This document shows, one piece after another, positions 1 to 64,000 of a DNA stretch of 64,000 nucleotides. The notes under the pieces were generated by a model. The model saw only the letters and a program-made list of their open reading frames with translations, searched no databases and was not told where the DNA came from. The stretch is from Oricola sp. (GTDB taxonomy: Bacteria; Pseudomonadota; Alphaproteobacteria; Rhizobiales; Rhizobiaceae): NCBI RefSeq assembly GCF_022763245.1, contig NZ_JALEGV010000011.1:124001-188000 (forward strand), read 5' to 3'. Both the position numbers and the translations under genes were made by a program. The first letter of the stretch is position 1. Each line of letters begins with the position of its first letter.

Positions 1-407
1 CCGAGCACGAGGAGGCGCAAGGCCGCGGTCGGATCATGACCGGTCATCACGGTCAGGTTCGGGCTGCCGGAAATCGAGGGGGCCGACAGCATCAGCACAA
101 GAGAGATTGCGATCGGGCTGACGATCCAGCCTCCCGCAATGGCGACCAGGATCAGGACGACCGGCAGGAACAGCTGAAACAGCAGGACAGCTCCGATTGT
201 TGCCGGCAGATCGCCTATCGCGCCCACTGCCGCTCGCGGACCGATGCGCAGCGCGGCCAAAAACAGCAATGTGCCCACCAGTTCCGGCAGCCAGGGCTTC
301 ATGGCCAAGGCCAGGTCCGGCAGCATGACGCCGGCCACCAGTCCGGCGACGAGGAAAACGCGGCCGTATCGCGCCGTCAGCCCAAGCAGCGCAAGGATCG
401 CGGTCAC
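1..407 (-). CDS. Polytopic membrane protein, C-terminus cut by the window edge
   Basis: The reading frame from a GTG at 407 runs leftward off the window without a stop and gives about 135 residues that are almost entirely hydrophobic. At least four membrane segments are visible, separated by short loops with features such as ALRIGP and SAPSISGSPNL. Proline and glycine inside the helices suggest a transporter, possibly of the bile acid:sodium symporter (BASS) type, but this is a weak guess. The start is uncertain: a TTG lies further upstream in frame, and no strong ribosome binding site stands out. It follows the dctM gene on the same strand after a gap of about 100 bases and may be the distal gene of that operon. 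The overlapping arginine-rich frames on both strands look like shadows. Confidence 0.5.
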   Translation of the reverse strand, partial: MTAILALLGLTARYGRVFLVAGLVAGVMLPDLALAMKPWLPELVGTLLFLAALRIGPRAAVGAIGDLPATIGAVLLFQLFLPVVLILVAIAGGWIVSPIAISLVLMLSAPSISGSPNLTVMTGHDPTAALRLLVL

Positions 408-507
408 GCCTTGCCCCCGATACTCGGGACATGGAGATTCGAACCTGAATGGGTCAACTGGCCTGATACCTCGATCCTTCGGTGCGGATGACCGCCCGCC
501 GGAGACA

Positions 508-1812
508 CTAACGCGACAACATCAGATTGGGCAGGAAAGTTGCCAGGCCGGGAACCAGCGCGAGCAGCGCAACACCAAGCGCAAGAATGCCGAAAAACGG
601 CGCCGACGCCTTGGTCACCGTCCACATGTCCCGCCCGCTCATCCCATGAAGGACAAAGAGGTTGAAGCCGACAGGTGGTGTCAGTTGGGCCATCTCCACG
701 ACGATGATCAGGTAGATGCCGAACCAGATCGGGTCGAAACCGGCGCCGACCACCATCGGCAGGGCGACCGACGTGGTCAGGACGATCATCGAGGCGCCTT
801 CGAGAAAACAGCCCAGCACGATGTAGATCAGCGTCAGCAGTATCAGCAGGAGCGCCGGCGACAGTCCCAGCCCGGAGACCCAGGCCGCCAGCATCGCGGG
901 GATCCCCAGAAATGCCATGCCGACCGACAGAAAGGCGGCGCCGAGAATGATCGCGGTGATCATGCAGCTCGTACGGGTCGCCGCCATCAGGCTGTCTATG
1001 AAGCTCTGCCAACTGAGCGCGCCCGTCACCCAGGCAAGCCCCAGAGCGCCGAAGACGCCGAGCGTCGCGGCCTCCGTCGGCGTGGCATAGCCGCCATAGA
1101 TCGAGCCGATGACGACTGCGATGAGGATGACAATCGGAAAGAGCCTGCGAGACCGCCGCAATTTCTCGCGAAACGGCAGCGCCACATCCGCGGGGGGCAC
1201 TGCTTCCTTGTTGAAGGCCGACCAGATCATCACATAGCCCATGAAAAGGGCCATGATCAGAATGCCCGGGATGATGCCGGCGATGAACAGACGCGAAATC
1301 GACTGCTGTGCGGAGATGCCGTAGACGATCATCATGATCGACGGCGGGATCAACAGACCGAGCGTACCAGACCCCGCCAGCGTGCCGATCGCCATGCTCT
1401 CGCTGTAGCCCCTGCGCTGCAATTCCGGCAGGCTCATGCGCCCGACGGTGGCACAGGTTACGGCGGAGGAACCGGCCACCGCAGCCATCACGCCGCAGCC
1501 CACGATGTTCACGTGCAGCAGGCGCCCGGGCAGGCGATCAAGCCAGGGAGCCAGCCCTGAGAACATGTCTTCGGAAAGCCGCGAGCGAAACAGGATCTCG
1601 CCCATCCAGACGAAAAGCGGCAGGGCCGTCAGGGCCCAGTTCCAGCTATTGTCCCACAAGGTGGTGGCCATCAAGGAACCGGCGGGCGCAGGAGAGAAAG
1701 CCCCGATGGCCAGATAGCCGACCGCCGTCAACGTCACCCCGATCCACAGGCCTCCGGCAAGCAGGATCAGCAGGGACAGGCCAAGAATGCCGGTGATCGT
1801 CAGAATTTCCAT
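508..1812 (-). CDS. dctM: TRAP transporter large permease, DctM type
   Basis: This 434-residue, very hydrophobic protein is the large membrane subunit of a tripartite ATP-independent periplasmic importer, which couples solute uptake to the sodium or proton gradient. Twelve or so membrane segments can be traced. The GSGTLGLLIPPS stretch near residue 148 is the characteristic DctM signature. Length and the MEI start match the family (about 425-440 residues). It lies 22 bases after dctQ and completes a dctPQM operon read leftward. The substrate cannot be read from this subunit. The divergent allantoinase-like and racemase genes suggest a ureide, hydantoin or related cyclic amide, which is inference. 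Confidence 0.93.
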   Translation of the reverse strand: MEILTITGILGLSLLILLAGGLWIGVTLTAVGYLAIGAFSPAPAGSLMATTLWDNSWNWALTALPLFVWMGEILFRSRLSEDMFSGLAPWLDRLPGRLLHVNIVGCGVMAAVAGSSAVTCATVGRMSLPELQRRGYSESMAIGTLAGSGTLGLLIPPSIMMIVYGISAQQSISRLFIAGIIPGILIMALFMGYVMIWSAFNKEAVPPADVALPFREKLRRSRRLFPIVILIAVVIGSIYGGYATPTEAATLGVFGALGLAWVTGALSWQSFIDSLMAATRTSCMITAIILGAAFLSVGMAFLGIPAMLAAWVSGLGLSPALLLILLTLIYIVLGCFLEGASMIVLTTSVALPMVVGAGFDPIWFGIYLIIVVEMAQLTPPVGFNLFVLHGMSGRDMWTVTKASAPFFGILALGVALLALVPGLATFLPNLMLSR

Positions 1813-1834
1813 GCCGGCCGCCCCTCGTGCTTGC

Positions 1835-2362
1835 TCATTCGCCTTCCTCTATGCCCTCGAGCGCTGTTTCGTGCGGGGTGGCGTAGCCCGGCACCCGGTT
1901 GCGCAACACCAGCACGAGCTCGTCCGCGAAGGCGATGGTCAGGATGGCGAGACCGATCAGCATGACCGATTGCGGAATCCAGAACGGTACCGCGAGGAGG
2001 CCGGGACTGAGATCGCCGAACCGCCAGGAATCGCGAACCATCCGCATCGTCTGCCATGTCAGAAACGCGGAACCGAAAGTGGCGAAGGCGCATATCCAGA
2101 CATCGGAAAGAAACGCCGCCCGGCCCTTCAGCTTGGCGACCAGCAAGGTCACGCGAACATGGCCGCCGCTCTTCAGCGTGTAGGCCATCCCCATGAAGGT
2201 GCTTCCCGCCAGGAAAAAGCCGCCGCTTTCGGTAGAATCGATAGTCAGCCCGAAGAACCGTCCGGCGATCTGCGCGACGATGGTCACCGCGATCATGAAC
2301 AGGCATAGCGCGGCGAAGCCGCCGCTCGCCTTGTAGAGAAGGTCCAGACCTTTTCGCATCAT
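1835..2362 (-). CDS. dctQ: TRAP transporter small permease, DctQ type
   Basis: The product is about 175 residues with four membrane segments, matching DctQ, which bridges the binding protein and the large permease. The start is placed at the first of two adjacent ATG codons (2362 and 2359), preceded by GGAGCGGG. A longer frame reaching 2485 would add about 40 arginine-rich residues overlapping the end of dctP and is rejected. The central part, with GRFFG and the long hydrophobic stretch around residues 20-45, is typical. It sits between dctP and dctM in the expected P-Q-M order. The 82-base dctP-dctQ gap shows no strong hairpin. Confidence 0.9.
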   Translation of the reverse strand: MMRKGLDLLYKASGGFAALCLFMIAVTIVAQIAGRFFGLTIDSTESGGFFLAGSTFMGMAYTLKSGGHVRVTLLVAKLKGRAAFLSDVWICAFATFGSAFLTWQTMRMVRDSWRFGDLSPGLLAVPFWIPQSVMLIGLAILTIAFADELVLVLRNRVPGYATPHETALEGIEEGE

Positions 2363-2444
2363 CCCGCTCCGAAAGCCGCCCCGGCCCTTCAGACTAACCG
2401 CCCCCGGCCAGAGCCGGAAGCGGATGGTGTTCAGTCCCTCGTGC

Positions 2445-3431
2445 TCACATGCTCGACTGGTAGGTGGTGAGCACGGCGATCGCATCCTCGGACGCGGACG
2501 CCTTCCATTCCTCCATCATCGTGCCGCCGATTTCCTTCAGCTTGTCCATGATTTCGGCCGGCGCGTCGGTCACGGTCATGCCGTTCGACTTGAGGATATC
2601 GAGCTGCTCGCCATAGACCGCCTCGCTCATTTCCCAGCCGCGTTTGGTCGCGGCTTCGCCCGCGGCGATCACCGCGGCCTGGGCGTCTTCCGGCAGCGCC
2701 TCGAACGCGTCCTTGTTCACGATGATGGCGTTCTTCGTGTAGATGGCGCCGGCTGCCGTGAAGTAGTCGGTGTTATCCCAGGCCTGGATGTCGATGCCGG
2801 TCTGCGGGCTTGTGAAAAGGGCGTCGATCAGTCCGGTTGCGAAAGCCTGCGGAATTTCCGCGAAGGGCAGGATCGTCGCCTCGAAACCGAGCGCGTTGCC
2901 CATGTCCTGGGTCGCCTTCGAGTAGATCCTCAGCTTCTGGCCGGCGAAATCGGCCAGTCCGTTGACCGGCTTCTTCGTATAGAAGCCCTGCCCCGGCCAG
3001 GGCTGGTAAGCCAGCGCCTTGAAGCCGAGCTTGTCGAACATGGCGTCGAAATAGGGCTTCTGCGCCTCCATCAGCTTCCATGCGCTCTCATAGTCGCCGG
3101 CGACGAAGGGCAGGCCGGCCAGATTGTACATCGGATCCTCGTTCGAATAGGAGCCGAGGCGGATTTCGCCGATCTGGACCTGGTTGGTTTGCACGGCGCG
3201 GCGAATGCCGTCGAGCTTGATCAGAGTGCCGTTGGAGTGGAGCGTGATCGCGAGTTCGCCACCCGTCGCCGCACTCACATCCTCGATGAACTTCTGGATG
3301 TTCTGCGTCATGAAATTGGTGTCGGCGTAACCGCTCGCCATGATCCATTTGGTTTCGGCGGACGCCGTTGAAGCAGTCGCGGCGAAGGCCGCCGCGGCGA
3401 GGAAATACCTGATGGTACGCTTGAAGTTCAT
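2445..3431 (-). CDS. dctP: TRAP transporter substrate-binding protein, DctP type
   Basis: This 328-residue periplasmic protein captures the solute for the DctQM pair. It starts with MNFKRTIRYFLAAAAF and a Sec signal ending near ASTASA|ETKW. The ATG at 3431 has GGGAGTC about nine bases upstream. DctP hallmarks include the KLRIYS segment near the middle, where the conserved arginine of this family normally binds a substrate carboxylate, followed by a QAF-TGLIDA stretch. It is the first gene of the leftward operon. Its promoter region faces the gntR gene and carries two copies of an ATCGGATAC-type repeat, one of which recurs at the gntR start. A carboxylate or similar anion is likely, but the exact ligand is unknown. 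Confidence 0.93.
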   Translation of the reverse strand: MNFKRTIRYFLAAAAFAATASTASAETKWIMASGYADTNFMTQNIQKFIEDVSAATGGELAITLHSNGTLIKLDGIRRAVQTNQVQIGEIRLGSYSNEDPMYNLAGLPFVAGDYESAWKLMEAQKPYFDAMFDKLGFKALAYQPWPGQGFYTKKPVNGLADFAGQKLRIYSKATQDMGNALGFEATILPFAEIPQAFATGLIDALFTSPQTGIDIQAWDNTDYFTAAGAIYTKNAIIVNKDAFEALPEDAQAAVIAAGEAATKRGWEMSEAVYGEQLDILKSNGMTVTDAPAEIMDKLKEIGGTMMEEWKASASEDAIAVLTTYQSSM

Positions 3432-3503
3432 TGATCCGACTCCCGGCTGATTGATGTGCGGTCCGACCCGTGCTGCGGGCGTAACGAAGGCGAGTGCACC
3501 ATC

Positions 3504-3538
3504 ATCGGATATCAATTGCAACAGAAATCGGATACGAT
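3504..3538. promoter_or_regulatory. Paired ATCGGATA repeats upstream of dctP, candidate GntR operators
   Basis: ATCGGATATCAAT (3504-3516) and ATCGGATACGAT (3527-3538) lie about 95 and 70 bases before the dctP start. The second, extended to AAATCGGATACGAT (3525-3538), is repeated exactly 200 bases away at 3725-3738, at the start of gntR. Read on the other strand the core is TCGTATCCGA, loosely similar to the TNGTATNCNA operators of FadR-like GntR proteins. Binding by the adjacent regulator is inference. Confidence 0.45.
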
Positions 3539-3678
3539 TTAAAGAATCAGGCCGTAAAATTATGCGCCCCCGACTATTTGCACAAAAAATCATCAAAGCC
3601 GCACGAATTCAGTGAAATTATGATCAAACTCGATGGACAACGGGCCTGCCCGCTCGATATAGGAGGAGCCGGAAGCGC

Positions 3679-3708
3679 ATGACAGGCGGATGTCAAAGCT
3701 CCTCTTGA
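3679..3708 (+). other. Nine-codon leader ORF directly abutting gntR
   Basis: An ATG at 3679, ten bases after a near-perfect AGGAGGAG (3661-3668), opens a frame reading MTGGCQSSS and stopping at TGA 3706-3708. The next codon, in the same frame, is the GTG at 3709 that begins the gntR frame. The strong ribosome binding site belongs to this small frame, whereas the gntR starts (3709, 3721, 3739) have poor ones. Translation of gntR may therefore depend on termination and restart here. A sequence error creating the TGA is the alternative. Confidence 0.4.
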
Positions 3709-4446
3709 GTGAGAATATCGATGAAAATCGGATACGATATGAATGCGGAATTGGATCGCGAAAAGAAGCCGCTGAGCGATGGCCAGATTCTGCGCGAGAT
3801 CACGGACGCGATCATCGAGGGCCGGCTGTCGCCTGGCGACAAGCTCGGTCAGGACGAACTCGGAAAGGTGTTCGGGGTCTCGAAGACGCGGATCCGGCCA
3901 ATCCTGCACCGGCTGAACGAACAGAAGATCGTCGTCATCGAGCCCATGCGCGGGGCCTTTGTCGCGCGCCCCTCGGTCGAGGAGGCCCGCGCCGTCAACG
4001 CGGCGCGCCAGATCATCGAAGAAGGCGTCATCCGCGCCGCCACGCGCGTCGCCCGCGTGAAGGATTTGAAAGCGCTGCGCGAGATCGTGGCGGAAGAACA
4101 CAATGCGCGACTGACGCGGAACGGCGGACAGGCGCACCGGTTGACCGGGGAGTTCCATTGCGAACTCGCCCGCATTACCGGCAACGAGGTGGTCGCCGAC
4201 GTCGTCCGCGATCTCGTTTCGCGCGACAACCTCGTCGTGGCGCTCTACCAGCGGCCCAACGCCGCGGCCTGCTCGCTCGACGGCCACGCCGCGCTGATCG
4301 ACCGCATCGCCGAAGGAAACGAGGATGCCGCCGCCCACGCCATGCGCCATCACCTTCAGGATGTGATGGACAGCCTCAATCTGGGCCCGAAGACGGGCCC
4401 GTCAAAATCCCTGGCGACGGCGTTCGCACATCTGAGGCAGGATTGA
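3709..4446 (+). CDS. GntR-family transcriptional regulator, FCD (FadR/VanR) subfamily
   Basis: The protein of about 245 residues has an N-terminal winged helix (about residues 22-88, with the recognition region LGKVFGVSKTRIRPIL) and a C-terminal helical FCD ligand domain. FCD metal-site histidines are visible in EFHCELA, DGHAALI and AMRHHLQ. Possible starts are GTG 3709, ATG 3721 and ATG 3739. The ATCGGATACGAT repeat at 3727-3738 lies between the last two, so either the operator is inside the coding region or translation starts at 3739. The stop is followed without a gap by the puuE-like gene, and dctP is divergent. The likely role is a ligand-responsive repressor of the TRAP and hydrolase genes. 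Confidence 0.88.
   Translation: MRISMKIGYDMNAELDREKKPLSDGQILREITDAIIEGRLSPGDKLGQDELGKVFGVSKTRIRPILHRLNEQKIVVIEPMRGAFVARPSVEEARAVNAARQIIEEGVIRAATRVARVKDLKALREIVAEEHNARLTRNGGQAHRLTGEFHCELARITGNEVVADVVRDLVSRDNLVVALYQRPNAAACSLDGHAALIDRIAEGNEDAAAHAMRHHLQDVMDSLNLGPKTGPSKSLATAFAHLRQD
3727..3738. promoter_or_regulatory. ATCGGATACGAT repeat at the gntR start
   Basis: This is an exact second copy of the 12-mer at 3527-3538; including flanks, 14 bases (AAATCGGATACGAT) are identical. It directly precedes the internal ATG at 3739. Its place over the gntR translation start suggests autoregulation, but no binding data can be read from sequence. Confidence 0.4.
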
Positions 4447-5397
4447 ATGACGTACGCAGCACAGGCGCAAAGGGATTTCCTCGGATACGGGGACGAGATG
4501 CCGGTCGTGACCTGGCCCGGCAATGCCCGCATAGCCGTGTCGTTCGTTCTCAATTTCGAGGAAGGAGCCGAGCGTTCCGTCGCGGACGGCGACGAGCGCA
4601 ACGAGGCCGTCTATGAGGTCGTGGACGAAGTGGTGGGCGCCGCGGACCCCTGCATGGCTTCCCATTACGAATACGGGCCACGCGCCGGATTTCGACGCAT
4701 TCTCGGGGTTCTGGAGTCATTCGGCGTCAAGGCCACCGTCAGCACGTGTGCCCGGGCGGCGGAGCGCGCGCCGGAGCTGATCGCGAGCGCCGCCGCCAGA
4801 GGGCATGAGATCGCCTGCCACGGCTATCGGTGGGAAAGCCACGCGCATATGGAGGCCGACCGCGAAGCGGAGGTGATCGCCCGGACCGCCAAGGCCCTGA
4901 CGGACATCGCCGGCGTCGCGCCGGTCGGCTGGCACACCCGCTCAGCCGCTTCGGTCAACACGCGCCGGCTGCTCTGCGAACACGGCGGATTTCTCTACGA
5001 TTCCGACGCCTATAATGACGACCTGCCCTATGTGGTGACGCAATCGGGCCGCCCCCATGTGGTCCTTCCCTACAGTTTCGATACCAACGACATGCGCTTC
5101 AGTCCGGGTGGCGGCTTTGTCTTCGGCGAGGATTTCGCGCGCTACTGCGGCGATGCCTTCGACTGGCTTTGGGAAGAAGGCGAAACGACGCCGAAGATGA
5201 TGTCCGTCGGCCTGCACCAGCGCATCATCGGCCGGCCGGGAAGGATCGCGGGGCTGCAGGCTCTTCTCCGGCACATGTCGGAGCGCGGCGACGTCTGGTT
5301 CGCCACGCGCGCCGAGATCGCCCGTTTCTGGCGCGATCGGTCGGCATTGCCCGAATGGATGCCGCAAGCGCCGATGGCCGGAAGAGCCCTCCCCTGA
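4447..5397 (+). CDS. Polysaccharide-deacetylase-fold amidohydrolase, PuuE/allantoinase-like
   Basis: This 316-residue protein has the NodB-type (CE4) fold in the version found in the PuuE family, which hydrolyses allantoin or other cyclic amides rather than chitin. Family marks are the N-terminal WPGNARIAVSFVLNFEEGAE, a conserved HYEYGPRAGFRR-type segment, FGVKATVSTCARAAER, then HGYRWESH and the WHTRSA motif. The HGYRW segment lacks the full metal-binding D-H-H set of true deacetylases, as in PuuE. Its ATG directly follows the gntR stop, and four bases separate it from the racemase-family gene, so the three are one operon. Opening of a hydantoin-like ring imported by the divergent TRAP system is a reasonable inference; allantoin itself is one candidate. 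Confidence 0.82.
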   Translation: MTYAAQAQRDFLGYGDEMPVVTWPGNARIAVSFVLNFEEGAERSVADGDERNEAVYEVVDEVVGAADPCMASHYEYGPRAGFRRILGVLESFGVKATVSTCARAAERAPELIASAAARGHEIACHGYRWESHAHMEADREAEVIARTAKALTDIAGVAPVGWHTRSAASVNTRRLLCEHGGFLYDSDAYNDDLPYVVTQSGRPHVVLPYSFDTNDMRFSPGGGFVFGEDFARYCGDAFDWLWEEGETTPKMMSVGLHQRIIGRPGRIAGLQALLRHMSERGDVWFATRAEIARFWRDRSALPEWMPQAPMAGRALP

Positions 5398-5401
5398 AGC
5401 G

Positions 5402-6049
5402 ATGGACCTTCTCGTCGTCAACTCCAACAGTTCCACCTCCATCACCGAACTGGTGCGCATCGGGGCGGAGAACGCCGCCGGCCCTGACACGAAAATCACC
5501 GCGCTGACGGCGCGTGACGGCCCGCCGGCCATCGAAACCGCGGCGGATGCCGCCATCGCCGCCGAGGCAACCAGCAGGGAGATCCTGCAGCATGCCGCCA
5601 CCGTGGATGCGGCGATCGTCGCCTGCTTCAGCGATCCCGGCCTGATGGAAATCAGGAAACGAGCCCCTTTCCCGGTCATCGGCATTGCCGAGGCGGCCCT
5701 TTACACCGCCGCGATGCGGGGCATTCGGTTTTCAATCGTGACCGTGGCGCCGACCTCGGTGCCCGGCATAGAACGTCTCGTCGCGGATTACGGGCTGGCC
5801 CACAGGCTGGGCGGCGTGCATGCGCTCGACCGGGGCGTGATCGCCAGCCATCTCGACCCGCAAGGGACGGCCCATGCCCTGGCCGAACTGGCGAATTCGG
5901 CCGTCCGAACCGATGCGGCCGATGTGATCATTCTCGGTGGTGCGATCGCCGCCGGCGGAATGGCGGATATCGTCGCGCCCCTCGTTTCCGTTCCCGTGAT
6001 CGAAGGCGTGAGTTGCGCCGTGCGCAAGGCCGAATTGATCTGCCGATAG
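5402..6049 (+). CDS. Asp/Glu/hydantoin racemase superfamily protein with a single catalytic cysteine
   Basis: This 215-residue protein resembles allantoin/hydantoin racemases, which use two cysteines to invert the chiral carbon. It begins MDLLVVNSNSSTSIT, the usual phosphate-loop-like start of the family, and keeps the first cysteine in ACFSDPG (Cys75). At the second site, where relatives read LGCAGM, this protein reads ILGGAI (Gly180), so the second cysteine is lost. One-cysteine members of the superfamily, such as arylmalonate decarboxylase, are not two-base racemases, so the reaction may differ. It is the last gene of the gntR-puuE operon. A ring-opened or cyclic ureide is a plausible substrate. 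Confidence 0.82.
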   Translation: MDLLVVNSNSSTSITELVRIGAENAAGPDTKITALTARDGPPAIETAADAAIAAEATSREILQHAATVDAAIVACFSDPGLMEIRKRAPFPVIGIAEAALYTAAMRGIRFSIVTVAPTSVPGIERLVADYGLAHRLGGVHALDRGVIASHLDPQGTAHALAELANSAVRTDAADVIILGGAIAAGGMADIVAPLVSVPVIEGVSCAVRKAELICR

Positions 6050-6179
6050 GAACCGGCCGGTTCAAGTCAGATCTCTGCACTTAATTCCGTGCAGTTGCGA
6101 AAGCGGATCCATGCTGGCGGGCTCCCCTGAGTGGCCATCGGCGTGAGGTCAGCCTGCGCCCTTACGAAGGGAACATGCG

Positions 6180-6296
6180 ATGAAACGATCCAGATCTTCC
6201 GATGAGCAGATCATCGGCCCTTCGAAGGCGCACCGGGCGGCGATGGCCGCCGCCGATCTGTGCCGCAAAACGGATATGTTTGACGATCGCCTGGCT
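6180..6296 (+). pseudogene. Decayed IS3-family orfA transposase fragment
   Basis: The frame beginning MKRSRSSDEQIIG and continuing to AAADLCRKTDMFDD strongly resembles the start of IS3-family OrfA proteins (MKRSRFTEEQII with ADLCRKHGVSD). After about 40 codons the similarity fades, and the frame then runs into the 3' end of the opposite-strand DUF1348 gene. No orfB and no convincing terminal inverted repeats are seen. Upstream, 6050-6179 holds only a weak CTGCAC/GTGCAG inverted repeat (6075-6094). This is a remnant of an old insertion between the ureide and cyanate modules. Confidence 0.65.
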
Positions 6297-6320
6297 TCCC
6301 GAAAGCCATGCTCGGCCCGC

Positions 6321-6785
6321 CTACAGGCCGAGCTCCGTCAAGCCGGGATGATCGTCCGGGCGCGGACCGAAGGACCAGTGAAACAGCCGCTCTTGCTCCG
6401 CGATCGGCACGTCGTTTATCGAGGCATGGCGCTCCGCCATGTAGCCCTCCGCATCGAACTTCCAGTTCTCGTTTCCGTATGACCGGAACCAGTCGCCTTG
6501 CGCGTCATGCCACTCATAGGCGAAGCGAACGGCAATCCTGTCTTCCCCGTGCGCCCAGATTTCCTTGATCAGCCGGTAATCGCGTTCCTTCTCCCATTTT
6601 CGGGTCAGAAACGCTTCCACCGCGGCGCGTCCGCTGATGAATTCCGAGCGATTGCGCCATTTCGTGTCCGGCGTGTAGGCCAGCGCGACCTTCGCGGGGT
6701 CCCTTGTGTTCCAGGCGTTCTCGGCCATGCGAACCTTCGTAACGACGTCTTCCCACGAGAATGGCGGCACGGGCGCGCGGGTCAT
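6321..6785 (-). CDS. DUF1348 / NTF2-like (SnoaL-fold) protein
   Basis: The 154-residue protein matches the DUF1348 family of small NTF2-like proteins. Its marks are an early ENAWNTRDP segment, [32 protein letters not shown] and a [10 protein letters not shown] region followed by [10 protein letters not shown]. The fold forms a cone-shaped pocket used by many small enzymes and binding proteins, but the biochemical role of this family is not established. It lies 85 bases downstream of cyanase on the same strand and probably belongs to the cyanate operon. A role in handling cyanate, bicarbonate or a related toxic compound is guesswork based on position. Confidence 0.85.
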
Positions 6786-6870
6786 CTTGCATCTCCCATT
6801 CAGACATCAGCAGCATGAAGGCCGCACATTGCGCCAGCGCGGCCTTCATCGATGGCGGTTGCGTCCAGCC

Positions 6871-7335
6871 TTACCAGCTGTTGTAGCTCAGATATTTCCC
6901 GGACATCTCGACCTTCACGCGGTCGCCTTTCGGGTTCGGCACACGCGTGACATTCATGTCGAAATCGATGGCCGACATGATGCCGTCGCCGAATTCCTCG
7001 TGGATCAGCGCCTTCAGGGTCGGCCCGTAGACGCCGACGATCTCGTAGAAGCGATAGATGCAGGGATCGGTCGGCACGGCTTGTTCCCAGACCTTGGTCG
7101 GGCTTTCCGCGAGCACCTCGACGACCTCCTGCGGCAGGCCGAGCACCTGGACAAGCGACTGCGCCTTCTCCTTGGGCATGGCGTTCATGCCGACGCAGGC
7201 GGAGTGCGTCCAGACGGCCGACATGCTTATCTTGTCGGCGATTTCCTCCCAGGTCATGCCGGATTTCTTCTTGGCCGCCAGGATGATCAGGGCGACGTCG
7301 TCCTTGGTCAGCATCTGCGGAATTTCGATGGTCAT
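6871..7335 (-). CDS. cynS: Cyanase (cyanate hydratase)
   Basis: Cyanase converts cyanate and bicarbonate to ammonia and two CO2 via carbamate, giving detoxification and a nitrogen source. The 154-residue length is that of the family (156 in E. coli). The C-terminal catalytic segment is fully present: Arg95 and Glu98 in YRFYEIVGVYGP and Ser121 in GIMSAIDF correspond to the known Arg-Glu-Ser active site formed across subunits of the decamer. The N-terminal half is the expected helical, HTH-like part (SGMTWEEIADKI). It follows the importer ATPase by 23 bases, so uptake and breakdown of cyanate are co-transcribed. The cytoplasmic location is inferred from the lack of a signal peptide. Confidence 0.97.
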   Translation of the reverse strand: MTIEIPQMLTKDDVALIILAAKKKSGMTWEEIADKISMSAVWTHSACVGMNAMPKEKAQSLVQVLGLPQEVVEVLAESPTKVWEQAVPTDPCIYRFYEIVGVYGPTLKALIHEEFGDGIMSAIDFDMNVTRVPNPKGDRVKVEMSGKYLSYNSW

Positions 7336-7358
7336 GGCAGTGTGGTTCCTCTTTTCGC

Positions 7359-8276
7359 TTATTCGTTTACGGCACGCAGATGCGACGCCGGTCGCGGATC
7401 GTCGCTGTCATCGCCCTTTGCCTCCTCCAGGCGATCGATGCGCACGGTCTGCGGGGTGTTGCTCTCGCTGCCCGTCTGCTGGCCCGCCAGTTCCTTGGAA
7501 CGTGTCGCCAGGAAATGGACCAGATGATTGCGGATCGCGTAGTAGTTCGGATGATCGATGATCTGGTCGCGCTTGCGCGGACGGGGAATGGTGATTTCCA
7601 CCGATTCCGCCACCCTCGCGAACGGACCGTTGGTCATCAGCAGGATGCGGTCGGCCAGCAGGATCGCCTCGTCGATGTCATGAGTGATCATGAACACGGT
7701 CTGGGAAGTGCCGCTCCAGATCTTCAGGAGTTCGTCCTGGATGGTGCCGCGGGTCAGCGCGTCGAGCGCGCCGAACGGCTCGTCCAGAAGCAGCAGTTTC
7801 GGGTGATTGGCGAAAGCGCGCGCGATCGACACGCGCTGCCGCATGCCGCCGGACAGTTGCGACGGCTTGCGGTGGATTGCATCGCCATCGAGGCCGACCA
7901 TGGAAAGATACTTGGTCGAATGTTCGACGACCTTCGCCTTCGACCATTCCGGGTATCGGGCGGCGACACCGAAGGTGACGTTCTTCAGCGCCGAAAGCCA
8001 GGGCAGAAGCGAATAGTTCTGGAACACCACGCCACGGTCAAGGCTCGGGCCCGAGACCTCCTTGCCATCCATCAGGACGGCGCCGGAGGTGGGGTCGGCC
8101 AGTCCGGCGAGAATGTTCATGATCGTCGATTTGCCGCAGCCCGAATGGCCGAGAATGCAGACGAACTCGCCTTTCTCGATCCCGAAACTGGCATTCTCGA
8201 AGACCGTCATCTGCTCCCCCTTGCCGGAGGGAAAGCGCTGGGTCAGGTTTTCGATCGAAAGGAATGCTTTGGACAC
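7359..8276 (-). CDS. ABC transporter ATPase of the nitrate/cyanate (NrtD/CynD) type
   Basis: This 305-residue nucleotide-binding subunit drives import through the adjacent permease. Walker A is GHSGCGKS (residues 43-50), the signature LSGGMRQR begins at 141, Walker B is LLLLDEP (161-167), and the switch histidine is in MITHDIDEA. The DALTRGTIQDELLKIW region is typical of the nitrate/taurine/cyanate class. The C-terminal 40 or so residues are polar and acidic, with no recognisable domain. It lies 9 bases after the permease and 23 before cynS. Cyanate as substrate is inferred from cynS; nitrate or nitrite remain possible from the transporter family alone. Confidence 0.93.
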   Translation of the reverse strand: MSKAFLSIENLTQRFPSGKGEQMTVFENASFGIEKGEFVCILGHSGCGKSTIMNILAGLADPTSGAVLMDGKEVSGPSLDRGVVFQNYSLLPWLSALKNVTFGVAARYPEWSKAKVVEHSTKYLSMVGLDGDAIHRKPSQLSGGMRQRVSIARAFANHPKLLLLDEPFGALDALTRGTIQDELLKIWSGTSQTVFMITHDIDEAILLADRILLMTNGPFARVAESVEITIPRPRKRDQIIDHPNYYAIRNHLVHFLATRSKELAGQQTGSESNTPQTVRIDRLEEAKGDDSDDPRPASHLRAVNE

Positions 8277-8285
8277 TGGCTTCTC

Positions 8286-9119
8286 CTATTCGACGTAGGC
8301 GACGGCGCGCTGCAGCCGGCCGAAGGCGGCATCGAGCGCCATGCCGACCACGCCGATCATGAGGATCGAGAAAATGACTGAGGTGAGATCGAGGTTGTTC
8401 CACTCGTTCCAGACGTAGTAGCCAATCCCGGTTCCGCCGACGAGCATCTCCGCGGCCACGATGACGAGCCAGGCGATGCCGATCGAAATCCGCATGCCCG
8501 TCACGATGGTCGGCGCGGCGGCTGGCAGGATCACCGTCAGTGCCGTCTTGATCGGGCCCAGCTCATGGGTGCGCGCCACGTTCACCCAGTCCGAGCGGAC
8601 GCCGGCCACGCCGAAAGCGGTGTTGATCAGCATTGGCCAGATCGAGCAGATGAAGATCACGAAGATGGCCGAGGCGTTGGAATCCTGAATGATGAAGAGC
8701 GCGAGCGGCATCCAGGCAAGCGGCGATATGGGCCTCAGCACCTGGATGAAGGGATTGAGCGCCTTGTAGGCGACCGGGCTCATGCCGATGAGGAAACCGA
8801 TCGGGATGGCGACGAGAGCGGCGAGGAAGTAGCCCGACAGCACGCGGTAAAGCGAATAGGCGATCTGGATACCGATGCCCTTGTCGTTGGGCCCGGCGTC
8901 GTAGAACGGATTGGACAGCTCTTGCCAGGCCTTTTCGATAACCTGGCTCGGCGGCGGAACGCCCGCCTTTGGCGCGCCGCCGCCAGTCAGGCGTTCGTAT
9001 TCGGTCAGTTCCGACGCTGCCTTCTGCGCCGGAATCGAGGCCTCCCATACCAGGAGGCCTCCGATCAGCAGGACGAAGGACAGGATGACGGCCCGCTGGT
9101 TGATCGACAGTCGATCCAT
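8286..9119 (-). CDS. ABC transporter permease of the nitrate/cyanate (NrtB/CynB) type
   Basis: The 277-residue inner-membrane permease has one N-terminal membrane segment, a periplasmic stretch (about residues 35-85) and a BPD_transp_1 domain. The cytoplasmic EAA-like loop that contacts the ATPase is visible as RTHELGPIKTALTVILPAAAPTIVTG. An AEMLVGGTGIGYYVWN segment is typical of the NrtB/SsuC/TauC group. Only three bases separate it from the binding-protein gene and nine from the ATPase, so it is the second gene of the cyanate operon. A single permease gene suggests a homodimer, as in nitrate importers. Confidence 0.93.
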   Translation of the reverse strand: MDRLSINQRAVILSFVLLIGGLLVWEASIPAQKAASELTEYERLTGGGAPKAGVPPPSQVIEKAWQELSNPFYDAGPNDKGIGIQIAYSLYRVLSGYFLAALVAIPIGFLIGMSPVAYKALNPFIQVLRPISPLAWMPLALFIIQDSNASAIFVIFICSIWPMLINTAFGVAGVRSDWVNVARTHELGPIKTALTVILPAAAPTIVTGMRISIGIAWLVIVAAEMLVGGTGIGYYVWNEWNNLDLTSVIFSILMIGVVGMALDAAFGRLQRAVAYVE

Positions 9120-9122
9120 CCG

Positions 9123-10502
9123 TCAGGCCCGCTTGATCGCGAAGGAGTCGACATAGGCATCCGGCTCGGCCGGATCGAAGGTCTTGCCCATGATCGTGTA
9201 GCTCTCATAGGTGACTTCGGGCGCCTCGTAACCGAGGTCCTGCATGATCTTCGCGCAGTCGGCCGCCAGATAGACCTCTTCGGCCACCGTCTTGTAATCG
9301 ACGTCGCCCTCGATATAGCCCCAGCGCTTCATCTGGGTGAGGATCCACACGCCCATCGAGTGCCACGGGAACGGATCGAAATCGATGCGGTCGGGCACCT
9401 GCTTCACCTCGCCCAGGCCGTCGGCATAGGTGCCGGTCAGAACCTGCTCGATCACCGGAACCGGCTGGTTCAGATAGTTGGTGGGCGCGATTGCCTCGGA
9501 GATCTCCTTGCGGTTCTCCGGATTGGAGGCGTACTGCGTCGCATCGACGATCGACTTCAAAAGGGCGCCGTAGGTGTTCGGCAGCTCTTCCGCGAACGAC
9601 AGCGGGCAGGCGAACGCGCAGCACGGATGGCCTTCCCAGATGTCCTTCGTCAGCGTGTGGATGAAGCCGATGCCTTCCCAGACCGCGCGCTGGTTGAACG
9701 GATCGGGCGACAGGTAACCGTCGAGGTTGCCGGCGCGCAGGTTGGCGACCATCTCCGGCGGCGGAACGACGCGGATCTGGATGTCGGTGTCGGGATCTAT
9801 ACCGTGCTCGGCCACATAGTAGCGCAACAGGAAATTGTGCATCGAATATTCGAACGGGACGCCGAAGGTGAAGCCCTTCCAGTCCTTCGGATCGCGCTTG
9901 TCCTTGTGTTCGTTTGAAAGGACGATCGCCTGGCCATTGATGTTCTCGACGGCCGGCATGATGTAGGGCTCGGCAACGCTGCCGGCGCCGAGCGTCATGG
10001 CCAGCGGCATCGGGGTCAGCATGTGCGAGGCGTCGTATTCGCCATTCAGCGACTTGTCGCGCGCCACGGCCCAGCCGGCGGTTTTGATGACCTGCGCGTT
10101 CAGGCCGTGCTTCTCGTAGAAGCCCATCGGCTGCGCCATGATGATCGGCGTCGCGCAGGTGATCGGCACAAAGCCAATGTTGAGATCCGTCTTCTCCGGC
10201 GTGCCGAGCGTGTCGAGGATCGCTGCCTTGGCCTTGTCCATCGGGAAGACCGACGCGAGCGCCGCGGCAAAGGTGCCGCCTCCGACCAGGCCCATGAAGG
10301 AGCGCCGGGAGAAGTCGTTCTGACCGAACATCGAGCGGACGATGGCGTTCTCGACTGCACGCTCCATCATGTCGTCGGACGACATCGACTGTCCGTCATC
10401 GGCGCGAAAGCCCTGACCGCTCGAACAGGTTTCGCAGCCGCAACCGGCGCCATGGCGCAGATCGGTCTTGTGTGAAAAAGGATTTCCGAGGCTCTTGGTC
10501 AT
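9123..10502 (-). CDS. NrtA/CmpA-type ABC substrate-binding protein with Cys-rich pre-Tat extension
   Basis: The 459-residue protein is the presumed cyanate-binding component. The body from about residue 95 (LNIGFVPITCATPIIMAQPMGFYEKHGL) matches NrtA/CmpA proteins, including the WKGFTFGVPFEYSMHN and PFNQRAVWEGIGF regions. The export signal is a twin-arginine motif, SRRSFMG (Arg66-Arg67), before a hydrophobic stretch. It lies unusually far in, after a polar extension with a CGCETC cluster (Cys21, 23, 26). The ATG at 10502 has GAGGGAG just upstream; longer readings are arginine-rich and rejected. It heads the leftward operon, divergent from the regulator. The Cys cluster might bind a metal and be cut off on export. 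Confidence 0.9.
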   Translation of the reverse strand: MTKSLGNPFSHKTDLRHGAGCGCETCSSGQGFRADDGQSMSSDDMMERAVENAIVRSMFGQNDFSRRSFMGLVGGGTFAAALASVFPMDKAKAAILDTLGTPEKTDLNIGFVPITCATPIIMAQPMGFYEKHGLNAQVIKTAGWAVARDKSLNGEYDASHMLTPMPLAMTLGAGSVAEPYIMPAVENINGQAIVLSNEHKDKRDPKDWKGFTFGVPFEYSMHNFLLRYYVAEHGIDPDTDIQIRVVPPPEMVANLRAGNLDGYLSPDPFNQRAVWEGIGFIHTLTKDIWEGHPCCAFACPLSFAEELPNTYGALLKSIVDATQYASNPENRKEISEAIAPTNYLNQPVPVIEQVLTGTYADGLGEVKQVPDRIDFDPFPWHSMGVWILTQMKRWGYIEGDVDYKTVAEEVYLAADCAKIMQDLGYEAPEVTYESYTIMGKTFDPAEPDAYVDSFAIKRA

Positions 10503-10623
10503 TGGCTCCCTCAATCGTGGTGCGTTCAACAGGTTCGCCAAGGAGCGTATCCCAGGAGTTCTCGCGCCGGGAAAAGCCGAACGGCGAAAGAGCCAGAATT
10601 TTTTGGCCTTGTTTTTCAACAGG

Positions 10624-10684
10624 TTGAGCGTTTATTGCGCGGTGCAATAATTACGATATTTCATAATTCACGAAACTTCGTAAT
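10624..10684. promoter_or_regulatory. Divergent cyanate control region with two inverted repeats
   Basis: A perfect 7-bp inverted repeat, TTATTGC-GCGGT-GCAATAA, occupies 10632-10650. A second, wider one pairs ATTACGA (10650-10656) with TCGTAAT (10678-10684), centres 28 bases apart. For the rightward regulator gene, TTGAGC (10624-10629) and AATAAT (10646-10651) form a plausible -35/-10 pair with 16-base spacing, and the first palindrome sits between them. This suggests a repressor or autoregulatory site shared by the two divergent units. No convincing sigma-54 promoter was found toward the binding-protein gene. Confidence 0.5.
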
Positions 10685-10714
10685 ATCGACATCTGCAACG
10701 GATGAGGCCACCGC

Positions 10715-12589
10715 ATGAACGAGATACGCCCCCTGACGATGGCCCGAAACGCGGTCGACGCAACGGCACTGGCGCTGCTTCCGGAGGCGGCCATCGTCAT
10801 CGAGACGATCGACGACCGGATCGTTCATTCCAATCCGAAGGCGCGCCATCTGTTGGCGGGAAGCGCGACCGATGGCGGCCGCTTTTCCGAATATGTCGAA
10901 AGCGATCTGGCCGAGTTCATCGTCTTCCTCGACGAGCTCGCCTATCGCGGCGAGGCCTGGACCCGCAAAGTCGCGATCGAACGGCAGAACGGCGATACGG
11001 TCGGCGTCGAGATCAGGGGGCGGCGCCTCGCACCCGATTCAAGCCTTGTCCTGCTGCTGTTCCTGAATCTGGAGGAGTTGCGCCGTCACGAACGGGCGAT
11101 GGAAGCCGAGCAGCTTCAGCGCGAGGGGCTCATGGGCTGGCGGCGCGCCCAGGAGTTCTTTTCCGAACTGGAATTCCAGAACCAGCTCATCTTGAACGCC
11201 GCCGGCGAAGGCATCTACGGCGTCAACACGAAGGGACAGGCGACCTTCGTCAATCGCGCGGCCCAGGAAATGCTCGGCTGGGATACGGACGACCTCCTGG
11301 GCAAGTCCATTCACGACATCATCCACCACCATCACTCGGACGGCAGCGCCTATCACGCGCATGACTGCCCGATCTATCGATCGTTCCGGTTCGAGCAGGT
11401 CGCCCGTGTCGAGGACGAACTCTTCTGGCGCAAGGACGGCAAGCCGATCCAGGTCGAGTATGTCTCGACGCCGATCTACAACCAGAAAGTCCTGGCCGGC
11501 GCCGTCGTCATCTTTCGCGATGTCACCGAGCGCAAGCTGAGCGAACGCAAGCTGCATGACGCGCTGATCGAGGTCGCGGAACTGCGCGACCGGCTCGAGC
11601 AGGAGAACGCCTATCTGCAGGAAGCGATCACCAATGAGCGCGCCCATCACGACGTCATCGGGCGGTCGCCGGCGATCCGGCAATTGCTTGCCAAGATCGA
11701 ACTCGTCGCGCCCACCGACGCGCCGGTCTTCATCACCGGGGAGACGGGTGCCGGCAAGGCGATCGTCGCCAGCGCGATCCACAAGGACAGCAGCCGCAAG
11801 CGACGCCCGCTGATCCAGTTCCGCTGCGGATCCATCAGCCGGCGCTCGATCGAGGCGGAACTGTTCGGCCAGCTCGGTGGAGCGGACGGGACCGCCGGCG
11901 ACAATTCCGGCGCGCTGGAACTGGCGCATGGCGGAACGCTGTTTCTGGAGGATGTGTGCGAATTGCCGCTCGATCTTCAGGGCGACCTGCTGCGGGCGCT
12001 GCAGGACAGGAAATTCAAGCGCATCGGCGACACGCATTCCCGCAACCTGAACCTCCGCGTCATCGCGTCATCCGCGAAGGATATCGAGCAGGAGGTGGCC
12101 GTCGGGCATTTTCGCGAGGACCTGCTTCTCTTTCTCGGCGTCTTTCCCATCCACTGCACGCCGCTGCGCGACCGTCGCGAGGATATTCCGGACCTTGCCG
12201 CGCACATCCTCGCGATCGCCTGCGAACGGCTGAACCGCAAGCCGCCGATCATCACGGAGCGCACCATGAACGCCCTGATGAACTATCACTGGCCGGGCAA
12301 TGTGCGGGAACTGCGAAACGTCATCGAGCGCGCGGCGATCGTCTCCACCGGCAGCAAGCTCATCGTCGAAATCGGCGGAGAGCGCTCCAACGGCGACACC
12401 GGCCGGACGGTGCGCACCGAGCGCGAGATGCAGCAGGAAATCAGGGCCAATCTCGTGGCCGCGCTGCGCGAGACGAACGGGCGTGTCGCCGGCAAGGAAG
12501 GCGCGGCAACCCTTCTCGGCATGAAACCGACGACGGTCTACTCACGCATGGAGAAATTCCGGATCGAACAGCATGAGTGGAACGCGTGA
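10715..12589 (+). CDS. PAS-AAA+-Fis regulator of the NtrC type lacking the GAFTGA motif
   Basis: The 624-residue protein has PAS-like sensor regions (about 15-120 and 150-275, the second with HHHHSDGSAYHAHDCPIYRSF-like residues near 204-224), a coiled linker to 310, an AAA+ core (312-545) and a Fis-type helix-turn-helix (588-617). Walker A is GETGAGKA (342-349) and the Walker B region GTLFLED (407-413, DE reversed to ED). Where sigma-54 activators carry GAFTGA after ELFG, this one reads GADGTA (389-394), so the sigma-54 contact loop is not conserved. It probably acts as a repressor or sigma-70-type regulator, as TyrR does. It is divergent from the cyanate import and cyanase operon and is its likely regulator. 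Confidence 0.85.
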   Translation: MNEIRPLTMARNAVDATALALLPEAAIVIETIDDRIVHSNPKARHLLAGSATDGGRFSEYVESDLAEFIVFLDELAYRGEAWTRKVAIERQNGDTVGVEIRGRRLAPDSSLVLLLFLNLEELRRHERAMEAEQLQREGLMGWRRAQEFFSELEFQNQLILNAAGEGIYGVNTKGQATFVNRAAQEMLGWDTDDLLGKSIHDIIHHHHSDGSAYHAHDCPIYRSFRFEQVARVEDELFWRKDGKPIQVEYVSTPIYNQKVLAGAVVIFRDVTERKLSERKLHDALIEVAELRDRLEQENAYLQEAITNERAHHDVIGRSPAIRQLLAKIELVAPTDAPVFITGETGAGKAIVASAIHKDSSRKRRPLIQFRCGSISRRSIEAELFGQLGGADGTAGDNSGALELAHGGTLFLEDVCELPLDLQGDLLRALQDRKFKRIGDTHSRNLNLRVIASSAKDIEQEVAVGHFREDLLLFLGVFPIHCTPLRDRREDIPDLAAHILAIACERLNRKPPIITERTMNALMNYHWPGNVRELRNVIERAAIVSTGSKLIVEIGGERSNGDTGRTVRTEREMQQEIRANLVAALRETNGRVAGKEGAATLLGMKPTTVYSRMEKFRIEQHEWNA

Positions 12590-12713
12590 CGGTCAGGCCA
12601 GCGGTCCAGCCTGTGTTCCGGTGACAGGCGCACGGCCCGGCGCGATGACCTGATTGTGCCCGTCTTGCCCGGCACCTTTGCCGAGGCCAACGCGACCGAG
12701 TTCAACGGCCTCG

Positions 12714-13595
12714 CTATTCGGCGTCCCGATGCGGGTTCAAAGCGTCGTTCAGTCCATCGCCGAGAAGATTGAAACCCAGCACGATCGCCACGATCGCCAG
12801 CCCCGGCCAAACCGCCATCCAGGGCGCCTCTATCAGGAACTGGCGAGCGACATCGAGCATGCTGCCCCACGACGGCGCCGGCGGACGCTGCCCGAGACCG
12901 AGGAAAGCAAGGCTGGCCTCGGCAAGGATGGCCACGGCCATGGTGATCGTGCCCTGCACGACGATCGGAGCGAGGACGTTGGGAAACACATGCGACACGA
13001 TGATGTTGCGATCGCGCACGCCGACCGCGCGCGCGGCGGTGATGTAGTCCTCCCCCTTGACCACCAGAACCTGCCCTCGGGTGAGCCGGATGAAGATGGG
13101 CACGGCGGACACGCCGATGGCGATCATGGCATTCTGCAGGCTCGCACCGAGAAAGGCGGCAAGCGCAATCGCTAGAACAAGAAAGGGCACGGCCATGAGG
13201 GCGTCGGTGCAGCGCGATATCACCGCGTCGAGCAGGCCGCCGAAATAGCCGGCAATCAGTCCCAGCGGCACGCCGATCGCGATGGCAATCGCCACCGCGA
13301 TCACGCCGGCAAGGAGCGAGGCACGGGCACCGAACACGATCCGTGAGAGAATGTCGCGCCCCAGATCGTCGGTACCGAACCAGTGCGCGGCGTTCGGTGC
13401 CTGGCGGATCGCCAGCCAGTCCGACGCATTCGGATCGAAAGGCGCCAGGACAGGGGCGAAGACAGCGACCAGTATGAAGAAGACCACGATCGAGCCGCCG
13501 ATGACGGCGCTCGGCTGCGAGAGGATCTGCCGGATCGCGGACTTGCGGCGTCCACCGTCGACCGCGGGTTCAGACGGGAGCGACAGATCGGTCAT
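12714..13595 (-). CDS. Dipeptide/oligopeptide-type ABC permease, DppC type
   Basis: This 293-residue inner-membrane subunit has the OppC-type N-terminal segment (one helix near residues 25-45, then APFDPNASDW), the FGTDDLGRDILSRI motif typical of DppC/OppC, and a BPD domain ending in WPGLAIVAIVLGFNLLGDGLND. The coupling loop reads YITAARAVGVRDRNIIVSHVFPN. The ATG at 13595 overlaps the stop of the upstream permease as ATGA. Longer frames toward 13673 would be arginine- and proline-rich. It is the last gene of the leftward unit. The cognate ATPase is at 19864-21510 in the divergent unit. Confidence 0.93.
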   Translation of the reverse strand: MTDLSLPSEPAVDGGRRKSAIRQILSQPSAVIGGSIVVFFILVAVFAPVLAPFDPNASDWLAIRQAPNAAHWFGTDDLGRDILSRIVFGARASLLAGVIAVAIAIAIGVPLGLIAGYFGGLLDAVISRCTDALMAVPFLVLAIALAAFLGASLQNAMIAIGVSAVPIFIRLTRGQVLVVKGEDYITAARAVGVRDRNIIVSHVFPNVLAPIVVQGTITMAVAILAEASLAFLGLGQRPPAPSWGSMLDVARQFLIEAPWMAVWPGLAIVAIVLGFNLLGDGLNDALNPHRDAE

Positions 13596-14533
13596 GAGCG
13601 CAACCTCGGGCTCAGGATGACATAGGCGATATCGGCAATCAGGCTCATCAGCAGGAACATGACCGCCGCGCACAGGACCACGGCCTGCACCACCGCATAG
13701 TCGCGACTGAACACGCCGTCGACGATCATCTTTCCGAAGCCGGGAATGCCGAAGACCTGCTCGGTCAGGACGGCGCCGGACAGCAACTCGCCGAGATGAA
13801 GCGTCGCGGTGGTGACGACCGGGATGAGACCGTTTCGAAGGGCATGGCGGGTGACCACAACATATTCACGCAGCCCCTTGGCACGCGCGGTGCGGATGTA
13901 ATCCTGCTGCAGCGTGGCGATCATCGAGGAGCGTGTGTGTCGCATGACGATCGCCGCCGCCGCCGTACCGAGAACGAGGCTGGGCATCAGCGTGTAGCGG
14001 AGATTGGCCAGCGGAGATTCCAGGAAGCCGACATAGCCGCCACTTGGAAGCCATCCGAGCGAGACCGCGAACAGCAGGATCAGCATGATGCCGAGCCAGA
14101 AGCTGGGGATCGACAATCCGCCCAGGCCGAGCGTCGATACCAGGTAGTCTATCGGCGTGCCGCGCTTGAAGGCGGCAAGGACGCCGGCGGGGATGCCTAT
14201 GATGAGCGCGATGATCATCGCCTGCAGCGAGAGCTGCAGCGTGACCGGAAGCTTCTCCACGATCATCTCGCCGATCGGCAGCCGGGTGCGGATCGACACG
14301 CCGAAGTCGCCCTGCAGCACGCCGCCCAGCCAGCGGACATACTGGACCGGCAGGGGCTGATCGAGCCCGTATTTCGCGCGGATGGTTTCGATGACCTGGG
14401 GGTCCCGCTCCTCGCCGGCCAGCGCCAGCGCCGGGTCTCCCGGCAAGAGCTTGAGCAGTAGAAAGACGAACACCGACACGATGAGAAGGGTCGGGATCGC
14501 GACAAGCAGCCGCCGGAATACGAAGTTCAACAT
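13592..14533 (-). CDS. Dipeptide/oligopeptide-type ABC permease, DppB type
   Basis: The 313-residue permease starts MLNFVFRRLLVAIPTLLIVS, the standard opening of DppB proteins, continues with LLPGDPALALAG, and ends with the VVQAVVLCAAVMFLLMSLIADIAY region. The coupling loop is RTARAKGLREYVVVTRHALRNGLIPV. ATG 14533 is preferred over an ATG ten codons upstream because of this consensus start. It pairs with the DppC-like permease by a four-base overlap. A strong stem-loop lies between it and the binding-protein gene. Peptides, amino sugars or opine-like compounds are all known substrates of this class; the gene context favours an amino-sugar or gamma-glutamyl compound. Confidence 0.93.
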   Translation of the reverse strand: MLNFVFRRLLVAIPTLLIVSVFVFLLLKLLPGDPALALAGEERDPQVIETIRAKYGLDQPLPVQYVRWLGGVLQGDFGVSIRTRLPIGEMIVEKLPVTLQLSLQAMIIALIIGIPAGVLAAFKRGTPIDYLVSTLGLGGLSIPSFWLGIMLILLFAVSLGWLPSGGYVGFLESPLANLRYTLMPSLVLGTAAAAIVMRHTRSSMIATLQQDYIRTARAKGLREYVVVTRHALRNGLIPVVTTATLHLGELLSGAVLTEQVFGIPGFGKMIVDGVFSRDYAVVQAVVLCAAVMFLLMSLIADIAYVILSPRLRS

Positions 14534-14555
14534 GTTCGCGTGTCTTCCGAAGGGT

Positions 14556-14585
14556 GGCCGCACCCGCGGAGCAACGGGTGCGGCC
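14556..14585 (-). terminator. Intercistronic stem-loop after the family-5 binding-protein gene
   Basis: GGCCGCACCCG (14556-14566) and CGGGTGCGGCC (14575-14585) form a perfect 11-bp stem with an 8-base loop, 12 bases after the binding-protein stop and before dppB. No U-run follows. Such hairpins usually protect or partly terminate the message so that the binding protein is made in excess over the permeases. Confidence 0.7.
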
Positions 14586-14597
14586 TGGTCTGTTGGC

Positions 14598-16100
14598 TTA
14601 TTCGCCGGCGGGCTTCACGCCGGTGACGCGAAGGAGGCCGTCCGGGAAGATCTTGATCCCGTCGATATTCGACTGAGCCGCGTAGAACCACGTCGGGTGG
14701 TAGAGCGGGATGGTCGATAGATCGGCGAGGTAGATGTCCGCAGCCTCGTCATAAAGCTTCTTGCGGGCATCCATGTCCAGCTCCTTGCGGGCCGCGATCA
14801 GGACTTCGTCGAGCTTCGGATTGCTGTAGCCGTTGAGGTTCTGGCTGCCGTCGCTTCCGAAGAAGGTGTAGAGCGTCGGATCCGGGTCGGCACGGCCGCT
14901 CCAGTTGCCGATATAGAGCTCGAAATTGCCTGCCAGGTAGCGCTCGATCGCCGAGGAGGTCTCGAGCGGCAACAGGTTCACGGTGAAGCCGGCCTCGTTC
15001 GCCATCGACTGGATGATCTGGGCGACGCGGCCGTCGGTCAGCGAGTTCTCATAGGTGATCTCGATGGTCGGGTTCTCGACGCCCGACTTGGCGATCAGCT
15101 CACGCGCCGCGTCCAGATCGCGAGCCGGCATCGGATGCGACTTGCTGTAGAAGGCGCTTGACGGCGGGATCATCTGGTTGTCGGCCGTGAACTCGCCGTT
15201 GAACGCGACCTGGTTGATGATGTTGCGATCGATGGAAAGCTCCAGCGCATGGCGCAGGTCGGGATTGGTCGCGAGAACGCCCGAATCCGGCTTCTGGCTG
15301 ATGAAGAGGTGCGAGACCGCCAGACCCGGAGCGGTGTGAAGCGCGAGGCCGTCGTCGGACCGCACAGTCGTGAGGTCGGTCGGCGCGATGCGCTCCGCGG
15401 CCTCGAGATCGCCGGCCTGCAGGCGCGACAGACGCACCGTGGAGTCCGGGATGATCTCGTAGACGATCTTGTCGTAGCCGATCTCGGCGGCGTTCCAGTA
15501 GCCGTCATATTTCTCGAGCGTGATGGTGTCGCGCGCCTTGCGGTCGACCAGCTTGTAGGGCCCCGAGCAGACCGGATTGGCGGCGAATTCGTCACCGGAA
15601 CCGGCGACGGCCGGGGAGACCATCATGCCTGCGCGGTCGGTCAGGATCGAAAGCAGCGGTGCGAAAGGCGCATCGAGCTTCAGCACGACGGTGTGATCGT
15701 CGACGACCTCGACCTCGGTGATCGGCGCCAGCTGCGACTTGCGACGCGACTCGTCGATCGTCTTCATGCGCTCGATGTTCACCTTGACGGCTTCCGCGTT
15801 GAACGGCGCGCCATCCTGGAACGTCACGCCTTCGCGCAGCGCCATGGTCAATTCGGTGTTGTCGTCATTCCACTCCCAGCTCGTGGCGAGCTGCGGTACG
15901 ATCTCGAGATTCTCGTCGATGTCAACAAGCTTGTCGCACATCGCGTCGAACACGATACGGCCGGCATAGGTTCCGCCAATTGCCGGGTCCAGGGCGTCCG
16001 GATCGTCCTGCATACCGACGCGCAAGGTCTGCGCGCTGACGCTGGAGGTACCCATCGCCATGACACAAGCCAGAAGCATGAATTTCGTTGAAGCTTTCAT
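14598..16100 (-). CDS. ABC substrate-binding protein, family 5 (DppA/OppA type)
   Basis: This 500-residue periplasmic protein starts at ATG 16100, which has GGGAG six bases upstream, and has a Sec signal ending near SVSA|QTLRVG. Family features include DDPDALDPAIGGTYAGR, the WEWNDDNTELTMALREGVTFQDGAPFNAEAV region that defines family-5 proteins, and a C-terminal STIPLYHPTWFYAA segment. Longer frames toward 16223 are arginine-rich and rejected. It heads the leftward unit and faces a ROK regulator 219 bases away, whose likely target this promoter is. The ligand is unknown. Confidence 0.93.
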   Translation of the reverse strand: MKASTKFMLLACVMAMGTSSVSAQTLRVGMQDDPDALDPAIGGTYAGRIVFDAMCDKLVDIDENLEIVPQLATSWEWNDDNTELTMALREGVTFQDGAPFNAEAVKVNIERMKTIDESRRKSQLAPITEVEVVDDHTVVLKLDAPFAPLLSILTDRAGMMVSPAVAGSGDEFAANPVCSGPYKLVDRKARDTITLEKYDGYWNAAEIGYDKIVYEIIPDSTVRLSRLQAGDLEAAERIAPTDLTTVRSDDGLALHTAPGLAVSHLFISQKPDSGVLATNPDLRHALELSIDRNIINQVAFNGEFTADNQMIPPSSAFYSKSHPMPARDLDAARELIAKSGVENPTIEITYENSLTDGRVAQIIQSMANEAGFTVNLLPLETSSAIERYLAGNFELYIGNWSGRADPDPTLYTFFGSDGSQNLNGYSNPKLDEVLIAARKELDMDARKKLYDEAADIYLADLSTIPLYHPTWFYAAQSNIDGIKIFPDGLLRVTGVKPAGE

Positions 16101-16318
16101 TGTGCACTCCCTTTCGGCACGGAGACCTCTTCGCCTTCCGCTTGACCTCTCCACCGAGCGAACCACAGGATTTTGCATTTGTAAAGTTTCCGAACCAATA
16201 AAAGTTCCGGAGCTTGAAAACATGCAGAAATCTCCGATAATTCGCCGTCAATCCGCTTGACCAGGCCGCTTCCTCCACCTATTCGTTCTGAAAACTGACC
16301 AATTAGGCGCTACCGCAC

Positions 16319-17524
16319 ATGATCGATTTTTCATCCGTTCCGATGTCCCGCCAGATCACGCTTCGCACCGTGATGCGGACGGTCATGGACAGGGGACCGA
16401 TCTCGCGTGCCGAACTCGCGCGCATCACCGGCCTGTCCAAGCAGACCATGTCCGAGGTCTTCCGCTTCCTGGAGGATGACGGCTGGCTCGAAGTGACCGG
16501 CCGCACGCAGGGCACGGTCGGTCGCAGCGCGGCGGCCTACGAGATCACGCCAAGCCGCGCCCTCGTCTTCGGCGCGGATGTCGGCGGCACCAAGATCCAG
16601 GCCGCGCTTGCGGACATGAACGGCAAGATCGTCGCCGAGAGCGTGGAACCGACGGATTCCCGCGGCGGCGAGCATGTGATGTCTCAGCTCGTCTCGCTGA
16701 ACAATTCATTGGCCGAGAAGGCGGGCCTCCCACTGGAGCGCGTCATGGTCGGGACCGTCGGCATTCCCGGCGCCTACAACCGGAAGACGGGCAAGCTGAT
16801 CATGGTGCCCAACATTCCGGACCTCGAAGGCGCGCCGCTGCAGACGATCCTGACCCAGCGGATGGGCTGCACGGTGCATATCGGGAACGATGTGAACATG
16901 GCGGCCAAGGGCGAGCAGTGGCTCGGCGAAGGCAAGGGCATCAGCAATTTCGTCTTCATCGCCCTCGGAACGGGCATCGGCATGGGGATCATCAACGAAC
17001 GCCAGATCCTCAACGGTTCGCGCGGCGCGGCAGGCGAAATCTCGACATTGCCGATCGGCGCCGATCCGTTCGACAGCCGCACCTTTCACGCGGGCGCTCT
17101 CGAGACGATGGTCGGCAGTGCGGCGATCCGTGACCGGTATGAAAACTATGGCGGGATGCCCGGCCGAAGCGTCCGCGACATCATGGACGCCATCGAAGCC
17201 GGCGACGAGAAGGCCAAGGCAACGATCAACGAAGTCGCGCGCACCATCGCCGAGGCGATCCTTGCGGTGTCGGCCATCGTCGATCCCGAACGCGTCATTC
17301 TCGGCGGCAGCATCGGCGCACGCCCGGAACTGCTGGAACGGGTCTGCGCGGCGCTGCCGCTCTGCATGCCCGCCCCGCCGGAATGCACCATCAGCCAGCT
17401 CGGAAGCCGCGCCGGCCTGTACGGCACGCTCGCCAACAGCCTCGACCACATGCGCGAGAACCTCTTCGAATTGCCGCGCTACACACCTGCGGAAACGCCG
17501 GACATTGCAGAGGCCGTGAAATGA
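16319..17524 (+). CDS. ROK-family transcriptional regulator (NagC/Mlc-like) without the zinc site
   Basis: The 401-residue protein has an N-terminal winged helix (about 13-62, ISRAELARITGLSKQTMSEVFRFL) and a ROK sugar-kinase-like domain. The nucleotide loop DVGGTK (87-92) and the HIGNDVNMAA segment are present. The zinc site of most ROK proteins (a His after GEIG and CxCGxxGC) is missing: the region reads GEISTLPIGADPFDSRTFHAGALE, with no cysteine. It overlaps nagB by four bases, which with the ROK family membership points to an amino-sugar phosphate effector. It is divergent from the family-5 importer and probably controls both units. Confidence 0.9.
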   Translation: MIDFSSVPMSRQITLRTVMRTVMDRGPISRAELARITGLSKQTMSEVFRFLEDDGWLEVTGRTQGTVGRSAAAYEITPSRALVFGADVGGTKIQAALADMNGKIVAESVEPTDSRGGEHVMSQLVSLNNSLAEKAGLPLERVMVGTVGIPGAYNRKTGKLIMVPNIPDLEGAPLQTILTQRMGCTVHIGNDVNMAAKGEQWLGEGKGISNFVFIALGTGIGMGIINERQILNGSRGAAGEISTLPIGADPFDSRTFHAGALETMVGSAAIRDRYENYGGMPGRSVRDIMDAIEAGDEKAKATINEVARTIAEAILAVSAIVDPERVILGGSIGARPELLERVCAALPLCMPAPPECTISQLGSRAGLYGTLANSLDHMRENLFELPRYTPAETPDIAEAVK

Positions 17525-18279
17525 TGGCCGCACAGAAATACGAAACTCCCGCCCTCGCGGTTCTTCCCGAACGGCACGCCGCAGAGATGGACCTCGCGGC
17601 ACGGTTGGCCGCGCAATTGCGCGGTAAGCCAGACTCGGTGCTGGGGCTGGCGACCGGCAATTCGATGGTCGGCGTCTACCGGGCGCTCGTCGAAATGCAC
17701 CGCAACGAGGGCCTCTCCTTTGCCCGGGCGACGAGCTTCAACCTCGACGAATATTGCGGCCTGCCCAACGGTCATCCGTCGAGCTTCGCGTCCTACATGC
17801 AGGATCATCTCTTCGCGCATGTGGACATGCCGCGGAACTCGGCTCATCTGCCCGACGAGAACAGCTGTGCGGAATACGAAGCCGCGATCGCAAAAAAGGG
17901 TATCGACCTCCAGATCCTCGGCATCGGCCGCAACGGCCATATCGGTTTCAACGAACCCGGCGCTGCGGTCACCAGCCGCACCCGCGTGGTGGAACTCGCA
18001 GCGGCGACGCGCGCCGCGAACCAGCGCGACTTTCCCGACGGCGAGACCGTACCCACCCATGCGGTCACGATGGGGATCGCAACCATCCTGTCGGCGCGGA
18101 GCATCCTTCTGCTGGCGACCGGAGAGGCCAAGGCCGATGCGCTCGCCCGTGCCCTGGAGGGCCCCATAACGCCGGATAATCCCGCCTGCTTCCTGCGCCT
18201 GCACTCCGATGTCACGGTCATTTCCGACCGCGACGCAGCGCGTTTCCTCTCCTCTACGCGGACGAACACCGATGCTTGA
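17521..18279 (+). CDS. nagB: Glucosamine-6-phosphate deaminase family protein
   Basis: NagB converts glucosamine 6-phosphate to fructose 6-phosphate and ammonia in the cytoplasm. The 252-residue protein has LGLATGNS (phosphate loop), FNLDEYCG with the catalytic aspartate, HLPDEN, and GIGRNGHIGFNEPG, the family signature. The ATG at 17521 overlaps the regulator stop (ATGA) and the 3' end overlaps the gamma-glutamyltransferase-like gene by eight bases, so translation is coupled. No NagA deacetylase is nearby, so the incoming compound may be a non-acetylated amino sugar or a conjugate cleaved by the neighbouring genes. Other sugar-phosphate isomerases of the fold cannot be fully excluded. Confidence 0.9.
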   Translation: MMAAQKYETPALAVLPERHAAEMDLAARLAAQLRGKPDSVLGLATGNSMVGVYRALVEMHRNEGLSFARATSFNLDEYCGLPNGHPSSFASYMQDHLFAHVDMPRNSAHLPDENSCAEYEAAIAKKGIDLQILGIGRNGHIGFNEPGAAVTSRTRVVELAAATRAANQRDFPDGETVPTHAVTMGIATILSARSILLLATGEAKADALARALEGPITPDNPACFLRLHSDVTVISDRDAARFLSSTRTNTDA

Positions 18280-19861
18280 GCGCGATTTCATGAAACCCGG
18301 CAAATCCGTGGCCCTGGCCGAGAACGCCATGGTCGCGACCTCGCATCCGCAGGCGACGCTTGCGGCGCTGGACGTCCTGCGCGCCGGCGGCAATGCGGTC
18401 GATGCGGCCATCGCGGCCGTGGCGCTGCAAGGCGTCATCGATCCGCACATGACCGGGATCGGCGGCGATTGTTTCGCGCTCTACACGCCCGCAGGCGGCA
18501 CGCCGATCGCCGTCAACGGATCGGGCCGCGCTCCGGCCGCCGCGACGGCCGATCATTTCCGCGACAAGGGATGGTCCCGCATCGATGACGGAACCGTGGA
18601 TGCGGTGACGATCCCCGGAGCGGTCGACGCGTGGTGTCACCTGAGCGAGACCTGGGGTCGCGCCGGGCTCGACCGGATCCTCCAGCCCGCCATCGCGGCG
18701 GCAGAGAACGGCTTCACAATCACGCCGAGGGTGGCCCTCGACTGGGCGCGGTACGCCGATCGGCTCCGCCCCTACCCGGCCTCCGTCAGGCAGTTCCTTC
18801 CCGGAGGCCGCGCCCCGGTGACCGGCGACCGGCTCGACAATCCCTCCCTCGCCGCGACCTTGCGCGACATCGCGCAAAGGGGCCGCGCGGCATTCTACGA
18901 AGGCGAAGCCGTCGAGGACATGCTCGCCACGCTGAATGCGCTGGGCGGACTGCATACGGCGGAAGACTTCGCGGCGACTGCGACCACCGTCTCCGACACC
19001 ATTTCGGCGAACTATCGCGGCCACACGCTGCACGAATGCCCGCCCAACGGCCAGGGCCTGGCCGCGCTCATCATGGCCCGCCTTCTCGACGGGTTCGATC
19101 TCTGCGACCCGGCGATGTCCGCGGCGGACAGCATCCACATTCTCGCCGAGGCGACCAAGACCGCCTACCGGCAGCGCGACGCCTGGATCGCCGACCCGGA
19201 CGCGATGACCGTCACGGTGGACGAAATCCTCGCCGAGCAGCGCATCGCGGCGCTTCGCGACCGCATCTCGATGGACAGGGCGTCCGATCCCGCGGATCTC
19301 GACATGCCGATCCACCGCGACACGGTCTATGTCAGCGTGGCGGATCGCGACGGGAACGTCATTTCGCTGATCAACTCGATCTTCTTCGCCTTCGGCAGCG
19401 GCATCTACGCGCCGAAGGCCGGCGTTCTGTTGCAGAACCGTGGCTGCGGTTTCTCGCTGGAGCCGGGCCACCCGAACGAGATCGGCCCGTCGAAGCGGCC
19501 GTTCCACACGATCATCCCGGCCATGTTGTTCGACAAGGACAAGCCGGTCCTGTCCTTCGGCGTCATGGGCGGCCAGTATCAGGCAACCGGACACGCCCAT
19601 TTCGTCTCGCAGGTGATCGATCGCGACTTCGACATCCAGATGGCCTCCGACCAGCCGCGTTCCTTCTTCACGGACGGCGCGATTTCGCTCGAACCGACCA
19701 TCGACGACACGGTCCGCGCCGACCTGGAAGCCCGCGGCCACAAGACCCGCTGGGCCGACGAACCGCTCGGCGGTTGCCAGGCGGTCCGGATCGATCACGA
19801 GCGCGGCGTGCTGTGGGGCGCGTCCGACCATCGCAAGGACGGCATCGCGCTGGGGTACTGA
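18272..19861 (+). CDS. Gamma-glutamyltransferase family protein (Ntn-hydrolase)
   Basis: This 529-residue protein belongs to the gamma-glutamyltranspeptidase family, which self-cleaves and uses the new N-terminal threonine to move or hydrolyse gamma-glutamyl groups. The nucleophile is expected at Thr351 in HRDTVYVSVADRDGNV; classical enzymes read TTHxSVVD there. The NAVDAAIAAV and MTGIGGDCFAL segments of the large chain and the oxyanion GVMGGQYQATGH region are present. No signal peptide is seen, so it is probably cytoplasmic, unlike most GGTs. It lies between nagB and the importer ATPase. Its natural substrate may be a gamma-glutamyl or acyl-amino conjugate delivered by the dipeptide-type importer. 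Confidence 0.9.
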   Translation: MLERDFMKPGKSVALAENAMVATSHPQATLAALDVLRAGGNAVDAAIAAVALQGVIDPHMTGIGGDCFALYTPAGGTPIAVNGSGRAPAAATADHFRDKGWSRIDDGTVDAVTIPGAVDAWCHLSETWGRAGLDRILQPAIAAAENGFTITPRVALDWARYADRLRPYPASVRQFLPGGRAPVTGDRLDNPSLAATLRDIAQRGRAAFYEGEAVEDMLATLNALGGLHTAEDFAATATTVSDTISANYRGHTLHECPPNGQGLAALIMARLLDGFDLCDPAMSAADSIHILAEATKTAYRQRDAWIADPDAMTVTVDEILAEQRIAALRDRISMDRASDPADLDMPIHRDTVYVSVADRDGNVISLINSIFFAFGSGIYAPKAGVLLQNRGCGFSLEPGHPNEIGPSKRPFHTIIPAMLFDKDKPVLSFGVMGGQYQATGHAHFVSQVIDRDFDIQMASDQPRSFFTDGAISLEPTIDDTVRADLEARGHKTRWADEPLGGCQAVRIDHERGVLWGASDHRKDGIALGY

Positions 19862-19863
19862 CG

Positions 19864-21510
19864 ATGAACACACAATCCGCCTCGACACCTTCGCCCGCGG
19901 TCTCGGTCCGGCATCTGGCCCTTCGGCTGCCCGGCGGAGCGGACCGCGCCTATGCGCTCAACGACCTCAGTTTCGATCTGCCCGAGAGCGAGATCCTGTG
20001 CATTGTCGGGGAGTCGGGCTCCGGCAAGTCGCTGTGCGCCCAGACGCTGATGGGCCTGCTGCCCTCCGTCATCCATGTCGAACGCGGCGAAGCGCTGTTC
20101 GACGGCCGCGACCTTCTCAAGGTCGACCAGAAGACCATGCGCGGCATGCGCGGCCGCGCCATCGGCATGATCTTCCAGGAACCGATGACCGCGCTGAACC
20201 CGTCGATGCGCATCGGCGACCAGATCGCCGAAGTGTTCGAGGCGCACGGCTTGCTGACCCGGGCCGAACGGCAGCGCAAGGTTCTCGAACTGGCCAAAGA
20301 GGTGCGCTTGCCCGATCCGGAACGCATCGTGCGTGCCTTTCCCCACCAGCTCTCGGGCGGGCAGCGGCAAAGGGCGATGATCGCGATGGCGCTCGCGCTG
20401 GAGCCGAAACTGCTCATCGCCGACGAACCGACGACCGCGCTTGATGTCACGACCCAGGCGCAGATCCTGCGGCTGATCCGCGACATCCAGCAGCGGCGCG
20501 GCACCTCGGTGATCTTCATCACCCATGATTTCGGCGTCGTCGCCGACATCGCGGACCGTGTCCTTGTGCTGCAAAAGGGTGACGTGGTGGAGACCGGGAC
20601 CGCCGAGGAAGTTCTCAAGAATCCGCGCCATCCCTACACGAAGGCGCTCCTCGCCGCCGTGCCGACCGGCGCGCCGCCGAAACGCGAGACTGTCGACGCC
20701 AACCCGGTCGCCTGCTCGGTCGTCGGTCTCAACAAGTCCTACCGGTCGAAGGCCGGCATGCTGGGCGACCACCGCGTCGTGCAGGCCGTGGACGACGTCA
20801 GCTTCCAGATCCACAAGGGCGAGACGCTCGGCCTTGTCGGGGAATCGGGCTCCGGCAAGTCGACGGTGGCACGGTTGGTGACGCGTATCATCGAGCCGGA
20901 TACCGGCCAGATCCGCCTCGGCAACGACGATTTCGGCGCGATGAAGGGCGAGGAACTGCGCCGGCGGCGAAGCCGCATCCAGATGGTGTTCCAGGATCCC
21001 TTCGCCTCGCTCAATCCGCGCCGCAAGATCGGGCTCGCCATCGCCGACGGGCCGATGTCGAACGGGGTTCCACGCACCAAGGCTTTGAGCGACGCCAGGG
21101 ACCTGCTGGCGCTTGTCGGGCTCGACCCGAAGGCTGCCGACCGGTTGCCGCACGAATTCTCCGGCGGACAGCGCCAGCGGATCGGCATCGCCCGCGCTCT
21201 TGCGCTCGAACCCGACGTGCTGGTCGCCGACGAGGCGGTCTCCGCGCTCGACGTCACGGTTCAGGCGCAGGTGCTCGACCTGCTCGAGGAACTCAAGAAA
21301 CGCCTCGACCTCGCCATGCTGTTCATCACGCACGACCTGCATGTCGCGGCGCAGATCTGCGACCGGCTGGCGGTGATGCGGCAGGGAAAGATCGTCGAGA
21401 CCGGCCCCACCGCGGACCTTTTCACCAATCCCCGGCACGCCTACACGCGCCAGTTGCTTGCCGCCATTCCGGGGAACGGCAGCGCCCACGCCAAGGACGG
21501 ACAAGGCTGA
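19864..21510 (+). CDS. Fused double ATPase of a dipeptide-type ABC importer (DppDF / GsiA-like)
   Basis: One 548-residue chain carries two complete nucleotide-binding domains, equivalent to DppD plus DppF. Walker A motifs are GESGSGKS at about 49-56 and 326-333. Each half has LSGGQRQR- or FSGGQRQR-type signatures and OppD/F-type HPYTK / HAYTRQLL tails that contact the permeases. The second Walker B reads VADEAVSALDV, alanine replacing proline, as in some GsiA proteins. It starts three bases after the GGT-like stop and overlaps the TauE-like gene by one base. It is the only ATPase that can serve the DppBC permeases at 12714-14533. Confidence 0.95.
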   Translation: MNTQSASTPSPAVSVRHLALRLPGGADRAYALNDLSFDLPESEILCIVGESGSGKSLCAQTLMGLLPSVIHVERGEALFDGRDLLKVDQKTMRGMRGRAIGMIFQEPMTALNPSMRIGDQIAEVFEAHGLLTRAERQRKVLELAKEVRLPDPERIVRAFPHQLSGGQRQRAMIAMALALEPKLLIADEPTTALDVTTQAQILRLIRDIQQRRGTSVIFITHDFGVVADIADRVLVLQKGDVVETGTAEEVLKNPRHPYTKALLAAVPTGAPPKRETVDANPVACSVVGLNKSYRSKAGMLGDHRVVQAVDDVSFQIHKGETLGLVGESGSGKSTVARLVTRIIEPDTGQIRLGNDDFGAMKGEELRRRRSRIQMVFQDPFASLNPRRKIGLAIADGPMSNGVPRTKALSDARDLLALVGLDPKAADRLPHEFSGGQRQRIGIARALALEPDVLVADEAVSALDVTVQAQVLDLLEELKKRLDLAMLFITHDLHVAAQICDRLAVMRQGKIVETGPTADLFTNPRHAYTRQLLAAIPGNGSAHAKDGQG

Positions 21511-22346
21511 TGCAGGAGTTTTTCGCCGATTACGGCATGTGGATCGCCGCGATGATCTTCGCGGGCGTCGTCGGCGGCTTCGTCGCAGGGCTTCTCGGCG
21601 TCGGCGGCGGCATCGTGATCGTGCCTGTGCTCTACTTCGTGCTCGGCGGCGTCGGCGTGCCGGACACGATCCGCATGAAGGTCGCCGTCGCCACCTCGCT
21701 GGCGACGATCATCTTCACGTCGCTGTCATCCGCGCGCAGCCACTACAAGCGCGGCGCGGTGGATTTCACACTGCTCAAATCATGGGGCCTGCCAATCTTC
21801 ATCGGGGTTGTCTGCGGCACGGCCATCGGTGGCCATGTCGATGGCCTGGTGCTGACGACGGTGTTCGCCGTCGTGGCGCTGCTCGTCGCCCTCAACATGG
21901 TCGTGCGCGCCAACAATTCGGCCCTGACGGACAATTTTCCCAATGTCGGCGTCAAATCGGCGGCCGGTGTCTTCGTCGGCCTGTTCTCCGCGATGATGGG
22001 GATCGGCGGCGGAACGCTGAGCGTCCCGATCCTGACCGCCTTCGGCTTCGACATCCGCAAGGCCGTCGGCACCGCGGCGGCGATCGGCTTCATCATCGCG
22101 ATCCCCGGCACCGTCGGCTACACGCTGGCCGGATGGGGCGAGGCCGATCTGCCGGCCGGATCGATCGGCTATGTGAACCTTATCGCGCTGGTCGCGCTGA
22201 TCCCGCTCACCATGCTGATCGCGCCGCTCGGAGCGAAGGCCGCGCATGTCATCCCGCGCCGGATGTTGAGCTACGCCTTCGCCGCCTTCCTGGGCGTGAC
22301 CGCCCTCCGGATGTTCATCGACATCTTCCAGACCCTCTGGGCGTGA
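21510..22346 (+). CDS. TauE/SafE (TSUP) family membrane transporter
   Basis: The 278-residue protein has eight or so membrane segments and the duplicated TSUP motif: GFVAGLLGVGGGIVIVPVL near residues 23-41 and GLFSAMMGIGGGTLSVPIL near 151-169. This family exports sulfite, sulfoacetate and other organosulfur or carboxylate anions. Its ATG overlaps the ATPase stop (TGATG). A sulfur-containing product such as sulfite might be expelled by this module, but family substrate range is broad and no sulfur enzyme is visible nearby. Location in the inner membrane is certain from hydrophobicity. Confidence 0.92.
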   Translation: MQEFFADYGMWIAAMIFAGVVGGFVAGLLGVGGGIVIVPVLYFVLGGVGVPDTIRMKVAVATSLATIIFTSLSSARSHYKRGAVDFTLLKSWGLPIFIGVVCGTAIGGHVDGLVLTTVFAVVALLVALNMVVRANNSALTDNFPNVGVKSAAGVFVGLFSAMMGIGGGTLSVPILTAFGFDIRKAVGTAAAIGFIIAIPGTVGYTLAGWGEADLPAGSIGYVNLIALVALIPLTMLIAPLGAKAAHVIPRRMLSYAFAAFLGVTALRMFIDIFQTLWA

Positions 22347-22374
22347 CACGCCCAGCCAGCCAGGAGCCAATGCC

Positions 22375-23610
22375 ATGCCTGCCCAGAAGCCCTTGCGGAT
22401 CGGATTCATCGGATCCGGGTTCATCGCCCATTTTCACCTGAAGTCGCTCAACAGCGTGCGCAATGTCGAGGTTGTCGGCGTCTACAGCCCGACACCGGCG
22501 AAGCGCCAGGCATTTGCCGAAGACGCCGCAGTCCAGGGCCTGGGCGATTGCGTTGCCTATGACAGCCTCGAAGCGCTGCTGGCGGCGCCGGACCTCGACG
22601 CGGTGTGGATCCTGTCGCCCAACCACACGCGGCTTGCGACGATGCAGGTCATCGCGAACGCTGTCGCGTCGGGCAAGAGCGCCATCCGCGCCGTCGCCTG
22701 CGAGAAGCCGCTGGCGCGCACGCTGAAGGAAGCCCGGCAGATGCTGGAACTGGCCGAAAGCGCCGGACTGCTGCACGGCTACCTGGAAAACCAGCTCTTC
22801 TCGACGGCCGTCGAGCGCGGCAAGGAAGTCATCTGGCGGCGCGCGGTGCCGGCGACCGGGCGCCCCTATCTGGCACGCGCGGCGGAGGAGCATTCCGGGC
22901 CGCACGAACCGTGGTTCTGGCAAGGCGAGCTGCAGGGCGGCGGCGTGCTGCTCGACATGATGTGCCACTCAGTCGAGGTCGGGCGCTACCTGCTGACCGA
23001 GCCCGGCGCGCCGCGCAACAGCCTGACCTTCAAGAACGCATCGGCGACAACGGCCACACTGAAGTGGGCGCGGCCGCGCTACGCGGCCGACCTGAAGGCC
23101 CGCATGGGCGACGCCGTCGATTACACGAAGCGCCCGGCGGAGGATTTCGCGCGCGGCATCCTGGTTTTCGAGGACGAGCAGGGCAACGAGGTCATCGTCG
23201 AGGCCACCACCTCCTGGGCCTATGTCGGGCCGGGCCTGCGGATCGTGCTCGAGCTTCTCGGTCCCGAATACGCGATGGAATTCTCGACCCTATCGACCGG
23301 CCTCAAGGTGTTCATGTCGCGCGCGGTGAGCGGCGACCAGGGCGAAGATCTCGTCGAGAAACAGAACTCCGAACAGGGTCTGATGCCGGTGCTCGAAGAC
23401 GAAGCCGGCGTCTACGGCTACACGGACGGCAACCGTCACATGATCGAGGCGTTTCGCGCCGGCCGCGCGCCGATGGAAACCTTTGCGGACGGCGTCGCGG
23501 TCGTGGAGATGCTGATGGCGCTCTACAAGTCGGCGGAGACCGGCCAGACCGTGGATATCGCTTCCGCCGATCTGGAGAACTTCGTGCCGGCGGTGGCGCG
23601 ACAAGGCTGA
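22375..23610 (+). CDS. Gfo/Idh/MocA family NAD(P)-dependent oxidoreductase
   Basis: The 411-residue protein opens with a Rossmann fold (RIGFIGSGFIAHFHLKSL) and carries the family CEKPLARTLKEA motif near residue 118, with the catalytic lysine. The C-terminal part has the mixed-sheet GFO_IDH_MocA_C character (SGPHEPWFWQGELQGGGVLLDMMCHSVE). Members oxidise or reduce sugar, inositol or amino-sugar hydroxyls. It follows the TauE-like gene by 28 bases and ends the rightward unit. Oxidation of an amino-sugar or cyclitol moiety before NagB-type deamination is a possible role. A palindromic segment after the gene (23646-23664) may end the transcript. Confidence 0.9.
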   Translation: MPAQKPLRIGFIGSGFIAHFHLKSLNSVRNVEVVGVYSPTPAKRQAFAEDAAVQGLGDCVAYDSLEALLAAPDLDAVWILSPNHTRLATMQVIANAVASGKSAIRAVACEKPLARTLKEARQMLELAESAGLLHGYLENQLFSTAVERGKEVIWRRAVPATGRPYLARAAEEHSGPHEPWFWQGELQGGGVLLDMMCHSVEVGRYLLTEPGAPRNSLTFKNASATTATLKWARPRYAADLKARMGDAVDYTKRPAEDFARGILVFEDEQGNEVIVEATTSWAYVGPGLRIVLELLGPEYAMEFSTLSTGLKVFMSRAVSGDQGEDLVEKQNSEQGLMPVLEDEAGVYGYTDGNRHMIEAFRAGRAPMETFADGVAVVEMLMALYKSAETGQTVDIASADLENFVPAVARQG

Positions 23611-24097
23611 CCGATTGAATAGCACTTGGTTTCGCAGCCGCCTTGTTCCCTCGCCTTGAGGGAAGAAGGGCACGACAGGCAAAGGCGATTTCACCTGCAT
23701 TTTCAAACGGAACGCGTTGGCCTAGCGCTTCCGCAACGGGCAGTCCTCTCATAGCTCTCTGATCTCACCGGAGAACCGGAGCTGCCGGCGGGCCTGCCGG
23801 GCCCGAGACTGACCCTGCTTCCCCGTGACGTTCCAGGACGGCAGGGAATTGCGAACACGGGCTGGTTCGCCGAGATTCAACCTCACAGCCGAACCGCCTT
23901 CCCAAAGCTGCATTTCCGGTTTCGCCCCGGATCGCCGCGTCATTTCCGCGCGTTCGCAACGTCAGCCTCAAAGCAGGGGCCGCGATCTGAATTGACTCGG
24001 GCTCGTCCTCCCGCCAGACAAAGGCTCGTCTTTGGGCGTCGGCCGAGCGGGAGGGCGAGCGCTGGTCCGACGGGCATCGGACGATGGGGGATCACGA
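23611..24097. other. 487-bp intergenic region without a recognisable gene
   Basis: The stretch holds a 7-bp hairpin, TTCCCTC-GCCTT-GAGGGAA (23646-23664), that could help end the oxidoreductase transcript though it has no T-run. Short arginine- and proline-rich frames on both strands show no family similarity. No RNA gene, repeat or clear promoter was found. The last part, with GGGGG before ATG 24098, is the ribosome binding site of the glycosyltransferase. Confidence 0.6.
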
Positions 24098-24880
24098 ATG
24101 TTGCACGAAAACCGGGTCGCGGTCGTCCTGCCCGCCTACAACGCCGCGTTGACGCTTCAGCGCACGTTCGACGACATTCCGAAGGATGTCGTCGATGATA
24201 TCATCCTGACGGATGACGCCAGCAGCGACGACACGGTGGCTCTCGCCCGCTCATTGGGCATCCGGACCCTGCGCCACGAGAGCAATCGCGGCTATGGCGG
24301 CAACCAGAAGACCTGCTACGCCGCCGCGCTCGAGGGCGGTGCGGACATCGTCGTGATGTTGCATCCGGACTACCAATATGCGCCGAAGCTCGTGACGGCG
24401 ATGGCGTCCATGATCGCCTCCGGCGAATATGACGCCGTGCTTGCGTCGCGCATGCTCGGCAAGGGCGCGCGCGCAGGCGGCATGCCGTTCTACAAATATG
24501 TCGCCAACCGGCTGCTGACCTTCACACAGAACCTGTTCGTCGGGCAGAAATTCTCCGAATACCATACCGGTTACCGCGCCTGGCATCGCGATGTCCTGGA
24601 GCGCCTGAACCTGGATGCGTGTTCGGACGATTTCGTGTTCGACAACCAGATGCTGGTCCAGGCAATCGACGCCGAGTTTCGCATCGGCGAGATCTCCTGT
24701 CCGACACGCTATTTCGCCGAAGCCTCGTCGATCAATTTCCGGCGAAGCGTCATCTACGGCCTCGGCGTGCTCTCCACGTCGGTGGCCTTTCGGTTGCACC
24801 GGTGGGGCCTGCGAAAATCCGGACTGTTTTCCGGCCCGGCCGGACCCAGGCCGCCGCGAGCGGCAGGATCACCCCGCTGA
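24098..24880 (+). CDS. Family-2 glycosyltransferase (dolichyl-phosphate-mannose-synthase-like)
   Basis: This 260-residue GT-A enzyme starts RVAVVLPAYNAALTLQRT and has the nucleotide-sugar motif LTDDASSDDT (residues 38-46), then NRGYGGNQKTCY and the HPDYQY acceptor-side segment. No C-terminal membrane helices are evident, though the SVAFRLHRW region is moderately hydrophobic. Members of this subgroup transfer a sugar to polyprenyl phosphate or a membrane glycan. The stop overlaps the ATG of the following membrane protein by one base, so the two are translationally coupled and likely work together in making or moving an envelope glycan. The ATG at 24098 is supported by an upstream GGGGGATC. Confidence 0.9.
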   Translation: MLHENRVAVVLPAYNAALTLQRTFDDIPKDVVDDIILTDDASSDDTVALARSLGIRTLRHESNRGYGGNQKTCYAAALEGGADIVVMLHPDYQYAPKLVTAMASMIASGEYDAVLASRMLGKGARAGGMPFYKYVANRLLTFTQNLFVGQKFSEYHTGYRAWHRDVLERLNLDACSDDFVFDNQMLVQAIDAEFRIGEISCPTRYFAEASSINFRRSVIYGLGVLSTSVAFRLHRWGLRKSGLFSGPAGPRPPRAAGSPR

Positions 24881-26934
24881 TGGCGATCACCCGGGTGTCC
24901 GCCTTGCTGTTCCTCGTCGGACTGTCGGGGGTGGCGGCCGTGATGCTTTGGCCCGGCCTTCACGACGGATCGGTCTCGCTGGCGCTCTCCCGGTTGAACG
25001 AGACCGGCGGCGTGTTGCTGTTCCTTGCCGCCTTCATCGTCATTGTCGTCGCCGGAATCCTGCCGGCCTCGCTGGCGGGCGCCTCTGCGGGGGCGTTGTG
25101 GGGAATCGGCCCCGGATTTGCGCTGTCGACGGGAGCGACCCTTGCCGGCGCCGCGATCGCCTTCTGGCTCACGCGCTCCCTTGCCAGGCCGAGCATGGAG
25201 CAGCGCCTGTCAAACCGGCCGCGCCTCGCCGAAGTCGACAAATTGCTGGCGCGCGACGGCTGGAAGCTGGTGTTGCTGCTGCGCGTCTCGCCGGTGATGC
25301 CCTTCGCGCCGACCAGCTACGCGCTCGGTCTCACCTCCATCGGGTTCCGGGATTACATGATCGGCACGCTGGCGTCCTTGCCCGCCCTGCTCGGCTATGT
25401 GGCCACAGGCGCATTCGCCGGCGAGATCGGACGCGCGGCAAGTGACGAAGTCGCCTACCTTCGCCTCGCCTGGCTCGGCATGGGGGTCATTGCAACGCTC
25501 CTGGCCACGGTCCATGTCGGGCGGCTGGTCCGGCGCGCGCTCGCCGCGGTGGAGCCGGACGCCGAAGTCGCCGCCGACATTCTGATGCACACGTCTCTTC
25601 CGAACCGTCACTCCATGGCGAAGACGGATGACAAGTTTTCCTTCCTCTCCGCGTCGGCTCTCGTGCGACGCGCGTTGAGCCATCCAGCCGCCGTCTGGTG
25701 GCGCGTCCGTCCGGGAAGGAACGAGCGGGTGATCTGGCTGATCGTGTTCCTGCTGCTCGTCCTGGCAAGGCTGCCCAACGTCGCCCTTCACGGACGGGTC
25801 TGGGCAGAAGAAGCGATCTTCCTGGGCAACGCACTGCTGTTGCCTTGGTGGCAGGCGCTGTTTCATTCCTATGGCGGCTATCTCAACATCGTCGCCAACA
25901 TGGCAGGCCTCGTCGCAGCCCACGCCGTTCCCCTTGAGGAGGTGCGGTGGGTCGGCATGGTGACCGGCCTGGTTTTCCAGGGGCTGACCGGAGCGCTGCT
26001 CTTGTCCTCGTCGGTGGACTGGCTGCGGCGTCGATGGCAGATCGTGGCGGCGCTGTCGCTTCTGGCAACCGCACACCTGATGCAGGAAGTCTGGCTGAAT
26101 TCCCTGCATCCGCAATTCCATCTCACGCTCTGCGCGGCGCTCATCCTGGCGATGCCGGCGCGCGGTCGGTGGATGGGCACGTTTCAACTGGCAATACTGG
26201 CGCTGGGCGCGCTGAGCGGTCCGACGACGTGGTTCCTCACACCGCTGTTTGCCGCGCGGGCGCTGCTGGACCGGTCGCCGGCGCGCGCACTGCAGACGGC
26301 CGTCCTTGGCGTCGCGGTGCTGATACAGGTCGTCTGGTTCCTCCAGCCGGCCCCGAAGGTCGATACGACCTTCGACGCCGCGATCCTCTCCTACATCTTC
26401 TTCAAGAACCATCTTCTGCTGCCATGGCTCGGCATCCGAGACGAGGTTCGCGTTGCCGCCATACTCGTCAACGCCATTCAGACCGGGAACGTCCTCTACT
26501 GGGTGGGCGCGAGTACGATCGCCTATGTCGCAGCGATGGCTCTGCTCGTGAAGGCGTGGCGGCCGGGCACACTGACCTGGATGTTCGCAGCCGCGCTGGT
26601 CGTCGGCATCCTCTCCTACGCCAACGCCCGTGGCGGATCCGTCATGGCGATCGAGGCGAGCAACCGCTACTCCTATGTACCGCACATATTGTTCGCCCTG
26701 GTCTTCCTGGGGCTCGCGGGCCAGAAACGCGGCGTGCCGCGATGGGTCGGTCGCATCGCGGTCATCTGGCTGCTCGCGATCGGTTTCGTGGAATTCGAGG
26801 CCGGAGCGGCAGGGTTCAACCGGGGCCCGGCATGGACCGGCGAAGTCGCGCAATGGCGACAAGACCCCGGCTACGTGCTGCGTGCCTGGCCGGACGGCTG
26901 GGTGTTCGATCCGAACGCCCGGACACCACGGTAG
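24880..26934 (+). CDS. Polytopic fusion protein: VTT/DedA-like domain plus second membrane domain
   Basis: This 684-residue frame joins two membrane units. Residues 1-215 resemble the TVP38/TMEM64 (VTT, DedA-related) family, with the R-x-x-P motif in LLLRVSPVMPFAPTSYALG (133-150); these proteins act in lipid or polyprenyl-phosphate flipping. A polar linker (about 222-280) follows. Residues 285-684 have ten or so membrane segments and a WAEEAIFLGNAL motif near 308 that recalls GT-C glycosyltransferases or unassigned rhizobial membrane proteins. The frame has no stop or obvious shift at the junction. It starts on the last base of the glycosyltransferase gene. A lipid-linked sugar carrier route is inferred. 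Confidence 0.8.
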   Translation: MAITRVSALLFLVGLSGVAAVMLWPGLHDGSVSLALSRLNETGGVLLFLAAFIVIVVAGILPASLAGASAGALWGIGPGFALSTGATLAGAAIAFWLTRSLARPSMEQRLSNRPRLAEVDKLLARDGWKLVLLLRVSPVMPFAPTSYALGLTSIGFRDYMIGTLASLPALLGYVATGAFAGEIGRAASDEVAYLRLAWLGMGVIATLLATVHVGRLVRRALAAVEPDAEVAADILMHTSLPNRHSMAKTDDKFSFLSASALVRRALSHPAAVWWRVRPGRNERVIWLIVFLLLVLARLPNVALHGRVWAEEAIFLGNALLLPWWQALFHSYGGYLNIVANMAGLVAAHAVPLEEVRWVGMVTGLVFQGLTGALLLSSSVDWLRRRWQIVAALSLLATAHLMQEVWLNSLHPQFHLTLCAALILAMPARGRWMGTFQLAILALGALSGPTTWFLTPLFAARALLDRSPARALQTAVLGVAVLIQVVWFLQPAPKVDTTFDAAILSYIFFKNHLLLPWLGIRDEVRVAAILVNAIQTGNVLYWVGASTIAYVAAMALLVKAWRPGTLTWMFAAALVVGILSYANARGGSVMAIEASNRYSYVPHILFALVFLGLAGQKRGVPRWVGRIAVIWLLAIGFVEFEAGAAGFNRGPAWTGEVAQWRQDPGYVLRAWPDGWVFDPNARTPR

Positions 26935-26935
26935 C

Positions 26936-26961
26936 GCGCGATTGTCGGGGCGCAATCGCGC
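26936..26961. terminator. Symmetrical hairpin between convergent genes
   Basis: GCGCGATTG (26936-26944) and CAATCGCGC (26953-26961) form a perfect 9-bp stem with an 8-base loop just after the TAG of the membrane fusion gene and before the end of the opposite-strand gene. There is no T-run, so it may act as an RNA-stabilising or two-way termination structure. Confidence 0.5.
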
Positions 26962-26988
26962 CAAAGGCGGTGGAAGGGCGATCGCCGC

Positions 26989-27726
26989 CTAGAACGGCAT
27001 TGCTTCCAGCCAGTGTCCATAGCCGCGGCGCCGCGTGTCGATCCCGGCCATGGCGGCGGCGCCACGCGCGCCGGCCACAGCGCTCGAGATCACCGTCTTG
27101 CCGGTTTCCCGTTCGAGCGGTTCGGTGATCTCCAGCGTATGCAGAGCGCCGCAGGAAATGAGGATCGCGTCAGCCTCCGGGTCCTTCTCGAAGGCCCTCA
27201 GGCCGGTTTCCAGCACCTGCCGGCTCGTCACCTCGTGGACTGCGCGAACATCGCGGATGTCCATCGCCGAAAGCCCTGTGGTCTCGATGTCGTGTTCCGC
27301 GAGGAAGGAGATGAGCGCCTGGTTGACCTCGTCGACATAGGCGGTGCCGAGCACGATCCGGCTGGCCTTGAGCGAAGCGAGCGCCGTGATGACGGAGGAA
27401 CTCAGCGACGTCGTCGGCAGGCCCGAGGCGGCGGACGCCATCTCCTCCATCTCGCGCGTATGGGCGCGGCCGCGATAGAAGGTCATCGACGTTCCCATCA
27501 ACACGATCGCCTCCGCGCCCCAGTCACGCAGCTCCTCGGCGAGCCCGGCGATGCGGGTTTCCGCGTCGGTGTAGCCCGCGATGTCGAGGCTCTTCAGCGC
27601 AGCCCCACGAGCGGCGAACTCGATCGCGTCGGCATAGAGGGTCTCGCATTCCGGCGGCACGACGTTGTTCGCCGGCGGGACGATGAGGCCGATCTTCGGG
27701 CGGCCGGTCTCTTCCGACGCGCTCAT
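26989..27726 (-). CDS. Arylmalonate decarboxylase / maleate isomerase family protein
   Basis: The 245-residue protein belongs to the Asp/Glu racemase superfamily branch that includes arylmalonate decarboxylase (AMDase) and maleate cis-trans isomerase. It starts KIGLIVPPANNVVPPE, typical of that branch. The first active-site position is MGTSMTF (Gly78-Thr79-Ser80), without cysteine, while the second keeps ISCGALHT (Cys192). This single-Cys arrangement matches AMDase (Gly74, Cys188) rather than maleate isomerase (two Cys). The ATG at 27726 overlaps the enolase-superfamily stop. A malonate-like or unsaturated dicarboxylate imported by the upstream TctABC system is the likely substrate class. Confidence 0.85.
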   Translation of the reverse strand: MSASEETGRPKIGLIVPPANNVVPPECETLYADAIEFAARGAALKSLDIAGYTDAETRIAGLAEELRDWGAEAIVLMGTSMTFYRGRAHTREMEEMASAASGLPTTSLSSSVITALASLKASRIVLGTAYVDEVNQALISFLAEHDIETTGLSAMDIRDVRAVHEVTSRQVLETGLRAFEKDPEADAILISCGALHTLEITEPLERETGKTVISSAVAGARGAAAMAGIDTRRRGYGHWLEAMPF

Positions 27727-28877
27727 GCCTTGCCCGCCCCGGCCGACGTCGGCCGCTTGGAGAGTTCGCGCACCGCGTCCTCGTCCGGCGTGAAGCCGAG
27801 CCCGGAGCCGTCCGGCAGGGCAAGGAACCCGGCGTCCGGCTCCGGCAGGCCGCGATAGACCGCCTTGTAGCACTCGACGGCCAGGTAGTGATGCTCGACA
27901 AGCCCGCCATTCGCCAGCCCGGCGTGAATGTGCATGTTGTGATAGGACCACGCGCCCCCGTTCGCGAAACGCACATTGTGCGCTTCCGCCATGCCCGCAA
28001 TCTTCAGGCACTGGGTAAAGCCGCCGCTGATCACGACATTGGGCTGGACGACATCCACCGCGCCCGCGGCCAAAAGGTCACGGAAGCGGAACGACAGGCC
28101 CTCATTCTGGCCGCATGAGAGCGGGATCGACGTCTTGCGCTTGAGTTCGACCATCGAGGGCACGTCGTTCTGCGTGATCGGCTCCTCGAACATCGCGATG
28201 TCGCATTCCTCGACGGCGCGCGCCAGCTTGGCCGCATGGAAGAGGTCGAGATTGCAATTCGCGTCGAGATAGAGCCGCACCTCGGACCCCACGGCCTCGC
28301 GCACCGCCCTCACGCGGCGAATGTCCCGCTCGATCGCCTCGTCGATCGAGTAGCCGCCGGCTGCCTTTTTCAGCGCGCCGTCGCCGACCGTCATCTTCAG
28401 ATGGGTGAAGCCGTCCGCGACCCACTGGCGCGCCGCGTCGGCGAGCTGGTCCTGATCGAAGAACGGAAATCCGAACGTGGCATAGAGCGGAACCCTGTCC
28501 CGGCTGCCGCCGAGCAGCTGCCAGACGGGCGCCTCCAGCTTCTGGCCGATCAGGTCCCAGACCGCCACGTCGATCGCCGCGATGGCATGCGAGGCATAAC
28601 CCGTCTGCCCGCGCGGCGACAGCAGCCAGTAGAGCTTGTGCCAGATCAGTTCGCGCGCCATCACCTCCTCGCCGACGAGGTTCGGCGCGACGACGCGATT
28701 GACGATCTCGGCGATCACCTCTTCCTCGGTGATCGCGGTGAACCCCCAGCCCGTGCGGCCGCAATCGGTGTCGATGCGAACGAGGCACACCGACATCGCG
28801 GTCTCCTTGTCGGCGCCTGCGATGTCCACGTGAATGGGAATGTAGAGGGGTATGGCCTTGATGGAGGAAATCTTCAT
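27723..28877 (-). CDS. Mandelate racemase / muconate lactonizing enzyme (enolase superfamily)
   Basis: This 384-residue enzyme abstracts a proton alpha to a carboxylate. Visible ligands and bases are Lys161 in HLKMTVG (the second lysine of the usual KxK is a threonine), Asp205 and Asn207 in YLDANCN, Glu231/232 in MFEEPI, and the SCGQNEG segment where the third metal ligand lies. YASHAIAAIDVAVWDLIGQ is the usual capping-barrel junction. Possible roles are acid-sugar dehydratase, racemase or cycloisomerase; the motif set does not decide. It heads an AMDase-like partner gene in the same operon and follows tctA by 42 bases. Confidence 0.9.
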   Translation of the reverse strand: MKISSIKAIPLYIPIHVDIAGADKETAMSVCLVRIDTDCGRTGWGFTAITEEEVIAEIVNRVVAPNLVGEEVMARELIWHKLYWLLSPRGQTGYASHAIAAIDVAVWDLIGQKLEAPVWQLLGGSRDRVPLYATFGFPFFDQDQLADAARQWVADGFTHLKMTVGDGALKKAAGGYSIDEAIERDIRRVRAVREAVGSEVRLYLDANCNLDLFHAAKLARAVEECDIAMFEEPITQNDVPSMVELKRKTSIPLSCGQNEGLSFRFRDLLAAGAVDVVQPNVVISGGFTQCLKIAGMAEAHNVRFANGGAWSYHNMHIHAGLANGGLVEHHYLAVECYKAVYRGLPEPDAGFLALPDGSGLGFTPDEDAVRELSKRPTSAGAGKA

Positions 28878-28919
28878 GAAGTCATCTCGCGTGATCTGAA
28901 ACGGGTTGAAATCCGGCGG

Positions 28920-30434
28920 TCACCGGACCGAATTGGCGGCGTCTTCACGGGCGCCGCGTCGGCGCGCCATGTATCCCTGGATGAAAGGCCAGCAGGCGGT
29001 GATCACCGCGAAGACGAGGAAGACCGCGGAGATCGGGCGGTTCACCAGCGGCCAGAAACTGCCGTCGGAGATCATCAGCCCGGACCGCAGGTTCACCTCG
29101 GCGATCGGCGTCAGGATGAAGCCGATGATGAAGGGGCCTGCCGGAATGCGGTGCCGGGTCATCAGGAAACCGACCACGGCGAATCCGAGCATCACCCACA
29201 CGTCGAAGAACCGGTTGGCTTCCGAATAGGCGCCGATGATGCAGAACACGATGATCGGCGCGAGAATCCATTTCTTCGGCACGTCGATCAGGCGGGCGAT
29301 GTAGGGCGTCAGCACCAGCATCATCGCGAGCATCACGAAATTCGCGACGAGCGCGGATGCGATGATGCCATAGGCGGCCTCGGGCGAATTCTGGAACAGG
29401 AGCGGGCCGGGCGTGAGATTGTGGATGATCAGCGCGCCGAGCAGCATCACGTCGACGACGCTGCCTGGAATGCCGAGCGTGATCAGCGGCACCAGCGCGC
29501 CGTTGACCGCGGCGTTGTTGGAGGATTCGGCGGCGACGATGCCGTCCTCGCAGCCGCTGCCGAATTCCGACGAGCGTTTCGAGAAGGATTTCGCCACGGT
29601 GTAGGCCGCGATGCTCGCGGTCGTTCCGCCGATGCCCGGCAGGATGCCGATCCAGGTCCCGATGATCGACGAGCGCAGGAAATTCCACGCCTGCGCGCGC
29701 ATGTCGGCAAACCGCATGAACATGTCCCGGGTCGAGGTCCGGATCTTCTCGACCGGCAGGTGCAGCATCCGGTAGTCCTCGGCCACCTGGCTGAGCACGA
29801 GAACGCCGAGCAGCACCGAGATCAGCCGGAAGCCGGCATCCATCTCGCCGTAACCGAAGGTCAGCCGCACGCCGCCGGAGGCCGGGTCCACGCCGACCGT
29901 CGCGGCGATCGCCCCGAGCAGGCCCGAGATCAGACCCTTCACCATCGAACCCTGGCTGATGGCGGCGATCAGCATCAGCGCGACGAGCGTGATCGAGAAG
30001 ATCTCGAACGGGCCGAAACGCACCGCGATCTCGGCAAGTGGCGGCGACAGCGTCGCGAGGAAGACCCATGAAATCAGGCCGCCGACAAACGAGGACATGA
30101 TGCCGAAGCCGAGCGCCCGCCCAGCCTGGCCGCGCCGCGCCATCGGAAACCCGTCAAGCGTGGTCATGATGGCCGCGGGCGTGCCGGGCATCTTCATCAG
30201 GGTCGCCGAAATCAGGCCGCCGGTGGTCGAGCCGACATACATCGAGACCAGCAGGACCAATGCGTCACCGGGCTGCATGAAATAGGTGAGCGGCAATGAC
30301 AGCGCGATCACCATCGCGCCATTGATGCCGGGGATGGCGCCGGCCACGATGCCGACGAAGACGCCGAGCGTCAGGAAGAAAAAGGTGGTGGGCAGGAACA
30401 TCGCGCCAAGCGCGGTGAGCAGTTCCGAGCTCAT
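28920..30434 (-). CDS. tctA: Tripartite tricarboxylate transporter large permease, TctA type
   Basis: The 504-residue protein has about eleven membrane segments and TctA marks: GVFVGIVAGAIPGINGAMVIALSLPLTYF near the N-terminus, PGTPAAIMTTLDGFPMARRGQAGRALG, and a second ILPGIGGTTASIAAYTVAKSFS repeat. It catalyses sodium- or proton-driven uptake together with TctB and the periplasmic TctC. Length equals the family norm of about 500. It lies 15 bases after tctB. The substrate is probably a di- or tricarboxylate, judged from the carrier family and the downstream AMDase-like and enolase-superfamily enzymes. Confidence 0.95.
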   Translation of the reverse strand: MSSELLTALGAMFLPTTFFFLTLGVFVGIVAGAIPGINGAMVIALSLPLTYFMQPGDALVLLVSMYVGSTTGGLISATLMKMPGTPAAIMTTLDGFPMARRGQAGRALGFGIMSSFVGGLISWVFLATLSPPLAEIAVRFGPFEIFSITLVALMLIAAISQGSMVKGLISGLLGAIAATVGVDPASGGVRLTFGYGEMDAGFRLISVLLGVLVLSQVAEDYRMLHLPVEKIRTSTRDMFMRFADMRAQAWNFLRSSIIGTWIGILPGIGGTTASIAAYTVAKSFSKRSSEFGSGCEDGIVAAESSNNAAVNGALVPLITLGIPGSVVDVMLLGALIIHNLTPGPLLFQNSPEAAYGIIASALVANFVMLAMMLVLTPYIARLIDVPKKWILAPIIVFCIIGAYSEANRFFDVWVMLGFAVVGFLMTRHRIPAGPFIIGFILTPIAEVNLRSGLMISDGSFWPLVNRPISAVFLVFAVITACWPFIQGYMARRRGAREDAANSVR

Positions 30435-30449
30435 GATGCGTCTCCGGCG

Positions 30450-30923
30450 TCAGATGTCGATGAAGAGGACTTCGGTGAAGAGGTAATAGTTCGCATAGCC
30501 GAACAGGATGGCGCCGATCGCCATCAGGCACAGTTCGACCGGCTTCTTCCCGGCGAACGCCGCGCTTGCCGCGAAGACGTAGACGGCGGTCAGGATCGGA
30601 AACCCGACGCGGAAATGCTGCCAGACCGCGACATAGACGAATGTCGCCGCACCGATGAGCACCGGCACCCACAAGCGGCCGTTTCCGGGCTGCGCCGGCA
30701 TGTCGACCTCGGTCGCGGCCATGGCCTGCTCTTCGGCCGGTGCGGCGGAGCGGCACCTGCGAACCCACGCCAGCAGATCCAGCAGACCGAGCGCGAACAG
30801 TGCGATTGCCAGACAGATCGGGAATGTCGACGGGCCAAGCGGCTCGAAGATCGCCGGCGGCAACAAAAGTGCCTGCCAGAGCGCGAGCGCAGCGATCAGT
30901 GTCGACGCGATGAAGACGAACAC
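30450..30923 (-). CDS. tctB: Tripartite tricarboxylate transporter small permease, TctB type
   Basis: The 157-residue protein has four membrane segments, an LGPSTFPICLAIALFALG motif near residues 29-46 and a charged loop around 60-80, matching TctB. It lies between tctC and tctA, in the usual C-B-A order. Its C-terminal part, AIGAILFGYANYYLFTEVL, is the conserved fourth helix. Sequence alone says nothing about substrate. A hairpin precedes it in the tctC-tctB gap. Confidence 0.85.
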   Translation of the reverse strand: MFVFIASTLIAALALWQALLLPPAIFEPLGPSTFPICLAIALFALGLLDLLAWVRRCRSAAPAEEQAMAATEVDMPAQPGNGRLWVPVLIGAATFVYVAVWQHFRVGFPILTAVYVFAASAAFAGKKPVELCLMAIGAILFGYANYYLFTEVLFIDI

Positions 30924-30948
30924 CTGAATTACTCCGGATGATGGAAAG

Positions 30949-30974
30949 CCGGCGCCACCCGTTGGCGGCGCCGG
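30949..30974 (-). terminator. Intercistronic stem-loop between tctC and tctB
   Basis: CCGGCGCC (30949-30956) pairs with GGCGCCGG (30967-30974) across a 10-base loop, directly after the tctC stop. It lacks a T-run and probably sets a higher level of the binding protein than of the permeases. Confidence 0.65.
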
Positions 30975-30980
30975 AGAGCC

Positions 30981-31937
30981 TTACTGACCCGAGAGGTCGA
31001 CATTCGCGGCGGCAGCCGTGAACTTCTCGACTTCGTCCTGAATGCCGCTCATCAACGCGTCTCCGGTCTGGAAGTTGATGTTGGCGAAGGACTTCGCGTG
31101 GAATTCCTTCAGTTCCGGCGTGTCGAGCGCTTTTTCCAGCACGCCCGCGAAGTAGTCGATGGCTTCCTGAGGCGTGCCCTTCGGCGCCCAGTAGCGGCGA
31201 TTGAGGCAACCAACGATGTCGAGCCCGGCGGATTTTGCCGTCGGCATGTCGCCGGCATATTCGGGCACGTCGTCGCCCAGCCACAGAAGGCCGCGCAGCT
31301 CGTCACCGCCGCGCTCGATCCAGCCCGGCGACATCACGGCAAGATCCGTGTGGCCGCCCTTCAGCGAAGCGAAGCGTGCCGAGGTTCCGCCCGTCTGGAC
31401 GATACCGATATCGACGCCCTGGTCCTTGAGCGCGGCCACGAGCCCGTAATGGGAAAGACCGCCGATCAGGTCGGCAAGCTTCAGGTCGCCCGGGTTCTCC
31501 TTCGCAAAGGCGGTCACCTCGTCGAAGGACTGGAACTGCGACGACGCCGGCACGGCGAGGTAGTTGCAGGCCGTGGTCGTCTGCGCCACCGGTTGGAGCC
31601 CGTCCAGCACCTCGAACCCGAGGCGCCCCGAGAGCGCGAGCGGGAAGATTTCGTTATGCGCCTGCAGGAAGGTGTAGCCGTCCGGCTTCGCGTTCTTGCC
31701 TTCGCGAGCGCCAACGACACCGCCGCCTGCATCGACATTCACGATGACCAGCGGTTCGGGCATGAGGTCGTATTTCTCGATGGCCGCCTGAATTGCGCGG
31801 GCAAGCGAGTCCGATCCGCCACCGGCGCCATAGGGCACGATGAGCTTGATCGGCTTGGACGGGTAATCCTGTGCAGAGGCTGATGTTGCAATCAGGGCGG
31901 CCGCCGCGAGAGCGGTCGCAAACAGTTTCTTCAGCAT
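30981..31937 (-). CDS. tctC: Tripartite tricarboxylate transporter substrate-binding protein, TctC type
   Basis: The 318-residue periplasmic protein has a signal peptide ending near ATSASA|QDYPSK, followed by PIKLIVPYGAGGGSDSLAR, the hallmark of the Bug/TctC family, and the PDGYTFLQAHNE segment. The ATG at 31937 is preceded by GGGAGGAG. Bug proteins bind carboxylates through two beta-strand-helix loops, so a small organic acid is expected. It heads the leftward TctCBA operon with the enolase-superfamily and AMDase-like enzymes, and is divergent from a LysR gene that probably controls it. Confidence 0.93.
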   Translation of the reverse strand: MLKKLFATALAAAALIATSASAQDYPSKPIKLIVPYGAGGGSDSLARAIQAAIEKYDLMPEPLVIVNVDAGGGVVGAREGKNAKPDGYTFLQAHNEIFPLALSGRLGFEVLDGLQPVAQTTTACNYLAVPASSQFQSFDEVTAFAKENPGDLKLADLIGGLSHYGLVAALKDQGVDIGIVQTGGTSARFASLKGGHTDLAVMSPGWIERGGDELRGLLWLGDDVPEYAGDMPTAKSAGLDIVGCLNRRYWAPKGTPQEAIDYFAGVLEKALDTPELKEFHAKSFANINFQTGDALMSGIQDEVEKFTAAAANVDLSGQ

Positions 31938-32035
31938 CGTCTCCTCCCTTGATGCTTGTTTGAGCCTTGTTTCGACTCGACCCGAACTTGACGGGAACCC
32001 CTCCACCCCGTCAATTATCTTCTTCTCCCCAAGTC

Positions 32036-32050
32036 ATAACTGATGGCTAT
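32036..32050. promoter_or_regulatory. LysR-type box in the tctC-lysR intergenic region
   Basis: ATAAC-TGATG-GCTAT has the T-N11-A dyad of LysR-family sites, with one mismatch between the arms. It ends four bases before the lysR start and about 100 bases from tctC. It could be an autoregulatory element of the divergent lysR gene; the match is short. Confidence 0.3.
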
Positions 32051-32053
32051 GTC

Positions 32054-32992
32054 ATGGAACTTCGTCAGCTTCGCCACTTTCTCGCAATCGCAACCCATGG
32101 CTCCCTCGGGCGCGCCGCCGAAGAGGTCGCGATCAGCGAGCCCGGGCTCAGCAAGAGCCTCGCAAAACTCGAGACGCGCCTTGGCGTGCGACTGTTCGAG
32201 CGGGAAACCCGCGGCGTCAGCCTCACCGTCTACGGCCGCGCCCTTCTGCCGCGTGCCGAGGCGATCGTCGGCGAGGTGTCCACGATCGAACGCGAGATCG
32301 AGGAGGTGCGTGGCGGGCGGCGCGGAACCGTGCGCATCGGCATGCGCCCGAGCTTTGGCGCCGTCTTCCTTCCGCACGCGCTGGCGGAAATCCTGAAGAT
32401 CCGCCCGGATGTGCGAACGGTGCTCCGGGAAGGATCGATCACCGCGATGCTCGACGAATTGAAACGGGGCGATCTCGATTTCATGATCGTCACCGAACTG
32501 GAGGAAATCGACGACAGCCTGATGCAGGAATATCTGCGCGACAGCCCGGTCAAGGTGATGGTGCGCAGCGACAATCCCCTGGTCGGAAACACGGCGCCGA
32601 CACCGGTGGATCTCGCCGCCCTGCAGTGGACCATGCCATTGCCGACCGACCCGATCCGCCGCACCTTCTACAACATCCTGTCGCGCTACGGGGTGGAGTC
32701 CGTGCAGCTCCTGATGGAGACGAATTCGCCCCTCGTCATGAAGAACCTGGTGCGCGAGATCGGCTGCGCGGTGTTCTTCCCGGTTCACATGTACGATCAG
32801 GCGCAGGACAAGGACCTGGCCTTCCTCGAAGTTCCGTCCCTGTGGTGGAACCGCAGGCTCAACGTCGTTCGCCGTCGCTTCACCGACCTGACGCCCTCTG
32901 CGGAACTGCTGCTGCGAGAACTGCGCGACATCCGGCTCTATTCGGAAAAACAGCCCATGACTTCGGATGCGGGAACCGGTTCCGGGGCCTGA
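32054..32992 (+). CDS. LysR-family transcriptional regulator (divergent to tctCBA)
   Basis: This 312-residue protein starts MELRQLRHFLAIATHGSLGRAAEE, the classical LysR helix-turn-helix opening, with SEPGLSKSLAKLETRLGVRLFERETRGVSLT as recognition and wing region. The rest is a periplasmic-binding-protein-like effector domain (about 90-300). The ATG at 32054 is chosen by this consensus; upstream codons are not LysR-like. Its position, head-to-head with tctC, is the usual arrangement for a LysR protein that activates the adjacent uptake and degradation operon in response to the imported acid. Confidence 0.93.
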   Translation: MELRQLRHFLAIATHGSLGRAAEEVAISEPGLSKSLAKLETRLGVRLFERETRGVSLTVYGRALLPRAEAIVGEVSTIEREIEEVRGGRRGTVRIGMRPSFGAVFLPHALAEILKIRPDVRTVLREGSITAMLDELKRGDLDFMIVTELEEIDDSLMQEYLRDSPVKVMVRSDNPLVGNTAPTPVDLAALQWTMPLPTDPIRRTFYNILSRYGVESVQLLMETNSPLVMKNLVREIGCAVFFPVHMYDQAQDKDLAFLEVPSLWWNRRLNVVRRRFTDLTPSAELLLRELRDIRLYSEKQPMTSDAGTGSGA

Positions 32993-33092
32993 TCCGGAAA
33001 CGCAAGCGTATCGGCCGCATGCTTGACCGGCTGCGGCGCCGCGCCGTAGCTTGCCGCGGCGGCGCGCGGTCCGCTGGCAGGGACTGCCCCGC

Positions 33093-34040
33093 ATGAGACT
33101 GAACCCACTGAAAATATTCCTTGCCATCGTCGATACCGGCAGCCAGCACGCTGCGGCACGGTCATTGGGGCTGACGCAGCCGGCGGTGACTAAGGCGCTG
33201 AAACGGCTTGAAGCGGAACTCGACGTGCGCCTGTTCGACCGCTCGGTGCATGGCGCGGTGCTGACCGAATACGGCCAGGCGCTGCTGCTGCACGCCCGGC
33301 TGGTCGATGCCGAACTGAAGGCCGGCGTCGATACGCTGAACCATATCAAGGGCGAACGGCGCGGCTCCGTTTCGGTCGCGCTGGCCCACATGCCCGCGAC
33401 GGTCCTGATGCCCCGCATCCTGCCCGCATATCGCAAGGCCTGGCCCGACGTCCAACTGCGCATCGCCGCCAGCGTCTACCCGTTCCTCTTGCCGCAGATC
33501 CGCGAAGGTGCCCTCGATTTCGCGATTTCGCCTGCCCCGTCGGAAAACTGGCCCGAGGATCTTGTCCGTGTGCCGTTGCTGGCGACGACGCTGACGCCGG
33601 TGGTGCGCCGCGGTCACCCCCTGGCCGGCGCCGTCACGCTGGGCGAACTGGCCGAGGCCGAATGGATGCTGCCGACGCAGGAATGCGCGACCGCGCAGGC
33701 GCTGAGGGCGGCGATGCACCGGGCGAGCCTGCCTCGCCCCTCCGGCATGGTGACCTGCGAAACCTTCACCGGGCTGATCACCAACGTCGCCGCCAGCGAC
33801 ATGGTGGGTCTCATTCCCAAGGAGATGGTGCCGTCCATGACCGGCCCGGTCAGCGTCGTCGAAATACCGATCGCCGAGCGGTTGCGGGGCGCCGACCTCT
33901 GCCTCATCCGCCGCCGCGCGAGCGTGCTGCCCCCCGCCGCCGCCGCGCTGGCCGAGCGACTGGAGCGTGCGGCGCGCGCGCTGCCGGGCGGGGTGTCGGA
34001 GTCTTCCGAAACCGGCGAGAGTGTCGGGTCCGACGCCTGA
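33093..34040 (+). CDS. LysR-family transcriptional regulator (upstream of TRAP operon 2)
   Basis: The 315-residue protein has the LysR helix-turn-helix at about residues 4-62 (PLKIFLAIVDTGSQHAAARSLGLTQPAVTKALKRLE) and an effector domain with LPQIREGALDFAISPAP and LPTQECATAQALR. The ATG at 33093 gives the consensus start MRLNPLKIFLAIV. A perfect TGATAAC/GTTATCA palindrome with LysR-box geometry lies 20 bases after its stop and before the TRAP operon, so this protein is the probable activator of that operon. It is co-directional with the previous LysR gene but separated by 100 bases. Confidence 0.92.
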   Translation: MRLNPLKIFLAIVDTGSQHAAARSLGLTQPAVTKALKRLEAELDVRLFDRSVHGAVLTEYGQALLLHARLVDAELKAGVDTLNHIKGERRGSVSVALAHMPATVLMPRILPAYRKAWPDVQLRIAASVYPFLLPQIREGALDFAISPAPSENWPEDLVRVPLLATTLTPVVRRGHPLAGAVTLGELAEAEWMLPTQECATAQALRAAMHRASLPRPSGMVTCETFTGLITNVAASDMVGLIPKEMVPSMTGPVSVVEIPIAERLRGADLCLIRRRASVLPPAAAALAERLERAARALPGGVSESSETGESVGSDA

Positions 34041-34059
34041 ACCGCGCGGTCGAAGTCAG

Positions 34060-34078
34060 TGATAACTTCCGGTTATCA
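34060..34078. promoter_or_regulatory. Perfect LysR-type palindrome upstream of TRAP operon 2
   Basis: TGATAAC-TTCCG-GTTATCA is a perfect 7-bp dyad with T-N11-A spacing inside it (ATAAC-N5-GTTAT), about 210 bases before the binding-protein start. It is a strong candidate site for the LysR protein encoded just upstream. Confidence 0.6.
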
Positions 34079-34288
34079 TCTAGCTTATTTTTTGGCTTCC
34101 CGGGTCTCATCGCCCCCGTATGGTTGAAAAAGCTCTGGTCGGACCTCCTCCGTCCACGCGCTCGTCCCCTGGCTGAACGCACCGGTGCGCAGTGCCGCGT
34201 TTGCCTTCGGGGCGACACTAGACGACTGACACGCCAACAACTGTCGAGGCGCATCGGGTGCCCGGCTCACTGCAAAAGGGAGTTCAAA

Positions 34289-35290
34289 TTGAAAAAATTC
34301 TTCAGCGCCCTCGCCCTCGCCGCCACCCTGGCCGCGTCAGGCGCCGTCTCCGGTCAAGCCCAGGAAATCAAGGTCGGCCTCGCCCTGCCTGAAGGCATGG
34401 CCGATTTCGATTTCATCAACGGCATGTACGAGACCTTCAAGACCGAGGTCGAAGCCAACACCGACATGACCGTCGACCTCGTCTATGGCGGCGCGCTCGG
34501 CGCCCCGAACGACCGCCTCGCGCAGATGCGCCGTGGCGTCATCCAGATGAGCGACTCCGCCGACGGCAACATCGCCACGGTGTTCCCGGACATCCAGATC
34601 CTGAACATGCCCTATCTGTTCTCGACGGTCGATCAGGCGCGCGCCGTGCTGGACGGCCCGTTCGGCGACAAACTGGCCGAATCCCTGCGCGAGAAGACCG
34701 GCATCAAGGTGCTGGGCTGGTGGGAATCCGGCGGCTTCAAGCATTTCAGCGCGAACAAGCCGATCGCCACCCCGGCCGACATGAAAGGCCTGAAGATGCG
34801 CGTCCTCGGCCCGCTCGCGACCATCCCGGTCGAAGCGCTTGGCGCCTCTGCCGCGCCGGTGGCCTTCAGCGAGCTCTACACCTCGCTCAAGACGGGCGTC
34901 GTGGACGGGCAGGACAACTCGGTCACCGTCTTCAACCTCGTGAAGCTCTACGAGGTTCAGTCGAACCTTTCCCTGACCGGGCACACCTACGCCTTCGGCC
35001 CGCTCGGCATCAATGACGCCTTCTTCTCGGGGCTCGACGCGGACAAGCAGGCCGCAGTGACGGCCGCGGCCGAGAAGGCCATCGCCTTCAACCGCGAGAC
35101 CTCCAGCGCCAAGGACGCCGCAGCCGTGGGCTTCGCGCGGGACAACGGGGTCGAGGTGCTGGAACTGGACGCCGACGCGAAGGCCGCCTTCGCAGAGGTC
35201 ATGCAGCCGGTCGCCGTCGAGTGGCTGCGTGAGAACGTCGACACGCCGGCGCTGATCGACGAAGCCATCTCGGCCGCTGCGTCCAAGTGA
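34289..35290 (+). CDS. dctP: TRAP transporter substrate-binding protein, DctP type (TTG start)
   Basis: The 333-residue protein begins at TTG 34289 with AAGGGAG seven bases upstream, reading (M)KKFFSALALAATLAASGAV and cleaved near SGQA|QEIKVG. No ATG gives a signal peptide in this frame, and the frame upstream is arginine-rich. The DctP fold is marked by DMKGLKMRVLGP, where the conserved arginine binds a carboxylate, and by the following FSELYTSLKTGVVDGQDN, a strong family signature. It starts the dctPQM operon that continues into kynureninase-like and SRPBCC-like genes. A second, distinct TRAP importer of this window is thus defined; its ligand is unknown. Confidence 0.93.
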   Translation: MKKFFSALALAATLAASGAVSGQAQEIKVGLALPEGMADFDFINGMYETFKTEVEANTDMTVDLVYGGALGAPNDRLAQMRRGVIQMSDSADGNIATVFPDIQILNMPYLFSTVDQARAVLDGPFGDKLAESLREKTGIKVLGWWESGGFKHFSANKPIATPADMKGLKMRVLGPLATIPVEALGASAAPVAFSELYTSLKTGVVDGQDNSVTVFNLVKLYEVQSNLSLTGHTYAFGPLGINDAFFSGLDADKQAAVTAAAEKAIAFNRETSSAKDAAAVGFARDNGVEVLELDADAKAAFAEVMQPVAVEWLRENVDTPALIDEAISAAASK

Positions 35291-35805
35291 TCGGCGCGGC
35301 GATGATGCGGATCGTGAACATGGTCGACCGGGCGCTTCGCGCGCTCGTCGCCCTGTGCCTCATGGCGCTGACGGGCCTGGTCATCTTTCAGGTGATCAGC
35401 CGGTACGTCGTGGGCAGCGTTCCGCTGTTCGCCGAGGAGACCGCGCGTTTCGCGATGATCTGGATGGCGATGATGGCCGCCGCGCTCGGCGTGCGCGACG
35501 GCGCCAACATCCGCATCGACCTCCTGCCCGCCGCGGTCGGAAACCTGTCGCCCGTCGCGCGGCGCTGCCTCGAAGCGGCCCTCGAAACCGTGTCGCTCAC
35601 CGTCTTCCTGGTGCTCGCCTGGTACGGCTTGGACGCCATGTTGTTCGCCGACGGACAAGCCAGCCCCGGCATCGGCATCCCCTTGTCATATCCCTATGCG
35701 GTGATGCCGGTCGCGTTCTGCTGTGCCGCCGTCTTCTCGCTCCTGCGCGTTGTCCACGGGACCCAGCAACCTGCTAGCGAGCACGAGCAGGCGGACGCAC
35801 GATGA
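35287..35805 (+). CDS. dctQ: TRAP transporter small permease, DctQ type
   Basis: The 172-residue protein with four membrane segments starts at GTG 35287, overlapping the dctP stop as GTGA; ATG codons at 35302 and 35305 are alternatives. LVIFQVISRYVVG and the FAMIWMAMMAAALGVRDGANIRIDL region are typical DctQ features. The 3' end overlaps dctM by four bases, so all three TRAP subunits are translationally coupled. Confidence 0.9.
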   Translation: MIGAAMMRIVNMVDRALRALVALCLMALTGLVIFQVISRYVVGSVPLFAEETARFAMIWMAMMAAALGVRDGANIRIDLLPAAVGNLSPVARRCLEAALETVSLTVFLVLAWYGLDAMLFADGQASPGIGIPLSYPYAVMPVAFCCAAVFSLLRVVHGTQQPASEHEQADAR

Positions 35806-37094
35806 CTCCGTCCCTCACCGTCCTGATCGCCAGCTTCGTGGCGCTCCTGATCCTCGGTCTGCCGGTGGCGTGGTCGATGATCGCGGCGGTCCTCGTCTGG
35901 ACCCTGTTCACCGGCAACATCCATTTTCTCCCGGTCATCGCCGAGCGGGTGTTCCAGGGCATGGACAGCTTCGTGCTGATGGCCGTCCCGCTGTTCATCC
36001 TGGCCGGCGAGCTCGTCAATGAGGGACGCATTACAGAACGCCTCGTCGCCTTCGCCAACGCCCTGTTCGGCTGGATGCGTGGCGGCCTGGCTCAGGTCAA
36101 TGTCGGTGCGTCGATCCTCTTTGCGGGCATCACGGGCGTGGCGCTTGGCGACATCGCCGCGCTGGGACGCATCTTCATCCCGGCCATGGTGAAGCAAGGC
36201 TATTCTTCGGCCTATGCGGCCGCGGTCACCGCCTCGTCATCGATCATCGGCCCTATGGTCCCGCCCTCGCTCATCGCAGTGATCTACGGCTCGATGACAG
36301 ACATTTCGATCGGCGCGCTCATGGCGGCGACCTTGGTGCCCGGGCTGCTCATCGGCGTCGCGCAGATGCTGCTGATTTCCTGGCACGCCCGACGTCAGAA
36401 TTTTCCGGCCGTCAAGATGGACCGCTCCCCGCGCGTTCTGGCCTCCGTCACCGGCAAGGCGATCCTGCCCTTGATGTTGCCAGTGATCATCCTTGCCGGG
36501 ATGTTGGGCGGGCTGATGACCCCGACAGAAGCGGGCGCGGTCGCCGCGCTCTACGCGGCGTTGATCTCGCTCGTCGTCTACCGCGCGATCAAGATACGCG
36601 ACTTCTGGCCGGTCTTCGGCCGCTCGGCCCTTTTTTCGGGCCAGCTTCTGATCATCGTCGGCTGCGGCGCCGCGTTCTCCTGGGTGATGGGGATGGAAAA
36701 CGTCCCGCGCCTGATCGGCGGCCAGATCGAGGGACTGGGCCTCGGCTATCTCGGCACGATGCTGATCTTCAACGCGATCCTGCTGGTGCTGGGCATGGTG
36801 ATCGATCCGACCACGGTGATCATCCTGTTCGGGCCGCTTCTGTCGGCAGCGGCGATGCATGCCGGGATCGATCCACTGCATTTCGGCGTCATCGCGATCC
36901 TCAACCTCAATGTCGGCCTGCTGACCCCGCCGCTGGGCGTCTGCCTGTTTGCCGCCGAACGGCTGGCGGGTTGCGGCCTGGTGCCCTTGCTGCGCGAAAC
37001 GCTGCCCTTCCTGCTGGTTTCACTCGTCACGCTCGGCATCGTCGCCGCCTTTCCCGGCCTCAGCCTCTGGCTGCCCACCTTGATGGGCTTCTAG
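35802..37094 (+). CDS. dctM: TRAP transporter large permease, DctM type
   Basis: The 430-residue membrane protein shows the DctM motif set: MDSFVLMAVPLFILAGELV, SSSIIGPMVPPSLIAVIYGSMTDISIG and NLNVGLLTPPLGVCLF, with about twelve membrane segments. It overlaps dctQ by four bases (ATGA) and is followed after 31 bases by the kynureninase-like gene. Family length is normal. It is clearly different from the first DctM of the window (508-1812), so the two TRAP systems are not a recent duplication. Confidence 0.95.
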   Translation: MTPSLTVLIASFVALLILGLPVAWSMIAAVLVWTLFTGNIHFLPVIAERVFQGMDSFVLMAVPLFILAGELVNEGRITERLVAFANALFGWMRGGLAQVNVGASILFAGITGVALGDIAALGRIFIPAMVKQGYSSAYAAAVTASSSIIGPMVPPSLIAVIYGSMTDISIGALMAATLVPGLLIGVAQMLLISWHARRQNFPAVKMDRSPRVLASVTGKAILPLMLPVIILAGMLGGLMTPTEAGAVAALYAALISLVVYRAIKIRDFWPVFGRSALFSGQLLIIVGCGAAFSWVMGMENVPRLIGGQIEGLGLGYLGTMLIFNAILLVLGMVIDPTTVIILFGPLLSAAAMHAGIDPLHFGVIAILNLNVGLLTPPLGVCLFAAERLAGCGLVPLLRETLPFLLVSLVTLGIVAAFPGLSLWLPTLMGF

Positions 37095-37125
37095 CTCCAA
37101 CCCGATATTCGGAGACCCGATCGAC

Positions 37126-38268
37126 ATGACTTCTTCCCCCGACGGCTCGGGCTATTTCCTCTACCACTCCATCGGCATGTATCCCGGCAAGGCCGAAGCG
37201 ATGGCGCGGGCGCTCGACGACTATGCGCATATCTGGGGAACCCCCGACGACAGCCAGTGGCCGCAGGTGCTGGAGAAACGCCAGCGTTTCATCGACCTGT
37301 GGTCCGGGCTGATCGGAGCCGAACCCGGGACGCTCACCTCGGCGGAGAACGTGACCACGGCGCTGTTGAGTCTCGTCGGCGGCCTGCCCGCTGAACACTT
37401 GCGCGGCCGCAGCCTCCTGGTGGCAGGCGACTGCTTTCCCAGCCTCCACTTCATGCTTGTAGGCCTGGCGCCGCGACTCGGCTTCACCTTGCGCACCGTG
37501 CCTCTGCGCCCTGGAGAGGGATGGGTCCGCGACGAAGACATGATCGCCGCCTGGGACGAGAGCGTCGGGCTCGCCCTTCTGACTTTCGTGACATCGACGG
37601 CATCCCACCGGTGCGACCTCGACACGCTGGTCGCCCACGGCCGGCGCATGGGCAGCCTCGTCGGCGTGGACGTGACCCAGGGCATCGGCCTCATTCCTTA
37701 CCGGGTCGATGCGCCGGAAGTCGATTTCACGGTGTCGACCAGTCTCAAATGGCTCGGTGGCGCGTCGGGAGGAGGAATTCTGCACGTCGCGCGGCCTCTG
37801 CTGGAGGAGTGCCGCCCCGAATTGCGTGGCTGGTTCAGCCAAGAGAACCCGTTCTCGTGGGATCTCGACGCTTTCAAGTTCGCGCCGGATGCTCGCAGGT
37901 TCGATCACGGCACGCCCTCCGCGCTGGCCTGCCTCGGCTCGATCCCAGCGCTGGAGTGGAATGTTGCGGCCGATGCCGAAGCGATGCTCGCCCACAATCG
38001 CGCCTTGTCGCGGCGTATCCTCAACGCGGCGCCCGAGCTCGGATTGAGCCTCGTCAGCCCTGACGACGACGCACGGCGAGGTGGCAGCGTCATGCTCCGC
38101 TTGCCCGAATACGCGGACCCTGCGCACACCGTGGCGACGCTGCGCGCATCGGGTCTCTACGCCGACTGCCGTGGCAGCCTGCTGCGCCTGTCACCCGGTT
38201 CGGTGACGACCGCCGACGGCGTATCGCGCCTGCTCGACCAACTCGCTCGAATGCGGGCCGCCGCATGA
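37126..38268 (+). CDS. Kynureninase-like PLP-dependent enzyme (class-V fold)
   Basis: The 380-residue protein has the fold-type I, class-V aminotransferase layout. Lys208 in STSLKWLGGASGGG is the expected Schiff-base lysine, and Asp182 in GVDVTQGIG the residue pairing with the pyridine nitrogen. TSAENVTTAL near 71-80 forms the phosphate cup. Similarity is to kynureninase-type hydrolases, which cleave a C-C bond in kynurenine, but the aromatic substrate residues cannot be confirmed by eye. It lies between the TRAP operon and an SRPBCC-like gene with a four-base overlap, so it most likely acts on the compound imported by this TRAP system. Confidence 0.85.
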   Translation: MTSSPDGSGYFLYHSIGMYPGKAEAMARALDDYAHIWGTPDDSQWPQVLEKRQRFIDLWSGLIGAEPGTLTSAENVTTALLSLVGGLPAEHLRGRSLLVAGDCFPSLHFMLVGLAPRLGFTLRTVPLRPGEGWVRDEDMIAAWDESVGLALLTFVTSTASHRCDLDTLVAHGRRMGSLVGVDVTQGIGLIPYRVDAPEVDFTVSTSLKWLGGASGGGILHVARPLLEECRPELRGWFSQENPFSWDLDAFKFAPDARRFDHGTPSALACLGSIPALEWNVAADAEAMLAHNRALSRRILNAAPELGLSLVSPDDDARRGGSVMLRLPEYADPAHTVATLRASGLYADCRGSLLRLSPGSVTTADGVSRLLDQLARMRAAA

Positions 38269-38741
38269 GGGGTTCCTCGTCGCAATTGTCCCACAGCGTC
38301 AGCGCAGAAGTCGGTGTCGCGGCGGAGGCGGCGTTCCGCTTCCTGTGCGATCCGCTGGCTCTGGGAGCGTGGTCGCTGGGCTGCATGAATACGCGGCCCG
38401 ACGAAACCGGAAACGGAATCTACATCGGCCGGTCGCTGTTCGACGGGTCACAGACGCGGTTCTCGATCAGCGCCGATACCGAGCGGCTCACGATCGACTA
38501 CCTGCTCGGCAACCCAGGCGCCATGGTTCCGCGTATTTCCACCCGCGTGGTGCCCGCCAAAATCTGCGAGCTTGATGCGGGTCAGTGCTGCGTCACGATG
38601 ACCGCTTGGCGGCCGCGCAGCATGGACGACGCCCGCTGGCACCAGCTTTGCGCCTGCCACGAAGCGGAGATCCTTCTGATCCGCGCCCAATGCGAGGCCG
38701 CACACGCCGGCAGACCCGTCCGCCCTTTCGCAGCGGAGTGA
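38265..38741 (+). CDS. SRPBCC (START/Bet v1-like) superfamily protein
   Basis: The 158-residue protein looks like a small ligand-binding or coenzyme-Q/polyketide-cyclase-type SRPBCC domain: an N-terminal strand followed by VAAEAAFRFLCDPLALGAWSLG, a central sheet region (YIGRSLFDGSQTRFSI), and a long C-terminal helix (ARWHQLCACHEAEILLIRAQCE). No catalytic motif is evident. It overlaps the kynureninase-like stop by four bases and ends the rightward operon. It may bind the intermediate handled by its neighbour; function is otherwise unknown. Confidence 0.55.
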   Translation: MRGSSSQLSHSVSAEVGVAAEAAFRFLCDPLALGAWSLGCMNTRPDETGNGIYIGRSLFDGSQTRFSISADTERLTIDYLLGNPGAMVPRISTRVVPAKICELDAGQCCVTMTAWRPRSMDDARWHQLCACHEAEILLIRAQCEAAHAGRPVRPFAAE

Positions 38742-38793
38742 CGAGAGGGCGCAATCAATGTGGTCGCGCTTCACGTCCACTTCGATCATGCCG

Positions 38794-40533
38794 TCACTGC
38801 TCGCCTGTCTCTGAATGTGGCCTGTCAGTTATGTTGTCCTCACCAGATGCCACCATCCGCTCCTCCACTTCGCTCAAGTGGATTCGCTCAGCTTTTCCGA
38901 CATATTTTTCCACCTCTCGGGGATCGACGTCCGCTGCGCTCCATGCGCCGAGGATGACGCCTTTGCCGCCGGCATCTGCGCGATAGGCCAGGATTTCGGC
39001 GTCCGAACGCGTCGTCCGCTGCGAGTTCCGACGCCCCCACCGGCCCAGCCTTTCATACATCGACGCAATGACGTGGGCGTGGCCCGGATCGGAACCGAGG
39101 TCATGCAATTCGCCGGGGTCTTTGACCATGTCGAACAGCATGGGCCGAAAACCGCCTTCGGCGTGCATGAACTTCCAGCGTTTGTCGGTGACCATGAACA
39201 GTCTGGCCTCGGCGGGCGCAACGCCGAGCCGGGAAGCGATCGGCGTCGCCGAGTAATCGTATTCCGAGATCGCAAAGTCGCGCCAGGACGCTGGTTCGAC
39301 ATTGTGGAGGAACTGCATCAGCGAACGCCCCTCCACGATGTGGCCAGGCACCTCGCCACCGGCGAAATCGATGAAGGTCGCGGTCAGATCGATCGACTCG
39401 ACCAGTTCGTCGCACACCGTGCCACGCGTCGCGTCGGCGTCGGGTGAGGGATCATAGATGATCAGTGGCGCCCTCACCGACGGCTCGTGGAACAGGTCCT
39501 TCTCGCCAAGCCAGTGATCGCCGAGATAATCGCCATGATCGGAGGTGAGCACGATCATCGTGTCGTTCATCACGCCCTCGCCTTCGAGGAAATCGAGCAG
39601 GCGACCGAGCTCCGCGTCGCATTGCGCGATGAGCCCCATATAGGCCGGGATGGCGGCTTCGCGGACCTCGTCCCGAGTGAAGGCGCGAGCAACGCCGCTT
39701 TCCATGAAGGCCTCATAAACCGGATGGGGATCGTCCCGCTCGCACGCGTCGCGCACAGCTGGAACGATGTCGCCGGGTCCGTAGAGGATGTTGTACGGCG
39801 CCGGCACGATATAGGGCCAGTGCGGCTTGATGTAGGAAAGGTGGCAGAGCCAGGGAGTGCCGGACCCTCGTCTATCGACGATGAACTCCATCGCCCGGTC
39901 GGTCAGCCATGGCGTCTCGGAATCCTCATCGCGGATGTTGGCGGGCCTGCCGGCATTCTCCATGAACCAGCCCGAGGCGATCTCTGCGACATCGTTGATC
40001 GCTGCGTTTGCGTGATCGTGCCATGGATTGGCCCGGTCATACCCCCGGCTCCGCAGATACTCGTTATAGGGGGACCGGCGCGCATCATAAGGGCCGCCCG
40101 GGCCTTCCGCCCAAAGGCCGTCATCGCGCACATGAATGTCGAAGCCGCATTCTTCCACGCGAGCGCCGATGATGGAATCGCGCGCGATGCCAAGACGCTC
40201 CAATCCCCTGTCGTCGGCCTTCATGTGGGTCTTGCCGACGAGCCAGCACTCCATGCCGATGTCGCGGAGATGGTCGCCAAGCGTCATTTCGCCGACCTTC
40301 AGCGGGAAATTGTTCCAATGCGCCCCATGGCTCTGCACGTAGCGCCCGGTGTAGAAGCTCATGCGCGAGGCGCCACAGACCGGCGATTGCACGTAGCAGC
40401 GGTCAAACCGGACGCCCATCGCCGCGACCCGGTCGAAATTGGGCGTCTTCAGGGTCGGATGCCCGGTGCAGCCGAGATAGTCGAACCTGAGCTGATCGTA
40501 CATGACGAACAGGATGTTGCGCCTGCGTGCCAT
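38794..40533 (-). CDS. Sulfatase-superfamily hydrolase (sulfatase / phosphonate monoester hydrolase type)
   Basis: The 579-residue protein begins NILFVMYDQLRFDYLGCTGHP, with metal-binding Asp13, and carries the formylglycine core Cys53-Gly-Ala-Ser-Arg57 followed by TGRYVQSHG. TSDHGDYLGDHWLGEKD supplies the other metal ligands and catalytic histidine. The core residue between Cys and Ser is Ala instead of the more usual Pro, which the maturation system tolerates. No signal peptide is seen, so it is probably cytoplasmic, as phosphonate or phosphodiester hydrolases of this superfamily often are. It ends the leftward AsnC-led operon. Confidence 0.92.
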   Translation of the reverse strand: MARRRNILFVMYDQLRFDYLGCTGHPTLKTPNFDRVAAMGVRFDRCYVQSPVCGASRMSFYTGRYVQSHGAHWNNFPLKVGEMTLGDHLRDIGMECWLVGKTHMKADDRGLERLGIARDSIIGARVEECGFDIHVRDDGLWAEGPGGPYDARRSPYNEYLRSRGYDRANPWHDHANAAINDVAEIASGWFMENAGRPANIRDEDSETPWLTDRAMEFIVDRRGSGTPWLCHLSYIKPHWPYIVPAPYNILYGPGDIVPAVRDACERDDPHPVYEAFMESGVARAFTRDEVREAAIPAYMGLIAQCDAELGRLLDFLEGEGVMNDTMIVLTSDHGDYLGDHWLGEKDLFHEPSVRAPLIIYDPSPDADATRGTVCDELVESIDLTATFIDFAGGEVPGHIVEGRSLMQFLHNVEPASWRDFAISEYDYSATPIASRLGVAPAEARLFMVTDKRWKFMHAEGGFRPMLFDMVKDPGELHDLGSDPGHAHVIASMYERLGRWGRRNSQRTTRSDAEILAYRADAGGKGVILGAWSAADVDPREVEKYVGKAERIHLSEVEERMVASGEDNITDRPHSETGEQ

Positions 40534-40539
40534 GGCGCC

Positions 40540-41712
40540 CTAGCCTATGAGCGTGTCGAAGGCGCGCGCAAGACGGCGGACAGCTTCGGCCATGCGCTCG
40601 ACCGGAACGGAGGAATAGCTCAGCCGCAAGGCGTTGCGGCACGCGCCGTCATGGGTGAAGGCGGCACCCGGTACGAACGTGACGCCGAGCGGCGCCGCCT
40701 CGTGCAGCAAGGAAACAGCGTCCATGTCCGTGGGCAGCGTCACCCATACGAAGAACCCGCCATCGGGAACGTTCCACGTGCCGCGATTGCCGAACTCCGT
40801 CCGCAGGGCTTCGAGCATGCCATCGCGGCGGGTCCGATAGGCGGCGCGCAGCCTGTCGGTCAGCGGCTCCAGACCTCCGTCAAGCAAGCGCACAAGTGCC
40901 GCCTGGGCCAACGTCCCGACCTGCAGGTCCTCGGCCTGTTTCATCAATGTCAGCTTTTCGATGACGGGGCGCGCTCCCACGATCCAGCCGAGGCGCAGAC
41001 CGGGCGCAATCGATTTCGAGAACGTGCCGAGATAGAGGGTGCGCGTCTCGTCGATCGTCCGGTCCTCCGCGTCGAGCGAAAGCAGGCATCGAGCCGGTTC
41101 GCCATCGAAGCGGAGCGCCTCATAGGGATCGTCCTCCACCACGATCGCATCGCGGTCGCGCGCGATTCCGAGGATCCGGCGGCGCTCGGACTGCGACAGC
41201 GTGACACCCGTCGGGTTCTGGAACGTCGACATGGCATAGAGCAGGCCCGCTTTCTCGCTACCCGCCTCGTCCATATCCGCGACCTCTGCGCCACAAGCCG
41301 CCAGGACCTGCAATGCGCCGGGATAGGTCGGCGTTTGAACCAGCGCACGGTCTCCCGCATTGAGAAAGGCCGCGCAGCAAAGATGGATGCCCTGTTGCGC
41401 GCCGCTCACCAGCAGCACGTTCTCCGGCGCAGCCTCGACACCGCGTGCAGCCATGTGGCGGCAAATGTGCTGCCGCAGTTCCAGACTGCCGGCCGTAGGC
41501 GCATATTGCAGCGCGCTCCGCCCCTCCTTCTGGTCGGAAAACAGGCCGCCGATCGCGTCGCGAAACTCGTCGAGCGCGAAGAGCTCCGAATCCGGCTCGC
41601 CCGGGCCGAGACGTATCGTGTCATCGGGCGACGCGACGCTTGCAAGCGCGCGGATGGCCGATGGCGTCAACCGCCCGGCATAGTCCGAATACCGGTAATC
41701 GATCGAGTTCAT
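40540..41712 (-). CDS. PLP-dependent aminotransferase, class I/II (LysN/AadAT-like)
   Basis: The 390-residue enzyme has a full fold-type I set: GPGEPDSELF near the N-terminus, QYAPTAGSLELR, STFQNPTGVTLS (Asn166), VEDDPYEALRF with the tyrosine, and the Schiff-base lysine Lys233 in GTFSKSIAPGLRLGW. The C-terminal arginine that binds the alpha-carboxylate is in LRLSYSS. It resembles 2-aminoadipate or multisubstrate aminotransferases and the catalytic part of MocR proteins but has no HTH. It lies after the ureohydrolase in the operon, so it may transaminate an amino acid released from a guanidino compound. Confidence 0.9.
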   Translation of the reverse strand: MNSIDYRYSDYAGRLTPSAIRALASVASPDDTIRLGPGEPDSELFALDEFRDAIGGLFSDQKEGRSALQYAPTAGSLELRQHICRHMAARGVEAAPENVLLVSGAQQGIHLCCAAFLNAGDRALVQTPTYPGALQVLAACGAEVADMDEAGSEKAGLLYAMSTFQNPTGVTLSQSERRRILGIARDRDAIVVEDDPYEALRFDGEPARCLLSLDAEDRTIDETRTLYLGTFSKSIAPGLRLGWIVGARPVIEKLTLMKQAEDLQVGTLAQAALVRLLDGGLEPLTDRLRAAYRTRRDGMLEALRTEFGNRGTWNVPDGGFFVWVTLPTDMDAVSLLHEAAPLGVTFVPGAAFTHDGACRNALRLSYSSVPVERMAEAVRRLARAFDTLIG

Positions 41713-41737
41713 TTGACCGTCTCCTTTGCGTCGCGGA

Positions 41738-42700
41738 TCATCGCTTCGTGCTTGGGAAATAATCGGCGCGAACCGCCGCGCCGATCAGGTTCAGGATGAT
41801 GTGACCCGCCGTGATGGACGTGATCTCGTTGACGTCCCGCGACGGGCAGATCTCGACAAAGTCCATGCCCACCACGCGACCTTTGCGGACCAGCCCCTTG
41901 ATCAGGTCGATCGCCTGGCGATACCGGACGCCGCCAGGCTGGGGTCCGCCGACGGCCGGCATGACCGAGGGATCGAAGCCGTCCGCATCGATCGTCAGAT
42001 AGTACCGACCGCCGTCCGGTATCCGCGCTAGGATCGCCTCGGTGCCGGCATCCTCCCATTCATCGGCCGTGACGATATGCGCGCCATAGGCGATCGCCGC
42101 TTCGTACTCCTCGACGCGGGCGCTGCCCTGCCCGCGAATGCCGAGCTGGAAGATCTCGCCGATATGATCCATCTCGGACGCGCGGCGGATCGGGCTCGAG
42201 TAGCCCTCGCGCGCGCCCTTGACCTCGTCGCGCCAATCGATGTGGGCGTCGATCTGCACCAAGGTGATCGGCCCCTCGTGCTCGAGCGCGCGGAAGACCG
42301 GGACCGGGATTCCGTGGTCGCCGCCGATCACGATCGGCAATGCCCCGGCGACCAGTATCTTGCGCACCGCTTCCTCCGCGCGCCGGTAATGGCCGGCAAC
42401 GTCGCGCGCGCAGGAGGTCACATCGCCGGCATCGACGACGCGGATCGGCCGGCCGTCGAAGACCGGGCCACCGATGTCGAAGTCGTAGTGATCGAGCCCC
42501 AGACTGACGCGCATCGACGCGTGCCGGATGGCTGCCGGGGCCCGGCTCTGGTCGTTGACCAGTTCGTCGATCTCGTAGGGATCGCCATAGGGGATGCCAA
42601 GCACGACGACGTCGGCATCGAGATCGTCGAGCGACTCCACGAGCGGAAAATCCATGAATGTCCGGTAGTCGCGCCTCGGCGCGGTGGTGAGTTCTGTCAT
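41738..42700 (-). CDS. Agmatinase-like ureohydrolase
   Basis: The 320-residue protein has the binuclear manganese site of the ureohydrolase family: GGDHG (His129), DAHIDWRD (Asp151, His153, Asp155) and TIDADGFDPS (Asp238, Asp240, Asp243). These enzymes split urea from guanidino compounds such as agmatine, guanidinobutyrate or guanidinopropionate. It follows the family-3 ABC permeases with a four-base overlap, so it likely acts on the imported compound. The exact guanidino substrate cannot be read from the sequence; the N-terminal MDFPLVESLDDLDADVVVLG part gives no specific clue. Confidence 0.93.
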   Translation of the reverse strand: MTELTTAPRRDYRTFMDFPLVESLDDLDADVVVLGIPYGDPYEIDELVNDQSRAPAAIRHASMRVSLGLDHYDFDIGGPVFDGRPIRVVDAGDVTSCARDVAGHYRRAEEAVRKILVAGALPIVIGGDHGIPVPVFRALEHEGPITLVQIDAHIDWRDEVKGAREGYSSPIRRASEMDHIGEIFQLGIRGQGSARVEEYEAAIAYGAHIVTADEWEDAGTEAILARIPDGGRYYLTIDADGFDPSVMPAVGGPQPGGVRYRQAIDLIKGLVRKGRVVGMDFVEICPSRDVNEITSITAGHIILNLIGAAVRADYFPSTKR

Positions 42701-43410
42701 CGGATGTCCTCCCGTATCTGTTCAGTCTTGTTATCGGTGTCGGTAATGCCCGCGCGCAGATGCGGCTGCAGCCGCACTTCAAGGCTGCGTGTCAGCGCGG
42801 ACAGGGATGCGGTCAGGGCCCAGTAGATCAGCGCGATCGCCGTGAAGATCTCAACCGGGGAGAAGGTTCTCCCGACGATGTTCTGCGCGGCGTAGGTCAG
42901 CTCCGGCACGGTGATCGTGGAGAGAACCGCCGACTCCTTGATCAGCGTGATCGCGAGGTTGGTAGAGGTCGGCAGGATGAAGCCGAGGGCCTGCGGCAGC
43001 AGGATCTTTCGCAGGATCACCGGATAGCGCAGCCCAAGGGCATAGCCCGCTTCCGTCTGGCCTTTCGGAATGGACAGTAGCGCCGCGCGGAAGATTTCGC
43101 TCGAATAGGCGCTCGCGTAAGCCGAAAGCGCCACGAACGCAGCCGTCAGCGGCGAGAGGCGCGGCCCGAAGGCCGGCAGGACGAAGAACAGCAGGAAGAC
43201 CTGGATGAGGAACGGAATGTTGCGGAACAGCTCCACATAGGCGCCGACCAAAACGGAAGCGACCACGCCACCGCGCATGCGCACCAGGGCCAGCAGGATG
43301 CCGGCGAAGAAACCGGCTGGCAGGCTGACGAGACAAATGCCGATCGTGCCGGCGAGACCCTTCGCAAGGGCCGGAGCGCTCTCCACGATTAGGCCGACGT
43401 CGAAAGCCAT
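42697..43410 (-). CDS. Amino-acid-type ABC permease (HisM/ArtM type)
   Basis: The 237-residue permease shows the HEQRo topology of polar amino-acid importers with the family motif LFRNIPFLIQVFLLFFVLP near residues 63-81, FRAALLSIPKGQTEAGYALGLR for the coupling loop, and PQALGFILPTSTN. The ATG at 43410 overlaps the previous permease stop (TGATG); an adjacent GTG at 43413 is the alternative. The two permeases would form a heterodimer. No gene for the ATPase is found in this window. Confidence 0.92.
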   Translation of the reverse strand: MAFDVGLIVESAPALAKGLAGTIGICLVSLPAGFFAGILLALVRMRGGVVASVLVGAYVELFRNIPFLIQVFLLFFVLPAFGPRLSPLTAAFVALSAYASAYSSEIFRAALLSIPKGQTEAGYALGLRYPVILRKILLPQALGFILPTSTNLAITLIKESAVLSTITVPELTYAAQNIVGRTFSPVEIFTAIALIYWALTASLSALTRSLEVRLQPHLRAGITDTDNKTEQIREDIR

Positions 43411-44066
43411 CACCGCGCCGCCGCATATTTGCGCTCGAGACGGCGCGTCAGCGTCGAAAAGGCGAACAGGATGATGAAGTAGATCGCGGCCGCGACGGTG
43501 AATGCCTCAACGGGGCGATAGGTCTCCGTCATGATCTGCTGCGCGGTGCGCGTCAGTTCGACGACTGTAACGACCGACAGAATGGCCGACGCCTTCACCA
43601 GCATCGTGAACTCGCTCATCAGCGGCGGTAGGACGTTGCGGATCAGTTGCGGAAGGATGATCTTGAACGCGATGACCGCCCTGGGGAGCGCCAGCGCCCG
43701 CGCGGCCTCGTATTGGCCCGGATCGATCCGCGTCATGCCCGCGCGAAAGATCTCGGCGATGAATGCCGCGCTGTTGAAAGCCAGCGCCAGGATGCCGGCC
43801 GCGAGCGGCGGCAGATCGACGCCGGTCAGGCCCGGAAGGGCATAGAAGATCACGAGAATCTGGACGAGCAGCGGGGTGCCGCGAATGAAGCTCGTATAGA
43901 TGGCGGCGAACCACCGCGCCGGCGTGAAATCCGACCGGCCGAGATAGAGAAGGAGCGCCCCGATCGCCGTGCCAAGCGCAAAGCCCACGAGGGAGACCGC
44001 CAGCGTGATGCCGGCCCCCGCCATGAAACGGGGAAGCAGCGACAAGGCATGATCGATGTCGAACAC
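43410..44066 (-). CDS. Amino-acid-type ABC permease (HisQ/ArtQ type)
   Basis: The 218-residue permease most likely starts at GTG 44066, with AGGA ten bases upstream, reading (M)FDIDHALSLLPRFMAGAGITLAV. ATG 44099 has no ribosome binding site. Motifs include FIRGTPLLVQILVIFYALPG and FRAGMTRIDPGQYEAARAL (coupling loop). It follows the binding-protein gene after a stem-loop and overlaps the second permease. Substrate class: a polar amino acid or guanidino compound. Confidence 0.9.
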   Translation of the reverse strand: MFDIDHALSLLPRFMAGAGITLAVSLVGFALGTAIGALLLYLGRSDFTPARWFAAIYTSFIRGTPLLVQILVIFYALPGLTGVDLPPLAAGILALAFNSAAFIAEIFRAGMTRIDPGQYEAARALALPRAVIAFKIILPQLIRNVLPPLMSEFTMLVKASAILSVVTVVELTRTAQQIMTETYRPVEAFTVAAAIYFIILFAFSTLTRRLERKYAAAR

Positions 44067-44149
44067 GAGACAGTCCTGCTTTCGCGAGACGCTGGGCATC
44101 TCTCGGGGAGGAACGGACCAGCGGCGCGAAGCGCCGTCCGGCGGCATCG

Positions 44150-44174
44150 TCCGCCCGGAGCCGTGCCGGGCGGA
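44150..44174 (-). terminator. Intercistronic stem-loop after the family-3 binding-protein gene
   Basis: TCCGCCCGG (44150-44158) and CCGGGCGGA (44166-44174) make a perfect 9-bp stem with a 7-base loop, 14 bases after the binding-protein stop. No T-run follows in the transcript direction. It probably sets the ratio of binding protein to permease. Confidence 0.65.
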
Positions 44175-44188
44175 AGGTGCGGATCAGG

Positions 44189-45049
44189 TTATTTCGCCCC
44201 TTCGGGCAAGTAGCCTTCGGCCGGGGTCTCCATCTCGAACCCGAACCATTTCATCTGCAGCTCTTTCAGCTTGCCGCTCTCGGCAAGCTCGCCAATCTTC
44301 ATGTTGATGAAATCCCGCAGGTCGCCATCCTCGGGCCGAACGACCCATGACAGATAGGCCGGATCGCTGATCGGGCCGATCACCTTGAACGTGTCGGGCA
44401 CCTTCTTCATCAGGACGCCTGCCGTGGGCGATGCGATCGCGATGGCATCGACCTGGCCGGAAGCAAGGGCGACATGGGTTTCCGGGAACGAGGTGAACAG
44501 CTTGACCTCGCCAAGCCCCGGGCCACCGGCCTCCTTGAGTTCCGCGTCGAACTGCTCGAGTTTGGGCTGCGCGACCGAGGCGAGCTGGGTCGCCGCCACC
44601 TTGCCGTTCATATCGTCGAGCGACGAGATGCTGTCGTCGTCCGCACGCGCCAAAATCAGGTTCATCGCGGTACCGATCGGGCGGGTGAAGGCGTATTTGG
44701 CGGCACGCTCCGGATTGATCGACGTCGATGTCGCCATCAGGTCGAACTTGCCGGCGATCAGCCCGGGAAGCAGTCCCTGGAAGGGCAGGTCGAGTTGCTC
44801 CAGTTCGACGCCGAGCCCCTCGACCACATAGTCGAGAATGTCCTTGTTGTACCCGACGATCTTGCCGTCCTTCAGAAATTCGAAGGGCTCGAACGCGGCC
44901 TCCGTACCGACGACGATCTTGCCGCGTTCCTTGATCTCGTCGAGCAGGCCGTCGGCCTTCACGCCCGACAGAGTTCCAAGAAATAGCGGAACCGTCGTGA
45001 TCATCGCCGCGGCCAGACGCCGGGTCATGCGCAATCCATTCTCGTTCAT
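44189..45049 (-). CDS. ABC substrate-binding protein, family 3 (polar amino acid type)
   Basis: The 286-residue periplasmic protein has a signal peptide ending near SGVKA|DGLLDE and family-3 marks: GKIVVGTEAAFEPFEF, NKDILDYVVEGLGV, FDLMATSTSINPERAAKYAFTRP. The aspartate and arginine positions that bind the alpha-amino acid appear as Asp in GKFDLMATSTSI and Arg in PERAAK. It starts two bases after the asnC stop. The imported compound is probably an amino acid or guanidino derivative processed by the downstream ureohydrolase and aminotransferase. Confidence 0.93.
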   Translation of the reverse strand: MNENGLRMTRRLAAAMITTVPLFLGTLSGVKADGLLDEIKERGKIVVGTEAAFEPFEFLKDGKIVGYNKDILDYVVEGLGVELEQLDLPFQGLLPGLIAGKFDLMATSTSINPERAAKYAFTRPIGTAMNLILARADDDSISSLDDMNGKVAATQLASVAQPKLEQFDAELKEAGGPGLGEVKLFTSFPETHVALASGQVDAIAIASPTAGVLMKKVPDTFKVIGPISDPAYLSWVVRPEDGDLRDFINMKIGELAESGKLKELQMKWFGFEMETPAEGYLPEGAK

Positions 45050-45051
45050 AG

Positions 45052-45558
45052 TCAGTCGCCCTCTTCTCCTGGTTCAACTTCCGGGTAAACGCGGCCCGCA
45101 TGCTTGAATGCGCGGGCGATCATGTAGCTTTCGGAATCCTTGATCCCCGGAATCTCGGTGAGTTCGCGGGACAGGAAATCGTAGAGGCTTGCCGTCGACG
45201 GCATGCTGATCGTGATCATCAGGTCGAACGGGCCGGTCGTCACATAGACGCTGTCCACGTAGGAATAGGTCGAGAGACGCTCGGCCACGTCGGTCATGTG
45301 CTCGCGCATGACGTCGAGGCCGACCAGGGCCGCGATGCCCTCCTCGCTTCGCAGCGGCCGCACCACCGCCTGGATGCTAATCCCGGGATCCTCCAGCAGG
45401 CGCGCCATCTTCCGGCGCACCGTCGCCTCCGTCACCCCGATCTTCCTGGCGATGTCGACGCTCGACATCCGCCCGTCGATCTTGAGCTGGGACAGCACTG
45501 CCTGCTCGGTTTCGTCGAGGTCACTGGTGCTGACGAATTCCCACGATTTCTTTTTCAT
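45052..45558 (-). CDS. Lrp/AsnC-family transcriptional regulator
   Basis: The 168-residue protein has the AsnC winged helix at about 13-62 (DETEQAVLSQLKIDGRMSSVDIARKIGVTEATVRRKMARLLE) and a RAM effector domain (about 75-150) with ALVGLDVM, VYVTTGPFDLMITI and the expected beta-alpha-beta pattern. It is the first gene of the leftward operon and thus probably autoregulates it in response to the imported amino acid. A 10-bp inverted repeat lies about 40 bases upstream. Confidence 0.92.
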   Translation of the reverse strand: MKKKSWEFVSTSDLDETEQAVLSQLKIDGRMSSVDIARKIGVTEATVRRKMARLLEDPGISIQAVVRPLRSEEGIAALVGLDVMREHMTDVAERLSTYSYVDSVYVTTGPFDLMITISMPSTASLYDFLSRELTEIPGIKDSESYMIARAFKHAGRVYPEVEPGEEGD

Positions 45559-45597
45559 TGCCGACGATTTCCATCTACTAGATTAGCTACTATCATT

Positions 45598-45635
45598 GTT
45601 TTTCGTCTCACTCAATGGAATTTGCGACGAAAAAC
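45598..45635. promoter_or_regulatory. 10-bp perfect inverted repeat between asnC and a racemase-family gene
   Basis: GTTTTTCGTC (45598-45607) and GACGAAAAAC (45626-45635) are perfect inverted copies separated by 18 bases, centre to centre 28 bases. The repeat lies between the divergent starts at 45558 and 45701. The spacing of nearly three helical turns suits two regulator dimers on one DNA face, plausible for the octameric AsnC protein encoded beside it. Confidence 0.55.
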
Positions 45636-45700
45636 GTATTTGATTGAACGACTCGATTCCAGACGTCACGATGCGATGAGCGCAAGGAAGGATACAAGCG

Positions 45701-46405
45701 ATGCCCACCTACAAACTCCTGCCGCAGCCCCAGGCCTATGGATACCGGGTGGGCGTCCTGCTCCTCAATCTGATGGAGACACATGTCCCCGGCGACACGG
45801 CGCACGCGGAAACTTATGATTATCCTGTGCTTTTCAGGGTTGTGGAGGAAGCGGTCGGCGAGAAGGTCCTGTCCGGCGACTTATCGATCCGGCCGGCGAT
45901 TGTCGCAGCGGCCCAGGAACTGGAACGCATGGGCGTGAAGGCGATCTCCAGCAATTGCGGCTTCATGCTGCACCACCAGGACGCAGTCCGAAGGGCGGTG
46001 GACATCCCGGTTGTCCTGTCGAGCCTGCTGCAGCTGCCGACGCTGGCGCGCATGATCCATCCCGACAAGAGGATCGCCATCCTTGCGGGCGCGAAAGACC
46101 TGATCACGCCAGACCTACTCGCGCTCGCGGGTCTCGGCCCTCAAACGAAGACCGCGATCTCGAGCATCGAACACACGCGGGAATTCCAGAATTTCATGAC
46201 GGCCGATCTCGACACCGACGCGTTTCAGGCGCGGCTGGAGGAAGAGGCCGACGCGCTCTTCGAACGATATGACGACATCGGCGCGATCCTGCTCGAATGC
46301 GCGATATTCACGCCGTACGCGGCCGCGCTGAGACAACGATATGGCGTGCCGACCGCCGACTTCGTTTCGCTGATCAACTACGCGCACGGCCTTTCATTCC
46401 GCTGA
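45701..46405 (+). CDS. Asp/Glu racemase superfamily protein with both cysteines
   Basis: The 234-residue protein keeps both expected catalytic cysteines, Cys86 in ISSNCGFM and Cys200 in LLECAIF, so two-base racemisation or isomerisation is possible. Start ATG 45701 follows AAGGATACAAGCG. It resembles unassigned aspartate/glutamate racemase-family proteins rather than hydantoin racemases, as the N-terminus (AYGYRVGVLLLNLMETHVPGD) differs. It stands alone between the asnC operon (divergent) and a convergent TetR gene. It may belong functionally to the amino-acid/guanidino module. Confidence 0.78.
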   Translation: MPTYKLLPQPQAYGYRVGVLLLNLMETHVPGDTAHAETYDYPVLFRVVEEAVGEKVLSGDLSIRPAIVAAAQELERMGVKAISSNCGFMLHHQDAVRRAVDIPVVLSSLLQLPTLARMIHPDKRIAILAGAKDLITPDLLALAGLGPQTKTAISSIEHTREFQNFMTADLDTDAFQARLEEEADALFERYDDIGAILLECAIFTPYAAALRQRYGVPTADFVSLINYAHGLSFR

Positions 46406-46476
46406 GCATCGAACTGGACGGGTGTCCGCTACCCTGCATTGTCATCGCCTCGCGGGCGGCCTGCCCCCCGAGCGAC

Positions 46477-47127
46477 TCAGCTTCCGCGCGCCCAGGGCTT
46501 GATCGTCACTCCGTCTGTCGGCCCGTCCTTGACGTAGGATGCGATCAGGCGGTCGAACGCGTTGCGCACCATCCGGTTGTGCTGGCTTGAAAAACCCAGG
46601 CTCGCGACCATGCCCCAGTGCGCATGCATCATTGAGACGAAGATGAACGAAAGTTCGGAGCACGCGGCGGGATCGAGCTCCGGATGCGAAATGGCCAATT
46701 CCTGCCCGATGACCTGTCCCAGGACCTTGTAGTTGTCGCACAGGCGATCCCTCAGCGCAGACGAGCCGACGGCATACGCGAAAAACGCGTCATACACTTC
46801 GAGGTTGTTCGGCATCGGATGCTCTCCCGAGACGCCGAAGAAGAAATCGAGGAAAAAGTTAAGTCGCTCCACCTCGCCGACCTCGACGATCCTGGTCGTC
46901 AGCATCTCCTGATAGGCCATCGCCAGGTAGTCGCAGAGATCGACGATCAGCTCGTCCAGCTTGGGGTAGTAGTACCTCACCAACTGGCGGGACAATCCCG
47001 CCTTGGTGGCCACGGCGTCGAATGAGAAAGCCTGCAACCCCTCTTCACGCAGCAAGCGCGCCGTCGCATCGAGGATCGCGATCTTCCTGGCGCGGCTTTC
47101 AGCATTGTTCCTGGATTTGTCACTCAC
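46477..47127 (-). CDS. TetR-family transcriptional regulator
   Basis: The 216-residue protein has the TetR helix-turn-helix at about 14-60 (ARKIAILDATARLLREEGLQAFSFDAVATKAGLSRQLVRYYYPKLDEL) followed by an all-helical ligand domain with FFLDFFFGVSGEHP. GTG 47127 is preferred: longer frames are not TetR-like. The ribosome binding site there is weak. Upstream lies a 550-bp AT-rich gap with two near-identical TTTTCAA-N-TTGAAAA palindromes, the likely operators. The next gene in the same direction is the racemase at the end of the hydantoinase operon, so a direct target is uncertain. Confidence 0.88.
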   Translation of the reverse strand: MSDKSRNNAESRARKIAILDATARLLREEGLQAFSFDAVATKAGLSRQLVRYYYPKLDELIVDLCDYLAMAYQEMLTTRIVEVGEVERLNFFLDFFFGVSGEHPMPNNLEVYDAFFAYAVGSSALRDRLCDNYKVLGQVIGQELAISHPELDPAACSELSFIFVSMMHAHWGMVASLGFSSQHNRMVRNAFDRLIASYVKDGPTDGVTIKPWARGS

Positions 47128-47678
47128 CTGCCGACCACCGGAAATTGCACACAACCATCCTCTGTCAACACCACAAACCGCCTCTCGGATGGGCGCTCGC
47201 AAGATGACCAGACAAGGCATCTTGCTTTCAAACGAAGAGAGGGCTTGCCCGGTCGCCATGATGGGCAAGTTTTAGCAATTTGCAATTCGCCAAAATGAAT
47301 TTTCAATTTGAAAGGAGATCAACCGCCGTCCCAAATCCGGTGAGCAGAAACACATTTACTGTGAAAGATTTTTTTTCAAAGAAATCGATTATGTGTCTTT
47401 GTTTTTCAAATTGAAAAGAACCGCATCGATCGACCGCATTTGACCGAGCCGAATGCGATTCCGGCAGAAATGCTTGGGAATTGCAAATGCGGGCTGAGAT
47501 GGGCGCGTGTTGCAATCTGGCATCCGCATTCCGGCTTGTCTTTCGGAGATCGCTGAGCTGGCGCAAGCCGAGTTTGGCCGCGCGCCTCTGCGGTTACGCA
47601 TCTGACCTTCAGCAGGAGCGACCGAGAGCCGGTTGGCTTCTTCCGGCTCATGAAACCGGAGAACTCCATCGAGAGCCG
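47128..47678. other. 551-bp intergenic region, AT-rich, with palindromes
   Basis: No gene with family similarity is seen. The central part (about 47270-47420) is clearly richer in A and T than the rest of the window and contains two matching palindromes (see the separate entry) plus repeats of GCAATTTGC/GCAATTCGC (around 47274-47290) and GAATTGCAAATGC near 47476. It separates the TetR gene from the end of the hydantoinase operon and probably includes the tetR promoter. Short frames on either strand look non-coding. Confidence 0.55.
47300..47417. promoter_or_regulatory. Two copies of palindrome TTTTCAA-N-TTGAAAA, candidate TetR operators
   Basis: TTTTCAA-A-TTGAAAA at 47403-47417 is a perfect 15-bp palindrome. 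TTTTCAA-T-TTGAAA at 47300-47313 is the same site lacking only the last base, 103 bases away. Both lie upstream of the tetR gene. Two matching sites at this distance are compatible with cooperative binding or looping by the TetR protein; that step is inference. Confidence 0.55.
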
Positions 47679-48314
47679 TCAGGTAAGCACTGCGCCCAAT
47701 GCGAGCGCGCCGGCAGCGGTGACGGGATCGATGATGCGCAAGCCGGTCTCGGCTTCGAGCCGGGAACGCAGCGGGGACATGCCGGCGCAACCCAGCACGA
47801 CCGCTTCCGCTCCCATGCCCGACATCGCCGAGATCCGCTCGCATGCGAGGTCGAACACCTGATCGCCCGACCCCGAGGCCTCGGCGGAAACATCCGGCAG
47901 GGCCAGTTCGCCGGCCAGCCGCGACAGCACCCCCATCGCGCGCAATCGCCGGCGATGGCGGGCAATGGACCGCTCGGACAAGGCGAGAATTCCAAAGAGA
48001 TCGACCTGCGCGAGAGCGGCATATGTTCCCGCCTCCTGAATGCCTATGACCGGTTTCGCCGTCCTCTCCCGGGCGATTTCCACGCCTGGATCGGAGAAGC
48101 ATGCGCTGACATAGGCGTCGGCATCCGGCGTGCGGGAAACGAGATCGGCAAAGGCAAGCCCGGCTTGCGCAACATGCGCCGCCGTCGCGATCGTTGCCGG
48201 ACCATCCGGCACCTCCACCACATCGAAATGCGGCCCCAGGGGCGCGAGGGCGATGCGGATCGACGCCGTAACGGCCGTCGACGAATTGGGGTTCACCACC
48301 AGGATGCGGGGCAT
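47679..48314 (-). CDS. Hydantoin/allantoin racemase-family protein with both cysteines
   Basis: The 211-residue protein starts MPRILVVNPNSSTAVT, typical of hydantoin racemases, and has both catalytic cysteines, Cys72 in ACFSDPG and Cys176 in LGCAGMSPL. Such enzymes racemise 5-substituted hydantoins or allantoin so that a stereospecific hydantoinase can use both forms. Its ATG overlaps the stop of the hydantoinase-like gene by one base, the classical pairing. It differs from the single-Cys relative at 5402-6049. It is the last gene of the leftward operon that begins at 51156. Confidence 0.88.
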   Translation of the reverse strand: MPRILVVNPNSSTAVTASIRIALAPLGPHFDVVEVPDGPATIATAAHVAQAGLAFADLVSRTPDADAYVSACFSDPGVEIARERTAKPVIGIQEAGTYAALAQVDLFGILALSERSIARHRRRLRAMGVLSRLAGELALPDVSAEASGSGDQVFDLACERISAMSGMGAEAVVLGCAGMSPLRSRLEAETGLRIIDPVTAAGALALGAVLT

Positions 48315-49768
48315 CAGCGCAAACCGACACCGAAATTGCGGGCAGGGTCGAACTCGGAGAGGGCGACGCCCGGCCGCGCGCGAAGATCGACGGGAGCGCG
48401 CCCGAAGAAGCGACCCTGTCCTTCCGCAGCTTTCAGCGCGCCGTGTTCCACGACCACCTCGCCGCGGTTCATCACGATTTCCGGCCGGCCGGTGATCTCC
48501 ATCCCCTCGAAGGGCGTGTAGTCCATATTGTCGTGCTGGTCCGCGAGCGTCGCCGTCCAACGGGTCTCCGGGTTCCAGATCGCGATGTCGGCGTCCATGC
48601 CGGGCGCGATACGGCCTTTCTTCGTGCAGCCGAAGGTCCGCGCCGCATTGGTCGAGGTCAGCGCCACGAAGTCCTCGAGCCTGATCCGTCCGCCGACCAC
48701 GCCCTGCGAGAACAGGTAGGGCAGGCGCATGGCGATCCCGGGCATGCCGTTGGCGATCTTCGGATAGGGCGCGTCGCGGCCTGCGCCGAACTTGCCGCTG
48801 TCGTCGGCGCGGTACGGCGCATGGTCGGATGATACGCTCTCGAAGGTGCCCATGCGGACATGATGCCAAAGCGCGGACTGGGTTTCGGTGTCGCGCACGG
48901 GCGGCGAACAGATGAACTTCGCGCCCTCCATGCCGGGCCGGTCGAGATCGTTCCGCGTCAGAGCGAGATATTGCGGACAGGTTTCCGCATAGAGCTTCGC
49001 GCCACCGTATTTCTCGCGCCGCACGATCTCAGCGCCTTCCGGCGTGGACACATGCACGACGAACAACGGGGCATCGGCGAGCTTCGCCAATTGCACGGCG
49101 CGGTTGATCGCCTCGGCCTCGGCAAGAGCGGGCCTGGAAATGGCGTGATATTTCGGCGCGACAAGCCCTTGCGCCGCCAACTGCCGGTTCATCCATTTGA
49201 CCATCGCGTCGTTCTCGCAATGCACCATGGTCATGGCGCCGTGGGCGCGCGCGACGGTCAGGATGTCCAGCATGCCGGCATCGCCGAGATTGAGAAGATC
49301 GTAGGTCATGAAGACCTTGAACGATGTGACCCCCCGCTCGAACGCGCGCGGGAGCTGGTCCCTGAGAACCTCCTCGGTCGGATCGGAAACGATCAGATGG
49401 TAGGAATAGTCGATGACCGACCGCGCCGCGCGCGCATCATAGGTCTCGAGCACGTGGTCGATGGACTGGCCGCGATGCTGGGCGGCGAAGGGGATGAAGG
49501 AGGAATTGCCGCCGAATGCCGCCGAAATCGAGCCGGACAGATAGTCGTCCGCGGTCATCACGCCGGCCGCGCTTTCCTGGGCGATATGGGCGTGGGCCTC
49601 GATCCCGCCCGGCATGACGATGCGACCGCCGGCATCGATACGGCGCTCGCCTCCGGCGATCGTCTCGGCGACGGCGACGATGCGACCGTCCTTGATCGCG
49701 ATGTCACCGTCGAACAGGAAATCGGCTGTCGCGATCTGTCCCGAATGGATGACGATATCATGTTCCAT
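48314..49768 (-). CDS. Dihydropyrimidinase / hydantoinase-like cyclic amidohydrolase
   Basis: The 484-residue amidohydrolase has the binuclear metal site of the D-hydantoinase/dihydropyrimidinase/allantoinase group: GGIEAHAH (His59, His61), the carboxylated Lys151 in SFKVFMTYD, His183 in MVHCEND, His239 in VVHVST and Asp315 in SSDHAPY. Length is normal (about 460-490). It hydrolyses cyclic amides of five- or six-membered rings to carbamoyl amino acids. It is followed by a hydantoin racemase and preceded by two SDRs. Substrate is open: hydantoin, dihydropyrimidine or another cyclic imide/ureide. Confidence 0.93.
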   Translation of the reverse strand: MEHDIVIHSGQIATADFLFDGDIAIKDGRIVAVAETIAGGERRIDAGGRIVMPGGIEAHAHIAQESAAGVMTADDYLSGSISAAFGGNSSFIPFAAQHRGQSIDHVLETYDARAARSVIDYSYHLIVSDPTEEVLRDQLPRAFERGVTSFKVFMTYDLLNLGDAGMLDILTVARAHGAMTMVHCENDAMVKWMNRQLAAQGLVAPKYHAISRPALAEAEAINRAVQLAKLADAPLFVVHVSTPEGAEIVRREKYGGAKLYAETCPQYLALTRNDLDRPGMEGAKFICSPPVRDTETQSALWHHVRMGTFESVSSDHAPYRADDSGKFGAGRDAPYPKIANGMPGIAMRLPYLFSQGVVGGRIRLEDFVALTSTNAARTFGCTKKGRIAPGMDADIAIWNPETRWTATLADQHDNMDYTPFEGMEITGRPEIVMNRGEVVVEHGALKAAEGQGRFFGRAPVDLRARPGVALSEFDPARNFGVGLR

Positions 49769-49830
49769 GTGCGCTCTCCGTCGGGTTCAACCTGGTGCAA
49801 CCGCCCGCAATCGGCAGGCGGCGCCTCGCG

Positions 49831-50457
49831 TCAGACTTCACAATAATGCGGCGTTTGCGGATCCGCGATGGCCGCGAGAACGCGATCGACGGGATCGTGG
49901 CAACCCGTTTGCGCACCGGAGACCGAGACGACACACCGGCACCCCCAATCACGCCATTCCACCGCAAGATTGCGCCACATCTGGCGCAGGGCCGCCTTGG
50001 ATGTCTTGAGCGGAAAACCATGCGGCATCACGCTGGATCCGGTCACGCCGGCGTTTCCGACCAGCGCGACGATCGCGGGCGCCTCGCCCGCGGCGAGAGA
50101 GGGCTGAAGACAGGCGGCAAGGTGAAGGGGAGCATAGGTGTTGACCAGCATCGCTTCGACCAACAGGTCCCGCGTCAACTCCTCGGCGGGAAGATCGATG
50201 CCCTCGCGCGTTTCAGACGCGAAAACCACGGCATCGAGCGCCTCGGCGCCGAGGTGGTGGGCGAGATCCTCAGCTGCACCGTCCTTGAGAGGATCATAGG
50301 GCCATTCGACCGCCAGCGCAGCGCCCAGCGAGGCGCGAGCGGCATCGTCGAGCGGACGGGTGCCGGCGGCGAGGATTCTCCAGTCCGCGGCGGCGAACGC
50401 CCGCGCATGGGCCAGCCCCTGATCGGTATCGGCCCCGGTGATCAGAACTGTCGACAT
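49831..50457 (-). CDS. Short-chain dehydrogenase-like protein lacking the catalytic tyrosine
   Basis: The 208-residue protein has an SDR-type Rossmann start (VLITGADTDQGLA, with the glycine motif altered) and ends the core with FPLKTSKAALRQMW. In normal SDRs the tyrosine lies four residues before the lysine (YxxxK); here the lysine is Lys154 and that position is Leu150. The usual NAG and SS motifs are also not clear (FASETR, LVGNAGVTG). It may bind a nucleotide or act as a partner subunit rather than a classical oxidoreductase. It is co-transcribed with an intact SDR 24 bases upstream and the hydantoinase downstream. Confidence 0.75.
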   Translation of the reverse strand: MSTVLITGADTDQGLAHARAFAAADWRILAAGTRPLDDAARASLGAALAVEWPYDPLKDGAAEDLAHHLGAEALDAVVFASETREGIDLPAEELTRDLLVEAMLVNTYAPLHLAACLQPSLAAGEAPAIVALVGNAGVTGSSVMPHGFPLKTSKAALRQMWRNLAVEWRDWGCRCVVSVSGAQTGCHDPVDRVLAAIADPQTPHYCEV

Positions 50458-50481
50458 GTCCAGGCCCTCAAATCCAATGTC

Positions 50482-51156
50482 TCACCACGGCACGTCGCGC
50501 CCGTCATAGCCAATGATCCGACCGCTGTCGGATAGGCGCAGGCTCTCCACGACCCGGCACAGGCCGGCGACGCTTTCGGCGACCGGCAGGCCGCGATTGC
50601 CGGTCATCTCTGTGGCGACGAAGCCGGGCCGCAGCAGCGTGCAGGTGATGCCCTCCCCGGTCCATTCCCGCGCCAGCGCCGACCAGAGCGCGTTCAGCGC
50701 CGCCTTGGAGGCCCGATAGCTGTACTGGGTGCCCCAATCATTCGCAGAGACCGAGGACATCAGCGACGACATCGCGATCACTGTCTTCCGTTCGCTCGCA
50801 AGCACGTTGCGCTTCAGCGCGCAGGCAAGGCCGATCGGGCCCCAAAGATTGGTGGCGAAGACTTCCTTCATCTCGTCGGCGGCGACGTCCGCCGGCCCCG
50901 CCTCGAGATTGCGGGCAATTCCGGCATTGGCGAAGACGACGTCGATGGGCTCGCCCTCAAGGCGCTCGGCAAGCGCGTCCAGCGATGCCGGTTCGCTCGC
51001 GTCGAGTTCTTCGATCCGCGCGCCGGTCTCTCGCAGGGCGTCGGCCTGGTCGGGACGGCGCACCGTTCCGATCACCTGCCAACCCGCATTCCCGAACTGC
51101 CTCGCCATTTCGAGGCCGATGCCGCGGTTCGCGCCGGATATGAGAATGCTAGCCAC
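50482..51156 (-). CDS. Short-chain dehydrogenase/reductase, canonical
   Basis: The 224-residue protein has ILISGANRGIG (cofactor loop), FANAGIA, MSSLMSS and SYRASKAAL with the catalytic Tyr and Lys, so it is a regular SDR, probably NADP- or NAD-linked. The start is placed at GTG 51156: an ATG at 51216 would put the TTGGAATACCAA operator inside the gene. The ribosome binding site is weak. It heads the leftward operon SDR-SDR-hydantoinase-racemase. The likely role is reduction or oxidation of a keto/hydroxy intermediate. Confidence 0.88.
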   Translation of the reverse strand: MASILISGANRGIGLEMARQFGNAGWQVIGTVRRPDQADALRETGARIEELDASEPASLDALAERLEGEPIDVVFANAGIARNLEAGPADVAADEMKEVFATNLWGPIGLACALKRNVLASERKTVIAMSSLMSSVSANDWGTQYSYRASKAALNALWSALAREWTGEGITCTLLRPGFVATEMTGNRGLPVAESVAGLCRVVESLRLSDSGRIIGYDGRDVPW

Positions 51157-51185
51157 CGACTGCCACCCATTTGTTTGGTCTACTA

Positions 51186-51197
51186 TTGGAATACCAA
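51186..51197 (-). promoter_or_regulatory. GntR-type operator TTGGAATACCAA upstream of the SDR-hydantoinase operon
   Basis: The 12-mer differs by one base from the perfect palindrome TTGGTATACCAA found at 63364. It lies 30 bases before the SDR start. On the minus strand, TTGCGA and TATTCC with 17-base spacing form a possible promoter whose -10 box is inside the operator. Confidence 0.6.
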
Positions 51198-51398
51198 GCT
51201 TGCGCCGCGATCGCAACGCTTGGTTTCCGATTTTTTCGGCGACCGCCCACCCATCCTACAAGGTCGCGATAGCTAAGGAGAATCAAACAGTTGCTCTCTC
51301 GAGACGCTTCCAGCCCGCGCAATCCGTTCAGCGAGACGAGCCGGCCGCCGAGAAGATCATCATCGGAAATGGCGCTCAATTCTCTGGACGCGCCAATC

Positions 51399-51427
51399 TT
51401 GGCATTCTATTGGTATGCCATTATGAT
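51399..51427 (+). promoter_or_regulatory. Promoter with embedded operator upstream of the DapA-like gene
   Basis: TTGGCA (51399-51404) and TATGAT (51422-51427) with 17-base spacing make a good sigma-70-type promoter. Between the boxes lies TTGGTATGCCAT (51410-51421), a variant of the TTGGTATACCAA palindrome. A bound GntR dimer there would block polymerase. The DapA-like start lies about 130 bases downstream. Confidence 0.6.
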
Positions 51428-51564
51428 CACACAGACTGCCGAAGTGCGGCGCATGATACAGTCCGCCCTTCGGTGCAACAAACCCGCCTGATCCGCCATC
51501 CCGGCAATCACGCTACTTCTTTCCGCCGCACCCAGCGCGCGGCTCCGACTACCAGGACCGTCAC

Positions 51565-52491
51565 ATGCCACTGATCTCTTCCGAATCGCGCGGCGTCTTC
51601 GTCATCAGCGCCACCCCCTTCACCGACAATGGCAACCTCGACCTGCCGAGCCTCGAACGAGTCACCGATTTCTATATCGAGAAGGGCGCGGACGGACTGA
51701 CCTTGCTCGGCATGATGGGCGAGGCGCCGAAGCTGTCCGCCGAGGAAAGCCGGCAGGTCGTGCGAACGGCGATCGCGCGCGCGAACGAACTGCCGGTCAT
51801 CGTCGGCGTCTCAGCACCCGGTTTGGCCGCGCTGAGCGATCTCGCCGCCTTCTCCATGGACGCGGGCGCGGCCGGCGTGATGATCGCTCCGCCCACGGGT
51901 CTGGAAACCAACGAACAGATCATCGCCTATTTCAAGAATGCGGTCGAAGCGCTCGGCACGGACATTCCCGTCGTCTTGCAGGACTTTCCGCTATCGACCC
52001 GGGTGCACATCTCGGTCGCGACGCTCGGCACAATCATCGAGACTTGTCCCTCGATCGTCATGCTCAAGCACGAGGACTGGCCGGGGCTTGAAAAGGTCAC
52101 CGCGCTGCGCGCCGCGGAAGCCAATGGCCGGCGACGCATCTCGATCCTGTGCGGCAATGGCGGCATGTTCCTGCCCGAGGAAATGGGCCGCGGCGCCGAT
52201 GGCGCGATGACCGGTTTCGGCTATCCGGAGATGATGCGGGACGTCGTCGCGCTCGCCGCGAGCGGCGACATGGCGCGCGCCCAGGACATCTTCGACGCCT
52301 ATCTGCCCATGGTCCGCTACGAACAGCAGCCCGGCATCGGTTTGGCCATGCGCAAGCATGTCCTGCACAAGCGCGGCGCAATCGGGTCTCCGGTGTTGCG
52401 CAAACCGGGGGCCGGCCTTTCAGCCGAAGCTGTCGCAGAAGTCGATCGTCTGATGGCACGGCTTGATCGCAGGCTGGCGGAACTGAGCTGA
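51565..52491 (+). CDS. Dihydrodipicolinate synthase / N-acetylneuraminate lyase family protein, atypical active site
   Basis: This 308-residue class-I aldolase-type protein keeps the Schiff-base lysine Lys168 in VMLKHEDWPG. The partners of DapA are missing: the GTTGE motif reads GMMGE (49-53), the YNxP motif is QDFP (139-142), and the VxPYY motif is APPTG. It is therefore not a lysine-biosynthesis DapA but a lyase, aldolase or hydratase for another 2-oxo-acid-like substrate. It carries a TTGGTATGCCAT operator in its promoter and converges with the MFS-GntR pair. Co-regulation with the hydantoinase and nitrilase units suggests a step after ring opening. Confidence 0.88.
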   Translation: MPLISSESRGVFVISATPFTDNGNLDLPSLERVTDFYIEKGADGLTLLGMMGEAPKLSAEESRQVVRTAIARANELPVIVGVSAPGLAALSDLAAFSMDAGAAGVMIAPPTGLETNEQIIAYFKNAVEALGTDIPVVLQDFPLSTRVHISVATLGTIIETCPSIVMLKHEDWPGLEKVTALRAAEANGRRRISILCGNGGMFLPEEMGRGADGAMTGFGYPEMMRDVVALAASGDMARAQDIFDAYLPMVRYEQQPGIGLAMRKHVLHKRGAIGSPVLRKPGAGLSAEAVAEVDRLMARLDRRLAELS

Positions 52492-52501
52492 TCCCCTTCG
52501 A

Positions 52502-53932
52502 TCAGCCCTTGGCGGCGTAGCCTTCGAGCCGGCGCGCCGGCAGGAACGCGATCAGCAGCACGCAGATCCCCATCAGCACAGTCGGCACCATGGCCAGGAT
52601 GCCCGGCGCAACCTCGGTGCCGTCCGTCGTGCTCAATAGGCCGGACCAGAGCGCTGCGGCCCCGGCGAGCGTGACACCCAACGTTCCGCCCAATGACCGC
52701 AGGAAGGATTGCACGCCGATCGCCGCCCCTATCTGACCCGGTCCGGCGGAGTTCTGCACCACCAGCGTGAAGATCGGATAGAGAAGCCCTATCCCGAGAC
52801 CGAGCCCCACCACTGCAAGAAGCGCGGCGAAGAGCGGGACGGACCAGATGCCGAACAGGCAGAAGACCAGGGAGAAGGCGAAGGACAGAAACGCCGACAT
52901 GAGCATCATCGGCTTGTAGGCGGGGTTACGGCGCAGCAGCCGCGGCGGAATGTAGGCCCCCACCATGATGGCGCCGACAAAGGCGAGAAGCGCCACGCCG
53001 GCCGTGCCCGGATCGAGTCCGTAGACGGCTTGCAGCCAAATCGGCAGGTAGACGGCGAGCCCCAAATTGGACCCCTGCGCCATGGCAAGCGCAAGCGCGG
53101 TCAGAAGGATGGACCGGTCCGACATCACCGCCAGCGGCACGAGCGGATCGGCGGCGCTCCGGATGTGGCGCGCGAACAAACCCCAGAACGAGACAGCCGC
53201 GACCACCAGCACGAGTGTGCCGGCTTTTCCGAAATGCCCCTCGAGAAGAAGAATGGACGGGACCGCAGCGCACAGCAGAAACAGCGCGCCGACACCATCA
53301 AGCCGCCGCCCCTTGTGCGGCGCCCGCGGCGCCAGGGCCGAAGTCACGCCCCAGATCACGAGCGCGCAGGCCGGAAGATTGATCCAGAAAACCCAGCGCC
53401 AGTCGAGCCACGCGGCGACGACGCTGCCGGCCACCGGCCCGAGCAGACCCGCGACCGCGTAGATCGTCGAGATATACGCGCTGAACACCGCGCGACGGCG
53501 CATCGGAACGCGGTCGGCGACAATGATGAAGGGCAAGGCGACAAGACCGCCCGCCCCTGCGCCCTGCACGATCCGGGCGAGCACCAGCACTTCGAGGCCC
53601 GTGGCGAGCGCGCAGCCGAGCGAACCGGCGAGAAAGAGGCCGCAGCCGATCAGGAGCGCCTTGCGCCGGCCATGGATGTCGGCGACCGCGCCATAGAGCG
53701 GTGCGGCGACCGTGGAGGCCAGCAGGAACCCCGTGGTGATCCAGGGCACCAACGCGCCCTGCCCCAGATCGGTGAGAATGCCGCCGAGAACGGGGCCGAT
53801 GATGGTCTGCTCGAGTGCGGCGAGAAACAGCGCCAGCATGGCGGCGGCGAGAAGCCGCGGCGTGCCGGGCGCCAGCAGCGCGGCGAAGCGCGCCCGCAAT
53901 CCGGAAGCTGGCGGAGCCGGGTCAGCCGTCAA
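52502..53932 (-). CDS. MFS transporter, 14-helix (DHA2) type
   Basis: The 476-residue protein starts at TTG 53932, overlapping the gntR stop as TTGA; no good ATG exists before the first membrane segment. MFS motifs are LEQTIIGPVLGGIL, DIHGRRKALLIG (motif A) and VQGAGAGGLVALPFIIVADRVP (motif C-like). About fourteen membrane segments can be traced, as in proton-coupled efflux pumps of the DHA2 group. Translational coupling to gntR suggests it exports the inducer or a toxic intermediate of the same pathway. A longer arginine-rich extension toward 54199 is rejected. Confidence 0.9.
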   Translation of the reverse strand: MTADPAPPASGLRARFAALLAPGTPRLLAAAMLALFLAALEQTIIGPVLGGILTDLGQGALVPWITTGFLLASTVAAPLYGAVADIHGRRKALLIGCGLFLAGSLGCALATGLEVLVLARIVQGAGAGGLVALPFIIVADRVPMRRRAVFSAYISTIYAVAGLLGPVAGSVVAAWLDWRWVFWINLPACALVIWGVTSALAPRAPHKGRRLDGVGALFLLCAAVPSILLLEGHFGKAGTLVLVVAAVSFWGLFARHIRSAADPLVPLAVMSDRSILLTALALAMAQGSNLGLAVYLPIWLQAVYGLDPGTAGVALLAFVGAIMVGAYIPPRLLRRNPAYKPMMLMSAFLSFAFSLVFCLFGIWSVPLFAALLAVVGLGLGIGLLYPIFTLVVQNSAGPGQIGAAIGVQSFLRSLGGTLGVTLAGAAALWSGLLSTTDGTEVAPGILAMVPTVLMGICVLLIAFLPARRLEGYAAKG

Positions 53933-54615
53933 CGACGGATCCCGAGCAGATAATCGACGATGGCGTCGCGCACATGGTCGAGATGCTCGCCCATCAGCCG
54001 GCGCGACAGTTCGGGATCGGTGCCGGTGGTCGCGCGGATCAATTGCCGGTGTTCCTCGGCGCCGGGTACCAGACGGTGGGATATGCGCTTGGTGTTGAAG
54101 ATGTGGGTGCGCCGCCGCAGATCGAGGATGGACTGGGCGAGGACCGGATTGCCGGCGGCCTCGGCGATTGTGTGATGGACCATGTCGTCGACGGCCCAAT
54201 GCTGGGCCGCAGTGACCATGTTGGACTTCAGCAGGTTGTCGATCGCCGCCTCGACCTCGGCGCAGCGCTGGTGGGTGACCAGTCCGGTGGCACGGCCGGC
54301 CACCTCGACCTCAAGGATGCGACGCAGGTCGAGCAGGCGCACATAGGTTTCAAGCCCGATATCGGCGACCACGAGCTGGCGCTCCGGCCGGCGGATGATC
54401 AGTTCCTCTGCCTCCAGCCTGAACAGCGCCTCGCGAACGGGCGTGCGGGAAATCTCGAGCATCTGCGCCAGCCGCCGCTCCTGCAACGCGGCGCCGGGCC
54501 TCAATTCTCCCGCCAGCATCATGTCGAGCAGCCGCGTATAGGCGTAATCGGACAGGTGCCCCTCCCCCGAGAAGGCCTTGTTGTCATCCTCCGACCGCAG
54601 CGCTTGCGCATTCAT
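53929..54615 (-). CDS. GntR-family regulator, FCD subfamily (probable regulon repressor)
   Basis: The 228-residue protein has the GntR winged helix at about 22-85 (YAYTRLLDMMLAGELRPGAALQERRLAQMLEISRTPVREALFRLEAEELI) and an FCD domain with the metal histidines in DDMVHHTI, EEHRQLIRA and GEHLDHVRD. The ATG at 54615 has GGGAG upstream at a longer than usual distance. It faces the nitrilase gene across a region with a TTGGTATACCAT site and is coupled to an MFS gene. FadR-like regulators recognise such TNGTNNNACNA palindromes, so it is the best candidate to bind all copies of this site between 51 and 63.4 kb. Confidence 0.9.
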   Translation of the reverse strand: MNAQALRSEDDNKAFSGEGHLSDYAYTRLLDMMLAGELRPGAALQERRLAQMLEISRTPVREALFRLEAEELIIRRPERQLVVADIGLETYVRLLDLRRILEVEVAGRATGLVTHQRCAEVEAAIDNLLKSNMVTAAQHWAVDDMVHHTIAEAAGNPVLAQSILDLRRRTHIFNTKRISHRLVPGAEEHRQLIRATTGTDPELSRRLMGEHLDHVRDAIVDYLLGIRR

Positions 54616-54770
54616 CCCGACGCTTCTCCCGGTTGGCAGGCACGTTTCGCGGGACCGGCACCTCCAGCCGATCCACGCGCGCGTCCGCCCGCTCTGTTTT
54701 CGATTGTCGTGAAATCCGGCGCGAAACGAGTTCCGCAGAATTTCAGCTTGACGCATTCCTGGTTTCCGAT

Positions 54771-54782
54771 TTGGTATACCAT
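54771..54782. promoter_or_regulatory. GntR-type operator TTGGTATACCAT upstream of nitrilase 1
   Basis: The site contains the perfect 10-bp palindrome TGGTATACCA (54772-54781) and lies 56 bases before the nitrilase ATG, between the divergent gntR and nitrilase genes. TTGACG at 54748-54753 may be a -35 box, although its spacing to TATACC is long. It may control both directions. Confidence 0.65.
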
Positions 54783-54837
54783 GGGAACTCCATATGTCCA
54801 CCCGAAATCCACGAACAAGAACACAGGAGACACGGCA

Positions 54838-55863
54838 ATGAAAATTGCGCCTTGGCACGCCACGTGCATTCAGGTCGAGAGCAGGATTGCATGCAACGCA
54901 AAGAGCAAGGACGAAACCTGGGAGATCATCGAGGCCAACATCGCCCGCGCCATCGGGATGATCCGTGATGCCTGCGCCGGCCCCAACCCGCCGAAACTGG
55001 TGGTCATACCGGAATTCGCGTTTCAGGGACCGCCGCGCAGCGTGCCCGTGCCGGAATGGATAGACCGTGCATGCACAACGATGCCGGGACCGATCACCGA
55101 CCGCCTCGCGGAGGTGGCGAAGGAACTCGGCATATTCATCGCGGGCAATCATTTCGAGGTCGATCCGAGATGGCCGGACCGGTATTTCAACTCCTCCTTC
55201 TGCCTCGATCCGAAGGGCGAAATGATCCTGCGCTACCGCCGTATCAACACGGCGAGCTGGACGTCACCGCACGACATTCTCGACGCCTATCGCGACGCCT
55301 ATGGCGACGCCGGCATCTTCCCCGTCGCCGACACGGAACTCGGCCGGCTGGCGATCTTCCCCTGCGGCGAGATCGCGGTGCCGGAGATTTCGCGCATGTT
55401 CATGATGCGCGGCGCGGAAGTGCTGCTGCATCCCAACAACGAACCGCTCAGCCCGGTGGCGGACGCGGCCAAGGTCTGCCGGGCGGCGGAGAACATGTGC
55501 TACCTGATCTCCGCCAATGTCGCCGGAACCGCGGGCTTTTCCGACACGCTCACCGGCGGCCATTCGCAGATCATCGACTACACCGGCAAGATCCTGGCGA
55601 TGACCGAGACGGCGGAAGAGACCACCGCCTGCTCGGCGACGATCGACGTGGCGGCGCTGCAGGCGGCACGGCGCGACACCGGCATGGGCAACGGGCTGAT
55701 GCGGTCGCGCTGGGAGATGTACAGGGCGGCATACCAGTCGGCCGACTTCTATCCCGCCAACGCGCTCGCCGACCATCCGGTCAAGACCATGCAGGACTTC
55801 ACCGAGGTCCATCGTGCCGCTCTGGCCAACCTCGAAGCCGAGGGCGTGCTGCGTCCGGCCTGA
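54838..55863 (+). CDS. Nitrilase-superfamily C-N hydrolase 1 (Lys replaced by Arg)
   Basis: The 341-residue enzyme belongs to the nitrilase superfamily (nitriles, amides, carbamoyl compounds). Glu59 in VVIPEFAFQG and Cys176 in FPCGEIAVPE are the expected base and nucleophile. The lysine that completes the triad, normally in YRK-type motifs, is replaced by arginine in LRYRRIN (Arg135). The paralogue at 62235 has the same change. AGGAGA precedes the ATG at 54838, and the gene is isolated between its operator and the NMT1-type importer. The family cannot tell whether the substrate is a nitrile or an amide; the neighbouring hydantoinase favours an amide or carbamoyl compound. Confidence 0.9.
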   Translation: MKIAPWHATCIQVESRIACNAKSKDETWEIIEANIARAIGMIRDACAGPNPPKLVVIPEFAFQGPPRSVPVPEWIDRACTTMPGPITDRLAEVAKELGIFIAGNHFEVDPRWPDRYFNSSFCLDPKGEMILRYRRINTASWTSPHDILDAYRDAYGDAGIFPVADTELGRLAIFPCGEIAVPEISRMFMMRGAEVLLHPNNEPLSPVADAAKVCRAAENMCYLISANVAGTAGFSDTLTGGHSQIIDYTGKILAMTETAEETTACSATIDVAALQAARRDTGMGNGLMRSRWEMYRAAYQSADFYPANALADHPVKTMQDFTEVHRAALANLEAEGVLRPA

Positions 55864-56064
55864 TCCGGTTCGCCGGGGCGCGCCGACGGCTGCGCCCCGG
55901 CCTTGAACGGGCCGCGACCGGTCTCCGGCCCCGGATTGCAAGGCCCTTCGCACTGCGCGGAACACCGGTCGGTCGCTGAAATTTTCAGAAATCCAACGCC
56001 GAATTTGCGGCAATGTGCATAGAAAATGAGCAAAACAGGGAATTTTCGAATGGGTGGCGAGTTT

Positions 56065-56106
56065 TTGAGCTTTGGTGTTTGACTGGTATACACCAGTGGC
56101 ATACCA
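56065..56106 (+). promoter_or_regulatory. Promoter and double operator upstream of the NMT1-type importer
   Basis: TTGAGC (56065-56070) and TATACA (56087-56092) with 16-base spacing form a plausible promoter. The -10 box lies within TGGTATACAC (56084-56093), part of the dyad ACTGGTATACACCAGT, and a second copy, TGGCATACCA (56097-56106), follows four bases later. Both resemble the TGGTATACCA operator seen at 54772 and 63365. Confidence 0.6.
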
Positions 56107-56159
56107 TCAGAATGCCGGAAGGCGAAAAGCAACGACTGCACAGCGAACAGGGTCTCAAG

Positions 56160-57164
56160 ATGAAGCTCAATTCCAAACTCAGCACAGCAATCGGCGCCAT
56201 GCTTTTGAGCATCGCCACGACCGTTCCCCCAACACTGGCGCAAGACCTGGAAGAGATGCGCCTGCGCCTCGCCTGGATCGCCGGCGGCGTGGACGCGCCC
56301 TTCTTCGTGGCGGCGGAGAAAGGCTATTTCAGCGATGCCGGCCTCGAGATCGACATCGTTGACGGCAACGGCTCGACCGGGACGATCCAGGCCGTCGGCA
56401 ACAAGGATTTCGAAATCGGCATCGCGGGTCTCGGCGCCCTCGCCCAGGCCCAGCAGGCCGCTGGCGCGAGCGACATCATCGCGGTGGCCGGACTGCTGCA
56501 GAAGGATCCGACCTCGATCATCAGCCTCAAGGGCTCCGGCATCACCGAGCCGAAGGACATCGAAGGCAAGAAGCTCGGCACCGACGCCGGCAACTTCGAG
56601 GACGGCATGATCAAGGCCTTCGCAGAGGCCAACGGCATCGACATGGACAAGGTCGAGGTCGTGATCATCAATGGCGGTGCCGACCGTGTGGCGCTGCTCA
56701 AGGGCGACGTCGATTTCATCAACGGCTGGGCCAATCCGGACGGCGACAAGGTCGCGGCCATGAAGCCCATCGAGCCGCCGATCCTGTTCGCCGATCACGG
56801 CGTGAACATCCTCGGCTCCTCGGTGATCGTGCGCAAGGACTTCCTGGCCGATCACGGCGATGCCGTCTCGGGCTTCCTCGGAGCGATCATCCAGGCCAAG
56901 GCCGAGGTTGACGCCGATCCGGAAGCCGCCCGCGACATCTTCATGAAGTACCGGCCCGACGCGGATCCCGAAGCGATCCTGGACCAGATCAAGACGATGG
57001 CGAAGTACGAGCACACCGCCCTGACCGAGGGCAAGCCCTACGGCGTGCTGGCACCGGAAGACATCGAACTGACCATTTCGCTTCTCGAGAAATACAGCGG
57101 CATGGAGCCGGGCCTGGCCCCCGACGCGATCTACACGGATGCCTACCTGCCGGCATCCGAATAA
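56160..57164 (+). CDS. NMT1/THI5-like ABC substrate-binding protein
   Basis: The 334-residue periplasmic protein starts at ATG 56160 (AGGGT upstream) with a signal peptide ending near PPTLA|QDLEEM. NMT1/THI5 and SsuA-like features are LRLAWIAGGVDAPFFVAAEKGYFSDAGLEIDIVDGNGS and TDAGNFEDGMIKAFAEANG. This family imports thiamine pyrimidines, sulfonates, nitrilotriacetate-like and aromatic N-compounds. It is followed by a strong terminator-like hairpin, then SDR, ATPase and permease genes. The double TGGTATACCA-type site in its promoter ties it to the GntR regulon. Confidence 0.9.
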   Translation: MKLNSKLSTAIGAMLLSIATTVPPTLAQDLEEMRLRLAWIAGGVDAPFFVAAEKGYFSDAGLEIDIVDGNGSTGTIQAVGNKDFEIGIAGLGALAQAQQAAGASDIIAVAGLLQKDPTSIISLKGSGITEPKDIEGKKLGTDAGNFEDGMIKAFAEANGIDMDKVEVVIINGGADRVALLKGDVDFINGWANPDGDKVAAMKPIEPPILFADHGVNILGSSVIVRKDFLADHGDAVSGFLGAIIQAKAEVDADPEAARDIFMKYRPDADPEAILDQIKTMAKYEHTALTEGKPYGVLAPEDIELTISLLEKYSGMEPGLAPDAIYTDAYLPASE

Positions 57165-57184
57165 CGACAACAGCGACTGACAAC

Positions 57185-57213
57185 CCCGGGCCCTCGCGGG
57201 CCCGGGCTTTCTT
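57185..57213 (+). terminator. Strong hairpin after the NMT1-type binding-protein gene
   Basis: CCCGGGCCC (57185-57193) and GGGCCCGGG (57198-57206) make a perfect 9-bp GC stem with a TCGC tetraloop, followed by CTTTCTT. It has the form of an intrinsic terminator and probably reduces, but does not stop, transcription into the SDR, ATPase and permease genes. Confidence 0.75.
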
Positions 57214-57225
57214 GAAAGAAGAGAC

Positions 57226-58014
57226 ATGGATTTCGGACTATCCGGCAAGCATGCCCTTGTCACCGGCGCCAGTTCCGGCCTTGGCCTGGCGATCGCCACG
57301 GCGTTGCTCGCCGAAGGCGCGAGCGTCACGCTTGCCGCCCGCTCGCAAGACAAGCTGCAGGCCGCCATCGACGGCTTGCCCGACGGCCTCAAGCCGCTGG
57401 CCGACACCGTGCTGGCGGATTTCAACGATCCGCAGGTCGCCGAAACGCTCGCCACGGCCGCCCGCCGGCGCACAGGCGCAGTCGACATTGTCGTCGCCAA
57501 CACCGGCGGCCCGCCCCCCGGGCAGCCGAGCGGCATCAAGCCGGAGGTCATGAGCGCGCAATATGGCGCGATGGTCGACCCGGTTCTGCGCCTGACGCTC
57601 GACCTCTTGCCCGAGATGCGCGCGCGCAAGTGGGGTCGTATCCTCGCAGTGACATCGTCGGGCGTCATTCAACCGATCCCGCATTTGCCGATGTCGAACG
57701 CCCTGCGCGCGTCGGTGACCGCTTTCATGAAGACGCTGGCCGGAGAAGTCGCCAGGGACGGCGTCACAGTGAATGTCATCGCCCCCGGCCGCATCGGCAC
57801 GGCGCGCACGACGCAGCTCGACCGGAACGCCGCTGAACGATCGGGACAGCCCGTCGAAGAGGTCGCCGCCGCCTCGGCCGCCTCGATACCGGCCGGGCGT
57901 TACGGCACGCCGGAAGAATTCGGCGCAGTCGCCGCCTTCCTGGCCAGCACCCAGGCCAGCTACGTCACCGGCAGCATCATTCGGGTCGACGGAGGCGCAA
58001 TCCGCTCGATCTGA
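57226..58014 (+). CDS. SDR-fold protein lacking both catalytic Tyr and Lys
   Basis: The 262-residue protein has an intact cofactor loop, LVTGASSGLG (residues 11-20), and TSSG (143-146), but where classical SDRs have YxxSK it reads LPMSNALR: Leu154 and Asn158 replace Tyr and Lys, and Arg161 follows. An FabG-like subgroup with this SNxxR pattern is known; its chemistry is poorly defined. It lies between the importer binding-protein and ATPase genes, unusual for an enzyme, which suggests that it acts directly on the imported compound. The start ATG 57226 follows AAGAGA. Confidence 0.82.
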   Translation: MDFGLSGKHALVTGASSGLGLAIATALLAEGASVTLAARSQDKLQAAIDGLPDGLKPLADTVLADFNDPQVAETLATAARRRTGAVDIVVANTGGPPPGQPSGIKPEVMSAQYGAMVDPVLRLTLDLLPEMRARKWGRILAVTSSGVIQPIPHLPMSNALRASVTAFMKTLAGEVARDGVTVNVIAPGRIGTARTTQLDRNAAERSGQPVEEVAAASAASIPAGRYGTPEEFGAVAAFLASTQASYVTGSIIRVDGGAIRSI

Positions 58015-58079
58015 GACCGCACCCACCCTGCACGCGATCTGGAACACCAGTGAAAGGACCGGCCCGTCCGGCGAAGACG

Positions 58080-58901
58080 ATGAACATGATGACACAGACC
58101 ATGGCCGAGGTCGCCGAAGGCGATCCGCACATCCGCATCGAGAATGTGAGCAAGACCTTTCTCGGCGGCAAGAAAGGCGACGTGGAGGCGCTTCGCCCGG
58201 TCAGCCTCGACATCAGGCGCGGAGAGTTCGTGTCCGTGCTCGGACCGTCGGGCTGCGGAAAATCCACCCTTCTGATGCTCCTGTCCGGCCTTCTCGATCC
58301 GACGGCCGGGCGCATCACGATCGACGGTGAACAGGTCAGCGGCCCGAACTCCAATCTCGGCATCGTCTTCCAGCAGGACGTCCTGCTCGACTGGCGCGGC
58401 GCGCTCGACAACATCCTGCTGCAGGCCGAAATCCGCGGCGCCGACATGAAGGCGGCCGAGGCGAAGGCCCGCGAACTGCTGGAAATGGTCTCGCTCACCG
58501 GTTTCGAGGATGCCTATCCGAGGGAGCTGTCGGGCGGCATGCGGCAGCGCGTCTCGATCTGCCGCGCCCTCCTGCACGAGCCGCCGCTGCTGCTGATGGA
58601 CGAGCCCTTCGGCGCGCTGGACGCGATGACCCGCGACCAGCTCCAGATCGACCTGATGCATCTGTGCGCAAAGCGCGACATCACGGTCTTCTTCATCACC
58701 CACTCGATCCCGGAAGCGATCTTCCTGTCGGATCGCGTGGTGGTGATGAAACCGCGCCCGGGGCGCATCGAGCAGGTGCTCGACATCGACCTGCCGCGCC
58801 CGCGCCGCCTGGCCATGCGCGAGGATCCGAAATTCACCGGCTATGTGCGCGAACTGACGCAAACCTTCAAATCGCTCGGCGTGTTTAGAGAGGAACACTG
58901 A
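58080..58901 (+). CDS. ABC transporter ATPase (SsuB/TauB/ThiZ type)
   Basis: The roughly 273-residue ATPase has Walker A GPSGCGKS (55-62), the LSGGMRQR signature, Walker B LLLMDEP and the FFITHSIPEA switch region. DWRGALDNILLQAE is typical of the nitrate/taurine/thiamine-precursor class. Possible starts are GTG 58050 and ATGs at 58080, 58086 and 58089; 58080 is a compromise, as none has a strong ribosome binding site. It is three bases from the permease gene and completes the importer that begins with the NMT1-type protein. Confidence 0.92.
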   Translation: MNMMTQTMAEVAEGDPHIRIENVSKTFLGGKKGDVEALRPVSLDIRRGEFVSVLGPSGCGKSTLLMLLSGLLDPTAGRITIDGEQVSGPNSNLGIVFQQDVLLDWRGALDNILLQAEIRGADMKAAEAKARELLEMVSLTGFEDAYPRELSGGMRQRVSICRALLHEPPLLLMDEPFGALDAMTRDQLQIDLMHLCAKRDITVFFITHSIPEAIFLSDRVVVMKPRPGRIEQVLDIDLPRPRRLAMREDPKFTGYVRELTQTFKSLGVFREEH

Positions 58902-58903
58902 CC

Positions 58904-59722
58904 ATGTCCGCAATCCCCGACCAGCCGATCCGCGCACGCAACGAGATGCTGCATCGTGTCGTGACCTTCATGCCGCCGGCGTTCTGGACCCTCGTCTGCC
59001 TGATCATCTTCTGGCAAGCCGTCGTCACGCTGCGCAATGTGCCGGAATACATCCTGCCCGCCCCGACACAGATCGCGGGCGAGATCGGCTCCTATTGGCA
59101 TCGTCTGCTGCCCAACGCGCTGGTCACGCTGAGCGAGATCGCGCTGGGCTATTCGCTCGCGGTGCTCATCGCGATTCCGCTGGCTGTCTCGATCGTCTAT
59201 TCGCGCGTGATCCGCCGCGCCGTCTACCCGCTGATCGTGCTCAGCCAGACCGTGCCGAAAGTCGCCGTCGCGCCGCTGCTTCTCACCTGGTTCGGCTACG
59301 GCATGACGCCGAAGATCGTCATCGTCATCATGATGTCCTTCTTCCCGATCGTCATCAACTCTGTGATGGGTCTGCGGGCGACGACGCCGGAAATGCTCTA
59401 CCTGGCCAAATCGATGGGCGCGAATGGCTGGCAGATCTTCTGGAAGTTCCGCCTGCCGAAGGCGCTTCCGAGCGTCTTCGCCGGCCTGCGCCTCGCCACG
59501 GTGCTATCGGTGATCGGCGCGATCATCGCGGAGTTCATCGGCACCGACAAGGGGCTCGGCTACCTGATCCTCATCGCCGGCGCCAATTTCGACATCGCCC
59601 GGCAGTTCGCGGCGATCATCATCATCACCATCATTGGAATGGGCTTCTTCGGCCTGATCTCTTGGTTGGAACGGACGATGATCCCGTGGCGCGAGCAGAC
59701 CGAGATCGCCGGCGAGGGCTGA
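58904..59722 (+). CDS. ABC transporter permease (SsuC/TauC/ThiX type)
   Basis: The 272-residue permease has six or so membrane segments, EYILPAPTQIAGEIGSYW after the first helix, and the coupling loop LAKSMGANGWQIFWKFRLPKALPSVFAGLR, both characteristic of this class, followed by GAIIAEFIGTDKGLGYLI. It begins three bases after the ATPase stop. A near-perfect 14-bp terminator follows, so this unit ends here. Homodimeric assembly is likely, as only one permease gene is present. Confidence 0.93.
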   Translation: MSAIPDQPIRARNEMLHRVVTFMPPAFWTLVCLIIFWQAVVTLRNVPEYILPAPTQIAGEIGSYWHRLLPNALVTLSEIALGYSLAVLIAIPLAVSIVYSRVIRRAVYPLIVLSQTVPKVAVAPLLLTWFGYGMTPKIVIVIMMSFFPIVINSVMGLRATTPEMLYLAKSMGANGWQIFWKFRLPKALPSVFAGLRLATVLSVIGAIIAEFIGTDKGLGYLILIAGANFDIARQFAAIIIITIIGMGFFGLISWLERTMIPWREQTEIAGEG

Positions 59723-59755
59723 TCGCCGTTCAAACAAACCAACCACGCGCAGTTC

Positions 59756-59790
59756 AACGGCCCGGCTTCACGCAGAAGCCGGGCCGTTTT
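59756..59790 (+). terminator. Intrinsic terminator of the NMT1-type importer operon
   Basis: AACGGCCCGGCTTC (59756-59769) and GAAGCCGGGCCGTT (59775-59788) form a perfect 14-bp stem with a 5-base ACGCA loop and a short T-run. It lies 34 bases after the permease stop. Confidence 0.88.
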
Positions 59791-59835
59791 GCGTTTGCCC
59801 GTTGGGTCCAGCGCTTTTCACTGACCACAACGACA

Positions 59836-59861
59836 AAGCCCCCGCAGCTTGGCGGGGGCTT
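59836..59861 (-). terminator. Intrinsic terminator of the Rieske oxygenase operon
   Basis: AAGCCCCCGC (59836-59845) and GCGGGGGCTT (59852-59861) form a 10-bp stem with a 6-base loop. Read on the minus strand it is followed by TGTCGTT and lies about 35 bases after the reductase stop. The two units therefore converge on separate hairpins. Confidence 0.8.
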
Positions 59862-59895
59862 GTCTCAAACGGTTGATGACAGAGGGAGAACCGCG

Positions 59896-60894
59896 TCAGA
59901 TATCGAGAACCAGCCGGTCCGACAGGGCGCGCGAACAACAGATCATCATCGTTCTGCCACGCGCCTTCTCGCTTTCGGACAGAAGCTGGTCGCGATGATC
60001 CGGCTGGCCCTCCAGCACGCGAGTCTCGCAAGTGCCGCAGACGCCCGACTGGCAGGAATAGGCGACCCGTATCCCGGCCTCGTGCAGGACCTCCATGATG
60101 GTGCGGCCTTCCGGAATGAAGAGCTCCTTGCCGGAGCGGCGCAATTCGACCGTGAAGCCGCCGCCCGACAGGTCGGCGTCACCGGCAAAGCGTTCCAGAT
60201 GGACGCAATCGGGCGGCAGATCCGCGCAGGCGACCTCGTAGGCGTCCAGCATCGGCGCCGGCCCGCAGGCATAGAGATGGGCGCCGGCAGGCGCCTGCGC
60301 CACGCAGGTGGCGGGGTCGAGATGCGCGCCGCCGTTCTCGTCGTCGAAATGGTATTGCACGCGTCCCCGGTCGCCATCCAGCGCCTCGAGTTCCGGCAGA
60401 TAGGCCGCATCGGCGCGGCTGCGCGCGGCGTAGATCAGACGCCAGGCCGCGCCGCAGGCCTCGCGGTGACGGATCATCGACAGGATCGGCGTTATGCCAA
60501 TGCCACCGGCGATGAAAATCGATTCAGCCGCGTCGGCGGCCATGGGGAAGGTGTTGCGGGCAAGCGTCACGCGCAGCAATTCGCCGACACGCAGACTGTC
60601 GCACATATAGGCGGAGCCGCCCTGGCTGTCGGGCGCGCGGCGAACGGCGACGCAATAGGCGTCGCGGCGATCGGGGCCGTTGGTCAGCGAGTAGCTGCGA
60701 ACGAGATCGCCCGGCAATTCGATATCGACATGGCCGCCCGGCTCGATGCCGGGCAGCGTGCCGCCCGGGACGGGCAGGCAGAATTCGATCTCGCGGATGT
60801 CCGGCGCACGCCAGCGGATGGCCTGCACGCGCATCATCATCGATGCGTGGCCGGTCTCGCCCGGATTGCCGGGAACCGCGAAATGCTCCGTCAT
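59896..60894 (-). CDS. Phthalate-dioxygenase-reductase / VanB-type oxidoreductase
   Basis: The 332-residue protein passes electrons from NAD(P)H to the oxygenase. The order is an FMN domain (RSYSLTNGP, about 80-88), an NAD domain (IFIAGGIGITPILSMI, about 129-144; YACGPAPMLDAY) and a C-terminal plant-type [2Fe-2S] domain with YSCQSGVCGTCETRVLEG and a final cysteine in MICCSRA. This domain order is that of phthalate dioxygenase reductase and VanB. It starts at ATG 60894, overlapping the oxygenase stop as ATGA. It ends the operon that begins with nitrilase 2. Confidence 0.94.
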   Translation of the reverse strand: MTEHFAVPGNPGETGHASMMMRVQAIRWRAPDIREIEFCLPVPGGTLPGIEPGGHVDIELPGDLVRSYSLTNGPDRRDAYCVAVRRAPDSQGGSAYMCDSLRVGELLRVTLARNTFPMAADAAESIFIAGGIGITPILSMIRHREACGAAWRLIYAARSRADAAYLPELEALDGDRGRVQYHFDDENGGAHLDPATCVAQAPAGAHLYACGPAPMLDAYEVACADLPPDCVHLERFAGDADLSGGGFTVELRRSGKELFIPEGRTIMEVLHEAGIRVAYSCQSGVCGTCETRVLEGQPDHRDQLLSESEKARGRTMMICCSRALSDRLVLDI

Positions 60895-62225
60895 TCGGCG
60901 GGTTCTTTCGGCGCGACATAGCCCTTGATGCGGGCCATCACCTCCTCGTAACCCTCGAGCCAGTCCGTGCCCTTCGGCACGATCATGTCGCCGCCGCGGG
61001 CCTCGCGCGCATATTCGGGACGGTCGACGAACTCCGGCAACATCTTCTCGTCGCGCCACGCCAGTGCGGCGTCGAGCATGACGCGGCGGGTGAGGACGAC
61101 CATGCGGTCGGAAGCGGCGAGGTGCTCGAGCGTCCGGTCAACGACGTGGCCCATGCTCTCCTGGATCGCCTGGTCCTGCAGCGGGATGCCGACGATGCCG
61201 GTGTAGCTGCCGCCCGAACGCTGCCATTCGCGGTCGATGCCGTAATCGTTGGTGGCATCCTTCACCGGCCGCCAGCGGCCTTTCCAGTCGGTCGTGGTCG
61301 GCAGGTATTCGAGCGGTCGGGCGAGCCCTTCCACAGGCGTGCCGTCCTTGTATTTCAACGCCTTCTTGCCGCCGCCGGCGGCGCGGCTGAGGTCGATGTT
61401 GAAGATCATCGTCGACTCGTCGTCGATCGGCACCCAGGCGTTCACCGTCTTGCTTTCCTCAAGCCCCCCGCCACCGGGATAGGTGACCCAGAAGGGGAAG
61501 AGGTAGCAGGCGTAACGCTGGTGTTCCGTGCCCTCATAGGCGTTGCGCTGGGCCGAATACATCGTGCCGAAATTGGTTTCGGTCACGTTGATCTTCGGCG
61601 CCTTCTCGGTGACCGTGAAGGCCTCGGGATCCGAGAGGTCAAGACGTTCGCCATCGACACCACCGACATGCAAAAACCCCAGATGCGAGGTGTCGATGTC
61701 GCCTTCCAGTGCCTGCATGTAATTGCAGTCACGGTGGGTCAGCGCGATATTTCGCTCGTCGCCCTCGCCCATGATAGCGTTGATTTCCGGGAGCGGCGGC
61801 GGATTGTCCTGGCGCTCACCGAAATAGGCGAAGACGAGGCCGCCCGACTCGCAGGTCTTGTAGGCATAGGCCGGCGTGCCGGCAGGGTATTTGGTCTTGT
61901 CTTCGAGATTGGGCTGGTCGAGGCACTTGCCCGTCACATCGAACTTCCAGCCGTGATAGGCGCAGCGGATGCCGCCCTGCTCGTTGCGCCCGAAGAACAG
62001 CGAGGCGCAGCGGTGCGGGCAGCGATGATCCATGATGCCGACGCGGCCTTCGGTGTCGCGGAAACCGACAAGCTTCTCGCCGAGGATCATGAGACGGACG
62101 GGGTCGCCGTCTGCGACGAGTTCGGACGACAGGCACACGGGAACCCAGAACTGACGGAAGAACTCTCCCATCAGTGTGCCCCGTCCGACGCTGCACAGGT
62201 CTATATTCTCTTCTGCTGTGATCAT
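60891..62225 (-). CDS. Rieske non-heme iron oxygenase, phthalate 4,5-dioxygenase-like
   Basis: The 444-residue oxygenase has a Rieske centre at Cys69-x-His71 and Cys88-x2-His91 (CPHRC and CAYHGWKF) and the mononuclear iron site Asp178, His181 and His186 in DTSHLGFLH. The N-terminus (TLMGEFFRQFWVPVCLSSEL) resembles phthalate 4,5-dioxygenase. This family hydroxylates aromatic rings or removes N- or O-methyl groups. It lies ten bases after the nitrilase gene, upstream of its reductase. With the nearby amidohydrolases, an N-heteroaromatic, aromatic nitrile or N-methyl substrate is plausible, but not determined. Confidence 0.94.
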   Translation of the reverse strand: MITAEENIDLCSVGRGTLMGEFFRQFWVPVCLSSELVADGDPVRLMILGEKLVGFRDTEGRVGIMDHRCPHRCASLFFGRNEQGGIRCAYHGWKFDVTGKCLDQPNLEDKTKYPAGTPAYAYKTCESGGLVFAYFGERQDNPPPLPEINAIMGEGDERNIALTHRDCNYMQALEGDIDTSHLGFLHVGGVDGERLDLSDPEAFTVTEKAPKINVTETNFGTMYSAQRNAYEGTEHQRYACYLFPFWVTYPGGGGLEESKTVNAWVPIDDESTMIFNIDLSRAAGGGKKALKYKDGTPVEGLARPLEYLPTTTDWKGRWRPVKDATNDYGIDREWQRSGGSYTGIVGIPLQDQAIQESMGHVVDRTLEHLAASDRMVVLTRRVMLDAALAWRDEKMLPEFVDRPEYAREARGGDMIVPKGTDWLEGYEEVMARIKGYVAPKEPAE

Positions 62226-62234
62226 GTGTCTCTC

Positions 62235-63323
62235 CTAGAGTTCAACGGTGGATTCCGGCTCGGCCGACCCGGCGGCAAGCGGTTCGAGCACGCCCGCGTT
62301 CTCGAGATTGACGCGGGACCGCGCGATCGCCGGCGCGATCTGGCTCACGTCGGTCATCGGCGCGTCGAGAAAGGCGTCGGCGGGATAGAAGCGCGCCGCT
62401 TCGTAGTACGGCACGTACATTTCGAATCGGGCCCGAAGGAGCGGGTTCGACAGGCCGGTATCGGCTCGGCGGTCATGGCGCAGCGCAGCGATGTCGATCA
62501 TCGCGGATACGGCGGTGCTTTCCTCCGCATCCTCCTGATAGGCGAGCGTATTCCCCTGGTGGTCGAGGATGTGGGAACGCCCGCCGAGGAGGGACCCGTC
62601 TGGCGAAAATCCGATCGGCCCGGCGACGTTGGCCGACACCATGCAGGTCATGTTCTCGGCGATCCGCGCGATCTTCGCCGCCTCCTGCGACGCCGAATAG
62701 CGCGAATTGGTCGGATGCAGGATCACCTCGGCGCCCTGCATCATCATGACACGCGCGACCTCGGGAACGCTGATCTCGCCGCAGGCGACGACGCACAGCT
62801 TGCCGAGCGGCGTGTCGGCCACTGGGAAGACCTCTTCCATCGGCGTCTGTTCGAGATAGGCCGTGCGGAAATCGTGAACCGAGGGGAAGGCCGCCGTGTT
62901 CACCCGCCGGTAGCGCAGGATGACCTCGCCATCGGGACCGATGATGAAGGAGGTGTTGAAATAGCGCCCCGGCCATTCGTCCGGCGCCTCGAAGGCGTTA
63001 CCGGCGATGTAGATGCCCTTGCGCCGGGCGAGATCCTGCAGGGGCTCCGTCAACCAGCCCGGGACGGGTGAGCAGGCCCGTTCGATCCACTGGCCGACCG
63101 GCATGCCGAGCGGCGGCCCCTGCATCCCGAACTCAGGAAAGACGACGAGATCCGGCGGCGTATCCGACGCGCAGGCCTGCTCGATGAGACCGACAAGGCG
63201 CGCCTGGTTGCGTGCGATGACCTGCCGGGCCTCGGCCGTGTCGGAGGCCTGGCTGGCGCGCTCGCTCTTCATCTGGATGCAGGTCGCCCGCCACGGTTTC
63301 GGTGCGTTCTGTCCAGTGGTCAT
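62235..63323 (-). CDS. Nitrilase-superfamily C-N hydrolase 2 (Lys replaced by Arg)
   Basis: The 362-residue enzyme is a clear paralogue of the one at 54838-55863, colinear along the whole length (WRATCIQ, PEFGMQGPP, AGNAFEAP, LRYRRVNTA, CGEISVPE). Glu64 and Cys181 are present; the lysine position is again arginine (Arg140). ATG 63323 has GGAGACTG upstream. It heads the operon nitrilase-Rieske oxygenase-reductase, whose promoter has a perfect TTGGTATACCAA palindrome 40 bases before the start. The two nitrilases may act on successive or alternative intermediates of one pathway. Confidence 0.92.
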   Translation of the reverse strand: MTTGQNAPKPWRATCIQMKSERASQASDTAEARQVIARNQARLVGLIEQACASDTPPDLVVFPEFGMQGPPLGMPVGQWIERACSPVPGWLTEPLQDLARRKGIYIAGNAFEAPDEWPGRYFNTSFIIGPDGEVILRYRRVNTAAFPSVHDFRTAYLEQTPMEEVFPVADTPLGKLCVVACGEISVPEVARVMMMQGAEVILHPTNSRYSASQEAAKIARIAENMTCMVSANVAGPIGFSPDGSLLGGRSHILDHQGNTLAYQEDAEESTAVSAMIDIAALRHDRRADTGLSNPLLRARFEMYVPYYEAARFYPADAFLDAPMTDVSQIAPAIARSRVNLENAGVLEPLAAGSAEPESTVEL

Positions 63324-63363
63324 GCGCAGTCTCCGGGTTCGTCGGCAGACTGATTGCCCACCA

Positions 63364-63375
63364 TTGGTATACCAA
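63364..63375. promoter_or_regulatory. Perfect GntR-type operator TTGGTATACCAA upstream of the nitrilase 2 operon
   Basis: This 12-bp perfect palindrome lies 40 bases before the nitrilase 2 ATG and about 230 bases before the divergent gntR gene. It is the clearest copy of the site that recurs at 51186, 51410, 54771, 56084 and 56097. Confidence 0.7.
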
Positions 63376-63602
63376 CAATGATCTATCAACTGCGCGGCGA
63401 TTGCAAGGCCGCAACATCACGAAATGCGCATTGACGGGAGAAACGGCAGACCCTGATTTGTGGGGAAACAACCTGAAAGCGATGTCGCCGGGCGCATCTT
63501 CGCGTGACATACGACTGGAATACGGTGCAAACACCATGACCACTCGCGCGCAAAGCCCGACGGCACCGTGCGTCGAAGGTCAACCGTACGAAGAGGATCC
63601 GC

Positions 63603-64000
63603 CATGACCGAGGTTTCACCGATATCCGCCGCCGGCGAAGGCGCGAAACCGAATCTCACGGAACAGGTCTACGACAAGCTGATCCAGATCCTGATCAGCG
63701 GAGAACTGCGGCCCGGCGACGTGATCGTGGAACGCAAGATCGCCGAACGGCTGAACGCGTCGCGCACCCCCGTGCGTGAGGCGCTCGGGCGCCTCGAAGC
63801 CGAACGGCTGGTGTTCAAGCAGCCCAATCGCGGCGTGACAGTCAGCCCGTTTTCGACCGAGGCCCTGCTGGAAATTCTAAATGTACGCCAACTGCTCGAG
63901 GCGGAGGCGGCTCGGTTGGCGGCGGGGAGGCTGTCGGCGTCGAAGGTCGAACAAATACGCGACCGCATCATCGAACTCGGCAAGCAGAGCACGGTCAGCC
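63603..64000 (+). CDS. GntR-family regulator, cut by the window end
   Basis: The first 132 or so codons are present. The protein has a winged helix at about 16-85 (NLTEQVYDKLIQILISGELRPGDVIVERKIAERLNASRTPVREALGRLEAERLV) and the start of an FCD-type helical domain (LLEILNVRQLLEAEAARLAAG). ATG 63603 is preceded by AGAGGATCC. It is divergent from the nitrilase 2-Rieske operon and is the second GntR of this region; its recognition helix (ASRTPVREALGRLE) is nearly the same as in the regulator at 53929 (ISRTPVREALFRLE), so the two may share operators. Confidence 0.9.

Follow-up and report, generated by a model that had tools for sequence, protein, structure and literature searches.

Background

The described systems closest in regulation to the locus analysed here are the GntR proteins with an FCD domain of PMC4494728, in which, as far as the available part of that account goes, a TKGT/ACMA palindrome has further, weaker boxes whose distance from its centre is 7-12 nt. 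Our cluster shares the protein type, the palindrome and the weaker boxes and, measured against the same partial account, differs in its target genes, in having two paralogous regulators and in the fixed 11-bp pitch of its boxes. Two GntR-type proteins are likewise said to co-ordinate one catabolic set in Corynebacterium glutamicum (likened here by description), where GntR1 and GntR2, in the accessible portion of PMC2230225, serve gluconate catabolism and glucose uptake, unlike the cluster here. In gene content, the NMT1-motif (xanthine riboswitch) sets offer a likeness of gene type, bringing together NMT1-type transporters, Rieske dioxygenases and 8-hydroxyguanine-type deaminases in purine oxidation; in the excerpted text of PMC7373994 these sets are riboswitch-controlled, whereas our cluster is without such an RNA match and its Rieske protein is of the LigXa_C kind. 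The riboflavin/lumichrome (lum) pathway, as partly set out in PMC12746152, dismantles an N-heterocycle with a xanthine-oxidase-type enzyme, a Rieske oxygenase and hydrolases, as we propose for the cluster, but was rejected as a candidate since the annotated cluster genes include no P450, thiamin-dependent decarboxylase or catechol dioxygenase. The hydantoinase process, finally, comprises a racemase, a hydantoinase and an N-carbamoylase. Candidates for all three classes lie in the window (the whole 64,000-nucleotide stretch of DNA analysed here), whereas the cluster adds a Rieske oxygenase and an importer, and its nitrilase-like (nit) proteins have arginine at the catalytic lysine position. Motif and regulator types are known already; for the gene set we found no published description; within the openly licensed literature, among the matches listed, neither the gene set nor the Lys-to-Arg triad nor the operator was described.

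A sequence-only reading of this DNA had proposed that several units sharing one palindrome form a GntR regulon serving a single pathway. The recurrence of the sites is confirmed as an observation, and its interpretation as a regulon for one pathway is supported by the sequence comparisons below. It is reasonably likely that the whole is best explained by one regulon, with two FadR-type GntR repressors, for an N-heterocycle pathway. The shared operator delimits, from sequence alone, genes that belong together across relatives; vague annotations (nitrilase, Rieske, SDR, DapA) become one testable unit, and a conserved CN_hydrolase branch with an altered triad is flagged.

Gene content of the cluster

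Table 1. Genes, predicted operators and flanking box of the cluster, in window coordinates (window-equivalent where they lie past its end).
Feature	Position	Strand	Match or remark
Asp/Glu/hydantoin racemase	47679..48326	-	PF01177, E 1.3e-48; no NCBIfam match
D-hydantoinase/dihydropyrimidinase	48314..49768	-	TIGR02033, 494.9 bits (cut-off 393.25); NF009941, 715 (cut-off 647)
SDR protein 2	49831..50457	-	PF00106
SDR protein 1 (sdrA), first gene of unit	50482..51156	-	PF13561/PF00106 (scanned from 51153); start taken as GTG 51156
Predicted operator TGGAATACCA, upstream of sdrA	51187..51196		box at +11 (6/8)
Predicted operator TGGTATGCCA, upstream of dapA	51411..51420		boxes at -11 (7/8) and +11 (5/8)
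DapA-family lyase	51565..52491	+	PF00701
MFS transporter (start approximate)	52502..53930	-	PF07690
gntR1, FadR-type regulator	53929..54615	-	PF00392 (GntR), PF07729 (FCD)
Predicted operator TGGTATACCA, between gntR1 and nit1	54772..54781		box at +11 (6/8)
nit1, CN_hydrolase-domain protein	54838..55863	+	PF00795
Flanking box TGGTATACAC	56084..56093		-13 from main 56097 site; 6/8 core positions
Predicted operator TGGCATACCA, upstream of nmt1	56097..56106		box at +11 (5/8)
NMT1-type solute-binding protein (nmt1)	56160..57164	+	PF09084
SDR (sdrC)	57226..58014	+	PF13561
ABC ATPase	58083..58901	+	PF00005
ABC permease	58904..59722	+	PF00528
Flavin/ferredoxin reductase, adjoining Rieske oxygenase	59896..60897	-	PF00111, PF00175
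Rieske oxygenase with LigXa_C domain	60891..62225	-	PF00355, PF19301; 7fhr, 236.2 bits
nit2, paralogue of nit1 (51%)	62235..63323	-	CN_hydrolase domain
Predicted operator TGGTATACCA, between nit2 and gntR2	63365..63374		box at +11 (5/8)
gntR2, FadR-type regulator	63604..64000, continuing to 64281	+	PF00392, PF07729
Predicted operator, upstream of NIPSNAP-RidA unit	64406		past window end
NIPSNAP protein	64446-65060		outside window; downstream of 64406 operator
RidA-like protein	65057-65518		outside window; TIGR00004, 31.2 bits (cut-off 106); 3d01, 120 bits

The catalytic triad of the nitrilase superfamily is Glu-Lys-Cys. Both nit1 and nit2 match the PF00795 CN_hydrolase domain (E 2.6e-32 and 5e-26), and in all 56 proteins compared, these two included and a 57th, wrongly framed ORF excluded, Glu and Cys are retained and the catalytic Lys is replaced by an Arg that aligns with the catalytic Lys of formamidase and carbamoylase; because of this replacement we term nit1 and nit2 'nitrilase-like'. 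The models nearest to them, of N-carbamoylputrescine amidase and formamidase, all score far below cut-off, and their PDB matches are N-carbamoyl-D-amino acid amidohydrolases and formamidases. Elsewhere in the cluster, the nearest solved chain to the DapA-family lyase (3dz1, 346 bits) is named only dihydrodipicolinate synthase, and solved relatives of the NMT1-type protein include the pyrimidine-binding 3ix1 (E 1.2e-9). The MFS transporter gene adjoins gntR1 in several relatives too, with an upstream site in none of seven.

Predicted operators in the window and the genome

The palindrome, read earlier at 51186, 51410, 54771 and 63364, does recur there: at up to two mismatches, TTGGTATACCAA has these four matches in the window against 0.17 expected, and none of 100 shuffles of the window gave four. 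A further pair had been placed at 56084 and 56097, of which the latter stands, conforming to the relaxed core TGGNATNCCA, and the former is a flanking box agreeing at 6 of 8 core positions. Within 81 kb (the window and the next 17 kb) this core occurs at seven places, all of them in the cluster except the one at 11169; genome-wide it occurs at 37, and the same pattern backwards at five. Five of the 37, all of them inside this 13-kb cluster (C32:175411-188406) of the 5.63-Mb genome, have the strict form TGGYATRCCA, which was picked only after the sites had been viewed; the sixth cluster promoter bears TGGAATACCA instead. Three core matches outside the cluster were inspected (in the lpxC-ftsZ region, in a region with a recombinase-like gene, and between an ABC gene and an efflux gene, all names read from translations), and the surroundings of all three are unlike this cluster. 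By a matrix from 65 relatives' sites, themselves selected using the core first seen in the window, the six cluster sites are the top six in 81 kb (scores 22.7 to 13.9, next-best place 10.9), with the sdrA site at 51187 in sixth rank; 15 simulated stretches yielded two matches in total at the sixth-site score. The units bearing a site, first put at five, number at least six, with the sixth past the window end.

Weaker boxes stand 11 bp from the core. In the 65 relatives' sites they reach z 11.4 at +11 and z 8.5 at -11, with lesser spacing peaks at +16, +10 and +22; for the window's six sites the +11 box has z 6.8 and the -11 box a mean of 3.33/8 (z 2.6), a strong -11 box standing before dapA only. 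The dapA operator falls in the spacer of a promoter-like TTGGCA-17-TATGAT, and the nmt1 operator overlaps the -10-like TACCAT of TTGACT-17-TACCAT, in a promoter scan that gave three matches against 1.8 expected. It is highly improbable that the palindrome is no operator but a core-promoter element common to these units, a -10 box of TATAC type: the core does include TAT-AC and lies near promoter-like hexamers, but the sequence is palindromic with flanking boxes at 11 bp, its strict form is confined to the cluster genome-wide, and it is absent from the four related loci without a gntR match.

Support for the predicted SDR-hydantoinase operator is the weakest of the set. An exact counterpart of the 51187 site stands before sdrA in one of 14 cases, namely the window itself, and four Rhizobiales loci carry TGGTATACCG there; locus L027, which has hydantoinase and racemase orthologues, shows no matrix match within 350 bp upstream of its hydantoinase gene.

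Conservation in relatives

The related set comprised 34 loci, 33 with matches (593 kb) and one, L054, without. The cluster is conserved in various alphaproteobacteria, with Rhizobium, Devosia and Kaistia as well as marine bacteria among the relatives. The 33 loci together hold 82 occurrences of the core TGGNATNCCA, compared with 4, 2, 20, 1, 9 and 0 of six control patterns. The sites stand upstream of the same genes as in the window: window included, and with divergent gene pairs sharing sites, they are present before nit2 in 28/36, gntR2 in 27/29, gntR1 in 16/19, nit1 in 15/18 and nmt1 in 15/24, and before the inner genes rieske, red and abcP in 0/31, 0/29 and 0/29. A matrix trained on 62 nit2, nit1 and nmt1 sites gave 149 matches in the 34 loci, training sites included, of which 140 lie at most 350 bp upstream of a cluster gene, one within a cluster gene and eight elsewhere; it newly picks up the nips/ErtD-like and dapA/sdrA promoters, which were outside its training set, and its controls gave 14 matches in reversed DNA and 13-24 in block shuffles. 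The sites are thus not scattered randomly, neither genome-wide, where the strict form is found only in the cluster, nor in the related loci, as judged by these controls. All 30 loci with a gntR1 or gntR2 match have sites and none of the four without does, 'without' meaning no match within the fetched stretch (short for L037 and L039). Such counts are not independent, because the loci share ancestry and two of them, L028 and L042, lie on a single contig.

The part from nips through gntR2, nit2, rieske, red, ABC and nit1 to gntR1 is the more constant among relatives, and the sdrA-hydantoinase-racemase and MFS part differs between them. This variability would suit units of several distinct pathways, such as one unit for a hydantoin and another for an aromatic acid, under a shared regulator; we hold that clearly unlikely, since a hydantoinase-related amidohydrolase lies within the cluster in 20 related loci, and dapA and sdrA retain sites in other loci.

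In the window's own family, nit2 was found at E 1e-40 in one of 297 genomes, the window's own, although roseobacter-type genera turn up in another genome collection. Plasmid records were without a nit2 relative at E 1e-60, and a 101-base piece had no near match there. Homologues of the Rieske protein (48-52% identity) occur in four other genomes (5/385 at E 1e-130, own included), at one of which the neighbouring gene, read from its translation, is of a different kind.

The regulators and their probable mode of action

Both GntR1 and GntR2 match PF00392 and PF07729 above cut-off, the domain layout of the FadR subfamily. Two FCD GntR genes are present as first read, although rather than flanking the units gntR1 is situated within the cluster and gntR2 close to its right-hand end. 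The two proteins are 41% identical overall, and their recognition helices match nearly identically; to our knowledge the SRTPVREAL helix is near-universal among FadR-type proteins, and matching helices prove little. The palindrome TGGT-AT-ACCA agrees with the FadR-subfamily form NyGTM-N0-1-KACNy with TKGT/ACMA boxes, with GT and AC set 2 nt apart. The sequence bound by UxuR is very similar. Orthology to UxuR (26.4 and 44.5 of 442) or ExuR (28.5 and 42.3 of 396) was rejected for the two proteins, whose scores to the UxuR, ExuR and NanR models all fall far short of the cut-offs. The letters of the cluster motif were not found in the UxuR paper PMC9369180.

The predicted regulon is very probably run by GntR1 and GntR2. 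It is somewhat unlikely that the sites serve only one of them, with the motif reflecting ancestry and the other protein having an operator of its own or undergoing loss. L041 does have a single gntR (nearest gntR1, 49%) with the core still present, and L028, L032, L035, L036, L038 and L053 have only gntR2 in the fetched stretch, all with the core; a missing partner may lie beyond the stretch, because L042, with gntR1, shares a contig with L028. Many loci, moreover, keep both gntR genes close, the divergent promoter of either gene carrying a site, and boxes at 11-bp pitch could hold more than one dimer, which speaks against a single user.

Repression by the two proteins, rather than activation, is quite likely. 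For them to be activators or dual regulators here seems quite improbable, although some nmt1, nit1 and nips operators stand 50-130 bp from the start codon, where activation is possible, and FadR itself is a dual regulator; against it, the nit2 operator is 16-65 bp upstream of the start codon (28 rows listed), and the window sites at 51411 and 56097 are inside promoter-like hexamer pairs.

Operator conservation and placement, co-occurrence with gntR and enzyme families can be read from the sequences; binding, repression and effector we infer. Under the repressor model GntR1 and GntR2, whose genes each diverge from one of the two paralogous C-N hydrolase genes, would bind TGGYATRCCA-like operators that overlap the promoters of the regulated units or closely follow them. 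The weaker boxes, set 11 bp (roughly a helical turn) to one side or to both, would probably allow cooperative binding of a further dimer. The units would be repressed without substrate, and an intermediate bound to the FCD domains would release the proteins from DNA. A regulator gene and its target gene were likely duplicated together here.

Proposed pathway and substrate

Derepression would yield the NMT1-type ABC importer, the Rieske oxygenase with the reductase, the two carbamoylase/amidase-like hydrolases, the RidA-like protein, the DapA-type lyase and SDR enzymes, along with a cyclic amidohydrolase, a role taken here by the hydantoinase together with the racemase and in many relatives by an ErtD-like enzyme. 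In the order of steps that we propose, an N-heterocycle would be imported, oxygenated and ring-hydrolysed via a hydantoin- or ureide-like intermediate, then stripped of nitrogen, and its carbon skeleton passed to central metabolism. Possible but doubtful is the fuller version, an undescribed pathway running from a Rieske step by a hydantoin/ureide route to paired Glu-Arg-Cys hydrolases, with two repressors, co-duplicated with the hydrolases, acting as cooperating and possibly mixed dimers on two- or three-box 11-bp operators.

As substrate we tentatively suggest an N-heterocycle of the hydantoin, purine or pterin kind, an assignment falling a little short of an even chance. Aromatic nitriles, put forward earlier as candidates, are disfavoured: the closest nit models are amidase and formamidase (far below cut-off), and the linked enzyme families suggest a cyclic amide, ureide or purine-like ring. 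The hydantoinase and racemase of the window count toward the proposed substrate class, as do, among relatives, the ErtD-like amidohydrolase, the xdhA and xdhB genes of L030 and a deaminase-family gene. The relatives' amidohydrolase was rejected as hydantoin-5-propionate amidohydrolase (ErtD), the sole one tested (L048:1489-2841) scoring 485.5 bits to NF058538, below the cut-off of 600; the window genome has no ErtD-like orthologue (best 30%). A xanthine-riboswitch (NMT1-motif RNA) control was likewise rejected, no Rfam family reaching gathering score in the window at 44-64 kb or in the seven related loci scanned out of 34. No fitting description joining homarine and a Rieske enzyme was found in the openly licensed literature, among the matches listed. 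A deaminase-family gene is present in seven related loci, five of which have it between nmt1 and nit1, and its best homologue in the window genome (44%) is on contig C9, which has no TGGNATNCCA. In L030 both xdhA and xdhB score above cut-off, and it is the one locus among three with xdhA where that gene has a strong site.

A probable FadR-type GntR regulon and its candidate operators

The cluster is probably a further FadR-type GntR regulon, and the shape of its motif is known. Its combination of genes appears to be new, as do the probable duplication of regulator and target together, the 11-bp pitch of its flanking boxes and its Arg-bearing hydrolases. The regulator gene gntR2 is complete on the same contig past the window, and is followed by genes for a NIPSNAP and then a RidA-like protein.

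Genes of the cluster in the window, and accessory genes of related loci (L numbers)
Feature	Location	Direction
Hydantoin racemase, D-hydantoinase, two SDR genes	window from 47.7 kb	leftward
DapA-family lyase	window, after SDR genes	rightward
MFS gene, gntR1	window	leftward
nit1	window 54838-55863	rightward
NMT1-type binding protein, SDR, ABC ATPase, permease	window	rightward
Reductase, Rieske oxygenase, nit2	window; nit2 62235-63323	leftward
gntR2	window right end, truncated by it	rightward
Xanthine dehydrogenase genes beside cluster, three Devosia loci	L024 2837-6707; L029 3165-6963; L030 3093-6945	
Deaminase-like amidohydrolase (8-oxoguanine/triazine hydrolase family) between nmt1 and nit1	L023, L024, L025, L043, L044	
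Deaminase-like amidohydrolase, other placements	L030 between nmt1 and gntR1; L032 2568-4076	

The palindrome TTGGTATACCAA, which the sequence-only reading had reported in the cluster, occurs four times in 64 kb at up to two mismatches against 0.17 expected, confirming that observation. Its relaxed core, TGGNATNCCA, is found at six sites in the cluster, five inside the window (51187, 51411, 54772, 56097 and 63365) and one beyond its end (64406), and at one place outside the cluster, 11169, in the 81 kb comprising the window and the next 17 kb. TGGNATNCCA occurs at 37 places across the genome of 5.63 Mb, and a genome-wide search, suggested with that reading, put the five with the strict form TGGYATRCCA all within the cluster and none elsewhere. 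Because the strict form was picked after inspection of the window sites, a matrix was made from 65 sites of related loci, themselves selected by the core found in the window. Over the 81 kb the six sites take its six highest scores (22.7 to 13.9), the seventh match scores 10.9 (75793), and 15 simulated 81-kb stretches gave two matches in total at or above the sixth score. On 43.7 kb of other genome DNA, selected for containing relaxed matches, the best match scored 13.0 and lies in the gap separating two ORFs, in a region that includes a recombinase-like gene. The candidate site before the unit of sdrA, hydantoinase and racemase rests on its score and flanking box, and is represented in four relatives by a variant form only.

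Flanking boxes were sought by scoring eight fixed bases at every offset (background 1.96-1.98). The relatives' 65 sites give peaks at +11 (mean 5.28 of 8, z 11.4) and -11 (4.42, z 8.5), with lesser peaks at +16, +10 and +22 (z 3.8, 3.4 and 2.9). The window's six sites have a clear +11 peak (5.5, z 6.8; every site 5 or 6 of 8) and a slight -11 peak (3.33, z 2.6; 7 of 8 before dapA, otherwise 1 to 4), and the boxes are visible by eye in the promoter alignment. In GntR families, additional boxes of lower strength are known at 7-12 nt from the centre of the site (PMC4494728), and a fixed pitch near one helical turn would be compatible with further dimer binding. Two window operators lie within promoter-like hexamer pairs (51399-51427 and 56079-56107), in a scan whose total of three against 1.8 expected is near chance; the nit2 genes listed for relatives have their operator 16-65 bp upstream of start codons that were set by alignment. 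Repression via promoter blocking would be the simplest reading.

Conservation in related genomes

Searching with both nitrilase-like proteins, Nit1 and Nit2, yielded 34 loci from 33 contigs, L028 and L042 being on the same one, in Celeribacter, Pseudooceanicola, Roseisalinus, Tropicimonas, Maritimibacter, Alloyangia, Devosia, Rhizobium, Neorhizobium, Shinella, Kaistia, Mesorhizobium, Faunimonas, Pelagibacterium, Peristeroidobacter and several bins. Gene order is mostly conserved, with genes in parentheses present in some loci only: RidA, nips (NIPSNAP), (ErtD-like amidohydrolase), gntR2, nit2, rieske, red (reductase), (dapA), ABC, sdrC, nmt1, (deaminase), nit1, gntR1. In the 33 loci with cluster matches (593 kb) TGGNATNCCA occurs 82 times, and six control palindromes 4, 2, 20, 1, 9 and 0 times. 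Counted over 400 bp upstream, window included, in rows that overlap where divergent genes have common sites, a site precedes nit2 in 28/36, gntR2 in 27/29, gntR1 in 16/19, nit1 in 15/18, nmt1 in 15/24, nips in 9/26, dapA in 3/17 and sdrA in 1/14 regions; for the inner genes the counts are rieske 0/31, red 0/29, abcP 0/29, sdrC 3/24 and abcA 4/34, and for mfs 0/7.

A second matrix, trained on 62 nit2, nit1 and nmt1 sites (threshold 8.5), was applied, as in all matrix scans of relatives, to stretches of each genome. Training sites included, it gave 149 matches, 140 of them at most 350 bp before a cluster gene, one within a gene and eight elsewhere; reversed DNA gave 14 and five block shuffles 13 to 24, which bears out conservation of the sites in orthologous clusters, a check named with the sequence-only reading. 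This matrix scan, softer than the search for the core, also picks up promoters that the training set lacked: those of the nips/ErtD-like intergenic region, where 12 loci have a TTGGTACACCA form, and those of the dapA-sdrA gap, where four Rhizobiales loci have a TGGTATACCG form.

Regulators, probable joint duplication and hydrolases

TGGNATNCCA is present in each of the 30 loci that have a gntR1 or gntR2 match (40% identity, 90 bits), in 28 of them as TGGYATRCCA, and in none of the four without (L037, L039, L051 and L054, the first two being short stretches), a co-occurrence that, among loci sharing kinship, is not a tally of independent events. The nit2 of L037 and L039 is at 61-62% identity, as in L035, L036 and L038, which carry gntR and sites, so distance alone is not the reason for the absent sites. 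Together with the sites before cluster genes in relatives, this co-occurrence makes GntR control of the regulon, as first proposed, a well-supported prediction.

GntR1 and GntR2 are 41% identical, Nit1 and Nit2 51%. In trees labelled by best match to the window proteins, a single branch splits gntR1 from gntR2 for 42/42 sequences, with support 0.73, and another splits nit1 from nit2 for 55/56, with support 0.94; thus a divergent gntR-nit pair seems to have been duplicated as one unit, prior to the cluster's spread. Both hydrolases retain Glu and Cys and carry Arg at the Lys position of formamidase and N-carbamoyl-D-amino acid amidohydrolase, the aligned Lys being a member of the nitrilase-superfamily catalytic triad. 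Arg occupies it in 56/56 sequences of the window and related loci (a 57th entry, a wrongly framed ORF, was left out), and a search of openly licensed literature gave no report of such an Arg-bearing branch.

Clues to the substrate

The importer belongs to the NMT1 kind, and pyrimidine-related proteins are among its solved relatives; the Rieske protein has a LigXa_C domain, and the chains nearest to it bear the names phthalate 4,5-dioxygenase or Rieske domain protein; and the window's cyclic amidohydrolase, alongside a hydantoin racemase, scores above the D-hydantoinase cut-off. The ErtD-like amidohydrolase is present in 20 related loci, and the copy tested (L048) comes nearest, with a score below cut-off, to the hydantoin-5-propionate enzyme from ergothioneine use; the window genome is without an orthologue (best match 30%). 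Seven loci have, within or close to the cluster, a deaminase-family gene that the window lacks. The copy in L043 matches 8-oxoguanine deaminase and triazine hydrolases under every cut-off; the window genome's best homologue lies on another contig, one without TGGNATNCCA. L030 xdhA and xdhB exceed xanthine dehydrogenase cut-offs, and L024 and L029 have the same gene families; before xdhA, L030 has a strong operator-like match (13.0), L024 a pair of weak boxes with 11-bp spacing (2.2 and 3.9, by eye) and L029 no operator-like match. In Peristeroidobacter (L041, 2273-8833) the cluster includes a flavin amine oxidase, a cytochrome c-abhydrolase protein and a TonB-dependent receptor, a content that does not fit easily with a purine route. 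From these enzyme families and the L041 misfit, therefore, a substrate class only is proposed and no compound named: tentatively, it may be an N-heterocycle passing through a hydantoin- or ureide-like stage.

Neighbouring genes

Beyond the regulon, window-equivalent 65553-81000 (3553-19000 of L013, the stretch of the contig read past the window end) holds TctA and TctC transporter genes and, from translations as read, acyl-CoA ligase, enoyl-CoA hydratase, CoA transferase, FAD-linked oxidase and acyl-CoA dehydrogenase genes; the 10.9 match at 75793 is its best operator-like match. Window 45701-46405 encodes a protein near the PRK07475 model (206.6 bits, below the cut-off of 231), which adjoins an amino-acid ABC binding protein and, from its translation as read, an AsnC-like regulator.
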